From: Coniferiporia sulphurascens
Lineage: Eukaryota > Basidiomycota > Agaricomycetes > Hymenochaetales > Hymenochaetaceae
DNA length: 64,000 bases
Direction: 5' to 3'
NCBI GenBank assembly: GCA_002794785.1
Contig: NBBA01000013.1
Location: 1-64,000 of the forward strand
The notes under the pieces are model-generated. The model saw only the letters and a list, made by a program, of their open reading frames with translations, was not told the DNA's origin and made no database searches. Positions 1-64,000 of the stretch are shown here, in pieces; position 1 is the stretch's first letter; each line of letters begins with the position of its first letter. Both the position numbers and the translations under genes were made by a program.

Positions 1-76
1 GGCCAGTGCCCCTGTCAGCTCTGTGAGGAGTATAGGCAGGGCAGCTGGTTGGGGTGGTGGCAGTGGAGTAAACACA
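1..76 (-). mobile_element. LINE ORF2 fragment (RT N-terminal side)
   Basis: Read on the minus strand, this stretch matches the ORF2 segment just before the LTGALADTSNL block of the other LINEs (compare 3717-3765), with the same proline-rich spacer. It is cut by the window edge on the left and abuts the non-coding composite module on the right near base 76. Only the fragment is visible, so its parent element is unknown. Confidence 0.7.
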
Positions 77-324
77 TGGCATGGCGGTAATAACCATCCG
101 ATGCAGAAATGCGACAGGACACCATGGGCCTCTCAGGTGGGACAGGCCCCCTTGAGGTGGTTAGTAAGAGGCACTCCCTGGCGGCTGTAAAAAGCGTCGG
201 GGTCCACCCCTCTGCAACACGGAGATTCTGGTATGCTGCGGATCCAGAAGCGGGAAAACCCTTAAATGCGGGCCCTGAGTATTCCCTGTGGAGCGTGTTG
301 GGGTAACACCTGATGCTGATGTCA
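77..324 (+). mobile_element. Fragment of the 1.27-kb non-coding composite module
   Basis: The stretch from the AACACATGGCATGGCGG block through the CTGAGTATTCC block matches internal parts of the non-coding module seen whole at 18424-19689 (around 18993-19225). It has neither the module's 5' end nor its TTAATTCTGG 3' end. LINE-A starts directly after it, so LINE-A probably inserted into it, although no TSD can be checked because the other flank is lost. Confidence 0.65.
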
Positions 325-379
325 CCTTCTTGACCAGTAACCACCACCATCGACTAGTGCGGGCAGCTAAAACTCCCCC

Positions 380-2421
380 ATGTCAAACCCCAGTGGATAC
401 AGGAATGCTCTATGTTCGACTCGACCACCCCTCCCACCTCCCTCATCGGCCAGTGCCGATGCCGACAGGGCCGCCAGGGCCGCCGCCAACTGGGTGGTCG
501 CTGGCAACATTGCCGCCGCTATGCACAGTACAACCCCCACCCCTGCCCAAATAGACCCAGGCCTCCCAGCGTCGTCCCCAGACGCGCTCCGCCTCGCACC
601 CTCCCCTGTTATCGGGGTATCGAACACAGAATTCACCTGCACGTTCGAATACATCAGCCGCCCCCCATCCGAAGGCTCCAACCCACCGGCCAGCTCCAAT
701 GAGCCAGGCGAAACGGAGGACATCCTCGAGAACCCACACACACCTTTGCCGCCACTCACCAACAAGAGGTCGTCCCCAAACCTGTCACTGCACACCCCCC
801 GACCCCGCCCTTGAGCTCAGTTCGAACCACACACATCGGGTTTCATGTACACCATTTCCCGAGCACTAGAGGACTTTGACAGGAAGACCCACTGCTACAA
901 CCCCGATGAGATCGACCGTGCAGTGGCCAAGTTTGTTGGCGACCTCCTCTGGAATGTCCAACAAACCATCACCGGTGTTTTGAGGGATGAGAAGGACCCC
1001 CAACACATCATCTCACGCAATATTGAGATGGCCTACAACATTGCAAGGGGGGGGCGGAAGCCTCCCTGCCAGCGCCCTTCGCCCCAGTTCGCCCCCAACA
1101 AAGGACCCCGATCACCGCCACCCAACCCTCCACCCTCACCAGGACCCCCGGAACCACTAACGTTTCACCAGATGTGGTGGCACTGACCAATATTGTCAAA
1201 CAGCTGTCCACAGAGGTGGCTTCCATCTCCTGACAGGTCTCAACCCTGGTCAACCGGCCCGGGCCCCGGGCCCCACAGGCCCAGAAGGCCCAGGCCGCTA
1301 CCACCACCACCACCGCCCAGCCTGCTAACACCGCAGTGCCGGCATCCTCCTATGCCCAGGTGGCGGCCGCTGCAGCCCCACCCACTGCCTCCAATCCCAA
1401 CCCAGTTGCACCGACTTTGGGCATGGTCTTCACAACCATAACCCACAAAAAGAAGAAGAAGCAACGCCAGGTTCCGCCCCTGCCCCCGGTATATGCCAAG
1501 GACCCAACACTGGTCCTAATCCCTGCCGTCGTTCCAAAGACGGAGCTGCAACTCCCCGCCATGCACCTCACTGCCACTGCCCATGAGTTTTTCTCCTCCC
1601 TTCCCACCACTGACCAGGTCATGGTCCTCGCATCCTCCTTCAATGTGAAGGGAAACCTCATGACCTCATTCACCAAGCACCCCTCCTCTGCCTCTCCTGC
1701 CACCAACATGATCATTGATTGCCACTCAGCGGCATTTGCGGCCCACATGCGCAACAGGTGCCTATCCACAATGGCCGACCAAATTTCTGCCTGGTTCACC
1801 CTCACCCCAGTCCGAGTCCGTCCCCGGTCCGCCCTACGCATCTCCATGGTGCCATGCGTGGACTACCTATTTGGCCAGAACGGCCACACCATCTCCCCAA
1901 AGGCCCTGATGGCCGAAATCCGGAATAACCCGGCGCTCCGCACCCTCGACTTTGTTGTCGACCCCCACTTTGCTGCCACCGAGGACCACCTCCCGACCCT
2001 TCAGAAGTGCCCCATGGCTTTCTCCTTCTCCGACCCCAATGGATCAATTCATGCGCAGCTCCTCAAGCGCCCACGAGTTTGGTTGTTCGGCACCTCACTC
2101 TCCCTCTCCATCCCTCCTTACCGCCCAAGCCTCACCCAGTGTGAGCGCTGCCAGGGCTTAGGCCATGGGACGAAAGGGTGCCGAGCCCAGCCATGCTGCG
2201 CCAACTGTGGAGGAGGTCATCTCTCCCACAACCACCATAAGTCGTGTGCATCCTGTGCAACCGAAGCCATCGAGGGTGACCAGTGCCCTCACCCTCACTA
2301 CTGCACAAACTGCAAAGGCGACCACCCTGCCACCCTCCCTCAATGCCCCAAGAAACGGCGATTCCGCCAGATCCTCGAGGCCGTTGAAGGTACCAACAAC
2401 GAAATTATGGAGGACCAATGA
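380..2421 (+). pseudogene. LINE-A ORF1 (gag-like, CCHC zinc knuckles), broken
   Basis: ORF1 encodes the RNA-binding gag-like protein of the element. Translation can start at ATG 380. The frame meets a stop near 815, resumes in another register at 845-1060, and is then open from about 1336 to 2421. The open part has an Ala/Pro-rich linker, a lysine run (about 1447-1465), the conserved MYAKDPTLVL-type block and, at 2130-2360, a knuckle array starting CX2CX4HX4C (CERCQGLGHGTKGC) followed by Cys/His-rich repeats. The last codons overlap ORF2 as ATGA at 2418-2421. Frameshifts and the stop make it non-functional as it stands. Confidence 0.85.
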
Positions 2422-4059
2422 ATAGGGACATCTCTATTCTTCAGTGGAATGCCGCCCACTCTCTAGCTGCGGTCCATTCCCTTATCCCGATCCTCACCAC
2501 TGACCCATCCCCACCCACCATCATTTTGATACAGGAACTGCCCTGGTACCAAATAGGCCTCCAACCCTCACTCACTGACCCAGCTGGCATGCCGGTTCTC
2601 AATGTCCCATCCCTTCCAGGCTACATAGCTGTGCTTCCCTCAGCCACCCAGCCAAGGGTCGTAACATATGTATCCCGGACCATCCCATCAACCGCCTGGT
2701 CCGTACTCGGCGCTGCATCCTCCGGCACTGACGTCCTCACCATCAAAATCTGCTCCCAGTGGACGATCCACCTCTGCAACTACTACGGAATGCATGCCCC
2801 AGACCGCACCACTGCCACCCCCCTCTACCCCGGTGAGTCGTTTCTCTTTGCAATTCCAACGGTGTTGGCATCCACTCTCCTGGTGGCAGGCAACTTTAAC
2901 TGTCATCACCACTTATGGTCCGAACTACTCACTTCCTGGCAGGAGGATTTGAGAGTGCAACCTCTTGATGACTTCTTCCAGGAGCACAGCCTTGCGCCAG
3001 CCCACCTCCCAGACTCGGACTCAAGGCCCATCGACAATCGTCAGCGGTGCCCAATTGACATGATCTGGTCCCCTCCTGCAATCAACCCCGATTCTATTCT
3101 AGATTTGGGCACCTCAACCACCTCCGCACTATCTGACCATGCCATCATATGCTGGTCGTTACCGACTCGACCCCCACCTCCTACTGCCAAAACCCACTGG
3201 CTAACACCAGCCGACAGGGAGGAGTGGACCGACATCGCCTTCCCACTACTTGAAACTGCCTTCACACTACAGGCGGACGACACCTTCACCCTAGACATCA
3301 AAGCGCAGGCCGTGGTCGACTCTATGATCGCAGCCCTCGTCCCATTCACCCGAATCACCAAGCCATCCAAAACCGAGGTCCCATGGTGGACCCCGACATG
3401 CAAAGTGCTCCTAGGGGCAATTTCAATGGCCTCCACCCCCCTTCAACGGTCAGCAGCCCGCTGCGCCTTTAAGCGGGGCATCCGAGCAGCAAAGCGAAAC
3501 TTCTATGCCAAGCAAGCAGACCAAGCAGACGCCTCCAACATCTGGGGCTGGGCCAAACGTGGCCTCGGCAACTGACCTACACCTATTCCCTCGCTCAGAA
3601 AGCATGATGGCACCTTCACCCAGTCCGACACCGAGAAAGGTGAGCTCTTCTGCACTACTTTCTTCATGCCCCCACCACCACAACAAGCGGCCGACACACC
3701 ACTGCCCCCCCCCCCCAACCAGCTGCCCTGCCCATCCTCCTCACAGAGCTTATGGGGGCACTGTCCGACACCTCCAACTTGTTGGCTCTGGGCCTCTCAG
3801 GGATCGGATACCGCCCTTTAAAATGGGCAGTAGACACTTACCCAAACGAGATCCTCGCCCTTTTCAATGACTGCCTGCACATGGGGCACCACCCTAAGTG
3901 CTGGTGGTCGGCAAAAGTGGTCATGCTTTGGAAGCCAAACAAGAAGGACCCTTTCTCACCCCACTCATACCAACCCATCTCCCTCGAAGAGACCTTAGGG
4001 AAACTCCTTGAAAAGATCATTGCTAACTGGCTCCAATTCCTCACTAACACAAGAAATTG
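2418..4059 (+). pseudogene. LINE-A ORF2, 5' part: endonuclease and start of RT
   Basis: The ATG overlaps the ORF1 stop. The first 385 codons hold an APE-type endonuclease: QWNAAHS near the start, LIQELPWYQIG, GNFN where relatives have GDFN, and SDHAI near 3135. A TGA follows AKRGLGN at 3573-3575. The frame is then disturbed but recognisable through TSNLLALGLSGIGYRPLKW and the LEETLGKLLEKIIANWLQF block. LINE-B interrupts the gene at 4059. The GDFN to GNFN change removes a metal-binding Asp, so this endonuclease should be dead even without the stop. Confidence 0.88.
4047..4059. repeat. Left target-site duplication of LINE-B
   Basis: ACACAAGAAATTG here is repeated as ACACGAGAAATTG at 10494-10506, directly after the LINE-B poly(A). 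The LINE-A reading frame continues across when the intervening 6.4 kb is removed, which fixes LINE-B as the inserted element. Confidence 0.92.
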
Positions 4060-4089
4060 CATCCTTCTTGACCAGTAACCACCACCATC
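4060..4089 (+). promoter_or_regulatory. Shared 5'-terminal block of the LINE (LINE-B copy)
   Basis: The block starts CATCCTTCTTG exactly at the TSD border and ends ACCACCACCATC. The same block, with few changes, opens LINE-A (325), LINE-D (17781, minus), LINE-G (25223), LINE-F (53230, minus) and the non-coding composite modules (15150 minus, 18424, 24561, 42143 minus). Because it sits at the first transcribed bases and starts pyrimidine-rich, an initiator or internal promoter, or a 5'-terminal RNA signal, is the natural reading. This is inferred from conservation only. Confidence 0.6.
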
Positions 4090-4117
4090 GACTAGTGCGG
4101 GCAGCTAAAACTCCCCC

Positions 4118-6173
4118 ATGTCGAACCCAGGCGATTACAGGAATACTCTCCGTTGAACAAACTGAACCAACCCCCCACCCGCCCCATCAGCCAATGCCGA
4201 TCCAGACCGGGTCGCCAGGATGGTGGCCAACTGGGCCTCCACCAGCACGGCCGCAGCTGCAAGACACGGAATGACCGCCCCCACCACCCCCACACCCAAC
4301 CCCCCCCAGAACCAACATCCTCCCCAGACGTCCTGGCCCCCTCCCCTGCCATCGGCGACTCGCAAATGATCTCAGCCTACGACTTCACCACCCAAGCGCA
4401 TGCGGAATCAAGGGCAGCATCCCGAGCCGGCTCCCCAGCTGCATCGGTAGGTTCAATCCATGGCTCCATCGAAACCAGCGAAACAGCCCCAGCAATGGCG
4501 GTTGACCCCCATACCCCCCTGCAACAGGTGGGAGGCGCAAGCCTCGGGCGGAAACGCTCCACAGCCGCCATGTCGCCCCTCACACCGAGGGGTCCCCCCA
4601 CCCAACAACATGAACAGCACACTGCAGGGTTCATGTACTCCCTCACCCACGCCCTGGACGACTTCGATCAGCAAACCAGGAATGCCACCACCGAGACAAT
4701 CGACATAAAGGCTGCGCAGTTCGTGGGCGACCTCCTCTGGAACATCCAACAGACGCTAGCCAACATCGAGCAAGACAGGACATACTCCGACAACATCATC
4801 CACCGCAACATGGTGATGGCCTACAACTTCGTGAGGGAGGGGGCGGTAATCGCCCTCCTGGAACCCTTCGCCCCAGCTCGCCCCCCCCAGAGGACCCCGG
4901 TGGCAACCGGGACCCTAACTCCGCCCCTGTGACCCCAGAAATGAGAGCGCTGACTGACACAGTTAAGCGCCTGACTACTGATGTGGCTTCTATATCACGT
5001 CAGATGGCTTCCATCAGCTCTAGGCCTGCCCCCCGACAACAGCAACAACAACAACAACAGCAACCCGCTCCACAGGCCGCCACCCAGACCGCCCCCACCT
5101 CCTATGCGCAAGTAGCCCCAGCAGCGGCCCCCCCAACAACCAACAACCCAGCTCCAGTGGCTCCAGCCGCCAGAGCGGTCATCAACCCAGTGCAGAAGAA
5201 AAAGAAATGCCAGAGGAAGGTGCCCCCACCGCCAACAATGTACGCCAAGGACCCAACCTTGGTCCTCACCCCCACAGTCGGCATACGGGCCGAAAATCAG
5301 AAGTCTGCAATGGCTCTGACAAAAACGTCCCATGAGTTCTTCGCCTCCCTCCCAACTGCAGACCAAGTCCTGGTCTTGTCCTCCTCCTATAACGTAAAGG
5401 GGAACATTGTGACCACATTTGCGACATGACCATCCTCGGCAAACCCGACCACGGAAACGATCATTGATCGGCACTCCGCGGCCTATGCCTCCCATATGCG
5501 CACAGAGTGCATTGCGACTGGAATTAACATTCCAGCCACATTCTCCCTAACCCCCTCCAGAGTCCGCCCACGGTCCGCTCTGCACATCTCCATGGTGCCC
5601 TGCAAGGACTTTTTGTTCAGCCAAAACAGACACACCATAAACGAGAAGGCCCTCATGGCCGAAATCCGGCACAACCCGGCACTCTGCAACCTCGACTTTG
5701 TAGTCACCCCACACTTCGCCGCCACCGAGGATCACCTGCCGACACTCGACAGGTGCCCAGTGGTCTTCTCCTTCGTCGACACTGACGGCTCCATACACGA
5801 GCGCCTCCTCAAGAGGCCACATGTCTGGATGTTCGGATCCGCCCTCCGGCTCTCAGTCCCACCAGTCCGCCCCACCCTCACCCAGTGTGAGCAGTGCCAG
5901 GGACTCGGCCATGGAACCAAGGGCTGCCGAGCCCAACCCTGCTGTGCTGACTGCGCGGGTGCCCACTTGACCCGCAACCACCGCAAATCATGCGCCCACT
6001 GCGCAACTGACGCAGTGCCCGAAGGCGACATGTGTCCCCACCCCCACATATGCAACAACTGCAAAGGCGACCACCCAGCCACCCTGCCGGCCTGCCCCAA
6101 GAAGAGGCGATACCGCCAAATTGAAGAGGCCCTCGCCACTGACCCTACTGATGATCAGATGGAGGAAATATGA
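4118..6173 (+). pseudogene. LINE-B ORF1 (gag-like, CCHC), broken
   Basis: Start ATG 4118 has the same CCCCCATG context as in the other copies. TGA stands at codon 13, the frame shifts at about 4928, and a TGA at about 5427 sits where LINE-E has CGA. Recognisable parts in order: low-complexity N-terminus, an N-terminal helical block (about 4620-4840), a glutamine run (5037-5065), an Ala/Pro linker, a lysine run (5196-5210), the MYAKDPTLVL block, and C-terminal knuckles at 5885-6095 beginning CEQCQGLGHGTKGC. The stop overlaps the ORF2 start as ATGA at 6170-6173. Confidence 0.88.
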
Positions 6174-9100
6174 TAGAGACGCTCTCTATCCTGCAGTGGA
6201 ACACCGCCCACTCACTAGTGGTGATACATTCCCTCATCCCTGTCCTTACAACTGACCCATCCCCCCCGCACCTAATTCTTATACAGAAACCACCCTGGTA
6301 TCAAATAGGCCTGCAACCATCACTTACCAACCCAACCAGCACGCCAGTCCTCAATGTCCCAACCATCCCGGGATACATACCTGTCCTACCACCAGAAGCT
6401 CGCCCTCGGGTAGTCACATATGTATCCAAGGCCCTCCCCCCAACCTCATGGTCGATCCTCGGTGCCGCCTCACACGGCACCGACGTACTGACGGTGGAGG
6501 TACGGTCCCAACTCACCCTCTGGGTGTGCAACTACTACGGCATACACCCACCGGACCGCAAACACGCCTCCCCCCAGTACCCAGGTGAGTCCTTCTTGTT
6601 CTCACTCCCCTCGGTGCTAGCCACCACACTACTCGTGGCAGGCGACTTCAACCGTCGCCACCACATGTGGTCCGAACTCTCAGCCACATGGCAAGATGAC
6701 TTGGGGGCGCAACCCCTTGACGACTTTTTCCGTGGGCATGGCCTCAAGCCTGCCCACCTTCCTGACTCTGACTCAAGGCCCGACGGCAATCGTTGCCGGT
6801 GCCCCATTGACATGATCTGGGCCCCACCCGCAGTCAACCCTGACTCTATTCTAGATTTGGCTACCTCCGACCACTCACCACTGTCTGACCATGCCATCCT
6901 GCGCTGGTCCCTGCCGTTTTGGCCCCCCCCTCCTGTCCTAAAGACACGATGGCTACTACCAGCCGACAAGGAGGAATGGACCGACATCGCCTTCCCACTA
7001 CTCGAAGAAGCCTTCCGACTCCCAGGGCTCGACACCCACTCCTTGGACATCAAAGCAAAGGCGGTAATCAACGCAATGGTCGCCGCACTCCAGCCATTCA
7101 CCCGCCTCGCCAAACCGTCAAAAACGGAAGTCCCATGGTGGTCACCCCACTGCAAGACCCTCCTATCTGCAATCACGACGGCCACCACCCCCCTTCAGTG
7201 TGCATCAGCCAGACGGGCCTTCAAAAGAGGCGTTAGAGCGGCCAAATGGCAGTTCTACACCGACCAGGCAGCAGAAGCAGACACCTCCAATATCTGGAAC
7301 TGGGCCAAATGAGGCCTAGGTAACTGACCCACCCCCATCCCCTCACTTAGACAACAGGATGGATCCTTCACCCAGACAGAGGTGGAGAAAGGTGAGCTTT
7401 TCCAAGAAACCTTCTTTATGCCCCCCCCACCCCAGATAGCGACCGACATCCTGCTACCCCCAACCCAACCAGCTGCCCCGCCCATACTCCTAGCGGAGCT
7501 TACAGGGGCACTGGCAGATACATCCAACTTGTCGGCTCCGGGCCTCTCGGGCATAGGTTACCGCCCCCTGAAATGGGTGGTGGATGCTTACCCTGATGAG
7601 ATACTTACACTTTTCAATGACTGTCTGCACCTGGGCCACCACCCGGAGTGCTGGCAGGCAGCAAAAGTTGTGATGCTCAGGAAACTGAACAAGAAGGACC
7701 CATTTTCACCGTGTTCATACCGGCCCATCACCCTTGAAGAGACCCTAGGGAAACTTCTGGAGAAAATCATTGCTAACAGGCTCCAGTTCCTCGCTAACAT
7801 GTGGGACTGGCTGCCACCCAACCAGTATGGGGGGCGCCAGGGCCATTCAGTCTATGATGCCGCCCAACACCTATTACAGATTGCGGAGCGCACCCACTCA
7901 GAGGGCCTCGTCTGTTTGGTCCTAGCAGTCGACATTCAGGGCTTCTTCGACTCGGTACACCCCCACCTCCTCCATTGACAACTGTTGGATCTCGGCTGCC
8001 CCCTGGACATGGCCAACTGGTGCCTTTCCTTCATGATGGATAGGCAGGTCGCTGTCGCCTTCGATGGCACCACCCTCCCCACCGCCCCTAAACCTGACTT
8101 CGGCACCCCACAGGGGTCACCCATCTCCCCCATCCTATCAATGATATTTGCGGGGGTGGTCCTCCGGCAGTTCCACCAAGCCGGCACCACCACCCTGGCA
8201 TATGTTGATGACCACTTACTTATCTGTGTAGGACCCTCCGTGGCATCCAACTGCCGTGCGCTAGCCTGCGCATACCATCAACTAGACACCCTCTTCGGCA
8301 CCATCGGTCTCAACATCAAGGCTGCCAAGACGGAATGCCTCCACTTCCACCCCCCCCAGTGATGAACTGGCTATGAAGGCTGGGACACAGCCGGGGTACA
8401 GGTCGACCCCAACACCCTGATCCGCCCCTCAATCCCCCTCCGGTGGTTGGGGATATGGTGGGACCCGGGCCTCTCCTTCAAACCCCATGTCGAGTGCATG
8501 CGCTCCAAGGGACTCTCCACCCTCACCACCCTCCGCATTTTAGGCAACACACAACGTGGTATCTCGGCCCTCCTCCTCCGTCGCCTGTACACCTCCTGCG
8601 TCTGCTCCATGCTTGCATGGGGGGCACCAGTATGGTACCACGGCCGCCACCAAAAAACTCTGGTAAACCGCCTACAGGCCGTGCAGAACACGGCTTGCAG
8701 GTGGATCTTAGGCGTCTTTAAAGGCGCCTCCCCCGTTTCTACAAATTTTCTCTGCTCTGTCCCCCCTCTTTCTTTCTATTTTGAATATATAAAGACAACC
8801 CATTCTCTACGCCTATGGTGAACCCCCCACTCTATTGGCCAAAAACTTTTTGAAAAACGTAGCTAATAGACCTTTCTCACTTTCTTTGCAGGTCCGAGCC
8901 CCCCGGGTTCAACAGGTCCCAGCATACACACATCCCCCATGGACAGACCCACTGGCCTTTACAAAGGGCCGAGTTCGCTTCACCACCCCCGTCACCCCAG
9001 TCAGCACCGACACTCGGAAGTCATTCGTGGCTGCCGTGCGCCAACTAGGTCTCACCCCACATGTACAAGTGTTCACGGATGGCTCTTGCATTGACAATAA

Positions 9101-10169
9101 GTCGGGCTCGGCCATCTGTGCCATGCTTGGCCACACCCGACTCTGGTCCCGACAACTGGAGTCCCCCACCTGTGCCACAGCCATGGACGCCGAGGAATTC
9201 TCCCTCGCCACGGCCCCAGGCTGGGTAGCACGCTGCCTCCCAGCACAATTGCGCATCGCATCAGACATCTTCTTTCTGTCTGATTCGCTGACCGCCCTCC
9301 ACCTTTTCCGTACCTGGGCCGCCGCCCCTGGTGCCCACCTCCTCCACATTTGGAAAGCGGGTGTGGAGACTCTGCTAGACTCATACCCCCAACTCACCGT
9401 CCATTTCGTATGGTGCCCCGGCCACTCAGACATCCCCGGAAATGAATGGGCTGACACGGAAGCCAAGCTGGTGACTGCGCTCCCTCCATCCGACCTTAAA
9501 CCCTCCACCTCCGCACTAAAAGAAGCCGCTGTCCGAACTCTAATGGAACGATGGACACTCTCTCTAGCTTGCCCCCTAGCCTCGACTGCCGACAAATACT
9601 TGGCAGTCCACGGCCTACCCTCACGCCGACCTCGAAAGCTCCTCATGCATTCGGTCGACCACCCACGCAGTGAGCTATCAGCAGTCGCCCAGGTCCTCTG
9701 CCGCGCCGGTCCCTATGGGGGATACTGGCTGAGTTTTGACTCAGCCTACTGCCACAGGCACAGCTTGATCTTGCACTGCAGATGGCACAACCACCCCCCC
9801 TGGCCTGTGCAGTCAACCGCCCACATCCTTGGCGGCTGCAGTACTTTCCATCCGTGGATACAACGCATGTGGCCACCTCGAGACCCTCTCCCAGTCCACC
9901 ACTCAGAGTGGGCTGACGAAAACTGCCTCCTGGTTTTGCGCCGCTGGCTAAAACTGACAGGGCATCTTAACCGCCTCTCTGACTGCGCCGCAGGCGCCAT
10001 CCGGCTAGCTTTCGCCGTGATGGACCTGGACGGCCACCCCACTGACGAAGATATGGACGTGAACCTCCTAAGGGAATACATGCACCGTATGCCTGGACCC
10101 CGAACCCGGGACTCGGACCCAGCCCTTTTGGAGCTAGCAGGTATGCTCCCCCCTTTTTCATCTGACTAA
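6170..10169 (+). pseudogene. LINE-B ORF2: APE endonuclease, RT, RNase H; broken
   Basis: This ~1,330-codon ORF2 has, in order, the APE endonuclease (QWNTAHS, IQKPPWYQ, GDFN, SDHAI), the RT with LEETLGKLLEKIIANRL, DIQGFFDSV, GTPQGSP and an intact YVDD at about 8200, and the RNase H with FTDGS (about 9075), DAEEFS, SDSL and NEWAD. A Cys/His-rich C-terminal tail ends at 10169. In-frame TGA codons lie near 7312, 7978, 8362 and 8821, and a 1-bp insertion just after 8821 shifts the frame before RNase H. Most stops lie where relatives have CGN codons. IQKPPWYQ has K where relatives have the catalytic E. Confidence 0.92.
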
Positions 10170-10493
10170 AGCCTGCCTTTCGGATTCCCCACGATACATC
10201 TCGGCCGGCACTCTCGCCCTCCCTTTCCACTTCTAAGCTTCTTACCTTAACCTGCCCTCAACTGCCCAGTTTGTTCGTAGCGATATGTATTCCTCCCTCT
10301 CGAGTTGTTGTCTTACTAAATAGGGGCTCTCCACACTTCAGCACCCTTTGGGGAGCAGAGCCCCTGCCCAGTTTTGTGCGATGCGCAATGACGGGCACCT
10401 CTGTTGTTATGTAGTTAGGGCCCCCCCTTTGGGGGGGCAGCTTGTAATTATGTAATACTGCAGGAATAATAATTTAAAAAAAAAAAAAAAAAA
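10170..10493 (+). other. LINE-B 3' UTR with GC stem-loop and poly(A)
   Basis: The 3' UTR is conserved with 19870-20190, 33240-33590 and 34325-34642. Near its end a perfect 8-bp stem (GCCCCCCC, loop TTT, GGGGGGGC; 10420-10438) precedes a conserved CTGCAGGAATAATAA stretch and the A-tail. In Tad1/I and related LINEs the 3' end of the RNA is what the RT recognises for priming, so the hairpin is a plausible recognition element. The stem is preserved in other copies with different loops. Confidence 0.7.
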
Positions 10494-10506
10494 ACACGAG
10501 AAATTG

Positions 10507-12703
10507 GCTGCCACCTAACCAATACAGGGGGCGTCAAGGACATTCCATCTATGATGCCGCCCAGCACCTCCTTCAGATTGCGGAAAGAGCCCATGTCGAG
10601 GGCCAAGTCTGTTTGGTCCTTGCAGTCGACATACAAGGTTTCTTCAACTCAGTAAACCCCCAACTCCTTCACCAGCAATTGTTGGATCTCCAGTGTCCGC
10701 CAGACATGGTGAACTGGTGTCTGTCCTTCATGATGGATCGGCAGGTAGCCATCGCGTTCGATGGCACTACCCTCCCAACCGCCCAGAAACCTGACCTTGG
10801 CACCCCCCAAGGGTCACTGGTATCTCCGATCCTCTTGACGATTTTTGTGGGTGTGGTCCTCCAGAAATTTCATCAAACCGGTACCACCGCACTGGCATAT
10901 GTCGACAACCATCTCCTTGTATGCGTTGGACCCAGCGTGGCATCCAACTGCCAGCAACTGTCCAATGCATACCACCAACTCAACGCCCATTTCGGCGCCA
11001 TCGGTCTCAACATTGAAGCCACCAAAACGGAGTGCCAATACTTTCACCCACCCCAATGCTGCTCAGCCGCCTACACCGACTGGGACACTGTGGGGGTCTG
11101 GGTCACCCCCACCACACTAATCCGACCCTCCATCCCACTCCGCTGGCTGGGAATATGGTGGGATCCCACCCTCACATTTAAGGCCCATGTGGAATGCATG
11201 CGCTCCAAGGGCCTCTCCACCCTAGCTGCCCTCTGCATCCTTGGCAACACAGAATGCGGAATCTCGGCCCTTCTCCTCCGCCAACTGTATACCGCCTGCA
11301 TCCACTCAATCCTCACATGGGGCGCCCCGTTTGGTACCATGGCCGGCGCCAAAAAACACTAGTAAGCCGCCTGCAGGCAGTGCAAAACACGGCCTGCAGA
11401 TGGATTCTGGGCGTCTATAAAGGCACCTCCCCCTTCTCAACAAATTTTCTTTGTTCCCTTCCCCCTCTCTCTTATTATTTTGAATATGCTAAGACTCTCC
11501 ATTCTCTGCGCCTCTGGCACACCCCGCATTCCGTCGGTAGAAAACAATATAATAAATCAGTAACTAACCGCCCCTTTTCCACTTCTCTGCAGGTCCGGGT
11601 CCCTTGGGTACAACTGGTTCCAGCATACACTCATCCCCCATGGACGGATCCTCTGGCATTTATGAATGGTTGAGTTTCATTTGCCACTCCTATCACTCCG
11701 GTCAGCAAAGACACCCGCAAGGAATTTGTGGGCACCATGCACTCCCTGAGCACCCTCCCCCATCTCCAGGTTTTCACCAATGGCTCCCACATTGGCTCAA
11801 AATCCGGTTCAGCAGTCTGCACTATGGAAGGCCTTACCCGCCTCAAGTCTCACTGGCTTGCCTCCCCCACCTGTGCCACAGCTACAGATGCAGAAATCTT
11901 CTCTCTTACCTCTGTGCCTAGCTGGGCCACACACCACCTCCGGGAGCACCTGCCGGTCGCATCTGACATCTTCTTTTTGTCAGATTCACTGATGGCACTC
12001 CACCTGATCCGAACATGGGTGCCAGTTCCAGGCGCGCACCTCCTCCACCAATGGAAGGCAGGGGTCCAGACTCTCTTGGACTCTTACCTGGATCTTTCCA
12101 TTCATTTCGTCTGGTGCCCAGGTCACTCAGACATCCCGGGGAATGAATGGGCAGACCGTGAGGCGAAGTTCGCAACGAATCTCCCCCCATCTCCCCTCGC
12201 ACCCTCCACCTCCACACTGAAAGAGGTCACTGTCAAAACCCTCATGGAGCGATGGACCCTTTCTCTCGCCTGTCCCCTCGCCTCGACAGCTGATAAATAC
12301 CTAGCTGTCAGCGGTGTCCCCTCCCGCCATCCCTGAAAGCTCATGACGCAGTCAGTGGACCACCCCCGCCAGGAGCTCTCAGCAGTCGCCCAGGTTCTAT
12401 GTCGTGCCGGTCCCTATGGGGGTTACTGGCTGAGCTTTGACTCAGCCTACCGACACAGGCATGGCCTGATCTCGCACTGCCGATGGCATAACCACCCCCC
12501 CTGGCCAGCCCAGTCGACTGCCCATGTATTGGGTGGGTGTCGCACTTTCCGTCCCTGGATCCGCAGGATCTGGCCCCCCTGTGACCCACTTCCGACCCAC
12601 CATGCCGAATGGGCTGATGAAAACCGCCTCCAGGTTCTGCACCACTGGCTTAAGCTGACAGGGCACCTTAACCGCCTCTCTGACCACACCTCTGCCTCCA
12701 TCC
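10507..12703 (+). pseudogene. LINE-A ORF2, 3' part: RT catalytic half and RNase H
   Basis: After the right-hand TSD of LINE-B the LINE-A RT resumes (LPPNQYRG region, DIQGFFNSV, GTPQGSLVSP). The RT signature reads YVDN at about 10903 instead of YVDD. A frameshift near 11330 and TGA codons follow. The RNase H region shows FTNGS at about 11775 instead of FTDGS, with DAEIFS, SDSL and NEWAD kept. A TGA at 12334 sits where LINE-B has CGA. The gene is cut off at 12703 by a minus-strand poly(T). Two catalytic Asp are lost here, so it cannot support transposition. Confidence 0.88.
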
Positions 12704-13828
12704 TTTTTTTTTTTTAAATTATTATTATTATTATTCCTGCAGTATTACATAATTACAAGCTGCCCCCCCAAAGGGGGGGCCCTAACTACATAACAACAGA
12801 GGCACCCGTCATTGCACAATGCATGAAACTGGGCGGGGGCCCTGCTCCCCAAAGGGTGCCAAGGTGGGAAGGGTCCCTATTAGTGAAGGATGAACAGGGG
12901 AGAGGAATACATATCGCTATGACGAAACCAAGCAGGTGAGAGCAGGTAATGGGGGTAACTTAGAATTGGAAAGGGAGGGCGAGAGCACTGGCCGGGACAT
13001 ACACGGGAGAGTCCGAAAGGCAGTCACTGAGTAGAGGAAAAGGGAGGAAGCATACCTGAAAGCTCCAAGAGAGCCGGGTCCGGGTCCTGGGGTCAGGGTC
13101 CAAGCATACGACTCATGTATTCCTGGAGGAGGTCCAAGTCCATATCTTCATCAGTAGGGTGCCCCTCTAGGTCCATCGCGGTGAAGGCCAAGCAGATGGT
13201 GGCAGAGGTGCAGTCGGAGAGGCGGTTCAGGTGCCCGGTCAATTTCAGCCAGTGGCGCAGAACCTGGAGACGGTTTTCGTCGGCCCACTCAGTGTGGTGG
13301 GTCAGAAGTGGGTCACGGGGGGGCCAGACCTTTCGGATCCATGGCCGGAATGTATGGCACCCACCCAGGACATGAGCAGTGGATTGGGCTGGCCAGGGGG
13401 GGTGGTTGTGCCACCTGCAGTGTGAGATCAGGCCATGTCTGCGCCGGTAGACTGAGTCAAAGCTCAGCCAGTAGCCCCCATAGGGACCAGCGCAACAGAG
13501 GACCTGGGCGACTGCCGAGAGCTCTTGACGGGGATGGTCGACTGACTGGTTGAGTATCTTCTGTGGTCTGTGGGAGGGGACGCCATTGACAGCCAAGTAC
13601 TTGTCGGCTGTCAAGGCCAGTGGGTGGGCAAGAGAGAGGGACCATCATTCCATTAGAGTTTTGACAGCGGCCTCCTTCAGAGTGGAGGTAGAGGGGGTGA
13701 GGGAGGACGGGGGGAGATTTGTCATGAACTTGGCCTCATGGTCGGCCCATTCATTCCCCGGTATGTCGGAGTGACCCAGACACCATACAAAATGGATGGA
13801 AAGTTCCGGGTACGAGTCCAGGAGAGTC
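12704..13828 (-). mobile_element. LINE 3' tail part of composite Ch0
   Basis: A poly(T) at 12704-12714 opens a minus-strand LINE end containing the tail, the GGGGGGGC hairpin (about 12763-12780), the 3' UTR and the ORF2 C-terminus (stop at 13024-13026). The coding part is RNase H from about the NEWADHEAK segment upstream to 13828, ending in SGMLPPFSSTQ. At 13828/13829 it switches to the non-coding module at the TTAATTCTGG edge. It has no RT or endonuclease. The left flank is LINE-A and the right flank of the whole composite is LINE-D, so there is no matching TSD. Confidence 0.8.
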
Positions 13829-15150
13829 CCAGAATTAAAGAGTGCCCTTGTGGGGCCCCACTACATGTACACCTTCCTCGTGACATAGATGCCTGACCAA
13901 AGGACTTATACCCGACACGCTGTCCTCTACGATGCGCTGGATTGGGAAGGGCATGCCGCACCAGGAGGACATTCCGAGTGAGGGTCGTGGCACAATAGGC
14001 ACTACCCCACCCATTGGGTGCCCCCCCTACCCTACACATTCCCCCCCTTACCCCGCTTACCATTGTAGAGCGCCACTAGTTTCTGGGAATCAACTTAAGC
14101 ATGCAATAGGACTTACTCCTACACGCACCCATGCCAGATTTAGTGCTCTGGAGCCAGTGAAGGGAACTACCCCCCACCGCTACAGCTTGCTCCATAGTGG
14201 GAGGGTTTCTTAGGCCCCCCCGGAGTTTCCTGTTCCCTGGCACATGCTTCAGAGCCCCAAGGGGGAATACTCAGGCACAAGGCCCGCTTCTGGATCCGCA
14301 ATGTACTGGAGTTGATGTGTTGCTGTCGCTTGGACCCCAGCGCTTGTTACAGCCGCCAGGGAGTCCGCTCCGACTAACCACCTCTCGAGGGGTACCAGTG
14401 TCCTTCCCACTTCGATGGGAGAGGGCCGGCTACCAGGGACTTCCCACAACTGCTAGGTGAGCCCCAGCGTTGTCCCCCCAAGAGGCCCATGGTGGCCTAT
14501 CGCTTTCATGTCGGCTGGTTCTTACCGCAATGCCATGTGTTATGAAGCCCCTATCTCCTTATAGCAACTAGTGCTGTCATCAGAGACCCTTTCAGGATTT
14601 GGGGTGGCCGTTTTTATGGTTTGTCTTGCCAGGGACAATGCGGCCCCAGGATTTTTAAGTCCCGACCCGAAGGCCAGATCCGAGTTTCCCTGAACCCGAG
14701 GTCTCCCGACCGAAGCCGACTGCTGAAGGGCAGAGGGTTACCCCCCCCTGCGTGGGTGTGGGGACATTAATGTCGTGTCCCCCCCGACTGGCAGGCATGC
14801 GCCCCTTGCGCCGCCGAGAGGCGGACCAGCCAAGCACCATGCCCTGAGAGAGCACAGCAGACATGAGGAAGGATCTTGGTACTCACTGAGCCATCCCCCC
14901 CCACTGCAACGTTAACGACAGGTTGCATACCTCCTGGCGGGTGTGAGCCCCTTTCGTGCCATCAGATGACGCCATTACAGCACCTCAGCGACCAGTGAGC
15001 AGCACTCCTTTACAAAAGGTGCACAGTCAGGAACCTTCTCTCATGTCGGCCCAGTAGAATACCAGACCAGAGCATGGGTTGCTGTGATGAACCCCGAGAC
15101 AACCCCCAGTGAAAACCAGAGATGGTGGTGGTAAGAGGACAAGAAGGATG
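13829..15150 (-). mobile_element. Non-coding module of composite Ch0 (~1.3 kb)
   Basis: On the minus strand the module begins at 15150 with the shared block CATCCTTCTTG...ACCACCACCATC and ends at 13829 with TTAATTCTGG. It aligns along its length to 18424-19689, 24561-25222 plus 32553-33160, and 40876-42143. No reading frame is kept among the copies, although a GGGACATTAATGTC-type inverted repeat is. It is like the WEIRD half of Magnaporthe MINE elements in organisation, not shown to be so in sequence. Confidence 0.75.
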
Positions 15151-15697
15151 AGGGGTTGTGCCCTGTGGTCTTCTTCCTGGGTGGAGTCGAGGTTGGACCA
15201 CAAGTGGTGGCGACAGTTGAAGTCGCCAGCCACCATGAGGGCAGTGGCAAGGGCTGAGGGGAGAGAGCAAAGGAACGTCTCACCTGGGTACCCTAGTCTG
15301 GCTTCCGCTCTGTCGGGGGGCAACATACCATAGTAGTTGCACACCCTGACTCGTCGGATGCCCTGGATCTCCACCGTCACGATGTCTGTGCCGCTTGAGG
15401 CTGGGCCGACAACTGACCATGAAGACTGGGGGAGGATCCTTGAGATGTATGTGACCACCCTAGGTTGGGTGGCCGGAGGGAGAACTGGGACGAAGCCAGG
15501 GATTGACGGCACGTTGAGTACCGGGTCTCCATCTGGGTTAGTGAGTGAGGGCTGGAGCCCGATCTGATACCATGGCAGCTCTTGGATCAAAATCAGGTGG
15601 GGGGAAAGGGTTCATTAGTGAGGGTGGGAATTAGTGAATGAATCGCTGCAAGTGAGTGGGCAGTGTTCCACTGGAGTACTCGGATTTGTGCACTCAT
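15151..15697 (-). pseudogene. LINE-D ORF2 fragment (endonuclease N-terminal half)
   Basis: The ATG at 15697 overlaps the ORF1 stop as ATGA. A 1-nt deletion near 15600 relative to LINE-G shifts the frame. From about 15590 the frame encodes IQELPWYQIGLQPSL, then GDFN at about 15215 and the EEDHRAQPL segment, where the non-coding module cuts in. RT and RNase H are absent. Confidence 0.85.
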
Positions 15698-17721
15698 TGG
15701 TCCTCTTCCATGAAGGGGTCGGTGTCCTCTTCAACCTGTAGGGCAGAGTTGATGGTGCAGAAACGCTTCTTCTTCAGGCAGGTGGGCAGGGTTGCGGGGT
15801 GGTCGCCCTGGCAGTTCGCACAGTGGCAGGGGTGGGGGCAGGTGTCTCCTTCGACTGCATCATTTGCACAGTATGTGCATGACTTATGATGATTGGCCAT
15901 CAAGTGCTGTCCGGCACATTCGGCACAACAAGCCTGGGCTTGGCAGCCCTTCTTTCTGTGGCCTAGTCCTTGGCAGCACTCACATTGGGTGAGGCCGGGC
16001 CAGACTGGTGGGACCGAAAGGCGGAGGGAGGATCCGAATAGGTACACCCTGTTCCTCTTGAGGAGCCGTGCTTGGGTTTGCCTGTCTGGGTCGACAAAGG
16101 TGAAGGATACTGGGCATGCCGCCAAAAGGGGGAGCTTTTCCGGTACCATTGCATAGTGGGGGGGCACCACGAAGTCGAGGTGCTTGAGGGAGGGGTTTTG
16201 GCGGACCTCCGCTAGGAGTGCCACCTCGGTGATGGGGTGTGGGTTTTGCCCGAAGAAGACGTCCCTGCAGGGCACCATGGAGATGCGTAACGTCGATCTA
16301 GGGTGAACTCTGGAGGGGGTTAGTTGGAACTGGTCCGAGATGGGCCGGTCCGCTGGGAGGGCTAGGCAGCGATCACACATGTATTTTGTGAATGCATCCG
16401 CATGGCAGTCAATGATCACCAATGTGGTTGGGGTGGAGGAGGCAGGTCTTTCTGCAAAGGTGGTCACCAGGTTGCCTTTAGCATTAAACTTAGAGGACAA
16501 CACGGTGACTGTGTCAGCAGTAGGCAGGGCCCGGAAGAAACCCTGGGCCATTTCCGTGAGAGATGCGCCTGACTTACACATAGCTGCAGGGGCGACTAGG
16601 TCCTGCAGTGTTAGCACCAAGGTGGGTTCCTTGGCGTACATCTTGGGGGGGGGTGGTGGTTGCCTGACTTTCTTCGCCTTCTTTGCTGGGGCTGTCTGGG
16701 CTGCGGGGGGCTGGGGGAGGTTAGCTGCTATCGCTGCTAATTGAGTGTACATCATTGGGGCTCCAGCCGGCACGACTTTCGCCGTGGCCTCAAGCTGAGC
16801 TGGGGTTATGGTGGTGGTGACTGTTGCCATGGTGGTGGGGGTGGGGGTGGTTCCTCCCACGTTGGTGGGAGTTTGCTGCGGGGCCTGTTGTGGCCGCGGG
16901 GCAGGGCATGATGCCAAGGAGGAGACCTGTTGGGTGAGGTTCCCCACATCGACTGAGAGCCGCTTGACGATGTCTGCCAGTGATGAGATCTGTGAGTCGG
17001 GGGGAGTAGGTTGGGCTTGAGCCTGCTGGTTAGTCCTTGTGTTGAAGGTAAATGGGGCTCTCATGGAGGAGGAGAATGGTGCGCCGAGTGAGATTCTCGC
17101 TCCCATCGTGGATTGGGCATACTCCTGTTCCACTGCGCAGGTGGCAATGTGGTCCGGATCATCCCGATCTTGCATCCGGTATGTTGTCGAGAGCATTTCA
17201 TGACTGAGGGCCGTTAGTTTCCCCAGGAATGCTGCTGTCGCCTGTACGACTGATGTGGAGCTGGCGGCCTTCTCTATGTTGGCCTTGAGGGTGTTGAGGG
17301 CCCTTTCTATGTTCAGTGCGAAGTCTGTCAGTGCTCGGACGAACTCTGAGGTGACCGGCCAGTTGCGAGGGGTCTCGGGGGAAAGGATGTCGGCTCTGTG
17401 TTTGCCAGTCGACTGGGGGGGTGTATGTGGGTTGTCCCGCATCTGGTCGTCATTGTCCTGGATGGCAGTCTGCTGAACCAGGGCGACGTCGAGGGCGGTT
17501 TGCGTCCCCCTTTGCGGCCACTCGTTGAGGTCGCCGATGGGGGTGACTCCTGTTAGGTTGTCATAGTTGGGGGCGGTTAGTCGGGCTGGTGGGGACAGCG
17601 AGTGGCTATGGGGGGTGGTTGGCGACTGACGGCGGCCAGGATTGGCCGCTCCAGACGTGGTAGAGCTAGCTGTAGAGAGGCCTGTGGGTCGTAGTGGACG
17701 ACCACCGAACCGATCTGCCAT
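15694..17721 (-). CDS. LINE-D ORF1 (gag-like CCHC protein), intact
   Basis: This 675-codon frame is uninterrupted and is the only complete ORF1 of the large subfamilies here. The start at 17721 (MADRFGG) follows the 60-nt leader and the CCCCCATGG context shared by the other copies. Order of parts: Ser/Pro/Thr-rich N-terminus; helical segment around residues 130-230 with the MGARISLGAPFSS block; a QQ/Pro linker; the KKAKKVRQPPPPP basic stretch near residue 375; the YAKEPTLVL block; and a C-terminal array of about three zinc knuckles beginning CX2CX4HX4C (CECCQGLGHRKKGC). The protein should coat element RNA and act as chaperone. Nothing shows it is expressed, and its partner ORF2 is truncated. 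Confidence 0.85.
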   Translation of the reverse strand: MADRFGGRPLRPTGLSTASSTTSGAANPGRRQSPTTPHSHSLSPPARLTAPNYDNLTGVTPIGDLNEWPQRGTQTALDVALVQQTAIQDNDDQMRDNPHTPPQSTGKHRADILSPETPRNWPVTSEFVRALTDFALNIERALNTLKANIEKAASSTSVVQATAAFLGKLTALSHEMLSTTYRMQDRDDPDHIATCAVEQEYAQSTMGARISLGAPFSSSMRAPFTFNTRTNQQAQAQPTPPDSQISSLADIVKRLSVDVGNLTQQVSSLASCPAPRPQQAPQQTPTNVGGTTPTPTTMATVTTTITPAQLEATAKVVPAGAPMMYTQLAAIAANLPQPPAAQTAPAKKAKKVRQPPPPPKMYAKEPTLVLTLQDLVAPAAMCKSGASLTEMAQGFFRALPTADTVTVLSSKFNAKGNLVTTFAERPASSTPTTLVIIDCHADAFTKYMCDRCLALPADRPISDQFQLTPSRVHPRSTLRISMVPCRDVFFGQNPHPITEVALLAEVRQNPSLKHLDFVVPPHYAMVPEKLPLLAACPVSFTFVDPDRQTQARLLKRNRVYLFGSSLRLSVPPVWPGLTQCECCQGLGHRKKGCQAQACCAECAGQHLMANHHKSCTYCANDAVEGDTCPHPCHCANCQGDHPATLPTCLKKKRFCTINSALQVEEDTDPFMEEDQ

Positions 17722-17781
17722 GGGGGAGTTTGAGCTGCCCGCACTAGGGAGATGGTGGTGGTAAGAGGTCAAGAAGGGATG

Positions 17782-18423
17782 GTCATTGAACCCCATGAGT
17801 ATGACGAAGGAAATGAAGAGGACTACGTCCTCAACTCGGACCCCCCATACCGGACACCCTTGCCTGCCGCCTCACAAAAACGGAACGCAACGGCCCTGTC
17901 ACCTCACACCCCCCGACCCTGCCCAAGCATGGCATGCAGCCCACTGGACGGTTTCTTGGACGCCATCACCGACCTGCACTCCGGCTACTTCGAAGCCGTG
18001 GCCAACACCACCCCCGGTGAAAGCCATGAACAAGCGGTGGCGCAACTTCTCGGGCAGACAGCCTATGTCGTGCTCAAGACACTTGATGCCCTCCACAGGG
18101 CCAGGAAGGATGACCTCCACCCAACAAGGGCAATGTTCGATGCGATCGTCGCCTACCAGCACATGGGGGAGGGAGGCTTCGACCTCCCATACCCCTTCCA
18201 GCCAGCTCGCCCCCAGCAGGGGCCCCCGGCCACCACCAGGACTCCAGGCACCACCCCCATGACCCCAGAGATGAAGGTGCTGACCAATGCAGTCAAACAC
18301 CTGACTACTGATGTGGCTTCTATTTCCCATCAGATGTCTTCTCTAAGCTCCAGGCCCACCCCTCGTCAACAGCAACAGCAACAGCAACAGCCCACCCCCC
18401 AGGTGACAATTTCGATCACCCCC
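17782..18423 (+). pseudogene. LINE-E ORF1, N-terminal fragment
   Basis: The open frame from the left junction encodes an acidic/Pro-rich stretch, the SPLDGFLDAITDLHS segment (equivalent to the N-terminal helical block of LINE-B ORF1), an MTPEMKVLTNAVKHLTTDV segment and a glutamine run (18368-18400). Ch1 interrupts it at 18423 and the rest of ORF1 resumes at 20191. Confidence 0.8.
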
Positions 18424-20190
18424 ATCCTTCTTGTCCTCTTACCACCACCATCTTGGTTTTGCGACTGGGGTTGGCTGGGGGAAGTCGCAGCTACCCGACC
18501 TTGCTTGGACTCTCTGGGACTGGGCATCATACAAGAGAAGGTTCCAACTCACCCTGGTGCGCTGGGGTTGGTTGTCAGTCGCTGTAACGCGGCGGGGAAC
18601 GGGTGTGGAGCTTGCTGGCGGTCTTGGCAACCTGTCGAAAACGTTGCCTCTGGTTGGATTCTCGGTGAGCTTGCATCCTTCTGGCATCTGCACTGCCCTC
18701 TCGGGGTGGCGTGCTCGTTGGGCCTGCATTGTATGTGGGCTCAGTGGGGGGGGACATGATGTTAATGTCCTCACAGGGGGGGGGGGAAACCCCCTGCCTC
18801 ACAGCGGGCGACTTCGGTTGGGTGATCTTGGTTCAGGGCAACTCGGATCATGCCTTCGGGTGCTGAGCAATGCCCTCTTGGGTACCTCGGGGCCCACATT
18901 GTCCCTGGCATGACAAATCAAAAACTGCCCCCCCAAATTCCCAAAAGGGTCTCTGATGACGGCACTTTGTGCTAAAAGGAGATAGGGGGCTCATAACACA
19001 TGGCGTGGCAGTAAGAACCACCCGATGCTGAAAGGCGACAGGGAACCATGGGCCTCTGGGGTGGGTTGGACCCCCTGGAGGTGGTTAGTATCCCCTACTC
19101 CCTGGGATGGCTTTGCCACCGGGGTCGGGTATGCGAGACGGAGATCCTGGTACGATTGCGGATCCAGAAGCAGGGCTGGGGGTTGACTGGGCGTTTGTCC
19201 CATGACCTTGGTTCCTGAGTATTCCAGCTGTAATGGCTGTTTCTGAAGCACATGCCAGGGCATGGGAAAGGGCCTGCATGGAGTGTGTGTCGGCTTTCCG
19301 GCACACTGAAGTGTAGTGTCTTGGGCCGTAGCACTGTGGGATAGTCCCCCATAGTGGCTCCAGAGGACTAAATCCTCTGTCGGTCTGTGTGGGGGTAATT
19401 CCCACTATGGGCTTAAGTTGATTCCCAGAAGCGCAACGGTACTCTACAAGACCTCTATGGTCAGGGAGGGAATGTGTAGGGTAGGGGGGTTGTTCCATAT
19501 GGGTGGGGTAGTGCCTACGGTGCTGCGACCCTCACCCGGGATGGCCCCCTGGCATGGCACACCTTACCCTAGTGCTCCAATATAGCGCCCATATGTCATA
19601 GAGGACAGTGGGAGCAGTTTTGGTCGGCTGCATATCCCGAGGAAGGTACATGTGTTGTCTGAGTCCCGCAAGGGCGCTCTTAATTCTGGCCACCATCCGC
19701 TTGGCCTTCACCACGATGGACCTAGAGGGGCACCCTACTGATGAAGATATGGACTTGGACCTCCTCTGGGAATACATGAGTCGTATGCTTGGACCCCGAC
19801 CCCAGGACCCGGACCCAGCTCTCTTGGAGCTTTCAGGTATGCTTCCTCCCTTTTCCTCTACTCAGTGACTGCCTTTCGGACTCTCCCGCATATGTCCCAG
19901 CCGGCACTCTTGCCCTCCCTTTCCAATTCTAAGTTACCCCCGTTACCTGCTCTCACCTGCTTGGTTTCGTCATAGCAATATGTATTCCTCTCCCCTGTTC
20001 ATCCTTCACTAATAGGGACCCTTCCCACCTTGGCACCCTTTGGGGAGCAGGGCCCCCGCCCAGTTTTGTGTGCTGTGCAATGACGGGTGCCTCTATTGTT
20101 ATGTAGTTAGGGCCCCCCCTTTGGGGGGGCAGCTTGTAATTATGTAATACTGCAGGAATAATAATAAAAAAAATAAAAATAAAAATAAAA
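18424..20190 (+). mobile_element. Composite retroelement Ch1 (non-coding module plus LINE tail)
   Basis: The module spans 18424-19689, opening with the shared 5' block and closing with TTAATTCTGG. It is fused at 19690 to LINE 3' sequence starting inside the last ~70 codons of ORF2 (ATCCGCTTGGCCTTC...), then 3' UTR, hairpin (about 20111-20131) and an A-rich tail ending near 20190. The whole unit is flanked by GATC[A/G]CCCCC within LINE-E ORF1, so module and tail moved together as one insertion. It cannot encode its own RT and would need a LINE ORF2 in trans. Confidence 0.85.
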
Positions 20191-21280
20191 GATCGCCCCC
20201 ACCTCCTATGCCCAGGTAGCGGCAGCAGCAGCCCCCCCGACATCCACCAACCCCACCCCAGTGGCACCCGCTGCTGGGGCAGTCATCAACCCGGCACAAA
20301 AGAAGAAGAAGAAGCACACGTGGCAGGTGCCCCCCCCGCTCACTATGTATGCCAAGGACCCAACACTGGTCCTCTCACCAGTCACCAGCCTCTCGGCACA
20401 CCTCCAGAAACCCGCCATGGTCCTCACAAAAATAGCACATGATTTCTTTGCCTCTCTCCCTACTGTGGACCAAGTCATGGTCCTTTCCTCCTCATTTAAC
20501 GTGAAGGGGAACCTCGTGACCACATTTGCATGGCGACCATACTCGGCTAACCCCTCCACAGCCACGATTATTGACCGGCATGTGGAGGCTTTTACACACC
20601 ACATGCATGACAGGTGCACTACCAAGGGGGCCGAGGCCCCCGAGGTATTCCAACTGACCCCCTCCCGCATTCAGCCTAGGTCCTCCCTGCGGATTTCAAT
20701 GGTACCCTGCAAGGACTACCACTTTGGCCAGAATGAGCACACCATCTCCAAGGCCGTCCTCCCGGCCGAAGTCACCAACAACCCGTCACTTTGCCTCCTG
20801 GACTTCGTAGTCGCCCCCCACTTCGCCGCAACCCCTGAACACCTGCCTTCCCTGAGCAAGTGCCCGGTTGCCTTCTCATTCATCGACCCCAATGGGTCCA
20901 TCCGAGAGCGCCTCCTTAAGCGCCCACAGGTTTGGCTCTTCGGCTCCTCCCTCCACCTCTCAGTACCCCCTGTACACCCCAGCCTCACCCAATGTGAGCA
21001 CTGCCAAGGCCTCGGACATGGAACTAAAGGGTGCCGTGCTCAAGCCTGCTGCGCAGACTGCGGGGGTAATCACCTTACCCACAATCACCGGAAGAACTGC
21101 GCCCACTGCACCACTGATGCCATGGCCGAAGCCGACCCATGCCCACACCCTCACCACTGCACCAACTGCAAGGGTGACCACCCTGCCACCCTCCCATCCT
21201 GCCCCAAGAAGAAGCGATACCGCCAAATCCTGGAGGCCATTGGGGACGAGCCCTCCTTCGAACAAATGGAGGAGTCATGA
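20191..21280 (+). pseudogene. LINE-E ORF1, C-terminal part
   Basis: After Ch1 the ORF1 frame continues open to 21280: APTSYAQVAAAAAPP linker, lysine run, MYAKDPTLVL, FNVKGNLVTTFA, ISMVPCKDYHFGQN, then knuckles from CEHCQGLGHGTKGC to CKGDHPATLPSC. The stop overlaps the ORF2 ATG as ATGA (21277-21280). This half alone is undamaged, but the gene is split by the insertion and lacks its start. Confidence 0.85.
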
Positions 21281-24200
21281 TTGGAGACATCTCCGTCATG
21301 CAGTGGAACGCCGCCTGCTCACTTGCGGCGATAAATTCCCTGATTCCGCTCCTTACTGACTCCCCTTCACCACTGCACCTGATTCTTATACAGGAACCAC
21401 CCTGGTATCAAATAGGCCTGCAACCATCCCTCACCGACCCCACTGGTACACCAGTGTTTAATGTCCCCAACATCCCGGGCTACACACCGGTCCTACCCCC
21501 CAACTCATGCCCTCGGGTAGTCACCTACGTGGCACGCTCCCTCCCCCCAACTTCATGGTCAGTGCTCAGAACTGCCTCACACGGCACTGACATCCTCACT
21601 GTGGAAATCCGATCCTCCCTCACAATCCGGGTGTGCAACTACTACAGCATGTCACCTCCGGACTGGGCCGGGGCCCTCCCACAGTACCCAGGTGAGCTTT
21701 TCCTCTTCTCGCTCTCCTCGGCAATAGCCACCACCCTCCTTGTGGCGGGCGACTTCAACCGTTGTCATCCCACTTGGTCCGAACTCCCCGCCTCACGGCC
21801 AGAGGAATTGAGGGCACAACCCCTCAATGACTTTTTCCGTGGGCATGGCCTAGCGCCTGCCCATTTACCTGACTCGGACTCAAGGCCCGATGGCAACCGC
21901 CTTAGGTGCCCCATAGACATGATCTGGGCCCCCCCCTCCGTTAACCCCGATGCCATTTTGGACTCAGCGACCTCCGACCCCTCCCCACTGTCAGACCATG
22001 CAATTCTACGCTGGTCAATTCCTTTTCAGCCCCCACCTCTGGTCCTCAAGACCTGCTGGCTCCTACCAGCTGACAAAGGGGAGTGGACCGACATTGCCTT
22101 CCCTCTACTGGACCTTGCCTTCAACCTCCTGGTCGGCGATACCCTCACCCTGGACAACAAAGCCGAAGCCGTGGTATCAGCCATGGTGACAGCCCTCGAG
22201 CCATTCATCCGCCTCTCGAAACCGTCGAAAACGGAGGTCCCCTGGTGGACGCCAACATGCAAAACCCTACTGACCACTATCTTGATGGCTACCACCCCCC
22301 TCCAACAAGTGTCAGCGCGACGCGCCTTCAAATGCGGAGTACACACGGCCAAGCGGCAGTTCTATGCCGATCAGGCAGCCGAAGCGGATGCCTCCAACAT
22401 CTGGACCTGGGCCAAATGGGGCCTCGGCACCCACCCCACACCTATCCCGTCCCTCAAACAGCAGGACGGCACCTTCACCCAGTCAGATGATGAGAAAGGT
22501 GAGTTATTTCGAGAAACTTTCTTCAGTCCTCCCCCCCCACGCAAGCGGACCCAAACCCGCCACCACAACTCCAACCAGCTGCCCCGCCAATACTCCTCAG
22601 TGAGCTTACAGGGGCACTGGCCGACACCTCCAACCTATTGGCTCCGGGCCTCTCGGGAATAGGCTATCGCCCCCTGAAATGGGTGGTCAATGCATACCCC
22701 AACAAGATACTAATGATTTTCAACGACTGCCTCCGCTTGGGGCACCACCCCAAGCGCTGGCGGGCGGCAAAAGTGGTTATGCTCCGGAAGCCAAATAGGA
22801 AGGACCCATTCTCACTGCGCTCATACCAGCCCATCACCCTCGAGGAGACCCTAGGGAAACTGCTCGAAAAGATAATAGCTAACTGGCTCCAGTTCCTCGC
22901 TAACAAGCGGGACTGGCTGCCACCCAACCAATATGGGGGGCATCAAGGACATTCAGTCTACGACACTGCCCAACACCTCCTACAGATAGCGGAGAATGCC
23001 CATGCGAAGGGCCTTGTGTGCTCGATATTAGCAGTCGACATACAGGGCTTCTTCAACTTGGTCCACCCCCGCCTCCTCCACCAACAACTGCTGGAACTCC
23101 AGTGCCCGCCAGATATGGCGGACTGGTGTCTTTCCTTCATGATGGATCGGCAGGTCGCAGTCGCCTTCGACAGCACCACCCTCCCAACCGCCCCAAAACC
23201 TGACCTCGGCACCCCTCAAGGATTGCCAGTCTCCCCCATCCTATCAACAATATTTGTGGGAGTGGTCCTCTGGTGCTTCCAACAGGCCGGCACTACTGCA
23301 CTTGCATACATTGATGACCACTTACTAATATGTGTCGGCCCCTCTGTAGCATCCAACTGCCGCTGACTAGCCAATGCATATCACCAACTCGACAGCCTCT
23401 TCGGCGACATCGGCCTCAACATCGAAGCCGCCAAAACAGAGGCACTCCACTTTCACCCACCTCGGTGCCGAGTCGGCTATCATGGCTGGGACACCGCCAG
23501 GATCCAAATTGACCCTAACACCCTTATCCGACCCTCCCGCCCACTTAGGTGGCTCGGGATTTGGTGGGACCCAGGCCTTACCTTTAAGCCCCATGTAGAG
23601 AGAATGTGCTCTAAAGGGCTCTCCACACTTGCCGCCCTCCGCATCCTAGGTAACACCGAACATGGAGTATCGGCCCTCCTCCTCCGGTGACCATACACCA
23701 GCTGTGTCCGCTCCATCTTAGCATGGGGCGCCCCAGTCTGGTACCATGGCCGCCGCCAGAAAACCCTAATAAACCACCTCCAGTCTGTGCAAAACACGGC
23801 CTGCTGGTGGATTTTAGGCATCTATAAGGGCACCTCCCCATACTCTACAAATTTTTTTATGCTCAGTCCCTCCCCTCACTTTTTACTTCAAATACCTAAA
23901 AACATCCCACTCCCTGTGCCTATGGCGCACCCCCCACTCTATTGGCCGCAAGCGTTTCCGTAATGTAACTAATAGACCTTTTTCCCTTTCTCTGCAGGTC
24001 CGAGTCCCTTGGGTACAACCGGTCCCTGCATACATGCACCCCCCCTGGACAGATCCCCTGGCCTTTACAGGTGGATGGGTCACTTTCACCCTCCCCTCCC
24101 TCCCAGTCATAGGCGACATGTGCGAAGAGTTCATGCAGGCTGCCCTAGACCTCAGCACTGTCCCCCACCTCCAGGTCTTCATGGATGGCTCTTGCATCGG

Positions 24201-24560
24201 AACAGCCTTGGGGTCTGCTATCTGCACTATGCTCGGCTGAACCAGACTCCGGTCTCGCCGACTTGCCTCCCCCACCTGCGCCACAGCCATGGATGCGGAA
24301 ATTTTTTCTCTCGCCACCACCCTGGGCTGGGCTGCGCACCGCCTCCGCACACATCTGCCTGTTGCATCAGACCTGTTCTTTCTGTCTGATTTGCTGATGG
24401 CACTCAACCTCTTCTGCACATGGGCTGCCGTTCCGGGTGCCCATCTCCTCCACCTTTGGAAAGCGGGGGTCGAGACGCTTCTGGACTCGCATCCAGACCT
24501 CACCATCCATTTCGTGTGGTGTCCGGGTCACTTGGATGTCCCCAGAAACGAATGGGCTCG
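21277..24560 (+). pseudogene. LINE-E ORF2, endonuclease to mid RNase H
   Basis: The endonuclease is open to about 22500 with LIQEPPWYQIG, GDFN and SDHAI all kept. A frameshift lies near 22540-22640. RT then reads GIGYRPLKWVVNAYP, DIQGFFNLV, GTPQGLPVSP and YIDD (about 23309). TGA codons lie at about 23365, 23688 and 24238; several occupy positions where CGN is expected. RNase H shows FMDGS, DAEIFS and SDLL before Ch2 enters at 24560. The remaining C-terminus is at 33594-34323. Confidence 0.87.
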
Positions 24561-26222
24561 CCATCCTTCTTGTCCTCTTACCACCACCATCTCGGTTTTG
24601 CGACTGGGGTCAGTTGGGGGGAAGTCGCAGCTACCCGACCTTGTCTGGACTCTCTGGGACTGGGCATTGTACGAGAGAAGGTTCCAACTCACCCTGGTGC
24701 ACTGGGGTTGGTTGTCGGTTGCCGTAATGCGGCGGGGAATGGGTGTGGAGCTCGCCAGTGGTCTGGGCAACCCGTCGAAAACGTTGCTACTGGTTTGGAT
24801 TCTTGGTGAGCTTGTATCCTTCTGGCGTCTGCGCTGCTCTCTCGGGGTGGCGTGCTCGTTGGGCCTGCATTGTATGTGGGCTCAGCGGGGGGGGACATGA
24901 TGTTAATGTCCTCACAGGGGGGGGGGAAACCCCCTGCCTCACAGCAGGCGACTTCAGTTGGGTGATCTTGGTTCGGGGCAACTCGGATCACACCTTCGGG
25001 TGCTGAGCAATGCCCTCTTGGGTACCTCAGGGCCCGCGTTGTCCCTGGCATGACAAATCAAAAACTGCCCCCCCAAATTCCCAAAAGGGTCTCTGATGAC
25101 GGCACCTAGTGCTAAAAGGAGATAGGGGGCTCATAACACATGGCATGGTGGTAAGAACCACCCGATGCTGAAAAGCGACAGGGCACCATGGGCCTCTTGG
25201 GTGGGTTGGACCCCCTTGAGGTCATCCCTTCTTGACCTCTTACCACCACCATCTCCCTAGTGCGGGCAGCTCAAACTCCCCCATGGCAGATCGGTTTGGT
25301 GGTCATCCCTTATGACCTACAGGCCTCTCAACAGCTAGCTCTACAGTGTCCAGAATGACCAACCCTGGCCACCATCAGTCGCCAACCACCCCCCGAAGCC
25401 GCTTGCTATCCCCACTGCCACGACTCACCCCTCCCAACTACAATGCCCTCACAGGCGAAATCCCGCTAGGCGACCTCAACCAGTGGCCCCAGCGAGGCAC
25501 ACAGACCGCCCTTGACGTCACCCAAGCCCAGATCACATCAGGGCAACAGCAAGACAACCAGATGCGGGATGAACCGCATACACCCCCTCAGTCGACAGGC
25601 AAACGCAATGCCGACGTCCTCTCCCCCAAGACCCCCCACAACCGGCCGGTCACATCAGAGTTCATCCGAGCCCTGACAGACTTCGCACCAAATGTGGAAA
25701 GGGCACTCGACACCCTCAAGGCTGGAATCGAACAGGCCGCCAACTCCACAGTGGCCATACAAGCGACAGTGGCATTCCTGGGGAAACTAACAGCCCTCAG
25801 CCATGAAGCTTTGTCGACAACGTACTGGATGCAAGATAGGGATGACCCGGAACACATAGCCACCCATGCAGCGGAGCAGGAATACGCCCAAGCCACGATG
25901 GGAGCGAGAATCTCACTCGGTGCACCCTTCTCCTCCGCCATGAGGGCCCCATTTACCTTTAACACAAGGACTAACCCACAGGCCCAAGCCCAACCTACCC
26001 CCCCCGACTCACAGATATCAGCACTAGCGGACATCATCAAGTGGCTCTCAGTTGATGTGGGGAACCTCACCCGCCAAGTCTCCTCCATGGCCTCGCGCCC
26101 TGCCCCGCAGCTACAACAAGCCCCACAGCAGACTCCCACCAATGTGGGAGGAACCACTCCCGCTCCCACCACCATGGCAACAGTAGCCACTACCATTACA
26201 CCGGCTCAACTCGAGGCCGCAG

Positions 26223-27127
26223 TTTTTTTTTTTTTTTTTTTTTTAAATCAGCATTTGTATACCGCTACATTACATAGTAAAAGACGCGGATGTGAGACCA
26301 TTTGAAGTGTCGTGTCAGAGGAGATTAACAAGGTATAAAGTTCCTGGGCTTAAGGTGATTAAAAGGTATGAGGTTTTGTTGTCGGAGGTTTCTAAATGGT
26401 TTTGTCAGGAGGGATATGAATCGGAAGAGCAAATTGTGAAGGGGGAGGTGGTGGTTTTATGGATTCTATGATGACTAATACTGATTGTGAAAGATGGAAA
26501 AACTACTGGATTTTTTATGTTGTGCATGTGGGCATGGTTTGAATTGTTTTATGTCCGATATTTGTGACTCTGAGAGTGGTGACGTGACAGCGCTTGGAGC
26601 GGCATGTGTGCGTGAGGCTATGGGCAGGTTGCCATGAGGTGTGAAGGTGTCAGCGCTTGGAGCAGCAGGTGTGCGTGAGGCTAGGGCCAGGTTGCCATGA
26701 GGTGTGGAGTTGACTGCGAATTGTAGGAGGACTGATGTTAAGTCTATGCATGGGCCATAGTGGCTGAGGTGTTCTCGGTAGAGGAAGATATGCCGTGAAT
26801 TGTGTGGTTGCCCACTAATGCTGATGACCTGTAGTTTGTACTGGCATATGGCCCAGTCTAGTATGTGCTGGTTGTCGTTAACGAGGTTGAAGGGTTCATA
26901 TGTGGTGTCGGTTTCGAAGTTTGGCACCGGGAGGTGAAGGAATAGAAGGGGGCATGGGGAAATGGGGGAAAGGGGGAGTGGAATGGTGAACAAGGCCGTA
27001 AAACAGCTCGACGGATGTCTACTGTGAGTGAGGACTGGTGTGGGTGGTTAACCCAGGGAATTTAGGGGTGGTGCGAGTCGGTTTGCGCTGGGTGAGATGA
27101 TGGTGGTTAGAGGTCAAGTGTCCCGCG
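26223..27127 (-). mobile_element. Element X: 905-bp short retroelement with poly(A)
   Basis: A poly(T) at 26223-26244 marks the 3' end, and a variant of the shared block (TTGACCTCTAACCACCATCATC, broken into its two parts) lies ~11 nt from the 5' end near 27115. A 12-bp TSD TCGAGGCCGCAG flanks it (26211-26222, 27128-27139). The body is unlike the LINEs or the composite module. Its 3' end (TATACAAATGC then TGATTTAAA in sense) recalls that of LINE-F (TATAGAAATGC then ATTTAAA), hinting that a LINE-F relative mobilises it. Confidence 0.8.
26475..26993 (-). CDS. 172-codon ORF in element X, unknown product
   Basis: I do not recognise this protein. It opens with a Pro/Leu-rich stretch and contains two near-copies of a ~20-residue unit (TPHGNLALASRTPAAPSAD and TPHGNLPIASRTHAAPSAV), encoded by a 57-60-nt duplication near 26590-26720. 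There is no RT, nuclease or zinc motif. It may be a chance frame in a short non-autonomous element; with one copy there is no way to see selection. Confidence 0.35.
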   Translation of the reverse strand: MFTIPLPLSPISPCPLLFLHLPVPNFETDTTYEPFNLVNDNQHILDWAICQYKLQVISISGQPHNSRHIFLYREHLSHYGPCIDLTSVLLQFAVNSTPHGNLALASRTPAAPSADTFTPHGNLPIASRTHAAPSAVTSPLSESQISDIKQFKPCPHAQHKKSSSFSIFHNQY

Positions 27128-28223
27128 TCGAGGCCGCAGTGAAAGCCGTGCCAGCAGGAGCCCCAATGACGTACGCCCAGTTAGCGGCAATCGCAGCTAA
27201 CCTCCCCCAGCCCCCAGCAACCCAGACAGCCCCAGCAAAGAAAGCAAAGAAAGCCTGGCAACCACCACCTCCTCCCAAAATGTATGCCAAGGAACCCACC
27301 TTGGTACTAACACCATGGGACCTAGTCACTCCTGCAGCAATGTGTAAGTCAGGTGCCTCCCTCACCAAAATGGCCCGGGGTTTCTTCTGGGCCCTGCCTA
27401 CTGCTGACGCAGTCACCATGTTGTCCTCTAAGTTTAACACCAAAGGCAACCTGGTGACTACCTTTGCAGAAAGACCCACCTCCTCCACACCAACCACATC
27501 GGCAATCATTGATCGCCATGCGGACACGTTCACGAAGCATATGCATGACCGCTGCCTAGCTCTCCCAGCGGACCGGCCCCTATTGGACTGATTCCAACTA
27601 ACCCCCTCCAGAGTACGACCCAGATCAACATTACGCATCTCAATGGTGCCCTGCCGGGACGTCTTCTTCAGGCAAAACCCACACCCAATCACCGAAGTGG
27701 CCCTCCTTGCGGAGGTTCGCCAGAACCCCTCCCTCAAGCACCTCGATTTCGTGGTGCCCCCACACTACACCACGATACTGGAGAAGCTCCCTCAACTGGC
27801 AGCCTGCCCAGTATCCTTCACCTTCGTCGACCCAGATGGACAAACCCAAGCTCGCCTCCTCAAGAGAAACAGGGTGTACCTATTCGGCTCCTCCCTCCGC
27901 CTTTCGGTCCCACTGGTCCGGCCCAGCCTCACCCAGTGTGAGCGCTGCCAAGGACTCGGCCATGGGAAGAAGGGCTGCCAAGCCCAGGCTCATTGTGCCG
28001 AATGTGCCAGACAGCACTTGACAGCCAATCATCATAAGTCGTGCACATATTGCGCAAATGATGCAGTCGAAGGAGACGCCTGCCCCCACCCCCGTCACTG
28101 TGCTAACTGCCAGGGTGACCACCCCACCACCCTTCCCACCTGCCCAAAGAAGAAACGCTTCCGTGTTATCGACTCCGCCCTTCAGGAAGAAGAGGACACC
28201 GACGCCTTCATGGAAGAGGACAT

Positions 28224-31200
28224 ATGAGTGCACAAATCCGTGTACTCCAGTGGAATGCTGCCCGCTCACTTGCGGCGATTCATTCCCTAATCCCTGTCCT
28301 CACTAACAAACCTTCCCCCCCTCACCTGATTCTGATCCAGGAGCCGCTGTGGTATCAAATCGGGCTACAGCCCTCACTCACCAACCCAGAAGGGGAAGCA
28401 GTACTCAACGTACCAACAATCCCCGGATTCATACCAGTACTCCTGCCAACCACCCGACCCAGGGTGGTGACCTACGTCTCAAGGACCCTCCCCCAATCTG
28501 CATGGTCAGTCGTCGGCCCAGCCTCAAGTGGCACCGACATGGTGGCGGTGGAGATCCAGGGAAACCGCCCCATCAGGGTGTGCAACTACTACGGTATGTT
28601 GCCCCCGGATAGGGCAGAAGCCAGACTAGGGTACCCAGGTGAGACGTTCCTCAGCTCTCTCCCCTCGGCTCTTGCCTCCACCCTCACGATTGCTGGCGAC
28701 TTCAACCGTTGCCACCATTTGTGGTCAACCCTCGACTCAACCCAAGAAGAAAATCGTAGAGCCCAACCTCTGGATGACTTCTTTAGGGAAAATGGCCATG
28801 AACCAGCCCACCCACCCAACTGCGACACCCGACCCCTCCCAGGGTGGCGGAGATGCCCAATCGACATGGTATGGGCACCACCATCAATCAATCCAGAGTC
28901 CATCATGGACTCCTTTAAAGCAACCCCATCACCACTTTCCGACCACCAAGTCCTGTGATGGTCAATACCAACCTCAATACCCCGGCCCACACCTATGACC
29001 CAGAAACTCAACAATGAGGATAAGGACAGTTGGACAGAGGCCGCTTTCCCAGCCCTCACAAATGCATTCGCCCTACCGGTAGTGGATGCTAACTCCCTCG
29101 ATCTGAAAGTGAGCGCCATTCTTAAAGCCATGACAGATGCACTGCAACCATTCACCAAAATCCGCACTCCGTCAAAAACAGCTGTCCCCTGGTGGTCGTC
29201 CAACTGCCGGGATCTACTGAACTCAATTCACAGTGCCCAAACACCAACCGCGAAAGCGGTGGCAAGACGCTCATTCAAACGAGGGGTGCGAGCCGCTAAA
29301 CGAACATACTACTCAGAACAGGCATCAGAGGCCGACCCCTCCAACATCTGGTCATGGGCCAAATGAGGCCTGGGCATCCACCCAACCCAAGTACCTTCAC
29401 CCAGACGGATGACGAGAAAGGTGAGCTCTTCAGATCTACTTTCTTCCCACCGCCCCCCCCACTCCCGGCTGTGGGCCTTGGCCCCCTGCCCCCCCCTACC
29501 CCAGCTGCGCCACCATTACTCTTCACCAAGCTTACAGGCGCACTGGCCGATACTTCCAACTTGTCGGCTCTGGGCCCCTTGGGGATCGGGTATCGCCCCC
29601 TGAAATGGGTGGTCGATGCCTACCCAGATGAGGTACTAACGCTTTTCAACGACTGCCTGCGACTGGGTCACCACCTGGCCTGCTGGCGGATGGCAAAGGT
29701 CATAATGCTACAGAAGCCAAACAAGAAGGACCCATTCTCCCCCCGGTCCTATCACCCCATTACCCTCGAGGAAACCCTGGGCAAGTTACTCAAGAAAATG
29801 ATTGCTAACCGGCTCCAGTACCTTGCAAACACGAGGAACTGGCTGCCACCAAACCAGTATGGAGGATGTCAGGGCCACTCGGTCTATGACGCCACCCAGC
29901 ATCTTCTACAGATCATCGAAGGCGCACATGCAAAAGGCCTTGTATGCTCTATCCTAGTGGTAGACATCCAAGGCTTTTTCGACTCAGTGCACCCTAGACG
30001 ACTCCACCACCAGCTTTTGGAGATGGGATGCCTGCCGAACATGGCAGAGTGGTGTCTCTCCTTCATGATGAACAGGGAAGTGGCTGTCTCATTCAATGGC
30101 ACAACCCTACTGACTGCACCAAAGCCCGACCTCGGCACCCCACAAGGGTCACCGGTCTCACCGATCCTATCGACAATTTTCGCAGGTATTGTGATACAGC
30201 GCTTCCAACAGTGTGGCTCCCAACTGCTAGCATACGTCGATGACCACCTCATCACCTGTGTGGGCACATCAGTTACAGCTAACTGCCAATCCCTCACACA
30301 GGCCTACCAACAACTCGACCTCCTCTTTTGCCAAATCAGCCTCAACATCGAGCCAGCAAAGACGGAGGCCCTCCATTTCCACCCGCCCAGGAGGCAAACC
30401 GGCTACCACCACTGGGACACCACTGGGATTCAAATCAACGCTGCAACCCTAGTCCGACCCACCAACCCCCTGCGATGGCTCAGGATTTGGTGGGATGCGG
30501 GCCTCACCTTCAAACCGCACGTGGAACGCATGCGTTCCAAGGGGCTATCAACATTGGCGGCCCTTCGCATTCTTGGCAACACTGAGAGGGGTCTCTCAGC
30601 CATCCACCTCCGCCGACTCTACACTGCCTGCGTATGCACTGTCCTAACTTGGGGCGCACCAGTATGGTACCATGGACATCGACAAAAAACTCTAGTCAAC
30701 CGACTACAGGCTGTGCAGAACACTGCTTGCCATTGGATATTAGGCGTCTATAAGGGCGCGTCTCCTCACTCCACAAATTTTCTTTGTTCCACCCCCCCAT
30801 TTTTCGCTTATTTTGAATATTTAAAAACCACCCACGCACTGCGCCTCTGGCGCACCCCCCACCGAGTAGGGCAGAAAAAGTTCAACCCTAATGCTAATAC
30901 CCCTTTTTCCCTTTCGCTGCAGGTCTGCGTCCCCCAAGTCCAACGGATCCCAGCGTACACGCACCCCCCCTGGACGGACCCCCTTGCCTTCGGTAAAGGG
31001 CGCATTGTCTTCTCAGTCCCAAGGCAGCCTGTCTCTTCGAACCTACGTGACCACTATGTCGCCCAGGCCAGGATATGCTGCAATGATACCTCCCTGCAAA
31101 TCTTCACTGATGGCTCACACATCAGAAATACCTCAGGGTCAGCCATCTGCAGCATGAAGGGAACACTCCAAATTAGCTCCCTCAAGCTCGCCTCCCCCAC

Positions 31201-32201
31201 CTGTGCCACAGCAACAGACGCCGAGATCTTCTCATTGGTGACTGCCCCAGGCTGGGCAGCAAGACGACTCCACCACCTACTGTCAGACATCCAGGAGATC
31301 TTCTTCCTCTCGGACTCCCTGACAGCACTTGGACTCTTCCGTTCCTGGCCCTCCGCTTCGGGGGCCCAGCTCCTCCCCCTCTGGAAGGCAGGGGTCGAGA
31401 CCCTCCTCGACTCGTTTCCGAATCTAACCGTTCATTTCCGATGGTGCCCAGGGCATGAGGACATCCCTGGGAATGAATGGGCGGACTCCGAGGCGAAGCT
31501 AGCAACCGAGCTTCCCCCATCTTCCCTCGCCCCCTCAATCTCCGCTCTGAAGGAAGTGGCGACACGCACACTCAGCGAACGCTGGTCCCTTCAGCTGGCA
31601 CGCCCCCTGGCCTCAACCACCGACAAATACCTGGTGGTGACAGGGCCCCCTACACGAAGACCAAGAAAGCTTATCACAATCTTGGTCGACCACCCTTGCG
31701 CGGAACTCACTGCGGTGGTGCAGGTCCTCTGCCATGCCGGTCCCTACAGGGGCTACTGGCTGAGCTTCGACTCAGCCTACTGGCACAGACATGGCCTGAT
31801 CTCCCACTGCAGGTGGCACAACCACCCTCCTTGGCCAGCACAGTCAACCTCCCATATCCTTGGCGGATGCGAAACCTTCCAGCCCTGGATACGATGTGTC
31901 TGGCCCAAGAGCGACCCCCCCCCTGTCCACCACACGAATGGGCAGATGAAAACCACCTTCTCGTCTTAAGGTGCTGGCTATGCCTTACAGGCCACCTCAA
32001 TCGGATGTCTAACCGCACAGCTGGGGCGATCCGCCTTGCCTTTGCGGCTATGGACCTAGACGAACTCCCCACCGATAACAACCTCGACTTGGATACCCTC
32101 CGGGGCTACGTGTGCAGGTTGCTTGGATCCAGGACTCAGGAGCAGACCTGGCCCTTTTGGAGCTCTCAGGTACGCTCCCCCCATTTCCCTCTGACTTGTG
32201 A
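28224..32201 (+). pseudogene. LINE-G ORF2: endonuclease, RT, RNase H; broken
   Basis: Endonuclease motifs QWNAARS, LIQEPLWYQIG, GDFN and SDHQVL are present. TGA follows SDHQVL at about 28957 (relatives: CGN) and again at about 29365 in WAK-GLG. A ~30-nt deletion lies near 29390. From 29354 to 31969 the frame is open for 871 codons: DIQGFFDSV, GTPQGSPVSP, YVDD (about 30235), then FTDGS, DAEIFS, SDSL, WCPGH and NEWAD of RNase H with all catalytic acids. Frameshifts near 31935 and 32145 disturb the C-terminus, which ends at 32201. Confidence 0.92.
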
Positions 32202-32460
32202 CTGCCATTCGGATTCCCCTCAGTTTCTTCTATGGCAATCGCAGCCACTCCTTTTCACTTCTAAGGGACTCTCTCTGCCTGACCCCGTTTCAAACGGCTT
32301 TGGTTTTCGTGTAGTTGCAATATGTATACCTCCCTCTCCCCCCCCTATTTATCCCTAATAGGGCGCGTAAGTACACTAGGCCTCCTCGGAGGCACACACC
32401 CCGCCCAGTTTCACTCGATGAGCAATGATGGGCGCCTCAGTAGTTAGGTAGTTTACAGGT

Positions 32461-32474
32461 GGCCCCTTCGGGGC
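32461..32474 (+). other. 3' UTR hairpin of the LINE-D/G/H subfamily
   Basis: GGCCCCTTCGGGGC folds into a short GC stem with a TTCG-type loop, ~65 nt before the A-rich tail. LINE-H and the Ch3 tail (minus strand, about 35417-35432 and 40475-40490) keep the stem with a TAT loop. It takes the same position as the longer C7/G7 stem of LINE-A/B/E. Confidence 0.55.
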
Positions 32475-33593
32475 TGCAGGTGTATTACATAGCACAGCAG
32501 GAATAATTAAAATAAAATAAAATAAAAAATAAAAAAAAGACCCCCTTGAGGTGGTTAGTATCCCTTACTCCCTGGGACGGCCTTGCCACCAGGGTCGGGT
32601 ATGCGAGATGGAGATCCTGGTATGACCACGGATCCAGAAGCGGGGGCCAGGGGTTGACTGGGCACTTGTCCCATGACCTTGGTTCCTGAGTATTCCGGCT
32701 GTAACGGCTGTTTCTGAAGTGCATGCCAGGGCACGGGAAAGGGCCTGCATGGAGTGTGTGTCGGCATCCTGGCATGCCGAAGTGTAGTGTCTTGGGCCAT
32801 AGCACTGTGGGAGAGTTCCCCCCAGTGGCTCCAGAGGACTAAATCCTCCATTGGTTCGTGTGGGGGTAATTCCCACTATGGGCTTAAGTTGATTCCCAGA
32901 AGCGCAGCGGTACTCTACAGGACCTCTATGGTCAGGGAGGGAATGTGTAGGGTAGGGGGGTCATTCCATATGGGTGGAGTAGTGCCTATGGCGCCGCAAC
33001 CTTCACCCAGGGTGGCCTCCTGGTGCGGCACGCCTTACCCTAGTGCTCCAATATAGTGCCCATATGTCGTAGAGGACAGCGGGAGCAGTTTTGGTCGGCT
33101 GCATATCCTGAGGAAGGTACACGCATTGCTTGAGTCCCGCAAGGGCGCTCTTAATTCTGGCCTATGGGACTACATGCATCGTATGCTCGGACCCCGAACC
33201 CAGGACTCGGACCCAGCCCTTTTGGAGCTCTCAGGTACGCTCCCCCCCTTCCCACTCGAGTAAACACCTGCCTTTCGGATTCCTTCTGATATGTCTCGGC
33301 CGGCGCTCTTGCCCTCCCTTTCCCATTCTAAGCTTCTTTCCATTACCTGCACTAACCTGCTTGGTGCGCTCGAAGCGATATGTACTCCGCCTTCTCCTGT
33401 CTCCCTCTAACTCAATAGGGGCTCTACACACACCGGCACCCCCCTCGGGGAGCAGAGCCCCTGCCCAGTTTTGTGCGATGCACAATGACAGGCGCCTCCA
33501 TTGTTATGTAGTTAGGGCCCCCCCCAGAGGGGGGGGCAGCTTGTAATTATGTAATACTGCAGGAATAATAAAATTAAAAATTTAAAAAAAAAA

Positions 33594-34323
33594 TGAATGG
33601 GCTGACAATGAAGCAAAACTCGCCACAGAGCTCCCCCCCTCGCAACTTGCGCCCTCCATCTCTGCCCTAAAGGAAGTGGCCACCAAGACTCTGGTTGAAC
33701 AGTGGATGCTATCCCTGGCCCACCCCCTAGCCTCCACCGCCGATAAATACTTGGCCATACATGGCATCCCCTCCTGTTGCCCACGGAAGTTGCTCACCCA
33801 CTCTGCGGACCACCCCTGCCACCACCTCTCTGCAGTAGCACAAGTCCTCTGCTGCGCCGGTCCCTATGGGGGCTACTGGCTGAGCTTCGACTCAGCCTAC
33901 TGACGCAGGCATGGCCTGATCTCCCACTGCAGGTGGCATAACCACCCACCATGGCCAGCACAGATGACTGCCCACATTTTAGGCAGGTGTTCCACTTTCC
34001 AACCTTGGATTCGGTGCATCTGGCCTGCCAAAATCCCCCTCCCAGCCCACCACTCAGAATGGGTGGAGGAAAACCTTATACCGGCTCTGCGCCATTGGCT
34101 TAGGCTGACAGGGCACCTGAACCGCCTCTCAGACAGAACTGCAGGCGCCATCCGCCTGGCTTTTGCCACAATGGAGCTAGACGGCTACCCCACCAACAAG
34201 GACATGGACCTGGACCTCCTTAGGGACTACATGTGCCGTATGCTCGGACCCCGTACCCAGGACTCGGACCCAGCTCTCTTGGAGCTTTCAGGTACACTCC
34301 CACCCTTTCTCTCTGACCTGTGA
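33594..34323 (+). pseudogene. LINE-E ORF2, C-terminal part
   Basis: This stretch resumes at the NEWADNEAK motif of RNase H after Ch2. It continues through the SAVAQVLCCAGPYGGYW block and the Cys/His-rich tail (SHCRWHNHPPWPAQ) and ends in SGTLPPFLSDL at 34323. A TGA at about 33901 sits in a YRHRHG-type position where relatives carry CGN. The 3' UTR, hairpin (about 34571-34592) and poly(A) follow to 34642. Confidence 0.85.
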
Positions 34324-34642
34324 CCGCCTTTCGGACTCCTAATCATACGTCCCGGCCAGTGCTCTCACCCTCCCATTCCCCATTCTAAGCTACCTCTTTT
34401 TGCCTGCACTCGTCCATTTGGTATTGTCGTAGTGATATGTATTCCTCCCTCTTCTTGGGTTTTCTCTACTAATAGGGGCCCTTCACACCTTGGCACCCTT
34501 CGGGGAGCAGGGCCCCCACCCAGTTTCATGCATTGCGCGATGACAGGCACCTCTGTTGTTGTGTAGTTAGGGCCCCCCCTTCGGGGGGGCAGCTTGTAAT
34601 TATGTAATACTGCAGGAATAATAATTTTAAAAAAAAAAAAAA

Positions 34643-35352
34643 GGGGGCCCTGCTCCCCAAAGGGTGCCAAGGTGGGAAGGGCCCCTATTAGAAGAAGGGG
34701 AAGAGAAGGAGAGAGGAATACATATCGCTATGACAAAACCAAGTGGGTGAGGGCAGGTAATAGGGGTAACTTAGAATTGGAAAGGGGGGGCGAGAGCACC
34801 AGCTGGGACATACACGGGAGAGTCCGAAAGGCAGTCACTGAGGAGAGGAAAAGGGAGGAAGCGCACCTGAAAGCTCCAAGAGAGCCGGGTCCAGGTCCTG
34901 GGGTCGGGGTCCAAGCATATGACTCATGTATCCCCTGAGGAGGTCCAAGTCCATATCTGTGTCAGTAGGGTGCCCTTCTAAGTCCATTGCTGTGAAGGCC
35001 AGATGGATGGCTGTGGAGGCACAGTCGGATAAGCGGTTCAGGTGCCCGGTCAATTTCAGCCAGCAGCGCAGAACCTGGAGGTGGTTTTCATCAACCCACT
35101 CGGTGTGGTGGGTTGGAAGTGGGTCATGGGGAGGCCAGACCTTATGGATCCATGGTTGGAAAGTACAACACCCACCCAGAACATGGGTGGTGGATTGGGC
35201 TGGCCAGGGGGTGTGGTTGTGCCACCAGCAGTGTGAGATCAGGCCGTGTCTGTGCCGGTAGACTGAGTCGAAGCTCAGCCAGTAGCCCCTGTAGGGACCG
35301 GCATGGCAGAGGACCTGGGCGACTGCCGAGAGCTCATGGTGGGGATGGTCAA
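34643..35352 (-). mobile_element. LINE-K fragment: 3' UTR and ORF2 C-terminus
   Basis: On the minus strand this is a LINE 3' UTR without its hairpin and tail (cut by LINE-E at 34642), followed upstream by the last ~170 codons of ORF2 (34835-35352): the SAVAQVLCHAGPYRGYW block and a tail ending SGALPPFSSPQ. The visible frame is open. LINE-H enters at 35353 by its poly(T). Subfamily is LINE-A/B/E. Both ends are lost. Confidence 0.82.
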
Positions 35353-35695
35353 CCTTTTTTTTTTTTTTTTTTTTTTTAAATTTATTATTCCTACTGTGCT
35401 GTGTAATACACCTGCAGCCCCATAGGGGCCGCCTGTAAACTACCTAACTACTGAGGCACCCGTCATTGCTCATCGAGTGAAACTGGGTGGGGCATGTGCC
35501 TCCGAGGAGGCCTAGTGTACTTATGCACCCTATTAGGGATAACTAGGGAAGGGAGAGAGGGAGGTATACATATCGCGACTACAGAGAACCCGAGCAAGTC
35601 AAAATGAGGTCAGGAAAGGAGAGTCCCTTAGAAACAGAAAGGAGTGGCTGCGATTGCCATAGAAGAAACCGATGGGGAATCCGAAGGGCAGTCAC

Positions 35696-36256
35696 TGTTA
35701 CAATTTTCCTTTACTTTTCCCTTATTGCACTGACTCACTTCCACTTCATAATCATCAGTCAGCGCAACTCCCCCATTTCTCTGTCTTACTCATCCTTATC
35801 CACCTTACACCATAAGATGCCATGATGACGCCTTAGTGCACCACCATGACGTGCTTTGCTTACTGATCACCGTACTTGTATTACCAAGGCCTTCCTTGAG
35901 TTTCCATGACCTTCCTTAGTCTGGTAAACACACCTAACCAAGTTGCTACAGTAGCAAACACATAGAGTAGCATATAAGCATGTAACTTCAGTAGCACAAG
36001 CCCTAAGCTTGTGCTCTTTGTTCATACAAGCCCATTATCTGCTACCACCAGTCTACTGTGTGCCGTTGTGCCACTTAGTCGCTTCGTCATAACCCGACTC
36101 GCCATAAGAAGCCTACCGTGTCCACATCGCCGATCAGGAAGCCCCGTCACCGATCACCTTCGACTTATGACATCTAGGAAGCCCCGTTGCCGTACCATCA
36201 GTCTCAACAATCAGGAAGCCCCGATGTCGATCATCGCATAACCATTGAGCTTAACA
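35696..36256 (+). mobile_element. Solo LTR 1 (561 bp)
   Basis: Ends TGTTACAA...CTTAACA with a perfect 5-bp TSD GTCAC (35691-35695 and 36257-36261), inside the LINE-H 3' UTR. Strand is chosen from the CATATAAGC box near 35970, which reads as TATA in this direction. The LTR holds three spaced copies of a CAGGAAGCCCC motif and an AGCACAAGC/GCTTGTGCT inverted repeat. No internal region is present, so it arose by LTR-LTR recombination. Confidence 0.88.
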
Positions 36257-36871
36257 GTCACAAGTCAGAGGGAAATGGTGGGAGTGTACCTGAGAGCTCC
36301 AAAAGGGCCGTGTCCGCATCCTGAGTCCTGGATCCAAGCAACCTGCGCATGTAGCCCCGGAGGGTATCCAAGTTGAGGTTGTTATTGGTGGGGAGTCCGT
36401 CTAGGTCCATAGCCGCAAAGGCAAGGCGAATCGCCCCAGCTGTGTGGTTAGACATCTGGTTGAGGTGGCCTGTAAGACGTAGCCATCATTGTAAGACCAG
36501 AAGGTGGTTTTCGTCCGCCCATTCGGTATGGTGGACAGGGAGGGGGTCGCTCTTGGGCCAGACATGGCGTATCCAGGGCTGGAAGGTTTCGCATCTGCCA
36601 AGGATATGAGAGGTTGACTGTGCTGGCCAGGGTGGGTGGTTGTGCCACCTGCAGTGGGATATCAGGCCATGTCTGTGCCGATAGGCTGAGTCGAAGCTCA
36701 GCCAGTAGCCCCCATAGGGACTGGCGCGACAGAGGACCTGCACCACTGCGGTGAGTTCCACACAAGGGTGGTCGACCGAGATTGTGATAAGCTTTCTCAG
36801 TCGTCATGTGGGGGGCCCTGTTACCGCCAAGTATTTGTCAGTGGTGGAGGCTAGGGGGTGGGCCAGCTTAA

Positions 36872-37430
36872 TGTTAAGCTCAACGGTTACGCGGTGATCA
36901 ACGTCGGGGCTTCCTGATCATCGGAACTGATGGTATGGCAATGGGGCTTCCTAGATGTCATAAGTCGAGGATGATCGTCAATGGGGCTTCCTGATCGTTG
37001 ATGTGGACGCGGTAGGCTTCTATAGCGAGTCGGGTTACGACAAAGCGACCAAGGGCCAAGTGGCACACAGTAGACTGGTGGTAGCAGATAATGGGCTTGT
37101 ATGAACAAAGAGCACAAGCTTAGGGCTTGTGCTACGGAAGTTACATGCTTATATGCTATTCTATGTGTTTGCTACTGTAGCGACTTGGTTAGGTGTGTTT
37201 ACCAGCCTATGGAAGGTCATGGAAACTCAAGGAAGGCCTTGGTAATACAAGTACGGTGATCAGTAAGCAAAGCACGTCATGATGGTGCAATAAGGCGTCA
37301 TCATGGCATCTTATGGCGCAAGGCGAATAAGGATGAGTAAGGGAGAGAAATGGGGGAGTTGCGCTGACTGATGATGGCGAAAGGGAAGTGAGTCAGCGCA
37401 AAATAGGAAAAGTAAAGGAAAATTGTAACA
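36872..37430 (-). mobile_element. Solo LTR 2 (559 bp)
   Basis: Starts TGTTAAGCTC and ends TTGTAACA on the plus strand, with a perfect TSD CTTAA (36867-36871, 37431-37435). It is about 90 percent alike by eye to the other four copies and opposite in orientation to solo LTR 1. It lies within LINE-H ORF2, between RNase H and the C-terminal tail. Confidence 0.9.
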
Positions 37431-38268
37431 CTTAAGGGACCAGCGCTCGCTGAGTGTGCGTGTCACCACTTCCTTCAGAGCAGAGATAGAGGGGGCGAGG
37501 GAAGATGGGGGAAGCTCGGTTGCTAGCTTCGCCTCGGAGTCCGCCCATTCATTCCCAGGGATGTCCTCGTGCCCCGGGCACCATCGGAAATGAACAGTTA
37601 GATTCAGAAACGAGTTGAGGAGGGTCTCGACCCCTGCCTTCCAGAGGGGGAGGAGCTGGGCCCCCAAGGTGGAGGGCCAGGTGTGAAAGAGGCCGAGTGC
37701 CGTCAGGGAGTCCGAGAGGAAGAAGATCTCCTGGATGTCTAGCAGTAGGTGGTGGAGACGTCTTGCCGCCCAGCCCAGGGCAGTCGCCAATGAGAAGATT
37801 TCGGCGTCTGTTGCTGTGGCGCAAGTGGGGGAGGTGAGCCTTGGGGAGCAGATGTGAAGTGTCCCCTTCATGCCTCAGATGGCTGATCCTGAGGTGTTAC
37901 TGATGCAGGAGCCATCTGTGAAGACCTGCAGGGAGGTGTCAGTGCAGCATATCCTGGCCTGGGTGACGTAGTGGTCACGTAGGTTCGCCGAGACAGGCTG
38001 CCTTGGGAGTGAGAAGACAATGCGCCCTCTACCGAAGGCAAGAGGGTCCGTCCAGGGGGGGTGCATGTATGCTGAGATTCATTGGACTCGTGGGACGTGG
38101 ACCTGCAACGAAAGGGAAAAAGGGGTTTTAGCATTAGGATTAAACTTTTTCTGCCCTACACGGTGTGGGGTGCGCCAAAGGCGCAGTGCATGGGTGGTTT
38201 TTAAATACTCGAAGTAAGCATGAAAAGGGGGGGTGGAACAGAGAAAATTTGTAGAATGGGGAGATGTG

Positions 38269-38828
38269 TGTTAAGCTCAACGGTTACATGGTGATCGACG
38301 TCGGGGCTTCCTGATTGTTGAGGCAGATGGTTACGGCAACGGGGCTTCCTAGATGTCATAAGTCAAGGGTGATCGTCGGTGGGGCTTCCTGATCGATGAT
38401 GTGGACGTGAGGTGCTTCTTAACTGAGTCAGGTTACGACAAAGCGACTAAGGGCCAAGTGGCATGCAGTAGACTGGTGGTAGCAGATAATGGGCTTGTAT
38501 GAACAAAGAGCACAAGCTTAGGGCTTGTGCTACTGAAGTTACATGCTTATATGCTACTCTATGTGTTTGCTACTGTAGCAACTTGGTTGGGTGTGTTTAC
38601 CATACTATGGAAGGTCATGGAAACTCAAGGAAAGCCTTGGTAATACAAGTTCAGTGATCAGTAAGCAAAGCACGTCATGATGGTGCAATAAGGCGTCATC
38701 ATGGCATCTTATGGCACAAGGCGAATGAGGATGAGTAAGGCAGAGAAATGTGGGAGTTGTGCTGACTGATGATGATGAAGGGGAAGTGAGTCAGCGCAAT
38801 AAGGGGAAGGCAAAGGAAAATTGTAACA
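38269..38828 (-). mobile_element. Solo LTR 3 (560 bp)
   Basis: TGTTAAGCTC...TTGTAACA, with TSD A[T/C]GTG (38264-38268 and 38829-38833; one mismatch). It lies in LINE-H ORF2 between RT and RNase H. Removing it restores the GAGACGTGCCCTTATAG segment expected from LINE-G. Confidence 0.87.
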
Positions 38829-40417
38829 ACGTGCCCTTATAGACGCCCAATATCCAATGGCAAGCAGTGTTCTGCATGGCCTGTAGTTGGTTGACTAGGG
38901 TTTTTTGTCGATGTCCATGGTACCAAACTGGTGCGCCCCAGGATAGGACAGTGCACACACAGGCAGTGTAGAGTCGGCGGAGGTGGATGGCTGAAAGGCC
39001 CCTCTCGGTGTTGCCGAGGATGCGGAGGGCCGCCAGTGTTGATAGCCCCTTGGAACGCATGCGTTCCACATGCGGTTTGAAGGTGAGGCCTGCATCCCAC
39101 CAAATCCCGAGCCATTGCAGGGGGTTGGTGGGTCGGACCAGGGTTGTGTCGTCGATTTGAATCCCAGCAGTGTCCCAGCGGTGGTAGCTGGTTCGCCGTC
39201 TGGGCAGGTGGAAATGGAGGGCCTCCATCTTTGCTGGCTCGATGTTGAGACCAATTTGGCAGAAGAGGAGGTCGAGTTGTTGGTAGGCCTGTGCAAGGGA
39301 TCGGCAGTTAGCTGTCACCGAGGTGCCCACGCAGGTGATGAGGTGGTCATCGACATATGCTAGCAGTTGGGAGCCACACTGTTGGAAGCGCTGTATCACA
39401 ATACCTGCGAAAATTGTCGATAGGATCGGTGAGACTGGTGACCCTTGTGGGGTGCCGAGGTTGGGCTTTGGTGCAGTCAGTAGGGTTGTGCCATCGAATG
39501 AGACGGCCACTTCCCTGTTCGTCATGAATGAGAGACACCACTCTGCCATTTCTGGCGGGCATCCCATCTCCAAAAGCTGGTGGTGGAGTCGTTTTGGGTG
39601 CACCGAGTCGAAGAAGCCCTGGATGTCTACCGCTAGGATAGAGCATATGAGGCCTTTTGCTTGTGCGCCTTCGACGATCTGTAAAAGATGCTGGGCGGCA
39701 TCATAGACCGAGTGGCCCTGACATCCTCCATACTGGTTTGGTGGCAGCCAGTTCCTCGCATTGGCGAGGTACTGGAGCTGGTTAGCAATCATCTTTTCGA
39801 GTAACTTGCCCAGGGTTTCCTTGAGAGTAATGGGGCGATAGGACCAGGGGGAGAATGGGTCCTTCTTGTTTGGCTTCTGTAGCATTATGACTTTTGCCGT
39901 CCGCCAGCAGGCTGGGTGGTGGCCCAGTCTCAGGCAGTCATTGAAAAGCGTTAGTACCTCATCTGGGTAGGCATCGACCACCCATTTCAGGGGGCGATAC
40001 CCGATCCCCAAGGGGCCCGGAGCCAACAAGTTGGAGGTATCGGCCAGTGCGCCTGTGAGCTCAGTGAAGAGTAGTGGCAGCGCAGCTGGGGTAGGGGGGG
40101 GCAGGGGGCCAAGGCCTGTGGCCGGGAGTGGGGGGGGCGGTGGGAAGAAAATGGATCTAAAGAGCTCACCTTTCTCGTCATCCGACTGGGTGAAGGTGCC
40201 GTCCCCGTGTTTTAGCGAAGGTACTTGGGTTGGGCGGATGCCTAGGCCGCATTTGGCCCATGACCAGATATTGGAGGGGTCGGCCTCCGATGCCTGTTCT
40301 GTGTAGTATGTTTGTTTAGCGGCTTGCACCCCTCGTTTGAATGAGCATCTTGCTGCCGCTTTTGTGGTTGGTGTTTGGGCACTGTGAATCGCATTTAGTA
40401 GGTCCCAGCAGTTGGAC

Positions 40418-42143
40418 TTTTTTTTTTTTTTTTTTGATTTATTATTCCTACTGTGTTCTGTAATACACCTGCGGCCCCATAGGGGCCGCCTGTAAACTAC
40501 CTAACTACTGAGGCACCCGTCATCGCTCATCAAGTGAAACTGGGCGGGGCACGTGCCTCCGGGAGGCCTAGTGTACTTACACACCCTATTAGGGATAAAT
40601 AAGGGAGGAGAAGAAGGAGGAATACATATCGCGACTACAAAGAACCCAAGCAAGTTAAAACGAGGTCAGGAAAAATGAGTCCCTTAGAAGCAGAAAGGAG
40701 TGGCTGCGATTGCCATAGAAGAAACCGATGGGGGATCCGAAGGGCAGTCACAAGTCAGAGGGAAATGGGGGGAGCGTACCTGAGAGCTCCAAAAGGGCCG
40801 TGTCCACGTCCTGAGTCCTGGGTCCCAGCAACCTGTGCACGTAGCCCCGGAGGGTATCCAAGTCGAGGTTGTTGTCCACGATTAAGGGCGCCCTTGCGGG
40901 ACCCATCACTACACATACACCTTCCTCATGACATTGCTGCCCCCAGGACAAAGGCCTTACATGCGACATGCTGTCCTCTACGGCACGCTGGGTTGGGTAA
41001 GGCGTGCCATGCCAGGAGAACACCCCGAGTGGAGGTCGTGGTGCCGTAGGCACTACTCCACCCATTGAGATGCCCCCCCTACCCTACACATTCCCTCCCT
41101 TGCCCCGCTTCCCACTGTAGAGTGCTGCTGGATCATGGGAATCAACTTAAGCCCAACATGGGAATTACCCCCACCCGAACCCATGGAGGATTTAGTCCTC
41201 TCAAGCCGAATGAAGGGAACTACCCCCCACCGCTACAGCCCACTCAGAGGTCAGGTTACCCCAACATGAGTTTCCCGTTCCCATGCACGCACTTCGGAGC
41301 CCAGGGTAAACCCCGGGGAATACTCAGGATGGAGTCCTGCTTCCGGATCTGCAGCATACACAAGTCTCTGTGTTGCCAGAGGCTTGGACCCCGGCCTATC
41401 TCTTTCGAGGCTGCCAGGGAGTCCGCTTGACTAACCACCCCCAGTGGAGCACCAACCACCTCCTGTCATTCCCAGTGAAGGGTTCACAAGTAGGGGCCTG
41501 CCATCTCCCCTGAGGGCCCGTGGTGGCCTGTTGCTCTCGCATCGGCTGGTTATCACCGACAACGCCATGTGTTATGAGACCCCTATGTCCTTATGGCATC
41601 CAATGCTGTCATCAGACACCCTCTCGGGATTTGGGGATGGCAGTTCTTTGATTAGTCTATGCCGAGGACTACGTGGCCCCAGGTCCGAGTTTCCCCGAAC
41701 CCGAGGTTTCCCAACTGAAGCCGACTGCTAGATGGGCAGGGGGTTTCCACCCTCCCGTAGGGACATTAACATCGTGTCCCCCCCCGACTGGTGGGCGTAC
41801 GCACCCTTGCGCCACCGAGAGGCAGACCAGCGAGCACACTGCCTCGAGAAGGTCAGTGCAGACATGAAGAAGGATCATCCTCACCGAGTCACCCCCCCAT
41901 TGCAACGTTTTCGACGGGTTGCATACCCTCTGGCGAGTGGTTAAGCCCCTTTCGCGCCATCCAGCGATGCCGCTACAGCACCTCGGTGGCCAGTGAGCAG
42001 CGCTCCTTTATAAAAGGTGCACAGTCGGATGCCTTCTCTCATGATGCCCCAGTAGTATACCAGAGCAGAGCACGGGTTGCTGCGACTGACCAGAGACGAC
42101 CCCAGAGCGAAGGTGAGATGGTGGTGGTAAGAGGACAAGAAGG
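40418..42143 (-). mobile_element. Composite retroelement Ch3 (LINE tail plus non-coding module)
   Basis: Poly(T) at 40418-40435, then LINE 3' UTR and the last ~30 codons of ORF2 to 40875. At 40876 it switches to the module (TTAATCGTGG edge), which runs to 42143 and ends in the shared 5' block. Here the tail is of the LINE-D/G/H subfamily, whereas Ch0, Ch1 and Ch2 carry LINE-A/B/E tails. The left flank is LINE-H and the right flank is low-copy DNA, with no matching duplication. Confidence 0.82.
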
Positions 42144-43668
42144 CTTGGCTGTTTGTGAGTGCATACAACCATTGGTTCTAAGGATATCGCAATACGGTCT
42201 ATCAACTGTGACTTCCAAGTCGATGGATTGTCCTGGATGTAAATTGTTCCCAGTCTGAATGCATTGTAAATCACAATTTAGGATTGGTCTAGTATCATGA
42301 TGCTAGTACTAGCATACATGGTCCTTGTACTAATACATTTGAGTTGACCTGGGATAATCCAGGTGGATATAACAACCACACTTCATCTTCATGATAGTGG
42401 GCATGATGCTAGTAGTAGCATATATGGTCTTTGTACTACACAATTGAGTTGACCTGGGATAATTCAGGTGCATATAGCAGCCACAACTTGTCTCCTCGAT
42501 AGTGGACATGATGCTAGTACTAGCATATACAATTCTCGTACTACATGTTCAGGATAATCACTGGCATGGGCGCATATAACCACAATTTGTCTTCGCAATA
42601 GTGGTGAAAGCTGCCTTATTCTTTAGATGGGTAATTTTGTGACAATCTAATTTAACTGCGCATCCTTTCAGCAAAAGCCACCCTTGCAGTATACATTGTT
42701 GTCGTTCAAGGGAACCTTCTTCCCTGGCACCCTCGGCTTACGCTCATGCTGTCTCTCAGGCTGCATAGTGTAAGTCTGTTCATCCAGTGTGATTTATTTT
42801 CTTTATCTGCTGAGTCGCCAACTCTGTCAGCAAATGTGTGTGAATTGCGGTTCATGGTTGCAGACCACTCACCCGGCCGACTCCGGTGCACAGAGTAGAC
42901 TAGAAATCCCTAAGCACTCAAATTGAAGAGAATTCCACCACAATGCATTCACACAATTTTTTGTAACAAAATGGAGGGAAAAGTCCTTCATTCGACTCCT
43001 CCACACATGTTGTGTGCACCCATTGTAACCCAAGACACTGTCGCTATTATTTCCCATAATCCAGTTTACATGATATTTGTAACAAAAATATGAAGATAAT
43101 AGTCTATTTGTAACTCCACACACCTTGCTTTCCGCTGCCTGTTCTCATTCTTCAATTGTGGTGCAGGAAATGAACAAGTCCCAAGATGCAGCTGGTCCTG
43201 TATTTCAATCATTTCGCAGTTTGCCCACATTGCACTTTGCCTGCTTTACATTTTGATCATGTCGCCTTCAACCATCTCACACTTCGACCATCTCCATCGT
43301 CCAAGCACCGTTAGCACCACATGAATTCGCAGACATACTGTAAAATTTGAAATGGGCTGTGTCTTCTCATTAGCATTTTCAGCTGAGCATACACCACATC
43401 TTACCTAGTAGATACATCCTGGACATCCATACCACCAGCGAGATGAGCGGAAAGCGAGTGGGGGGGTTAAAGTGACCTAGTGAAGTGATGACTGAACACT
43501 GGTCACTCGATACCAAGTCCGAACAATGCCGGCACTACTTGACTTTGGGGTTACTGATAATGCTCTTTTTTTGGGAAATCTAAGATCAAACCCTTACCAT
43601 CACCACAGTTTGTGGAGCCCTACCTGGTCTTGAGTGTGCTTGCATTTTCATCCACAAAATTCACCTTA
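42144..43668. other. AT-rich low-copy DNA, no gene seen
   Basis: Base composition drops sharply in GC at 42144. Apart from the triple repeat at 42297-42604, only short frames are present (for example 84 codons at 42869-43123, minus), none with a recognisable motif or plausible introns. This looks like the non-repetitive edge of the nest. Confidence 0.5.
42297..42604. repeat. Tandem triple repeat, unit ~105 bp
   Basis: Three diverged units start at 42297, 42403 and 42508, each opening ATGATGCTAGTACTAGCAT or a one-base variant. They share GTTGACCTGGGATAAT..CAGGTG (first two) and end with GATAGTGG. Units 1 and 3 contain the perfect 14-bp palindrome TGCTAGTACTAGCA. Function unknown. Confidence 0.75.
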
Positions 43669-43814
43669 GGCATCCCCTAAAACGGGGTCCTTTAGGACTA
43701 ATTTTTCATGCAGTAATTAGACCTAAAGGACCCTCCCATATGATGGACATCCCATGGCCATTGGGAGCTCCCATTCAGTGAATGGGAGCTCCCAAAATTT
43801 AAAAAATTACTCAA

Positions 43815-43884
43815 GCCTGGATTGAACCCAAGACTTCATGCCTTAAGTTTACTTCAGATACATAACAACTATACTATAACACCT
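43815..43884 (-). other. tRNA-like segment in left arm of the TIR element
   Basis: Read on the minus strand, a TATAGTATAGTTGTTA stretch resembles the A box/D-arm of Asp/Glu-type tRNAs, and GGGTTCAATCC ~40 nt later matches the B box (GGTTCRANYCC). Arms do not fold into a good cloverleaf, so it is not called as a tRNA gene. Confidence 0.45.
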
Positions 43885-44184
43885 TAGAGTATTTTCCTAC
43901 TACTGTCTAATATACATAGCCAAAAGTGGATTAAAACTCGATTCCATTACTGCATTCATTACTTTACTTGTTATTGATATTCAAACAATTTACTAGTGTT
44001 CAAGTGTAATAGTAAGTGGCAGTGTTAAGAAGTGTAGTAATGGGGTGTACAAATCTCATTGATAAGGGTGATATATTAGTGTACTTAGTCAAATAGAAAT
44101 GGTAATAAAAAATTGATAATATCACCGGATTTTTAATATATTTGTGCTAATACATAATGCAAACATATTATTTTAAAGAATGGT

Positions 44185-44255
44185 TTTGTGGTGTAGTGGT
44201 TTAGAATGTTGCCTATGTTAGCTATAAAGTAAGTTGTGGTTTCGATTTGCACTTT
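44185..44255 (+). other. tRNA-like segment in right arm of the TIR element
   Basis: GTGGTGTAGTGGTTTAG resembles an A box and GTGGTTTCGATTT a decayed B box at tRNA-like spacing. It is in the inverted position relative to the left-arm segment and aligns with it, so the tRNA-like unit is part of the inverted repeat itself. Confidence 0.4.
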
Positions 44256-44624
44256 TGCAATTATTTTCTTATGGGAGCTCCCAAAAAAAACAGCACTTGG
44301 GATCTCCCATTGGGGAAGGGAGGTCCCAATGGCATGGGATGTCCACTATGCAGAATGGTCCTTTAGGTCTAATTATTGTATAAAAAATTAGTCCTAAAGG
44401 ACCCCCCTTTTAGGGGGTGCCTGAAGTGCAAAATTGGGTGTACATGTATCTCAACCCAGGTGATTATTGTGCAAAACATACCAGCAATTTCAGGTGGGCC
44501 AGAATATGCACATGGTTGGCCTCACGTCAGGACCCAAAGTGTAAGATGCCATACCTTAGCCGGAACCTGCAGCACCTGACCGGTCCAATACTACATAGGT
44601 CTCTGCTCAGGCAGGCAAACTAGC

Positions 44625-45290
44625 GATGGACAGATTCAAAACCAGGGGCAATGCTTATGTGAGATGAGCCTATCTAATGACATAGTGGCACTTACACAAT
44701 GAAAAACAAAAGAGCTTAGGATTTCAACGGCACGGTATATTGACGGACGCATAATCTATGCTAGACAACTGCACCTGCCAAGAGGGCTGTTTTTAAATGT
44801 CAAAAAAAAGCGGCACCTGGGATACCAACCACTAATCATCCATCCCCTTGATAGTATGCAATTTGCCAGCTGGCTGACAAAATGTTCTTTCTGAAACTCT
44901 AAAAGGGGAGAGCAAGATTGTGGGATAGATTGAAACTAGGGGCAATGCATATATGAAACAAGCTTGTTCAATGACATGGTGGCACTCACATAATGCAAAA
45001 CAAAAGAAACTGGGATTTCAATGGTGCAGTATCTTGACAGATGCATAATCTATACCAATATCCCTCATAAACAGCTGCACCTGTTGGGAGGGGCCATTTT
45101 AAAATGTCAAAATAAAAGTGGCAGACAGGCTACCAACCACTCACTTCCATCCCCTTCGATTGCATGCAACTTACCAGCCGGAGTCGAGGAAAAAGGCGAC
45201 TGTAAGCGATAGATATGCGCTAGTCAGTTTTCTCTTCAACAACTGGCAAAATGTTCTTTCCGAAATTCTAGGGGGAGAGCAAGATCATGG
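44625..45290 (+). repeat. Tandem duplication upstream of the 69-codon ORF
   Basis: Unit 1 (44625-44922) and unit 2 (44923-45288) share GATTxAAAACxAGGGGCAATGC, the ATGACATxGTGGCACT block, a GATGCATAATCTAT stretch and the CAAAATGTTCTTTCxGAAA block. Unit 2 has ~70 extra bases near 45185-45255. A third start (GGGATGGATTCAGACTATAAATAATG) leads into the core promoter of the next ORF. Confidence 0.75.
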
Positions 45291-45303
45291 GATGGATTCA
45301 GAC

Positions 45304-45311
45304 TATAAATA
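45304..45311 (+). promoter_or_regulatory. TATA box TATAAATA upstream of ORF 45379
   Basis: TATAAATA lies 68 bp before the ATG, at the start of a third partial copy of the duplicated block. The spacing would give a leader of ~35-40 nt. It is the clearest core promoter motif in the AT-rich interval. Confidence 0.5.
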
Positions 45312-45378
45312 ATGAAAGAGTACACTCCTGGGTATTACCCTCCCACTTAGCTATCAACCTGCCAACGCAACACTAACC

Positions 45379-45588
45379 ATGTCTTGGACGAGCCAATCCC
45401 AGAAGGACTCCCTTGAGAATTTGATCCCTGCCTATATCAAGGTCAGCGGAAAGTCAATGACGGAAAAGGCCTTCTTCTTGCACGATGTGTTTGACAAGTT
45501 CACCACAGTGTGGAGTCCTGGGTCAATCAACTTCAACAATCCTGAAATATATGTAGGCTCTCCATCATTAAATTTAAATGCTCACTAG
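45379..45588 (+). CDS. Small hypothetical protein, 69 codons
   Basis: The frame begins MSWTSQSQKDSLENLIPAY and ends after NLNAH. The WTSxxQKxxLExLIPxYIK pattern followed by an aromatic FxxDVFDKFTTVW segment resembles, from memory, the N-terminal module of many uncharacterised agaricomycete proteins often linked to transposon-derived families; I cannot verify that here. It is well placed behind a TATA box and duplicated upstream blocks. It is probably the first exon or a truncated remnant of a longer gene, because nothing recognisable follows in the next 600 bp. Confidence 0.45.
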   Translation: MSWTSQSQKDSLENLIPAYIKVSGKSMTEKAFFLHDVFDKFTTVWSPGSINFNNPEIYVGSPSLNLNAH

Positions 45589-46229
45589 CTTTGTTAGCTG
45601 CGTTAATTTTATCTTGCAATTCTTGTTTTGTGTGTGTTTGAAGATACACTATTTTTAGATCATTAGCAATTTTTCATAAATTGTTTAATTTTGTTTGTTC
45701 ATTGCGCTCACGATTTTTATGTTGTAGTTTGGTCTTGGTTGGCTACTGGATGGTGAGGACATAGTTTCATTATATCATTAATTGTTTCATTAGTTGTAGA
45801 GTCAAGGCTCATAACCTCTTAAAATCTATGCACATTGTGGTAGACAATGAGGTGCAGTGGTAAAGACAAGAGGAGAGGGGTTATCAGTATAAACCAATGT
45901 ATTTCATGGTAGAGACCAGCTCTCCTTATATACATCTATTGTGGGCTATGTATACTATAACTATCATAGCTCTTTATTGTATGGTGTTATCATTGTGTTA
46001 TCATTCACTTAGTAAGGTGGTTGTTCATATGACCATGTACTATACTTAGTCGTTTGTTATAATTATTTAATAGCTACCTTACAGGGAAATTCGTGTAGCA
46101 GCTAATGTCAGCACACCGTTACTGTAATGTTACAGGAAGTGTAGCCGAAAAGGGCTGCCATCTAGCTTCGCTTACTTTATTCATCAGCCAAGCTGTTCGG
46201 CACTTGACAAAGCCAAGTCTGAGATTATC
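45589..46229. other. AT-rich spacer, nothing recognised
   Basis: No frame over 60 codons and no repeat match to the rest of the window were seen. The right edge is the TSD of LINE-F (46230-46243). Confidence 0.5.
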
Positions 46230-46308
46230 CCAACTATTGACTATTTTATTATTATTTTTAAATGCATTTCTATAGCATGTCATGACTATCTAGTACAAAA
46301 TACGCTCC

Positions 46309-46326
46309 AGGGGCCTTTAGGCCCCT
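46309..46326 (-). other. 3' UTR hairpin of LINE-F
   Basis: In element sense AGGGGCC-TAAA-GGCCCCT forms a perfect 7-bp stem ~65 nt before the element end. Sequence and loop differ from those of LINE-B and LINE-G while position and GC stem are kept. Confidence 0.6.
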
Positions 46327-46434
46327 GTATTGGGTGAGATGGTAGTTGTTATAGAGGGCACAATAGTAAGGGGATGCTGTAAGCAGAGAGGGGAGCTGTC
46401 ATAGGGGCAGTGGCATGAGAAGTGCATCACCCAC

Positions 46435-49400
46435 TTAGTTGCCTGAGGCGAAACCAGAAGCGGAAATAGTGATGACAGTAGGGCTGCCTGGGTCAAAAAT
46501 GAGGATGGGATCGGCCTCGAAGGCAGGGGAGATGGCCAAAAATTCAGTGAGGAGTGGGAGTCCGTCTTTCAAAAACCATTGATCTTCAGTAGAGGGTATG
46601 GGGGTGTTCCACACGGCTTTGTGGGCCACAAGGGTGGAAGGGCATGACAGCAGGAGGTGTGCCCACATCTCAGGAACATGGCAGGAGGGACAAAGGGGGT
46701 CACGTCCCGGAATACATCCATAGTATGTGCCAAAGCCAGCATGTCCTAGGAGGGTCCGGAAAACCTTGCATTGGGTGTGATGACTGAGTTTGAGATTCTG
46801 CATGAGGGCAGTTGGCTTAGTGGAGGGGTTGAGATTGGTGCCCATAGCATGTGCATCAGATGTCCCCCTGTGGAGGCGACAGGCAGAGGCCCAGTCGGAT
46901 TTCCACTTAGTGAGCACTGAGGAGGAGGCAACTTCCCAAAGGAAGTGGATGGTGTGTGGGAACAGCGTAGTTCCCGGGGAGGGTTGTCGGCTATCCCAGT
47001 GGTGAGGATGTCTGCGAATTTGTTTCCTTCTACATCGGTGTGACCGGGAACCCAATGAAGATGAAAGTGGACATTGGGGAGGTGCTTAGTTGCGGCCTTA
47101 AGGTAGCGGTGGATGAGGAGGGCAACGTTAACACCAGGGGCCAGATGGGGGTCAGCGAGGAGGGTAAGAGCGACCTTGCAGTCGGTGTAGATCTCCACCT
47201 GCATAACTGCAGTGGGGACCGGATTCTGGTGTGTGAGAAGCCAAGTGGCATCCGCTATAGCGGCAAGCTTGCAGTCGGTAGAATGGACGTGCAGGCCTAA
47301 GAAGGTTTCGCAGGTCAGAATAGCTTCGCCACAGTAGAACCAGACTCCGGCTGCAGTGCCAGAGTAAGTGGAGGGGGATGAGCCTTTGCAGGACCCATTG
47401 GTATAGATGAGGAGACAGGAGGGATCCCCACACAGTCAGTCAATAAGATCATGGTGTGACTGGATGAGGGCATTGTGTGCTTCCTTAGAGTGGTCAATCA
47501 CCTGATCGATGCTAACCCACCGGAGGGTAGGTAAGGCGATCCATGGGGGGTGCGTGTATTGGGGAACTCGCTCACACCCAGGCGGAACCCGGGAGACAAA
47601 GGAGGCGGTAATGGAGCCCTTCCACGCAGTGCGGAGGGGAATGAGGGAGTGCGTGGTAGTAAGATACCTTATGGCCACATGAGACTTGGTGCGCTCTAGA
47701 CATAAAGGGATAGGGAGAATGGAGGCGAGGACTTCAGAGGGGCCTCATGGGGATGTGCGCCATGATCCAAGGATACAGTGGCACGCCGCAGATTGAACTA
47801 AAGTCAACTTATCACATTTCCCTTTTTGCCATATCCCGGTATACCAGAGGGGGGAACCCCAAAGGAGGACCAGAAGAATGCAACTGATATAGAGATGATG
47901 AAGGTGAAGCGGAGCGAGGCTGCGAAAGGTGTTGCTGAGGAGTTCCAGGGCATGGAGAGAGGACATGGCTTTAAGGCACATGCGTTGAATGTGTACCATA
48001 AACACAAGCTGCACATCAAAAAAGATACCTAACCACTGAAGAGGGCGGGAAGGAACGATTCGGAGTGGGGGGAGGCCCCAGCGAGGCAGGTGGATAGGGT
48101 GGAGAAGGGAGGCTTCGCATAGGGCATGTTGTTGGGTCCAGTGGATGAGTTCCGATTTGTCATCATCCAGTGACAGACCCAGTGCACAACATGCAGTGGA
48201 GAAGGAGATGTAGGCCTGTTTGAGCCAAGCCACATTAGTGGCTATGGAAGGCGAAGAGGTGGTAAGGAGGTGGTCATCAATGTATGTGCGTACAAAGACC
48301 AATGGGTCGGATATGTTAAGGGAGGTGAGGAGGCTAGTTGCAAAGAGTGCAGACAAAATAGGGGAGATGGGTGAGCCTTGGGGGACCCCCACATTAGGAA
48401 TGGGGGTGAGCGTGTCAGTGAAGCCATCAAACGAGAGGGCCACTTGGCAATCGGAAACAAAGGATAGCACCCATGAACAGAGTAATGGCGGGAAGCCGAG
48501 TTCAGAGAGGACCACAAGAAGACAAGGGTGCTGAACAGATGGAAAGAAACCTGCAATGTCGACGGCTAAGGCCGATGTGACATGATGTTTAGTCCAGGCT
48601 GCTTCAATTTCATTTACAAGGTCAGTAGTGGCATCCAGTATGCCCGATTTTTGCCGGGTGCCATACTGGGAAGGGGGGAGCGCACCTAGTTCATTAGCAA
48701 TAAACTGGATGCAATTGGCGACAATCTTCTCGAGGAGTTTACCCATGGTTTCTTCGAGAGTGATGGGGCAGTAGGTGTTAAGCATCGTTGGGTCTTTCTT
48801 ATTCAGTTTGTGGAGCATTACCACCTTCGTGTCCTTCCATGGATGAGGGTGGTGGCCGGTCACTAAGCACTCATTAAAGAGCTGTAGGAGCAAGACACTG
48901 TGAACCGAATGCAGGCTTTTTAGGGCCTGATATCCAATACCAGTGATGCCGGGCGCACTGGAATTTGAAGTGAGATTGAGAGCATGATCCAGTTCCTCCA
49001 TAAGGATGGCATGGTCATGCATAGGGCAAGCACCAATGAATGAATATGTGGGGGGCAGGGCAGCAGAGGGTTGGGCACTGAAGTACTTGGCACGGAAGGC
49101 CGAAGCCTTCTCTGCAGGGGAGCTTGTGGTGGACTGTCCGGTGACAAGGGTGGGAATGGGAGCACAGCGAGTGCCCATGGCCCATTTCGCCATTGGCCAG
49201 ATTTTGTCTGGCTTAACGGTGGCTGTAAACAAATCAGCCCATGCATGTTTAGCACAGCGAAAAATCCTGGCCAACTGGCATCGGAGCATGGGTCTCATCA
49301 CGGGGGAAGCCGAGAGTAAAGCCGCCAGATGGGCACGACACAAGGCGTCCCACCACTTGACCTTGTGTCCACCCGCCTTCTCTGAAGAAGGGGGGTGTGA

Positions 49401-50915
49401 AAGATCAGTGGCCAGGATGAGAGCAGTGTGGATGGCGGTGACTTTAACATCTAGAAGGCAAGGAGTGGAGCCAGGTAAGGCAAAGGCGGCAGTAAGCAGG
49501 ACATCGAGGGCTTCCAACCATTCAGTAGATAGTGAGTCATCATACCAAGGCCGGAGGAATGGATCGATGTGAGGCATAGAAGAGAGAGGGACAGACCAGG
49601 TGATAACAGCATGGTCGGATCCAGAGGGGGAGTCCCACATTTGTGTCCAGGAATCGCTCAAAGCAAGGTCTTCTAAAGATGGAGAAGCCCAGGCGAGATC
49701 AATCACGGATTCAGTGAATTGGGTAGAAGCGCGTCGCCGGTATCGAAGCCCGGCTGATTTATGAGGTGCATGGCATGTGAGGCAGCCCAGAGTTCCAGGG
49801 GGCGAGCTTTGTGGGCATCGCTCACGGAGTGGGCACCATGGTCCCAATGGATAGAGTGGAGGTTGAAGTCCCCAGCAACTATCCAGTGTGCACTAGGCAG
49901 CAGCGTTAACGACACAAGAGAGGAGATGGTTTCTTCTTTATTCGCATCATGATTGTATACATTTGTGACAAAAAGCGGCCCAAGGCCAGTGTCAAAAATT
50001 AACATGAGTATATTGTGAGAGGGGGAGCATGAAGCATCCAAGACCACTTGGGACAGAGGGACAGACTGGTGAACCAGTGTAGCCACATGCAGACATGTTA
50101 GTTCGGTGTCCCCCAAGAGGGGGGGCACAAAGATGTGGTAGTTGGGCATGGAGGGGAAGCCAAAAACAGGCGTACCTCCAGCATTAACCATAGAGGGGGA
50201 GGCACCAATTTGATACCAGGGGGGTTCCTGAAAGAGGATAACTGCAGGGGGAGAGGGGGCACCAGTGTTAGACAAGAGTGAGTGGACTGTTCCATTTTTC
50301 TTTACTTTTCCCTTACTGCGCTGACTCATTTCCTCTTCATCATCATCAGTCAGCGCAACTCCCCCATTTCTCTTCATTACTCATCCTCATTCCCATTACA
50401 CCATAAGATGCCATGATGATGCCATATCGCACCATCATGACATGCTTTGCCTACCAATCGCCCTACTTGTATTACCAAGACCTTCCTTGGGTTTCCATGA
50501 CCTTCCATAGCCATGTAAATGACCTTATACAAGATGCTACAGTAGCAAACACATAGAGTAGCATATAAGCATGTAATGTAGATCGCACAAGCCCTAAGCT
50601 TGTGCTCTTTGTTCATACAAGCCCATTATATGTGCCTCACAGTTTACTGTGTGCTCTACCTAGTCATCAGCCACTTCGTTGTAACCCGACTCCTCTAAAG
50701 AAACACCATGTACCTTCTCAATGATCAGGAAGCCCCACCATTGATCCCTTCGTTACTGGCATCAGGAAGCCCCATTGCCGTCACTCCAGTCTCGGTGATC
50801 AGGAAGCCCCAACGTCAATCACCATGTAACCATTGAGCTTAACATGGATGAGTGCTTCGACGTGCACTCGGGACATTGCAACGTTGTGTTGCATAAACAT
50901 CCAGGCACTACTCAT
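46435..50915 (-). pseudogene. LINE-F ORF2: endonuclease, RT, RNase H; broken by LTR
   Basis: The ATG at 50915 overlaps the ORF1 stop in an ATGAGTAG arrangement. A solo LTR cuts the gene ~25 codons in. The endonuclease (50285-49590) keeps FQEPPWYQIG, GDFN and SDHAVITW, with a frame change near 49703-49850. A 700-codon frame (49847-47745) covers the end of the endonuclease and RT: LEETMGKLLEKIVANCI, DIAGFFPSV, GVPQGSPISP and YIDD (about 48270). A stop follows CILGSWRTSP. RNase H, in pieces to 46435, shows YTNGS where YTDGS is expected, then YTDCKVALTL and WVPGHTDVEGNKFAD. It is not functional as it stands. Confidence 0.88.
50288..50844 (+). mobile_element. Solo LTR 4 (557 bp)
   Basis: TGTTCCATTTTTC...GAGCTTAACA with TSD TGGA[C/T] (50283-50287 and 50845-50849), inserted near the start of LINE-F ORF2. 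Orientation is as in solo LTR 1. It carries the same three CAGGAAGCCCC motifs and the CATATAAGC box. Confidence 0.87.
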
Positions 50916-53171
50916 GTAATGGGGTTGGGGCGAAAGAGGAATGGGCATGGCCACACTGTTTGGGGCAGCTGGAAGAGTCGGCATGGTGTTTGCTGGAGCA
51001 GTTCGAGCATTTGGGGGTGTGTGTGCAGGGAGAGGTAGCCAGGAGGGCATCCCGGATGCACCCAGGGCAGCACATGCAATGGTCGTCAGTACGGTGACGG
51101 CTGGCACATATGAAGCACGCCCGGGGCGATTCCTGCAGTTGTTGGCCAGGTGGCCGAGGCCAGTGCATTTGGTGCACTGGAGAAGGCAAAGGAGGTCACA
51201 GCGGGCGATGAGCTTGAGATGGTGGCTGAACATGTAGATGATGCAGTTCCTCGGGGTAGAGAGGATGGCCATGGAGTGGGCGCCCATAGGGTCTTTGAAG
51301 GAGAAGGCAATAGGGGCAGACATGACATCCTCCCCAATCAACACATAGGCCTGGGTCCAGTTGGGCTCGAGAGTGATTGGGAGCGAGAGGAGGTGAGGGT
51401 TGGCCACACAAAACTCCAATTGGAGGTCGGTGGCCGTGAATGTAGGGAGGCCCAGTGCAGGGCATGTGGGGACTTCGGCAATTTGGAGGCAGGCCCAGGA
51501 TACAAGTTGGGAGACTGTGGCTGGGTAGATGCTCTGCATGGCTGCCATCACAACTTCCTTCATGCTGTTCATAGTAGGAACATGAGTGTTGTGAGCGAAT
51601 GTAACGAAGCAGTTGCCTCGCTCATTCCAATGGGCAGCGCGTACAACCAGTTTGGCCACAGTGGGGAAGTGGGAGAGGGCGGTCCTGACGTTAATAGTCA
51701 TCTGGGAATTGGTAGGGTGTGCTTCAGCAGGGGGGGAGGCTCCATGGAAGCAGATGGCGAGGGTCGGGTCCATAATGGTACAGATAACCGGGAGGACTGC
51801 ACACTTTGGCTCTTGTTTCACAGTGCTAGCAGAAGTGGGGGCCCCCATCGTCACTGGGGCTGCAGTGGCAGATGCAGTGGCAGGGGTAGCCCCTCCCACA
51901 GCAAGACCTGGAGTGACAGGTGTCAGCAAGGTGGACCTGGCGGTGAGGTTAGAAGGGCCTGAAGGTCCTTGTGGTGGGGGAGGGGCAGTACTAGGGTTGG
52001 CTTTACCCTTCCCTTTCCTGTCTCCGGAGGGGGCGGACCCGACCCCAGTGGAATGGGGGGGTGGGCATTCGAGTGCATCCATCCACTGCATCATGTAGGA
52101 CATTTAGCGCATCAGGTCAGACATGACCTGGACCATCTGCTGGGGCAGGGAGGGGGGTTGGGGAAGACCGGCCACAGTCTGTAGAGGCTGGGGGGGTGCA
52201 AGAGGGAAAGCTGGCAGGGGGGCCAGGCTATGGGGGGGGCCAGCTGCCACCTGAAAGGCCAGCATAGTGGCGGATTGTGCCATAGGATCCTCCTGGACCA
52301 GAGCATGCTGAAGGGAGTTGACTGCAAAGGCAATTTCCCCTAAGAGGGTAGCAGTGGGCTCAGCCAAAGCAGAGGTGGTCTGGCCCAACACGACAAGTTT
52401 GCAGGCAGCTCGCATTGCAGTGGTGGCAGCCAGCCGAAGATAGGGAACCTGGAGCGACTCCACCTGGGGGGACAGAGGGGCAGGGGCGATGTGAGACTTG
52501 CGCTTTTTCCGGGCAGAAGCCGTAGACTGTACTTCATTGTCCTCAGCAGCTTTGGATATTTCAGCATTGGAGTTGGAGGTGATGGCAGCAGAGGTCGGGC
52601 AGGATGGGCCCCTAGGGGTCTCATCTACATGGGGGGCCGCCCCCCCACCCCCAGGAGGGGTGGTAGGAGGGGCAGGGGCAATGAGGGAGGTTGCAGCGGG
52701 GTCAGCCCACATGGAACCAAGAGTGGAGTGGGGGGCCTGTGGGGCCGGGGCCACAAAAGCATATGGGTTGGGTTGACCCCCAAAAACAAGGGGGTTACTG
52801 GAGAAAGGCCTGATAAGGGCTGTTCCTGGGGAAGCCGGGACTGAGAGGGGAGTCAGACCCAGGCCAGTTCCTTGGTCACTCACCATGGAAGCGGGGCGGG
52901 ACGGTGGGTGGAAGGGTTGATGAGCAGTAATCTCCACCACCAGGGGGGAAACTGAGGGGAGTACTTTGGGGGGCACTGGAGGTGCTTGGGCCGCACTTGC
53001 AACCGACACCGAGAATGATGACAAGTGAGCAGTGACCAATCCCGAAGGAGGCAGTTGTTGGCTCTGGCAACCATGAAAGGACCAGAAACCACCCCTCATT
53101 GGAATGGAGGGGGCGGGAAAGGTCTCATTGATGGGATGCATAGGTTGGTTGGATTGTTGTTGATCAGACAT
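50908..53171 (-). pseudogene. LINE-F ORF1 (gag-like), one stop and one frameshift
   Basis: Start MSDQQQSNQP at 53171. A Pro/Ser/Ala-rich N-terminal third is followed by a basic ARKKRKSH stretch (about 52500) and a helical segment. TAA stands at about 52104, in frame with the following MSYMMQWMDAL, so a single Gln-type codon was probably lost. The second part has the FKDPMG segment and CTKCTGLGHLANNC knuckle (about 51165). A frameshift near 51130 is needed to reach the remaining Cys/His array (CFICASRHRTDDHCMCC onward) and the stop at 50908. Sequence is only distantly like ORF1 of the other LINEs. Confidence 0.82.
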
Positions 53172-53244
53172 AGAGGGACAGTGCTTGTAAAGACTACCTA
53201 GATGGTGGTGGTTAGAGGACAAGGAGGATGCCAACTATTGACTA

Positions 53245-53597
53245 GCCAATGAATATTCTTTGCTTACATTCACAAGGGAGATTTTACTTTGGCTAAATGG
53301 GTGATTTAAATAAACTAGGCTCATTTCAAAATTTGGTCACCGTGACTGCTTGTGACTTGGGGTTAGAAATCAAATGATTATGCGATACACGAATTTCCCT
53401 GTAAGGTAGCCGACAGACACGACACGACATGTCGAGTTTACTTTGAACGTCCCCACTGTGAGGTCGGTCAAGTTTGGCATGTACGGGGTCATTGTCTCCT
53501 TGCGGCATTCGCGTTTTTCTCGTTCATCTACTCCCCCGTGTCATTCTCCGCTTGGGAAAGCAGGCGTGCTACACATGAGTAAGCAAACGTCGGTTCT
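53245..53597. other. Low-copy DNA right of LINE-F, no gene seen
   Basis: GC content rises from left to right. No convincing frame or repeat is visible. It could be the upstream region of the doubtful ORF at 53598. Confidence 0.4.
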
Positions 53598-54113
53598 GTG
53601 CTCGGTGGTTATTGGGCCAACGTCACGAGCTGGAACATTGCTTCGCAGTCTGCAATCGCGTTCGGCTGGCGGGGCGTCGTGCAAATACTTCAGATCGTCA
53701 TCTCGTTCCTGCTTCTCGTTTCCGTCGTATTGCCATGGCTTCCGCCCATCGCCATCGCGCGCGGCCGCATTGCGCACATAGTATTGTCCAGTCTAAGGCC
53801 TATACTCAGCGCGCCACTCTTCTCGCGCTCATGGACGGCCAGGTCGACGCATCCGCCCCATACATCCGAGCCAGAAGACAAGGGCGGATGCAATGAGAAT
53901 GTGGACATGCCGACGTTTGCGGAATTGCTAAAGACGCTCAAACCGAGCCGCACGCTCCTGTCGGCCTTGGAGGCCCAGGTCTTGCGCAAAGCACTGGGTT
54001 TGCGTATGGGCGTGCTTGACTTGATCACGTCGTTAACACATTGTGTGGGATCACCTATGAAGGATTGCTCGAGGTGCGGACTCATCTTCATCACCCCGGA
54101 TGGCGAAGAGTAA
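53598..54113 (+). CDS. Hypothetical ORF, 171 codons, doubtful
   Basis: A continuous frame with a hydrophobic stretch around residues 28-52 (VVQILQIVISFLLLVSVV), which could be one membrane segment, and an amphipathic C-terminal half (MPTFAELLKTLKPSRTLLSAL). Codon usage is CpG-rich like the genes on the right. The first codon is not a strong ATG, and a nested frame starting MASAHRHRARP overlaps it. The opposite strand is also open (53690-54181). It may be an exon of a gene with introns or a relic. No family is recognised. Confidence 0.3.
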   Translation: MLGGYWANVTSWNIASQSAIAFGWRGVVQILQIVISFLLLVSVVLPWLPPIAIARGRIAHIVLSSLRPILSAPLFSRSWTARSTHPPHTSEPEDKGGCNENVDMPTFAELLKTLKPSRTLLSALEAQVLRKALGLRMGVLDLITSLTHCVGSPMKDCSRCGLIFITPDGEE

Positions 54114-54566
54114 CACTTTTGAGCCGCAGGAGGTTGAGACCAGTGCTGTACCAATCTATTCGAAAATAGACGTTCTCCCAACGAGATGCTTCCGGAACTG
54201 CTATGTCTAAGATTTCAATGCCATCCGGGAAAGTCCGGCACAGGTTTAAGAGTCGAGTTTCACATACAGCCCGACATTTTTACTACGCTTTAAGCGGACC
54301 TGAAGCAGTGCCCAAGGCTGTCGCTGGTAGGGTCAAATATTTTGTTCTGTAAGCGTGGATTACGCATTATGATATCATTGAACTGCTTGCCCAACCAAAA
54401 GAGGTTGAGCATCAGGAAAAACTCAAAAAGCTGAAAGACAATTAATTAATGGCATAATCCATAGTAAATGATAGTACTCCATAGTTTGTGTCATATTTAA
54501 TAGTACTTCGTAGGCACGCATAGTTCAGTATAGTGAATGTCATAATTTGTAGGCACATATAGTGAG
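54114..54566. other. AT-rich spacer before solo LTR 5
   Basis: Contains several near-repeats of CATAGTTxxTGTCATA-like text (54460-54560). No gene or RNA is recognised. Confidence 0.4.
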
Positions 54567-55119
54567 TGTTAAGCTCAACGGTTTACGCAGTGATCAACAT
54601 CAGGGCTTCCTGATCGTCGCAGCTGATGGTGATGACAACAGGGCTTCCTAGATGTTGTAAGTCGAAGGTGATTGTCAGCGGGGCTTCCTGATCGACGATG
54701 TAGATGCAGTAGGCTGCTTAGAGGAGTCGGGTTATGATGAAGCGACTTGGTGGCTCAGTAGGCACACAGTAGACTGGTGGTAGCAGATAATGGGCTTGTA
54801 TGAACAAAGAGCACAAGCTTAGGACTTGTGCTACTGAAGTTACATGCTTATATGCTACTCTATGTGTTTACTACTGTAGCGGCCTGTGTAGGGTAGTTTA
54901 CCAGACTATGGAAGGTCATAGAAACTCAAGGAATACCTTGGTAATACAAGTAGGGCTATCAGTAAGCAAAGCACATCATGGTGATGCGGTATGGCATCAT
55001 CATGGCATCTTATGGTGCAAGGATGAGTAAGGAAGGGAAATGGGGGAGTTGTGCTGACTGATGATGATGAAGAGGAAGTGAGTCAGTGCAATAAGGGAAA
55101 GGAAAGGAAAATTGTAACA
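54567..55119 (-). mobile_element. Solo LTR 5 (553 bp)
   Basis: TGTTAAGCTC...TTGTAACA with a perfect TSD GTGAG (54562-54566 and 55120-55124). This is the only copy of the LTR family outside a LINE. Three GGGGCTTCCTxG motifs lie in the first 130 bp. Confidence 0.9.
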
Positions 55120-55279
55120 GTGAGCCTTGGCAGGTGAGATATTTCATAGACCATAGTTACCATAGTACATGATAGCACCGTTGTAACTTTGCCCATATCA
55201 GTCCTCAACATATATTACCACTACAGTAGTACAACTAAAAAAGGTATTGGGCCCTGCCAGCACAGCTGGCCCTATCATT

Positions 55280-55518
55280 ATTCCATTTAATTCAAAATAA
55301 TTCAAAATAATTCAAAATAACTGGTTATAACTGCTTTGTCAGCAATTCATTGCAAATGCTTGTATTTTTGTCCAATAAGGACCTCCATAGGATTGGGACG
55401 AGCTACTTATGGAGGTCCTTATTGGACAAAAATCGAAGCATTTGCAATGAATTGCTGACAAAGCAGTTATAACCAGTTATTTTGAATTATTTTGAATTAT
55501 TTTGAATTAAATGGAATT
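55280..55518. repeat. Large near-perfect palindrome (two ~110-bp arms)
   Basis: Left arm 55280-55388 and right arm 55409-55518 are inverted copies with a ~20-bp centre. The arms include three tandem AATTCAAAAT units, ATAACTGGTTATAACTGC, GTCAGCAATTCATTGCAAATGC and TGTCCAATAAGGACCTCC. The right arm is the end of the element at 55408-55903; the left arm is a truncated copy of the same end in opposite orientation. Confidence 0.85.
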
Positions 55519-55903
55519 ATTTATGATTATTCCCACAAACCCTATAACTGCAAATGACTAGTTATAACTGATTATGGATTGTGGGAAGCAGTTGCAAGGC
55601 ATAACTACTAGTTACAACCAGTTATAACCAGTTATAACCGGTGATGAACCCGGTTGCAAAAGCACCGGCACAGCCATCACCACGCGTTATGGCCGGAGCT
55701 TTCGCACAGATCCGGTCATCACGCGTGATAACTAGTTATAACCACGCGTTATAACTGGTTATAACTGGTGATAAAACTTGTTTTCGTTCTCACCCATCAC
55801 TACGCGTTATAACTGGTTATAACTGGTTATATAACCAGTTATAACTAGTTATAACCCAATTCCGTGCGCAATGCACTACTTATTGTCCAGTAAGGACCCC
55901 CAA
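55408..55903. mobile_element. Short TIR element with TTATAACTGG repeats (496 bp)
   Basis: The ends TATGGAGGTCCTTATTGGACAA and, inverted, TTTGGGGGTCC then TTACTGGACAA form the terminal repeats. AGCTACT lies on both sides (55401-55407, 55904-55910), with an eighth base that nearly matches. The interior is filled with GGTTATAACTGG and CCAGTTATAACC motifs in both directions plus ACGCGTTATAAC variants. It has no coding capacity, so it is a non-autonomous DNA transposon with subterminal motif arrays. Confidence 0.75.
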
Positions 55904-55910
55904 AGCTACT

Positions 55911-56252
55911 GGTGTTGACACAACTTTGAACGTCCCTAATTTTCGCGGCACAACACAGAGAAAATCACATGAGTTTTGGTTTTCGCCAACATTTATGAAA
56001 ACGGCAGTAAGAGTACAAGCCACATGGAACTATGTCTGTCAACAAAGAACGATAAACAACAGTTGTAGTTTACAAATCCAATGTCCACGGTAACTTAGCT
56101 ATTTTATTTTTGGTAGATCCGCTACCTAAACGATTCCCACAACTCTCAGCGAAATGAAAGAAGGCTAAGCCCGAGTGAGGATGATGCTTGAGCAAAGGTA
56201 CGCTCAGCCCCACCGCAACATCGATGCCCATTTGGGCGTCCTTGACACAGCA
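55911..56252. other. Spacer downstream of the DHX35-like gene
   Basis: No frame or repeat is recognised. It probably contains the 3' UTR and polyadenylation region of the minus-strand helicase gene ending at 56253. Confidence 0.4.
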
Positions 56253-60138
<3,886 letters not shown>

Positions 60139-60176
60139 ACCAACGATTATCACATGTGGTGCTCCAGCGAATCGTG

Positions 60177-61431
60177 TTAGACATATATCCAGATCAATCC
60201 ACTCATATTGGAGATGCTACAATCGGCTTTACCCCCGGCCCGAATCTTGAAAATAGACCCATCCGCACAAAGAACATGGGCAGCTCTATCGGATTCCTTC
60301 TGCAAATTTTGCATGAGGTGATTAGGCAAATGGGAAGTACGCTGGGATATCACTCACGGGAATCCATTCCCATCCACTACATCGTATGTATTCCACAAAA
60401 CTATGACCGGTGCCCTCAATGCGTTCATCCACTGTCCCATCTAGATATCCCAGCTTGACATGGCTACCTTTTCTATATGCCGCACTGAACATATCCCCCA
60501 TCTTTTTCGCAAAGCGTGTGCGATCATTCTCAGCATCGTCAAGCAAGGTCGGGTCCCACTTTGGCCTGATAATTACAATGTCCATTGAACACTCCTCGGT
60601 CTCTGTACGCAGGGGCGAAATGAGAAAAGAAGGTTCTAGTCGATCAACGTTGACAGTCGACAAGAAGTACGCAAATGGGCCATTCATAGTCGGGCGTGAA
60701 GAGTTGTTGTCATCCCCTGAGTACGGGACAAATTTCTCTGTCCGACGGTCATAGATGGTTACGACACCTCCTTCCGCCGGTCGTAAACAAACGTCGCCGT
60801 GATACCATCGCGAGATATTTCTCTCCGCTGCCACTTTGAAACGGCTGAGATCCGGAATGCTCTCCCTCAGTGACTCAGATTGCTCGATTATGGATGCGTG
60901 CAGTGAGGTTGATGTCACGACGGCCGAGAAAACAGTAATGGTTGAGAGGGATGCATCGACGGCCTCGGTTAAGACAACCGTCTCGACTATTGAAAGGGGG
61001 GTAGTACTGAGATGTTTCGCGATGAATGCTCTGACAGATTGTAGTTTGTATTCCTCCGATGTTTGATCTGATAGTTCCGGTGGAAACAACGACGAATAGA
61101 GTGCGTTAGCTGTCCCGCTTGGCACGAGAGCAATGAGGATCTTGTTCGGCCGCTCGGTCTGTAAGGGTGCAACAGCGCAGACTGAATTTATTATTTCGTG
61201 CAGAGTTCCGTCGCCGCCGGATATGATTAGAGACACTTCAGCACAGTTCTTGTGCTCGTCGAGGAATTCGAGCACCTCTTGACCCGCATGACCGGGTGCG
61301 CTTGTGACCACAATTCTGTCGGCGAGCACACCGTGCGTCGTAATAAGTGGTACTACATGGTTTTGGACAAAAGCGTGGCCTGTTTCATCCCCGCACTTTG
61401 GGTTTGAGATGAGAAGGAGAGGATGAGACAT
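60177..61431 (-). CDS. Diacylglycerol/sphingoid-base kinase-like protein
   Basis: Contains the lipid-kinase catalytic (DAGK_cat) domain in its first half: ISNPKCG nucleotide-binding start, ISGGDGTLHEIIN at about residues 70-80, and VPSGTANALY near residue 107, the segment for ATP and substrate handling. The second half has the C-terminal lobe (YRKGSHVKLGYLDG) typical of LCB4/ceramide kinase-type proteins. One intron at 60300-60357 separates the main exon (358 codons) from a 40-codon end (ADGSIFKIRAGGKADC, stop at 60177). Total about 398 residues, so it lacks the long N-terminal PH-like region of Lcb4. The substrate (diacylglycerol, sphingoid base or ceramide) cannot be told from sequence. No signal peptide. 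Confidence 0.82.
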
Positions 61432-61510
61432 AGGAAATGCTTGTAGACGAATAGATTCCCGATCATCGATGTTCTCGGACTACAAGTACTTTAGACCGCT
61501 TGTAGTCACC
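61432..61510. promoter_or_regulatory. Very short divergent promoter (79 bp)
   Basis: The lipid-kinase ATG (61431, minus) and the likely NIT2 ATG (61511, plus) are 79 bp apart. An in-frame upstream ATG at 61469 would leave 37 bp, which argues for the later starts. The region is GC-balanced with no TATA box. Confidence 0.4.
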
Positions 61511-63055
61511 ATGTTGCTACTGTTTCGAGCGGCCGCGCGACCTCTGACACACCTACATCTCAACAGAACCCTCCGTGCAATGTCGTCTTCACCAGCGCCG
61601 CCTTTTGTCGGCTTTCGTCTGGCCATAATTCAGCTTGGCCAGATTGACGCTGATAAGGCCAGTAACCTGCGACATGCCAATGACATGATTCTCAAAGCAG
61701 CCAGTGGGGATGGCGGCAGGCACCCAAAGCCAGATCTAATCGTCCTTCCGGTTGGTTGCACGCAGAAACATCGTCCCGCGGGATATGCTAACGTCTGTCC
61801 TTAGGAATGCTTTAACTCGCCATATGGCCACGTTCATTTTCCCAACTACGCTGAGATTGTGGCGTTCGTCCCTGGACAACCCTACAATATTGCGAACAGT
61901 CAGAGCGAAAGTGTCAAAATGTTATCAGAAGCGGCAAAGAGTACCGGTACTTGGCTGATTGGAGGCAAGCCGACTTTTACTGAGCGTATTGCAAGTCTTC
62001 CTCACGTGTATCAGGCTCAATACCCGAACGCGATTCATCGGACACCAACAAAGTGTATAATACGACTACCGTATTCTCACCGCAAGGTTAGACCGATTTC
62101 GGAGCTGCAGTTTACTTAGGGATGCAAACTGACACTCAATTCAGGTGAACTGGTCACCATACACAGAAAAGTCCACCTTTTCGATATTAATATTCCGGGG
62201 AAAATCACATTTATGGTACTTTTTTCCACTGTGTTTATCGATTACGATGACCCTTTTAACGACTTGACTTAAGGAAAGCCAGACATTAACGGGAGGGTCT
62301 GAGCTAAGCTATTTTGATACAGGTAGTACTCATTTTTTTTCTTGAAGCTGGACAGATCTAATTATCAGCCAAGAATTCGCACGTATTGGGCTAGGCATAT
62401 GTTATGATATTCGTTTTCCAGAGATGGCGATGATCGCGGCAAGGAAAGGTACTAGACTATCATTTCCTCGTCGTTACTCTAATCTTCCGAATCCAACCTA
62501 GGTGCACATATTTTGGTTTATCCGGGGGCGTTCAACTTGACTACTGGACCGATGCACTGGGAGCTTCTACAGAGAGCAAGGTTGCTGGCTTCTGCCTTCA
62601 ATTACTTGGTCTAATCGCTTTGCAGAGCCGTGGATAATCAAGTTTTCGTTTCGATGTGTAGTCCAGCGCGAGATGTGACAGCTGGCTATCATGCGGTGAG
62701 TTTGCGAGCTACAGCTGGACGGACTTTCCTTAATAATTACTCGTAACAGTGGGGCCATTCCATGATTGTTGACCCAATGTCCGTCTTACGTGCGTACTAC
62801 AATCCATGAGCACAGAGTCTAATGGGCATTTACTTACAGGGGTAAAGTCATCGCGGAAACCAATGAAAAGGAAGACATTGTCTATGCGTTCATTGGTAAG
62901 CTCGCAGAGCAGTTCATGATCACAGAAGTTAATAACTTTTGTCAGACCCGGAGATTTTCAGGGAGGCCCGCACGGGAATTCCCGTAACTACTCAACGCCG
63001 TTTCGACGTTTACCCGGATGTTAGCGGCACTCGTGGTAGTATTAAGTCGGGTTGA
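61511..63055 (+). CDS. NIT2: Omega-amidase NIT2 (carbon-nitrogen hydrolase), 9 introns
   Basis: Hydrolyses alpha-ketoglutaramate and alpha-ketosuccinamate, the keto products of glutamine and asparagine transamination (mammalian NIT2; yeast Nit3). The catalytic triad is visible: Glu in [11 protein letters not shown] (61805), Lys in HRKVHLFDI (about 62170) and Cys in [10 protein letters not shown] (about 62400). [25 protein letters not shown] and the C-terminal [12 protein letters not shown] are diagnostic. Intron 1 is 61751-61804; intron 2 (61965-62014) has a GC donor. The stop is at 63053-63055. The first Met (61511) adds an Arg/Leu-rich, acid-free ~24-residue leader, and a second in-frame Met at 61580 starts MSSSPAPP. 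Mitochondrial and cytosolic forms are therefore plausible. About 310 residues. No damage. Confidence 0.88.
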
Positions 63056-63502
63056 AGTATAACGATGGCGGCAGCTTCCGGGACGAAGTACTGGATGAGG
63101 TCACACAGGATGAGCACAATATTGTTTATCATGGAGCTCGATACTGTACTTGTAGTGTTTGCGAACTGCGGTATGGCTTACTGGCATACCCGGGCCGTAG
63201 TTTTCATGGACTGTTAGAGAAGTTGCGGCGTGCATTAGTGTTAAAGTTGTAGGTGGATGTCGGACGGCATGTCATCCTATATTAATGCAACGAATCCGAG
63301 TCAAGCGGATTAAATTGAATATCCATTCAATGTTCGCTACGTGCTACGACCCATTGATTCCTCCGACTCCTCTATCTACCCGGCGGGTCAATGAAGTTCT
63401 CACCCACGCTCCAGCATACCCAATTTGGACACGAATCAGAGACCACATAACGCGTCTCTTCCTCGTGCACTACTCCGAGTCTAGCAGTGACTGTGCCACG
63501 AC
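63056..63502. other. Spacer between NIT2 and the myotubularin gene
   Basis: Holds the NIT2 3' region and the promoter of the next gene in the same direction. Frames of 66 and 96 codons run through it but have no known motif. No TATA box is obvious. Confidence 0.45.
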
Positions 63503-64000
63503 ATGGAGGTCCTCAAAGTCACCAAGGTTCGTAGCAGTAAATATAGCGAAACAACATGATTTAATCAGCGATTAGGTTGAGGGCGTTCAGTGTAGAAGAA
63601 ACGGCGAAACTGTGATTGGCATTTTACATCTCACAGCGCACCACTTGATTTTCGAATGCGAAGTCGGAGCGGAGGAGATGTGGGTAAGTCAATTGCCCTT
63701 GTTGCGTGACCTACCGATGAGCCCACCCCCAGGTTCCTTACCCATTGATATCGCTCGTAACGCGATTGCCTTTGACTTTAGAGGGATATTCGCCTCTTGC
63801 GATTCATCTACGGAATTTTCGTTCGTTCACATTGTTGTTTAAGAAAGACATGGAAACGTTGGACGTGTTCGATAGTGTGAAGGGTCTGACTGTAGTTTGT
63901 AAGTTGAAGTTCTTTTAGCGGCAGTAACTTCAGTTTACAGGTTGTGCAGCTTCTGTATCCCAGCTTTATGCATTCTTTTATTCGCCAAGTCCCCCGCTTT
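63503..64000 (+). CDS. YMR1: Myotubularin-type phosphoinositide 3-phosphatase, N-terminal part
   Basis: Only the start lies in the window. Exon 1 is MEVLKVTK (63503-63526). After a short intron the next exon begins VEGVQCRRNGE and carries the PH-GRAM core GILHLTAHHLIFE. An intron with GTAAGT and CCCCCAG borders (about 63684-63732) joins MW to VPYPLISLVTRLP, followed by FTLLFKKDMETLDVFDSVKGLTV. A further intron (about 63900-63941) leads to SVSQLYAFFYSPSPP at the window edge. The PH-GRAM domain binds phosphoinositides and the phosphatase domain, with its CX5R site, would lie beyond 64000. Yeast Ymr1 acts on PI3P in endosomal traffic. No defects in the visible part. Confidence 0.78.

Follow-up and report, generated by a model that had tools for sequence, protein, structure and literature searches.

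The window analysed here, a stretch of 64,000 nucleotides (positions 1 to 64,000, forward strand, of contig NBBA01000013.1) from Coniferiporia sulphurascens, raises the question of how one module of about 1.27 kb came to stand upstream of LINE 3′ ends that begin at a different place in each copy. The original prediction had proposed four chimeric units, formed repeatedly by fusion of a fixed 5′ RNA with variable LINE tails. All four are present where it placed them, each with its own LINE junction (Table 1), and two module starts need a correction of one base, since CATCC lies at 18423 and 24562 instead of 18424 and 24561. The two separate pieces do form a single copy, split by the later insertion of an A-type LINE; this LINE carries a further insertion near 26224-27117.

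Table 1. Coordinates of the module copies, their LINE tails and related features in the window
Feature	Positions	Strand	Details
T1 module	13829..15150	-	1322 bp; ends CTTTAATTCTGG
LINE tail of T1 copy	12704..13828	-	A-rich end; junction 1132 nt from LINE R 3′ end
Internal guide, T1 copy	14081..14086	-	CCAGAA; pairs with 13829-13834
T2 module	18423..19689	+	1267 bp; CATCC... to CTTAATTCTGG
5′ block of T2 copy	18423..18453	+	CATCCTTCTTGTCCTCTTACCACCACCATCT
Internal guide, T2 copy	19425..19430	+	CCAGAA; pairs with TTCTGG at 19684-19689
3′-terminal hexamer, T2 copy	19684..19689	+	TTCTGG
LINE tail of T2 copy	19690..20190	+	A-rich end; junction 506 nt from LINE R 3′ end
Split T2 module, 5′ part	24562..25222	+	interrupted by LINE insertion
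Split T2 module, 3′ part	32553..33160	+	
Internal guide, split T2 copy	32896..32901	+	CCAGAA; pairs with 33155-33160
LINE tail of split T2 copy	33161..33592	+	A-rich end; junction 433 nt from LINE R 3′ end
A-type LINE inside T2 module	25223..32538	+	starts CATCCCTTCTTGACC; target duplication GACCCCCTTGAGGT
T3 module	40876..42143	-	ends CTTAATCGTGG; decayed CATCC start
Internal guide, T3 copy	41133..41138	-	CCATGA; pairs with TCGTGG at 40876-40881, one G-U
LINE tail of T3 copy	40418..40875	-	from A-type LINE; A-rich end; junction 465 nt from LINE 3′ end
R-type LINE	4060..10492	+	full 5′ block; duplication AACACRAGAAATTG; reference for tail coordinates

Across the genome, the 3′ edge of the module occurs 161 times (70 + 91), far beyond the four window copies, and reversed control patterns gave no matches. 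Five edge types (T1 to T5) are distinguished. The distance from CATCC to the edge is 1263-1322 bp in 25 copies chosen for length, shortened and split copies occurring as well, and the module lineages are mosaic and about 70-77% identical. The module reads as a structured and apparently non-coding RNA of about 1.27-1.32 kb, its 3′ end being fixed (...AAUNNUGG), and its 5′ block is common to LINEs in variant form. At the gathering score, Rfam identifies no ribozyme or intron family in the window; at E values up to 1, the T2 module has two sub-threshold matches and the T1 module none. A reading of AAUUCUGG as an Sm site or part of a telomerase RNA was rejected because T3 and T4 have no U run and Rfam gives no family.

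To map the junctions, edges with identical downstream 50-mers were merged, reducing 161 to 154 sequences; five of the seven merged edges were compared, and four of these tails are identical at 284-290 of 290 positions and the fifth (L072) at 193 of 290. Omitting two more sites without a LINE relative left 152. A sense LINE, with its alignment starting at most 60 nt from the edge, follows in 149 of the 154 distinct sequences, at 93 distinct positions. These 149 tails derive from the two subfamilies foreseen, 117 from R-type and 32 from A-type LINEs, and no partner other than a LINE was recognised among the 154; the doubtful case is L185, where 15 nt after the edge are followed by an antisense LINE. 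The partners encode endonuclease (PF14529/PF03372), reverse transcriptase (RT; PF00078) and RNase H (PF00075) domains, found in separate frames and different copies, and we take them to belong to the Tad1 clade. SINEs with LINE-derived 3′ tails likewise consist of a non-autonomous head that uses a LINE 3′ end, and each family keeps one tail; module tails, in contrast, begin at many different places, and only T4 has a single joining place (six mapped copies, with L151 assigned by its first bases).

Could one chimera have moved as a unit, its tail being altered later by gene conversion or divergence? The constant T4 junction would fit, as would several near-identical tail pairs (L106/L124, L135/L136, L142/L148 and L020/L180, with a window tail matching L146 at 96.4%), although pairs on contigs C14 and C26 look like duplicated DNA. 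The 93 junction positions contradict this reading for T1 and T2, each taken as a complete family, if not for T4 and parts of T3; T3 tails are exclusively A-type (14/14). A T2 clade with support of 99/95 (L003, L004, L006 and L011) has four different junctions, at 936, 1829, 986 and 514. The 14 positions used at least three times comprise 56 tails, and the nearest sequence lies outside the junction group for 45 of them and inside it for 10, with 1 tie, the outside pool being the larger; tails that share a junction are mostly closer to other LINEs, so that most joins are separate events. As an account of the whole set, a single moving family is very improbable. With no common junction among the 149 mapped copies and no full-length parent of module plus LINE seen, the earlier claim of recurrent chimera formation is supported.

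Target duplications had been read as a sign that module and tail inserted together, and they support this in the copies where they are legible. In the window, the T2 unit at 18423 is enclosed by GATCRCCCC (one transition; 11 matching bases when two element bases are counted in) and the split T2 unit at 24562 by AYGAATGGGCT (one transition, with three extra bases before CATCC), so that the proposed flanking duplications stand for two of the four units; a search round the T1 copy at 13829 and the T3 copy at 40876 found none. Duplications also enclose the units L003, L006, L056 and L068, and L022, whose module is without its first bases; the first four of these are the clear cases among 16 copies evaluated, in a comparison restricted to the nearest LINE 3′ end downstream of the edge. 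Insertion of the module, as DNA or RNA, into pre-existing LINE copies would account for the sense orientation and for a fixed edge adjoining LINE sequence, but in the copies with legible duplications it is contradicted, as these enclose module and tail together, and we consider it the most improbable of the alternatives. Recurrent joining of module and LINE followed by LINE-type insertion is, in our judgement, very likely.

The suggestion of a single-copy source gene found no counterpart: among the 154 edges no clear source gene and no LINE-free copy was seen, copies without an edge being hardly sampled, and a full-length parent with module and LINE was not seen either. Module-type 5′ blocks number 252 against 161 edges, and the surplus, of which six were read over 180 bases each, may include a source that has no edge.

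The joining sites follow a sequence rule. Motif statistics, taken from the 132 junctions of T1, T2 and T5, place YYR directly before the junction on the LINE side in 89 cases (17.4 expected) and YYR|C across it in 70 (5.7 expected), with CCG enriched 11.8-fold, TCG 6.8-fold and CCA 6.0-fold, and YYY at 0.93-fold; the counts include the pairs L105/L123 and L107/L125 on C14/C26, which may be duplicated DNA. The UGG at the end of the module is complementary to this YYR. The joins are nearly blunt, since in 127/132 the first four bases fit one or more of the LINE relatives compared (six at most), by a lenient test that allows transitions. At position -1, G is commoner than A, which pairing with U alone would not predict; the relatives are about 75-96% like the tails, and C/T decay blurs G and A at this position. 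In T4 copies the base at -1 is T or C. A longer pairing between module end and LINE, extending past three bases, was looked for and not seen.

In simple pausing, the RT would halt before pyrimidines (CC, for instance) and make a blind jump to some abundant RNA, the acceptor having no role in site choice. Pyrimidines likewise precede the junctions of Magnaporthe MINE (GCC*A/U, in the accessible part of PMC2104539), and site reuse is consistent with the motif alone, 72 distinct positions among 111 R-type sites agreeing with a simulated mean of 67 (range 59-74). Against pausing, site choice varies with module type: A stands at +2 in 25/67 T1 and 2/40 T2 junctions (p 0.00015), and T3 and T4 use few fixed sites of their own, differences for which the pairing model has no good reason either. 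Part of this dependence may come from the LINE partner, T3 being wholly A-type. Plain 5′-truncated LINEs with duplications (L029 and L194 clear, L008 probable) have no YYR by eye, which would also speak against pausing, although 20 further stretches yielded only these two or three cases, too few to count. We regard blind pausing as somewhat unlikely.

The acceptor end itself appears to be structured. In 92/97 linked copies, all of the last six bases of the module pair, with G-U allowed, with an internal guide that lies 200-276 nt upstream. Four co-varying versions of this pairing occur, two of which were predicted beforehand; 9/106 guide places have no edge within reach. Two further predictions, CCAAAA for T5 and CCACAA for two TTGTGG copies, were searched for and not found. 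These ends could pair with CCAGAA and CCATGA through G-U, guides in those copies not having been located. RNAalifold, run on three sequences, proposes 363 pairs for the whole module, of which the closing helix is the part tested, and 100-nt stretches (three from the 3′ end, one from the 5′ end) fold no better than shuffled sequences.

Joining could also occur at the RNA level, the LINE RNA being cut at YYR|C and its 3′ piece joined to the module end, by a ligase or by the module's own catalysis as in the first step of intron reverse splicing, before the chimeric RNA is retrotransposed. This possibility, which we rate below an even chance and slightly above blind pausing, accounts for the near-blunt joins and the two-sided rule at the donor site at least as well as template switching would. 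It is also in keeping with a module 3′ end held in the guide helix and with mapped junctions that never coincide with the exact LINE 5′ terminus (the closest, L031, is about 6 nt inside); for U6-L1, PMC13174262 names RNA ligation, in its accessible part, as an alternative route. Counting against it are the lack of Rfam ribozyme or intron matches and the recognition of LINE partners only. Spliceosomal trans-splicing was rejected as the route, AG preceding the junction in only 7/132. An Ire1-type site (CNG|CNG) was likewise rejected, as G is not enriched at +3. An end-to-end jump should often land at the LINE 5′ terminus, and the lack of mapped junctions there counts against the jump model.

Taken as a whole, the observations are probably best explained by copying of LINE RNA that continues onto the module 3′ end, the chimera then being inserted by the LINE machinery. 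During LINE retrotransposition, copying would switch at an internal YYR|C onto the module 3′ end and proceed to the module 5′ end, and insertion of the chimeric cDNA would give 5′-module + truncated LINE + A-tail-3′ within a target duplication. The terminal UGG would pair briefly with YYR of the LINE RNA and so mark the joining place, and in the free module the internal guide (CCAGAA and its co-varying versions) would hold the same 3′ end. Chimeras would themselves serve as source RNAs, and each round would discard or bypass the old tail and add a new one. An RT jump as the joining step has about an even chance and a pairing role for UGG somewhat less; chimeras are, by a little, the likeliest sources, because no LINE-free copy is seen and several module lineages exist. 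As the alternatives replace single steps, their probabilities do not sum to one. The module is best read as a structured RNA that parasitises a LINE and makes up the 5′ half when chimeras are copied. A bolder version, which we hold to be rather doubtful, pictures a long-lived parasitic RNA that lacks its own 3′ end. This structured and perhaps catalytic RNA would attach to LINE RNAs at YYR|C by its guide-held 3′ terminus, be inserted as a LINE 5′ half, be transcribed from the LINE-like 5′ block, and shed its tail at the guide helix to gain a new one each round.

The likeness to MINE (WEIRD-MGL) of Magnaporthe, already drawn in the original prediction, is apt as far as the accessible part of that report describes it (Gogvadze et al. 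2007, PMC2104539). There, a non-coding 5′ RNA of about 1.1 kb is fused at full length and in sense to 5′-truncated LINE tails; 31 MINE are described, 33 chimeras use 28 sites, target duplications are present, no solo WEIRD copy was found, the junctions show a pyrimidine-rich motif, and sites are reused. Compared by description, the module has the same full-length 5′ RNA, sense tails truncated at many junctions, and duplications with A-rich tails. Unlike MINE as there described, it has 161 edges, several diverged lineages, a 5′ block common with the LINE, and a YYR|C motif complementary to the module end with a co-varying guide; the accessible account of MINE gives no WEIRD structure and looked for micro-homology instead of complementarity. 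A defined RNA also stands upstream of truncated LINE 3′ ends in U6-L1 and related mammalian chimeras, by a proposed RT jump or RNA ligation (PMC4476161, PMC13174262, in the parts accessible), but their acceptor is a known cellular RNA, and here it is a diversified repeat with no source gene seen. Trypanosomatid LINE/SINE pairs with Pr77 share a short 5′ sequence between autonomous and non-autonomous members; unlike for the module, the accessible parts of these reports mention no chimera cycle (PMC4748587, PMC8190864, PMC4035085).

The YYR/UGG complementarity, the co-varying internal guide and the diverged mosaic lineages look new. The MINE report, in its accessible part, left open where the 5′ RNA originates and what decides the junction (PMC2104539). 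By our own count, G-Y-Y stands just before the junction in 17/18 representative rows of its Table 3, and the same rule therefore predicts a WEIRD RNA ending in GGC or GGU. With about 150 junctions in one genome, the site rule lends itself to a reading in terms of pairing to the acceptor end, and the guide helix would offer a structural reason for that end, making the question left by MINE testable.

The host assembly (39.35 Mb, 31 contigs) was searched for the module, the apparently non-coding 5' part (~1.27-1.32 kb) of the chimeras, and the four copies that the original prediction had placed in the window were confirmed at their positions. Because similarity searches scored just 40 of 285 candidates with a query of module type T2 and 40 of 299 with T1 (types T1-T5 are told apart by the edge, the module's fixed 3' end), the edge itself was used as a whole-genome probe. 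Pattern searches located the T1 edge (CTTTAATTCTGG) at 70 places genome-wide and the edges of the other types at 91, and reversed-pattern controls for both searches gave no matches across the genome. The window spans C13:1-64000. The protein read from 60322-61431 shares 84% identity with one from Coniferiporia weirii and 50-60% with other named Hymenochaetaceae proteins, which points to a hymenochaetoid basidiomycete as host.

Sequence beyond the edge was read in 154 distinct cases (T1 67, T2 60, T3 14, T4 7, T5 6); in 149 of them alignment to two LINE references, starting at most 60 nt from the edge, identified sense LINE sequence. Outside this mapped set, comparison with other copies or inspection by eye shows loci L014, L093 and L159 to be LINE-like; L151 continues with ~20 nt of LINE and then foreign sequence, and L185 with 15 nt followed by antisense LINE. 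The mapped junctions fall at 93 positions, with a median distance of 802 nt to the 3' end of the LINE, so the predicted variation of the junction between copies holds genome-wide. The involvement of two LINE subfamilies is likewise borne out, T2 being joined to R-type LINEs at 40 mapped sites and to A-type at 18; mapped T1 sites are exclusively R-type (66/66) and mapped T3 sites exclusively A-type (14/14). At the 14 junction positions used at least three times, the higher score comes from outside the junction group, a pool larger than the groups themselves, for 45 of 56 tails and from inside it for 10, with one tie. For example, the L064 tail is 95.2% identical to a LINE in L008 vs 85.4% within its group, and the L044 tail 96.0% identical to a window LINE vs 84.3%. 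Near-duplicate chimeras also occur (a window copy/L146, L105/L123, L107/L125). Contigs C14 and C26 carry a series of similar or near-identical chimeras (L105/L123, L107/L125, L106/L124, L142/L148, L020/L180), which suggests that the assembly contains either a second haplotype or a duplicated segment.

The elements open with CATCC and continue into the 5' block. Target duplications flush with CATCC are clear in four of 16 copies evaluated (L003, L006, L056, L068); many loci stop before the tail end or are interrupted by other insertions, so most copies have no readable duplication. L022, a module lacking its first bases, is enclosed by an exact 15-bp duplication. Around two window copies the duplications, with one transition each, support the proposal that module and tail inserted together.

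The junction site was analyzed by comparing each tail with its best LINE relative (T1/T2/T5 sites, n=132). The LINE triplet preceding the junction is YYR in 89 of 132 sites (17.4 expected from local sequence), or in 56 of 89 when each LINE position is counted once; YYR covers the triplets able to pair with UGG if G-U pairing is allowed. YYR followed by C occurs at 70 of 132 junctions vs 5.7 expected, falling to 4-7 when the register is shifted by one or two bases. Enrichment before the junction is 11.8-fold for CCG, 6.8 for TCG, 6.0 for CCA and 5.1 for CTG, and YYY is not enriched at these sites (0.93 of expected). R-type sites number 72 distinct among 111, with a simulated mean of 67 (59-74), and the motif alone is compatible with the observed reuse of sites. 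In a lenient test, in which transitions were tolerated and a match to one among up to six LINE relatives sufficed, the first four bases after TGG agree at 127 of 132 sites, and from the sequences the joins look blunt. The acceptor, that is, the module type, seems to influence the site: the +2 base is A in 25 of 67 T1 sites vs 2 of 40 T2 sites on R-type LINEs (p 0.00015), ACA or ATA follows 11 of 14 T3 edges, and T4 modules are joined at one single place in the LINE 3'-UTR. These differences may partly be due to the LINE partner. In MINE, the nearest system, the junction motif is GCC*A/U, interpreted as RT pausing, and solo WEIRD copies are reported to be absent (PMC2104539); titles and abstract openings of the openly accessible literature yielded no such chimera in a fungus besides Magnaporthe.

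In an RNAalifold consensus built from T1, T2 and T3, the module's six 3'-terminal bases pair with CCAGAA inside the conserved TTAAGTTGATTCCCAGAA, T3 carrying two adjacent compensatory changes in this pairing. Since 363 pairs had been proposed from only three sequences, predictions of the guide, the internal hexamer complementary to the module's end, were set down before searching. For T4 (UGUUGG end), the predicted CCAACA is present in five of seven copies, the other two not being located; for UCUUGG-ended copies, CCAAGA, likewise predicted, is found in two of three. The third (C17:770834 and C17:771108) combines CCATGA with TCTTGG, with one mismatch, and is perhaps a recombinant between two module types. 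Guides predicted for T5 and TTGTGG-ended copies were searched for and not found. The overall count took in 106 guide places, one search contributing the first 100 of its 125 places, so that some copies lie outside it. Among the matches listed, 97 of the 106 guides could be assigned an edge, which lies 202-276 nt downstream. Five of the 97 have one mismatch, and 92 form all six pairs: CCAGAA/TTCTGG in 77, CCATGA/TCGTGG in six (one G-U pair), CCAACA/TGTTGG in five, and CCATGA/TCATGG and CCAAGA/TCTTGG in two each.

Other repeats in the window are listed in the table below.

Further elements in the window
Feature	Position	Strand	Characteristics
Non-autonomous element	about 26224-27117	-	related 5' block (TTGACCTCTAACCACCATCATCTC); 13-bp duplication ACTGCGGCCTCGA
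Second, distinct LINE-like element	53222; frames at 47745-53234	-	same kind of 5' block (CATCCTCCTTGTCCTCTAACCACCACCATCT)
~560-bp repeat, three copies	about 35698-36268, 36868-37430, 38270-38830		bounded by TTAAGCTCAACGGTTA... and ...GGAAAATTGTAACA

The 5' block may be common to several LINE families, since the distinct LINE-like element carries one of the same kind. By eye, the A-tail of the non-autonomous element differs from the LINE 3' end. The ~560-bp repeat, perhaps a small DNA transposon, sits within LINE sequence, and the same end is found at LINE breaks in several loci. The genome contains 926 R-type LINE 3' ends; edges and the first 100 of these ends lie within a restricted part of every large contig (e.g., 1.33-1.58 Mb of the 4.98 Mb of C1), and such stretches are candidate regional centromeres. 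The window itself is located at the end of contig C13.

A source without a LINE tail, as envisaged in the original prediction, was not clearly seen among the edges, and the sample of edge-less copies was small: six module-type 5' blocks for which no edge is listed (L207-L212, 180 bases each) all mark the start of modules or of diverged module variants, with antisense LINE interrupting L207 after ~93 nt. The chimeras are the only source candidates seen; the actual source may instead have been lost, be absent from the assembly or differ from the edge pattern. In a T2 alignment of 23 copies, 1221 of 1906 differences are CpG-type transitions, pointing to methylation-linked decay. Between the T1 and T3 modules of the window, identity is 73-77%; T2 aligns with either of them in blocks of ~68-76%, except for short stretches of higher similarity. 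Shared transversions occur within T2, and one clade of four copies (support 99/95) has four different LINE junctions. The modules are mosaic, because 16 of 28 transversion-site pairs conflict with a single tree (22 T2 copies, L020 excluded). Judged from these sequences, several active sources would fit the module diversity better than one host gene.
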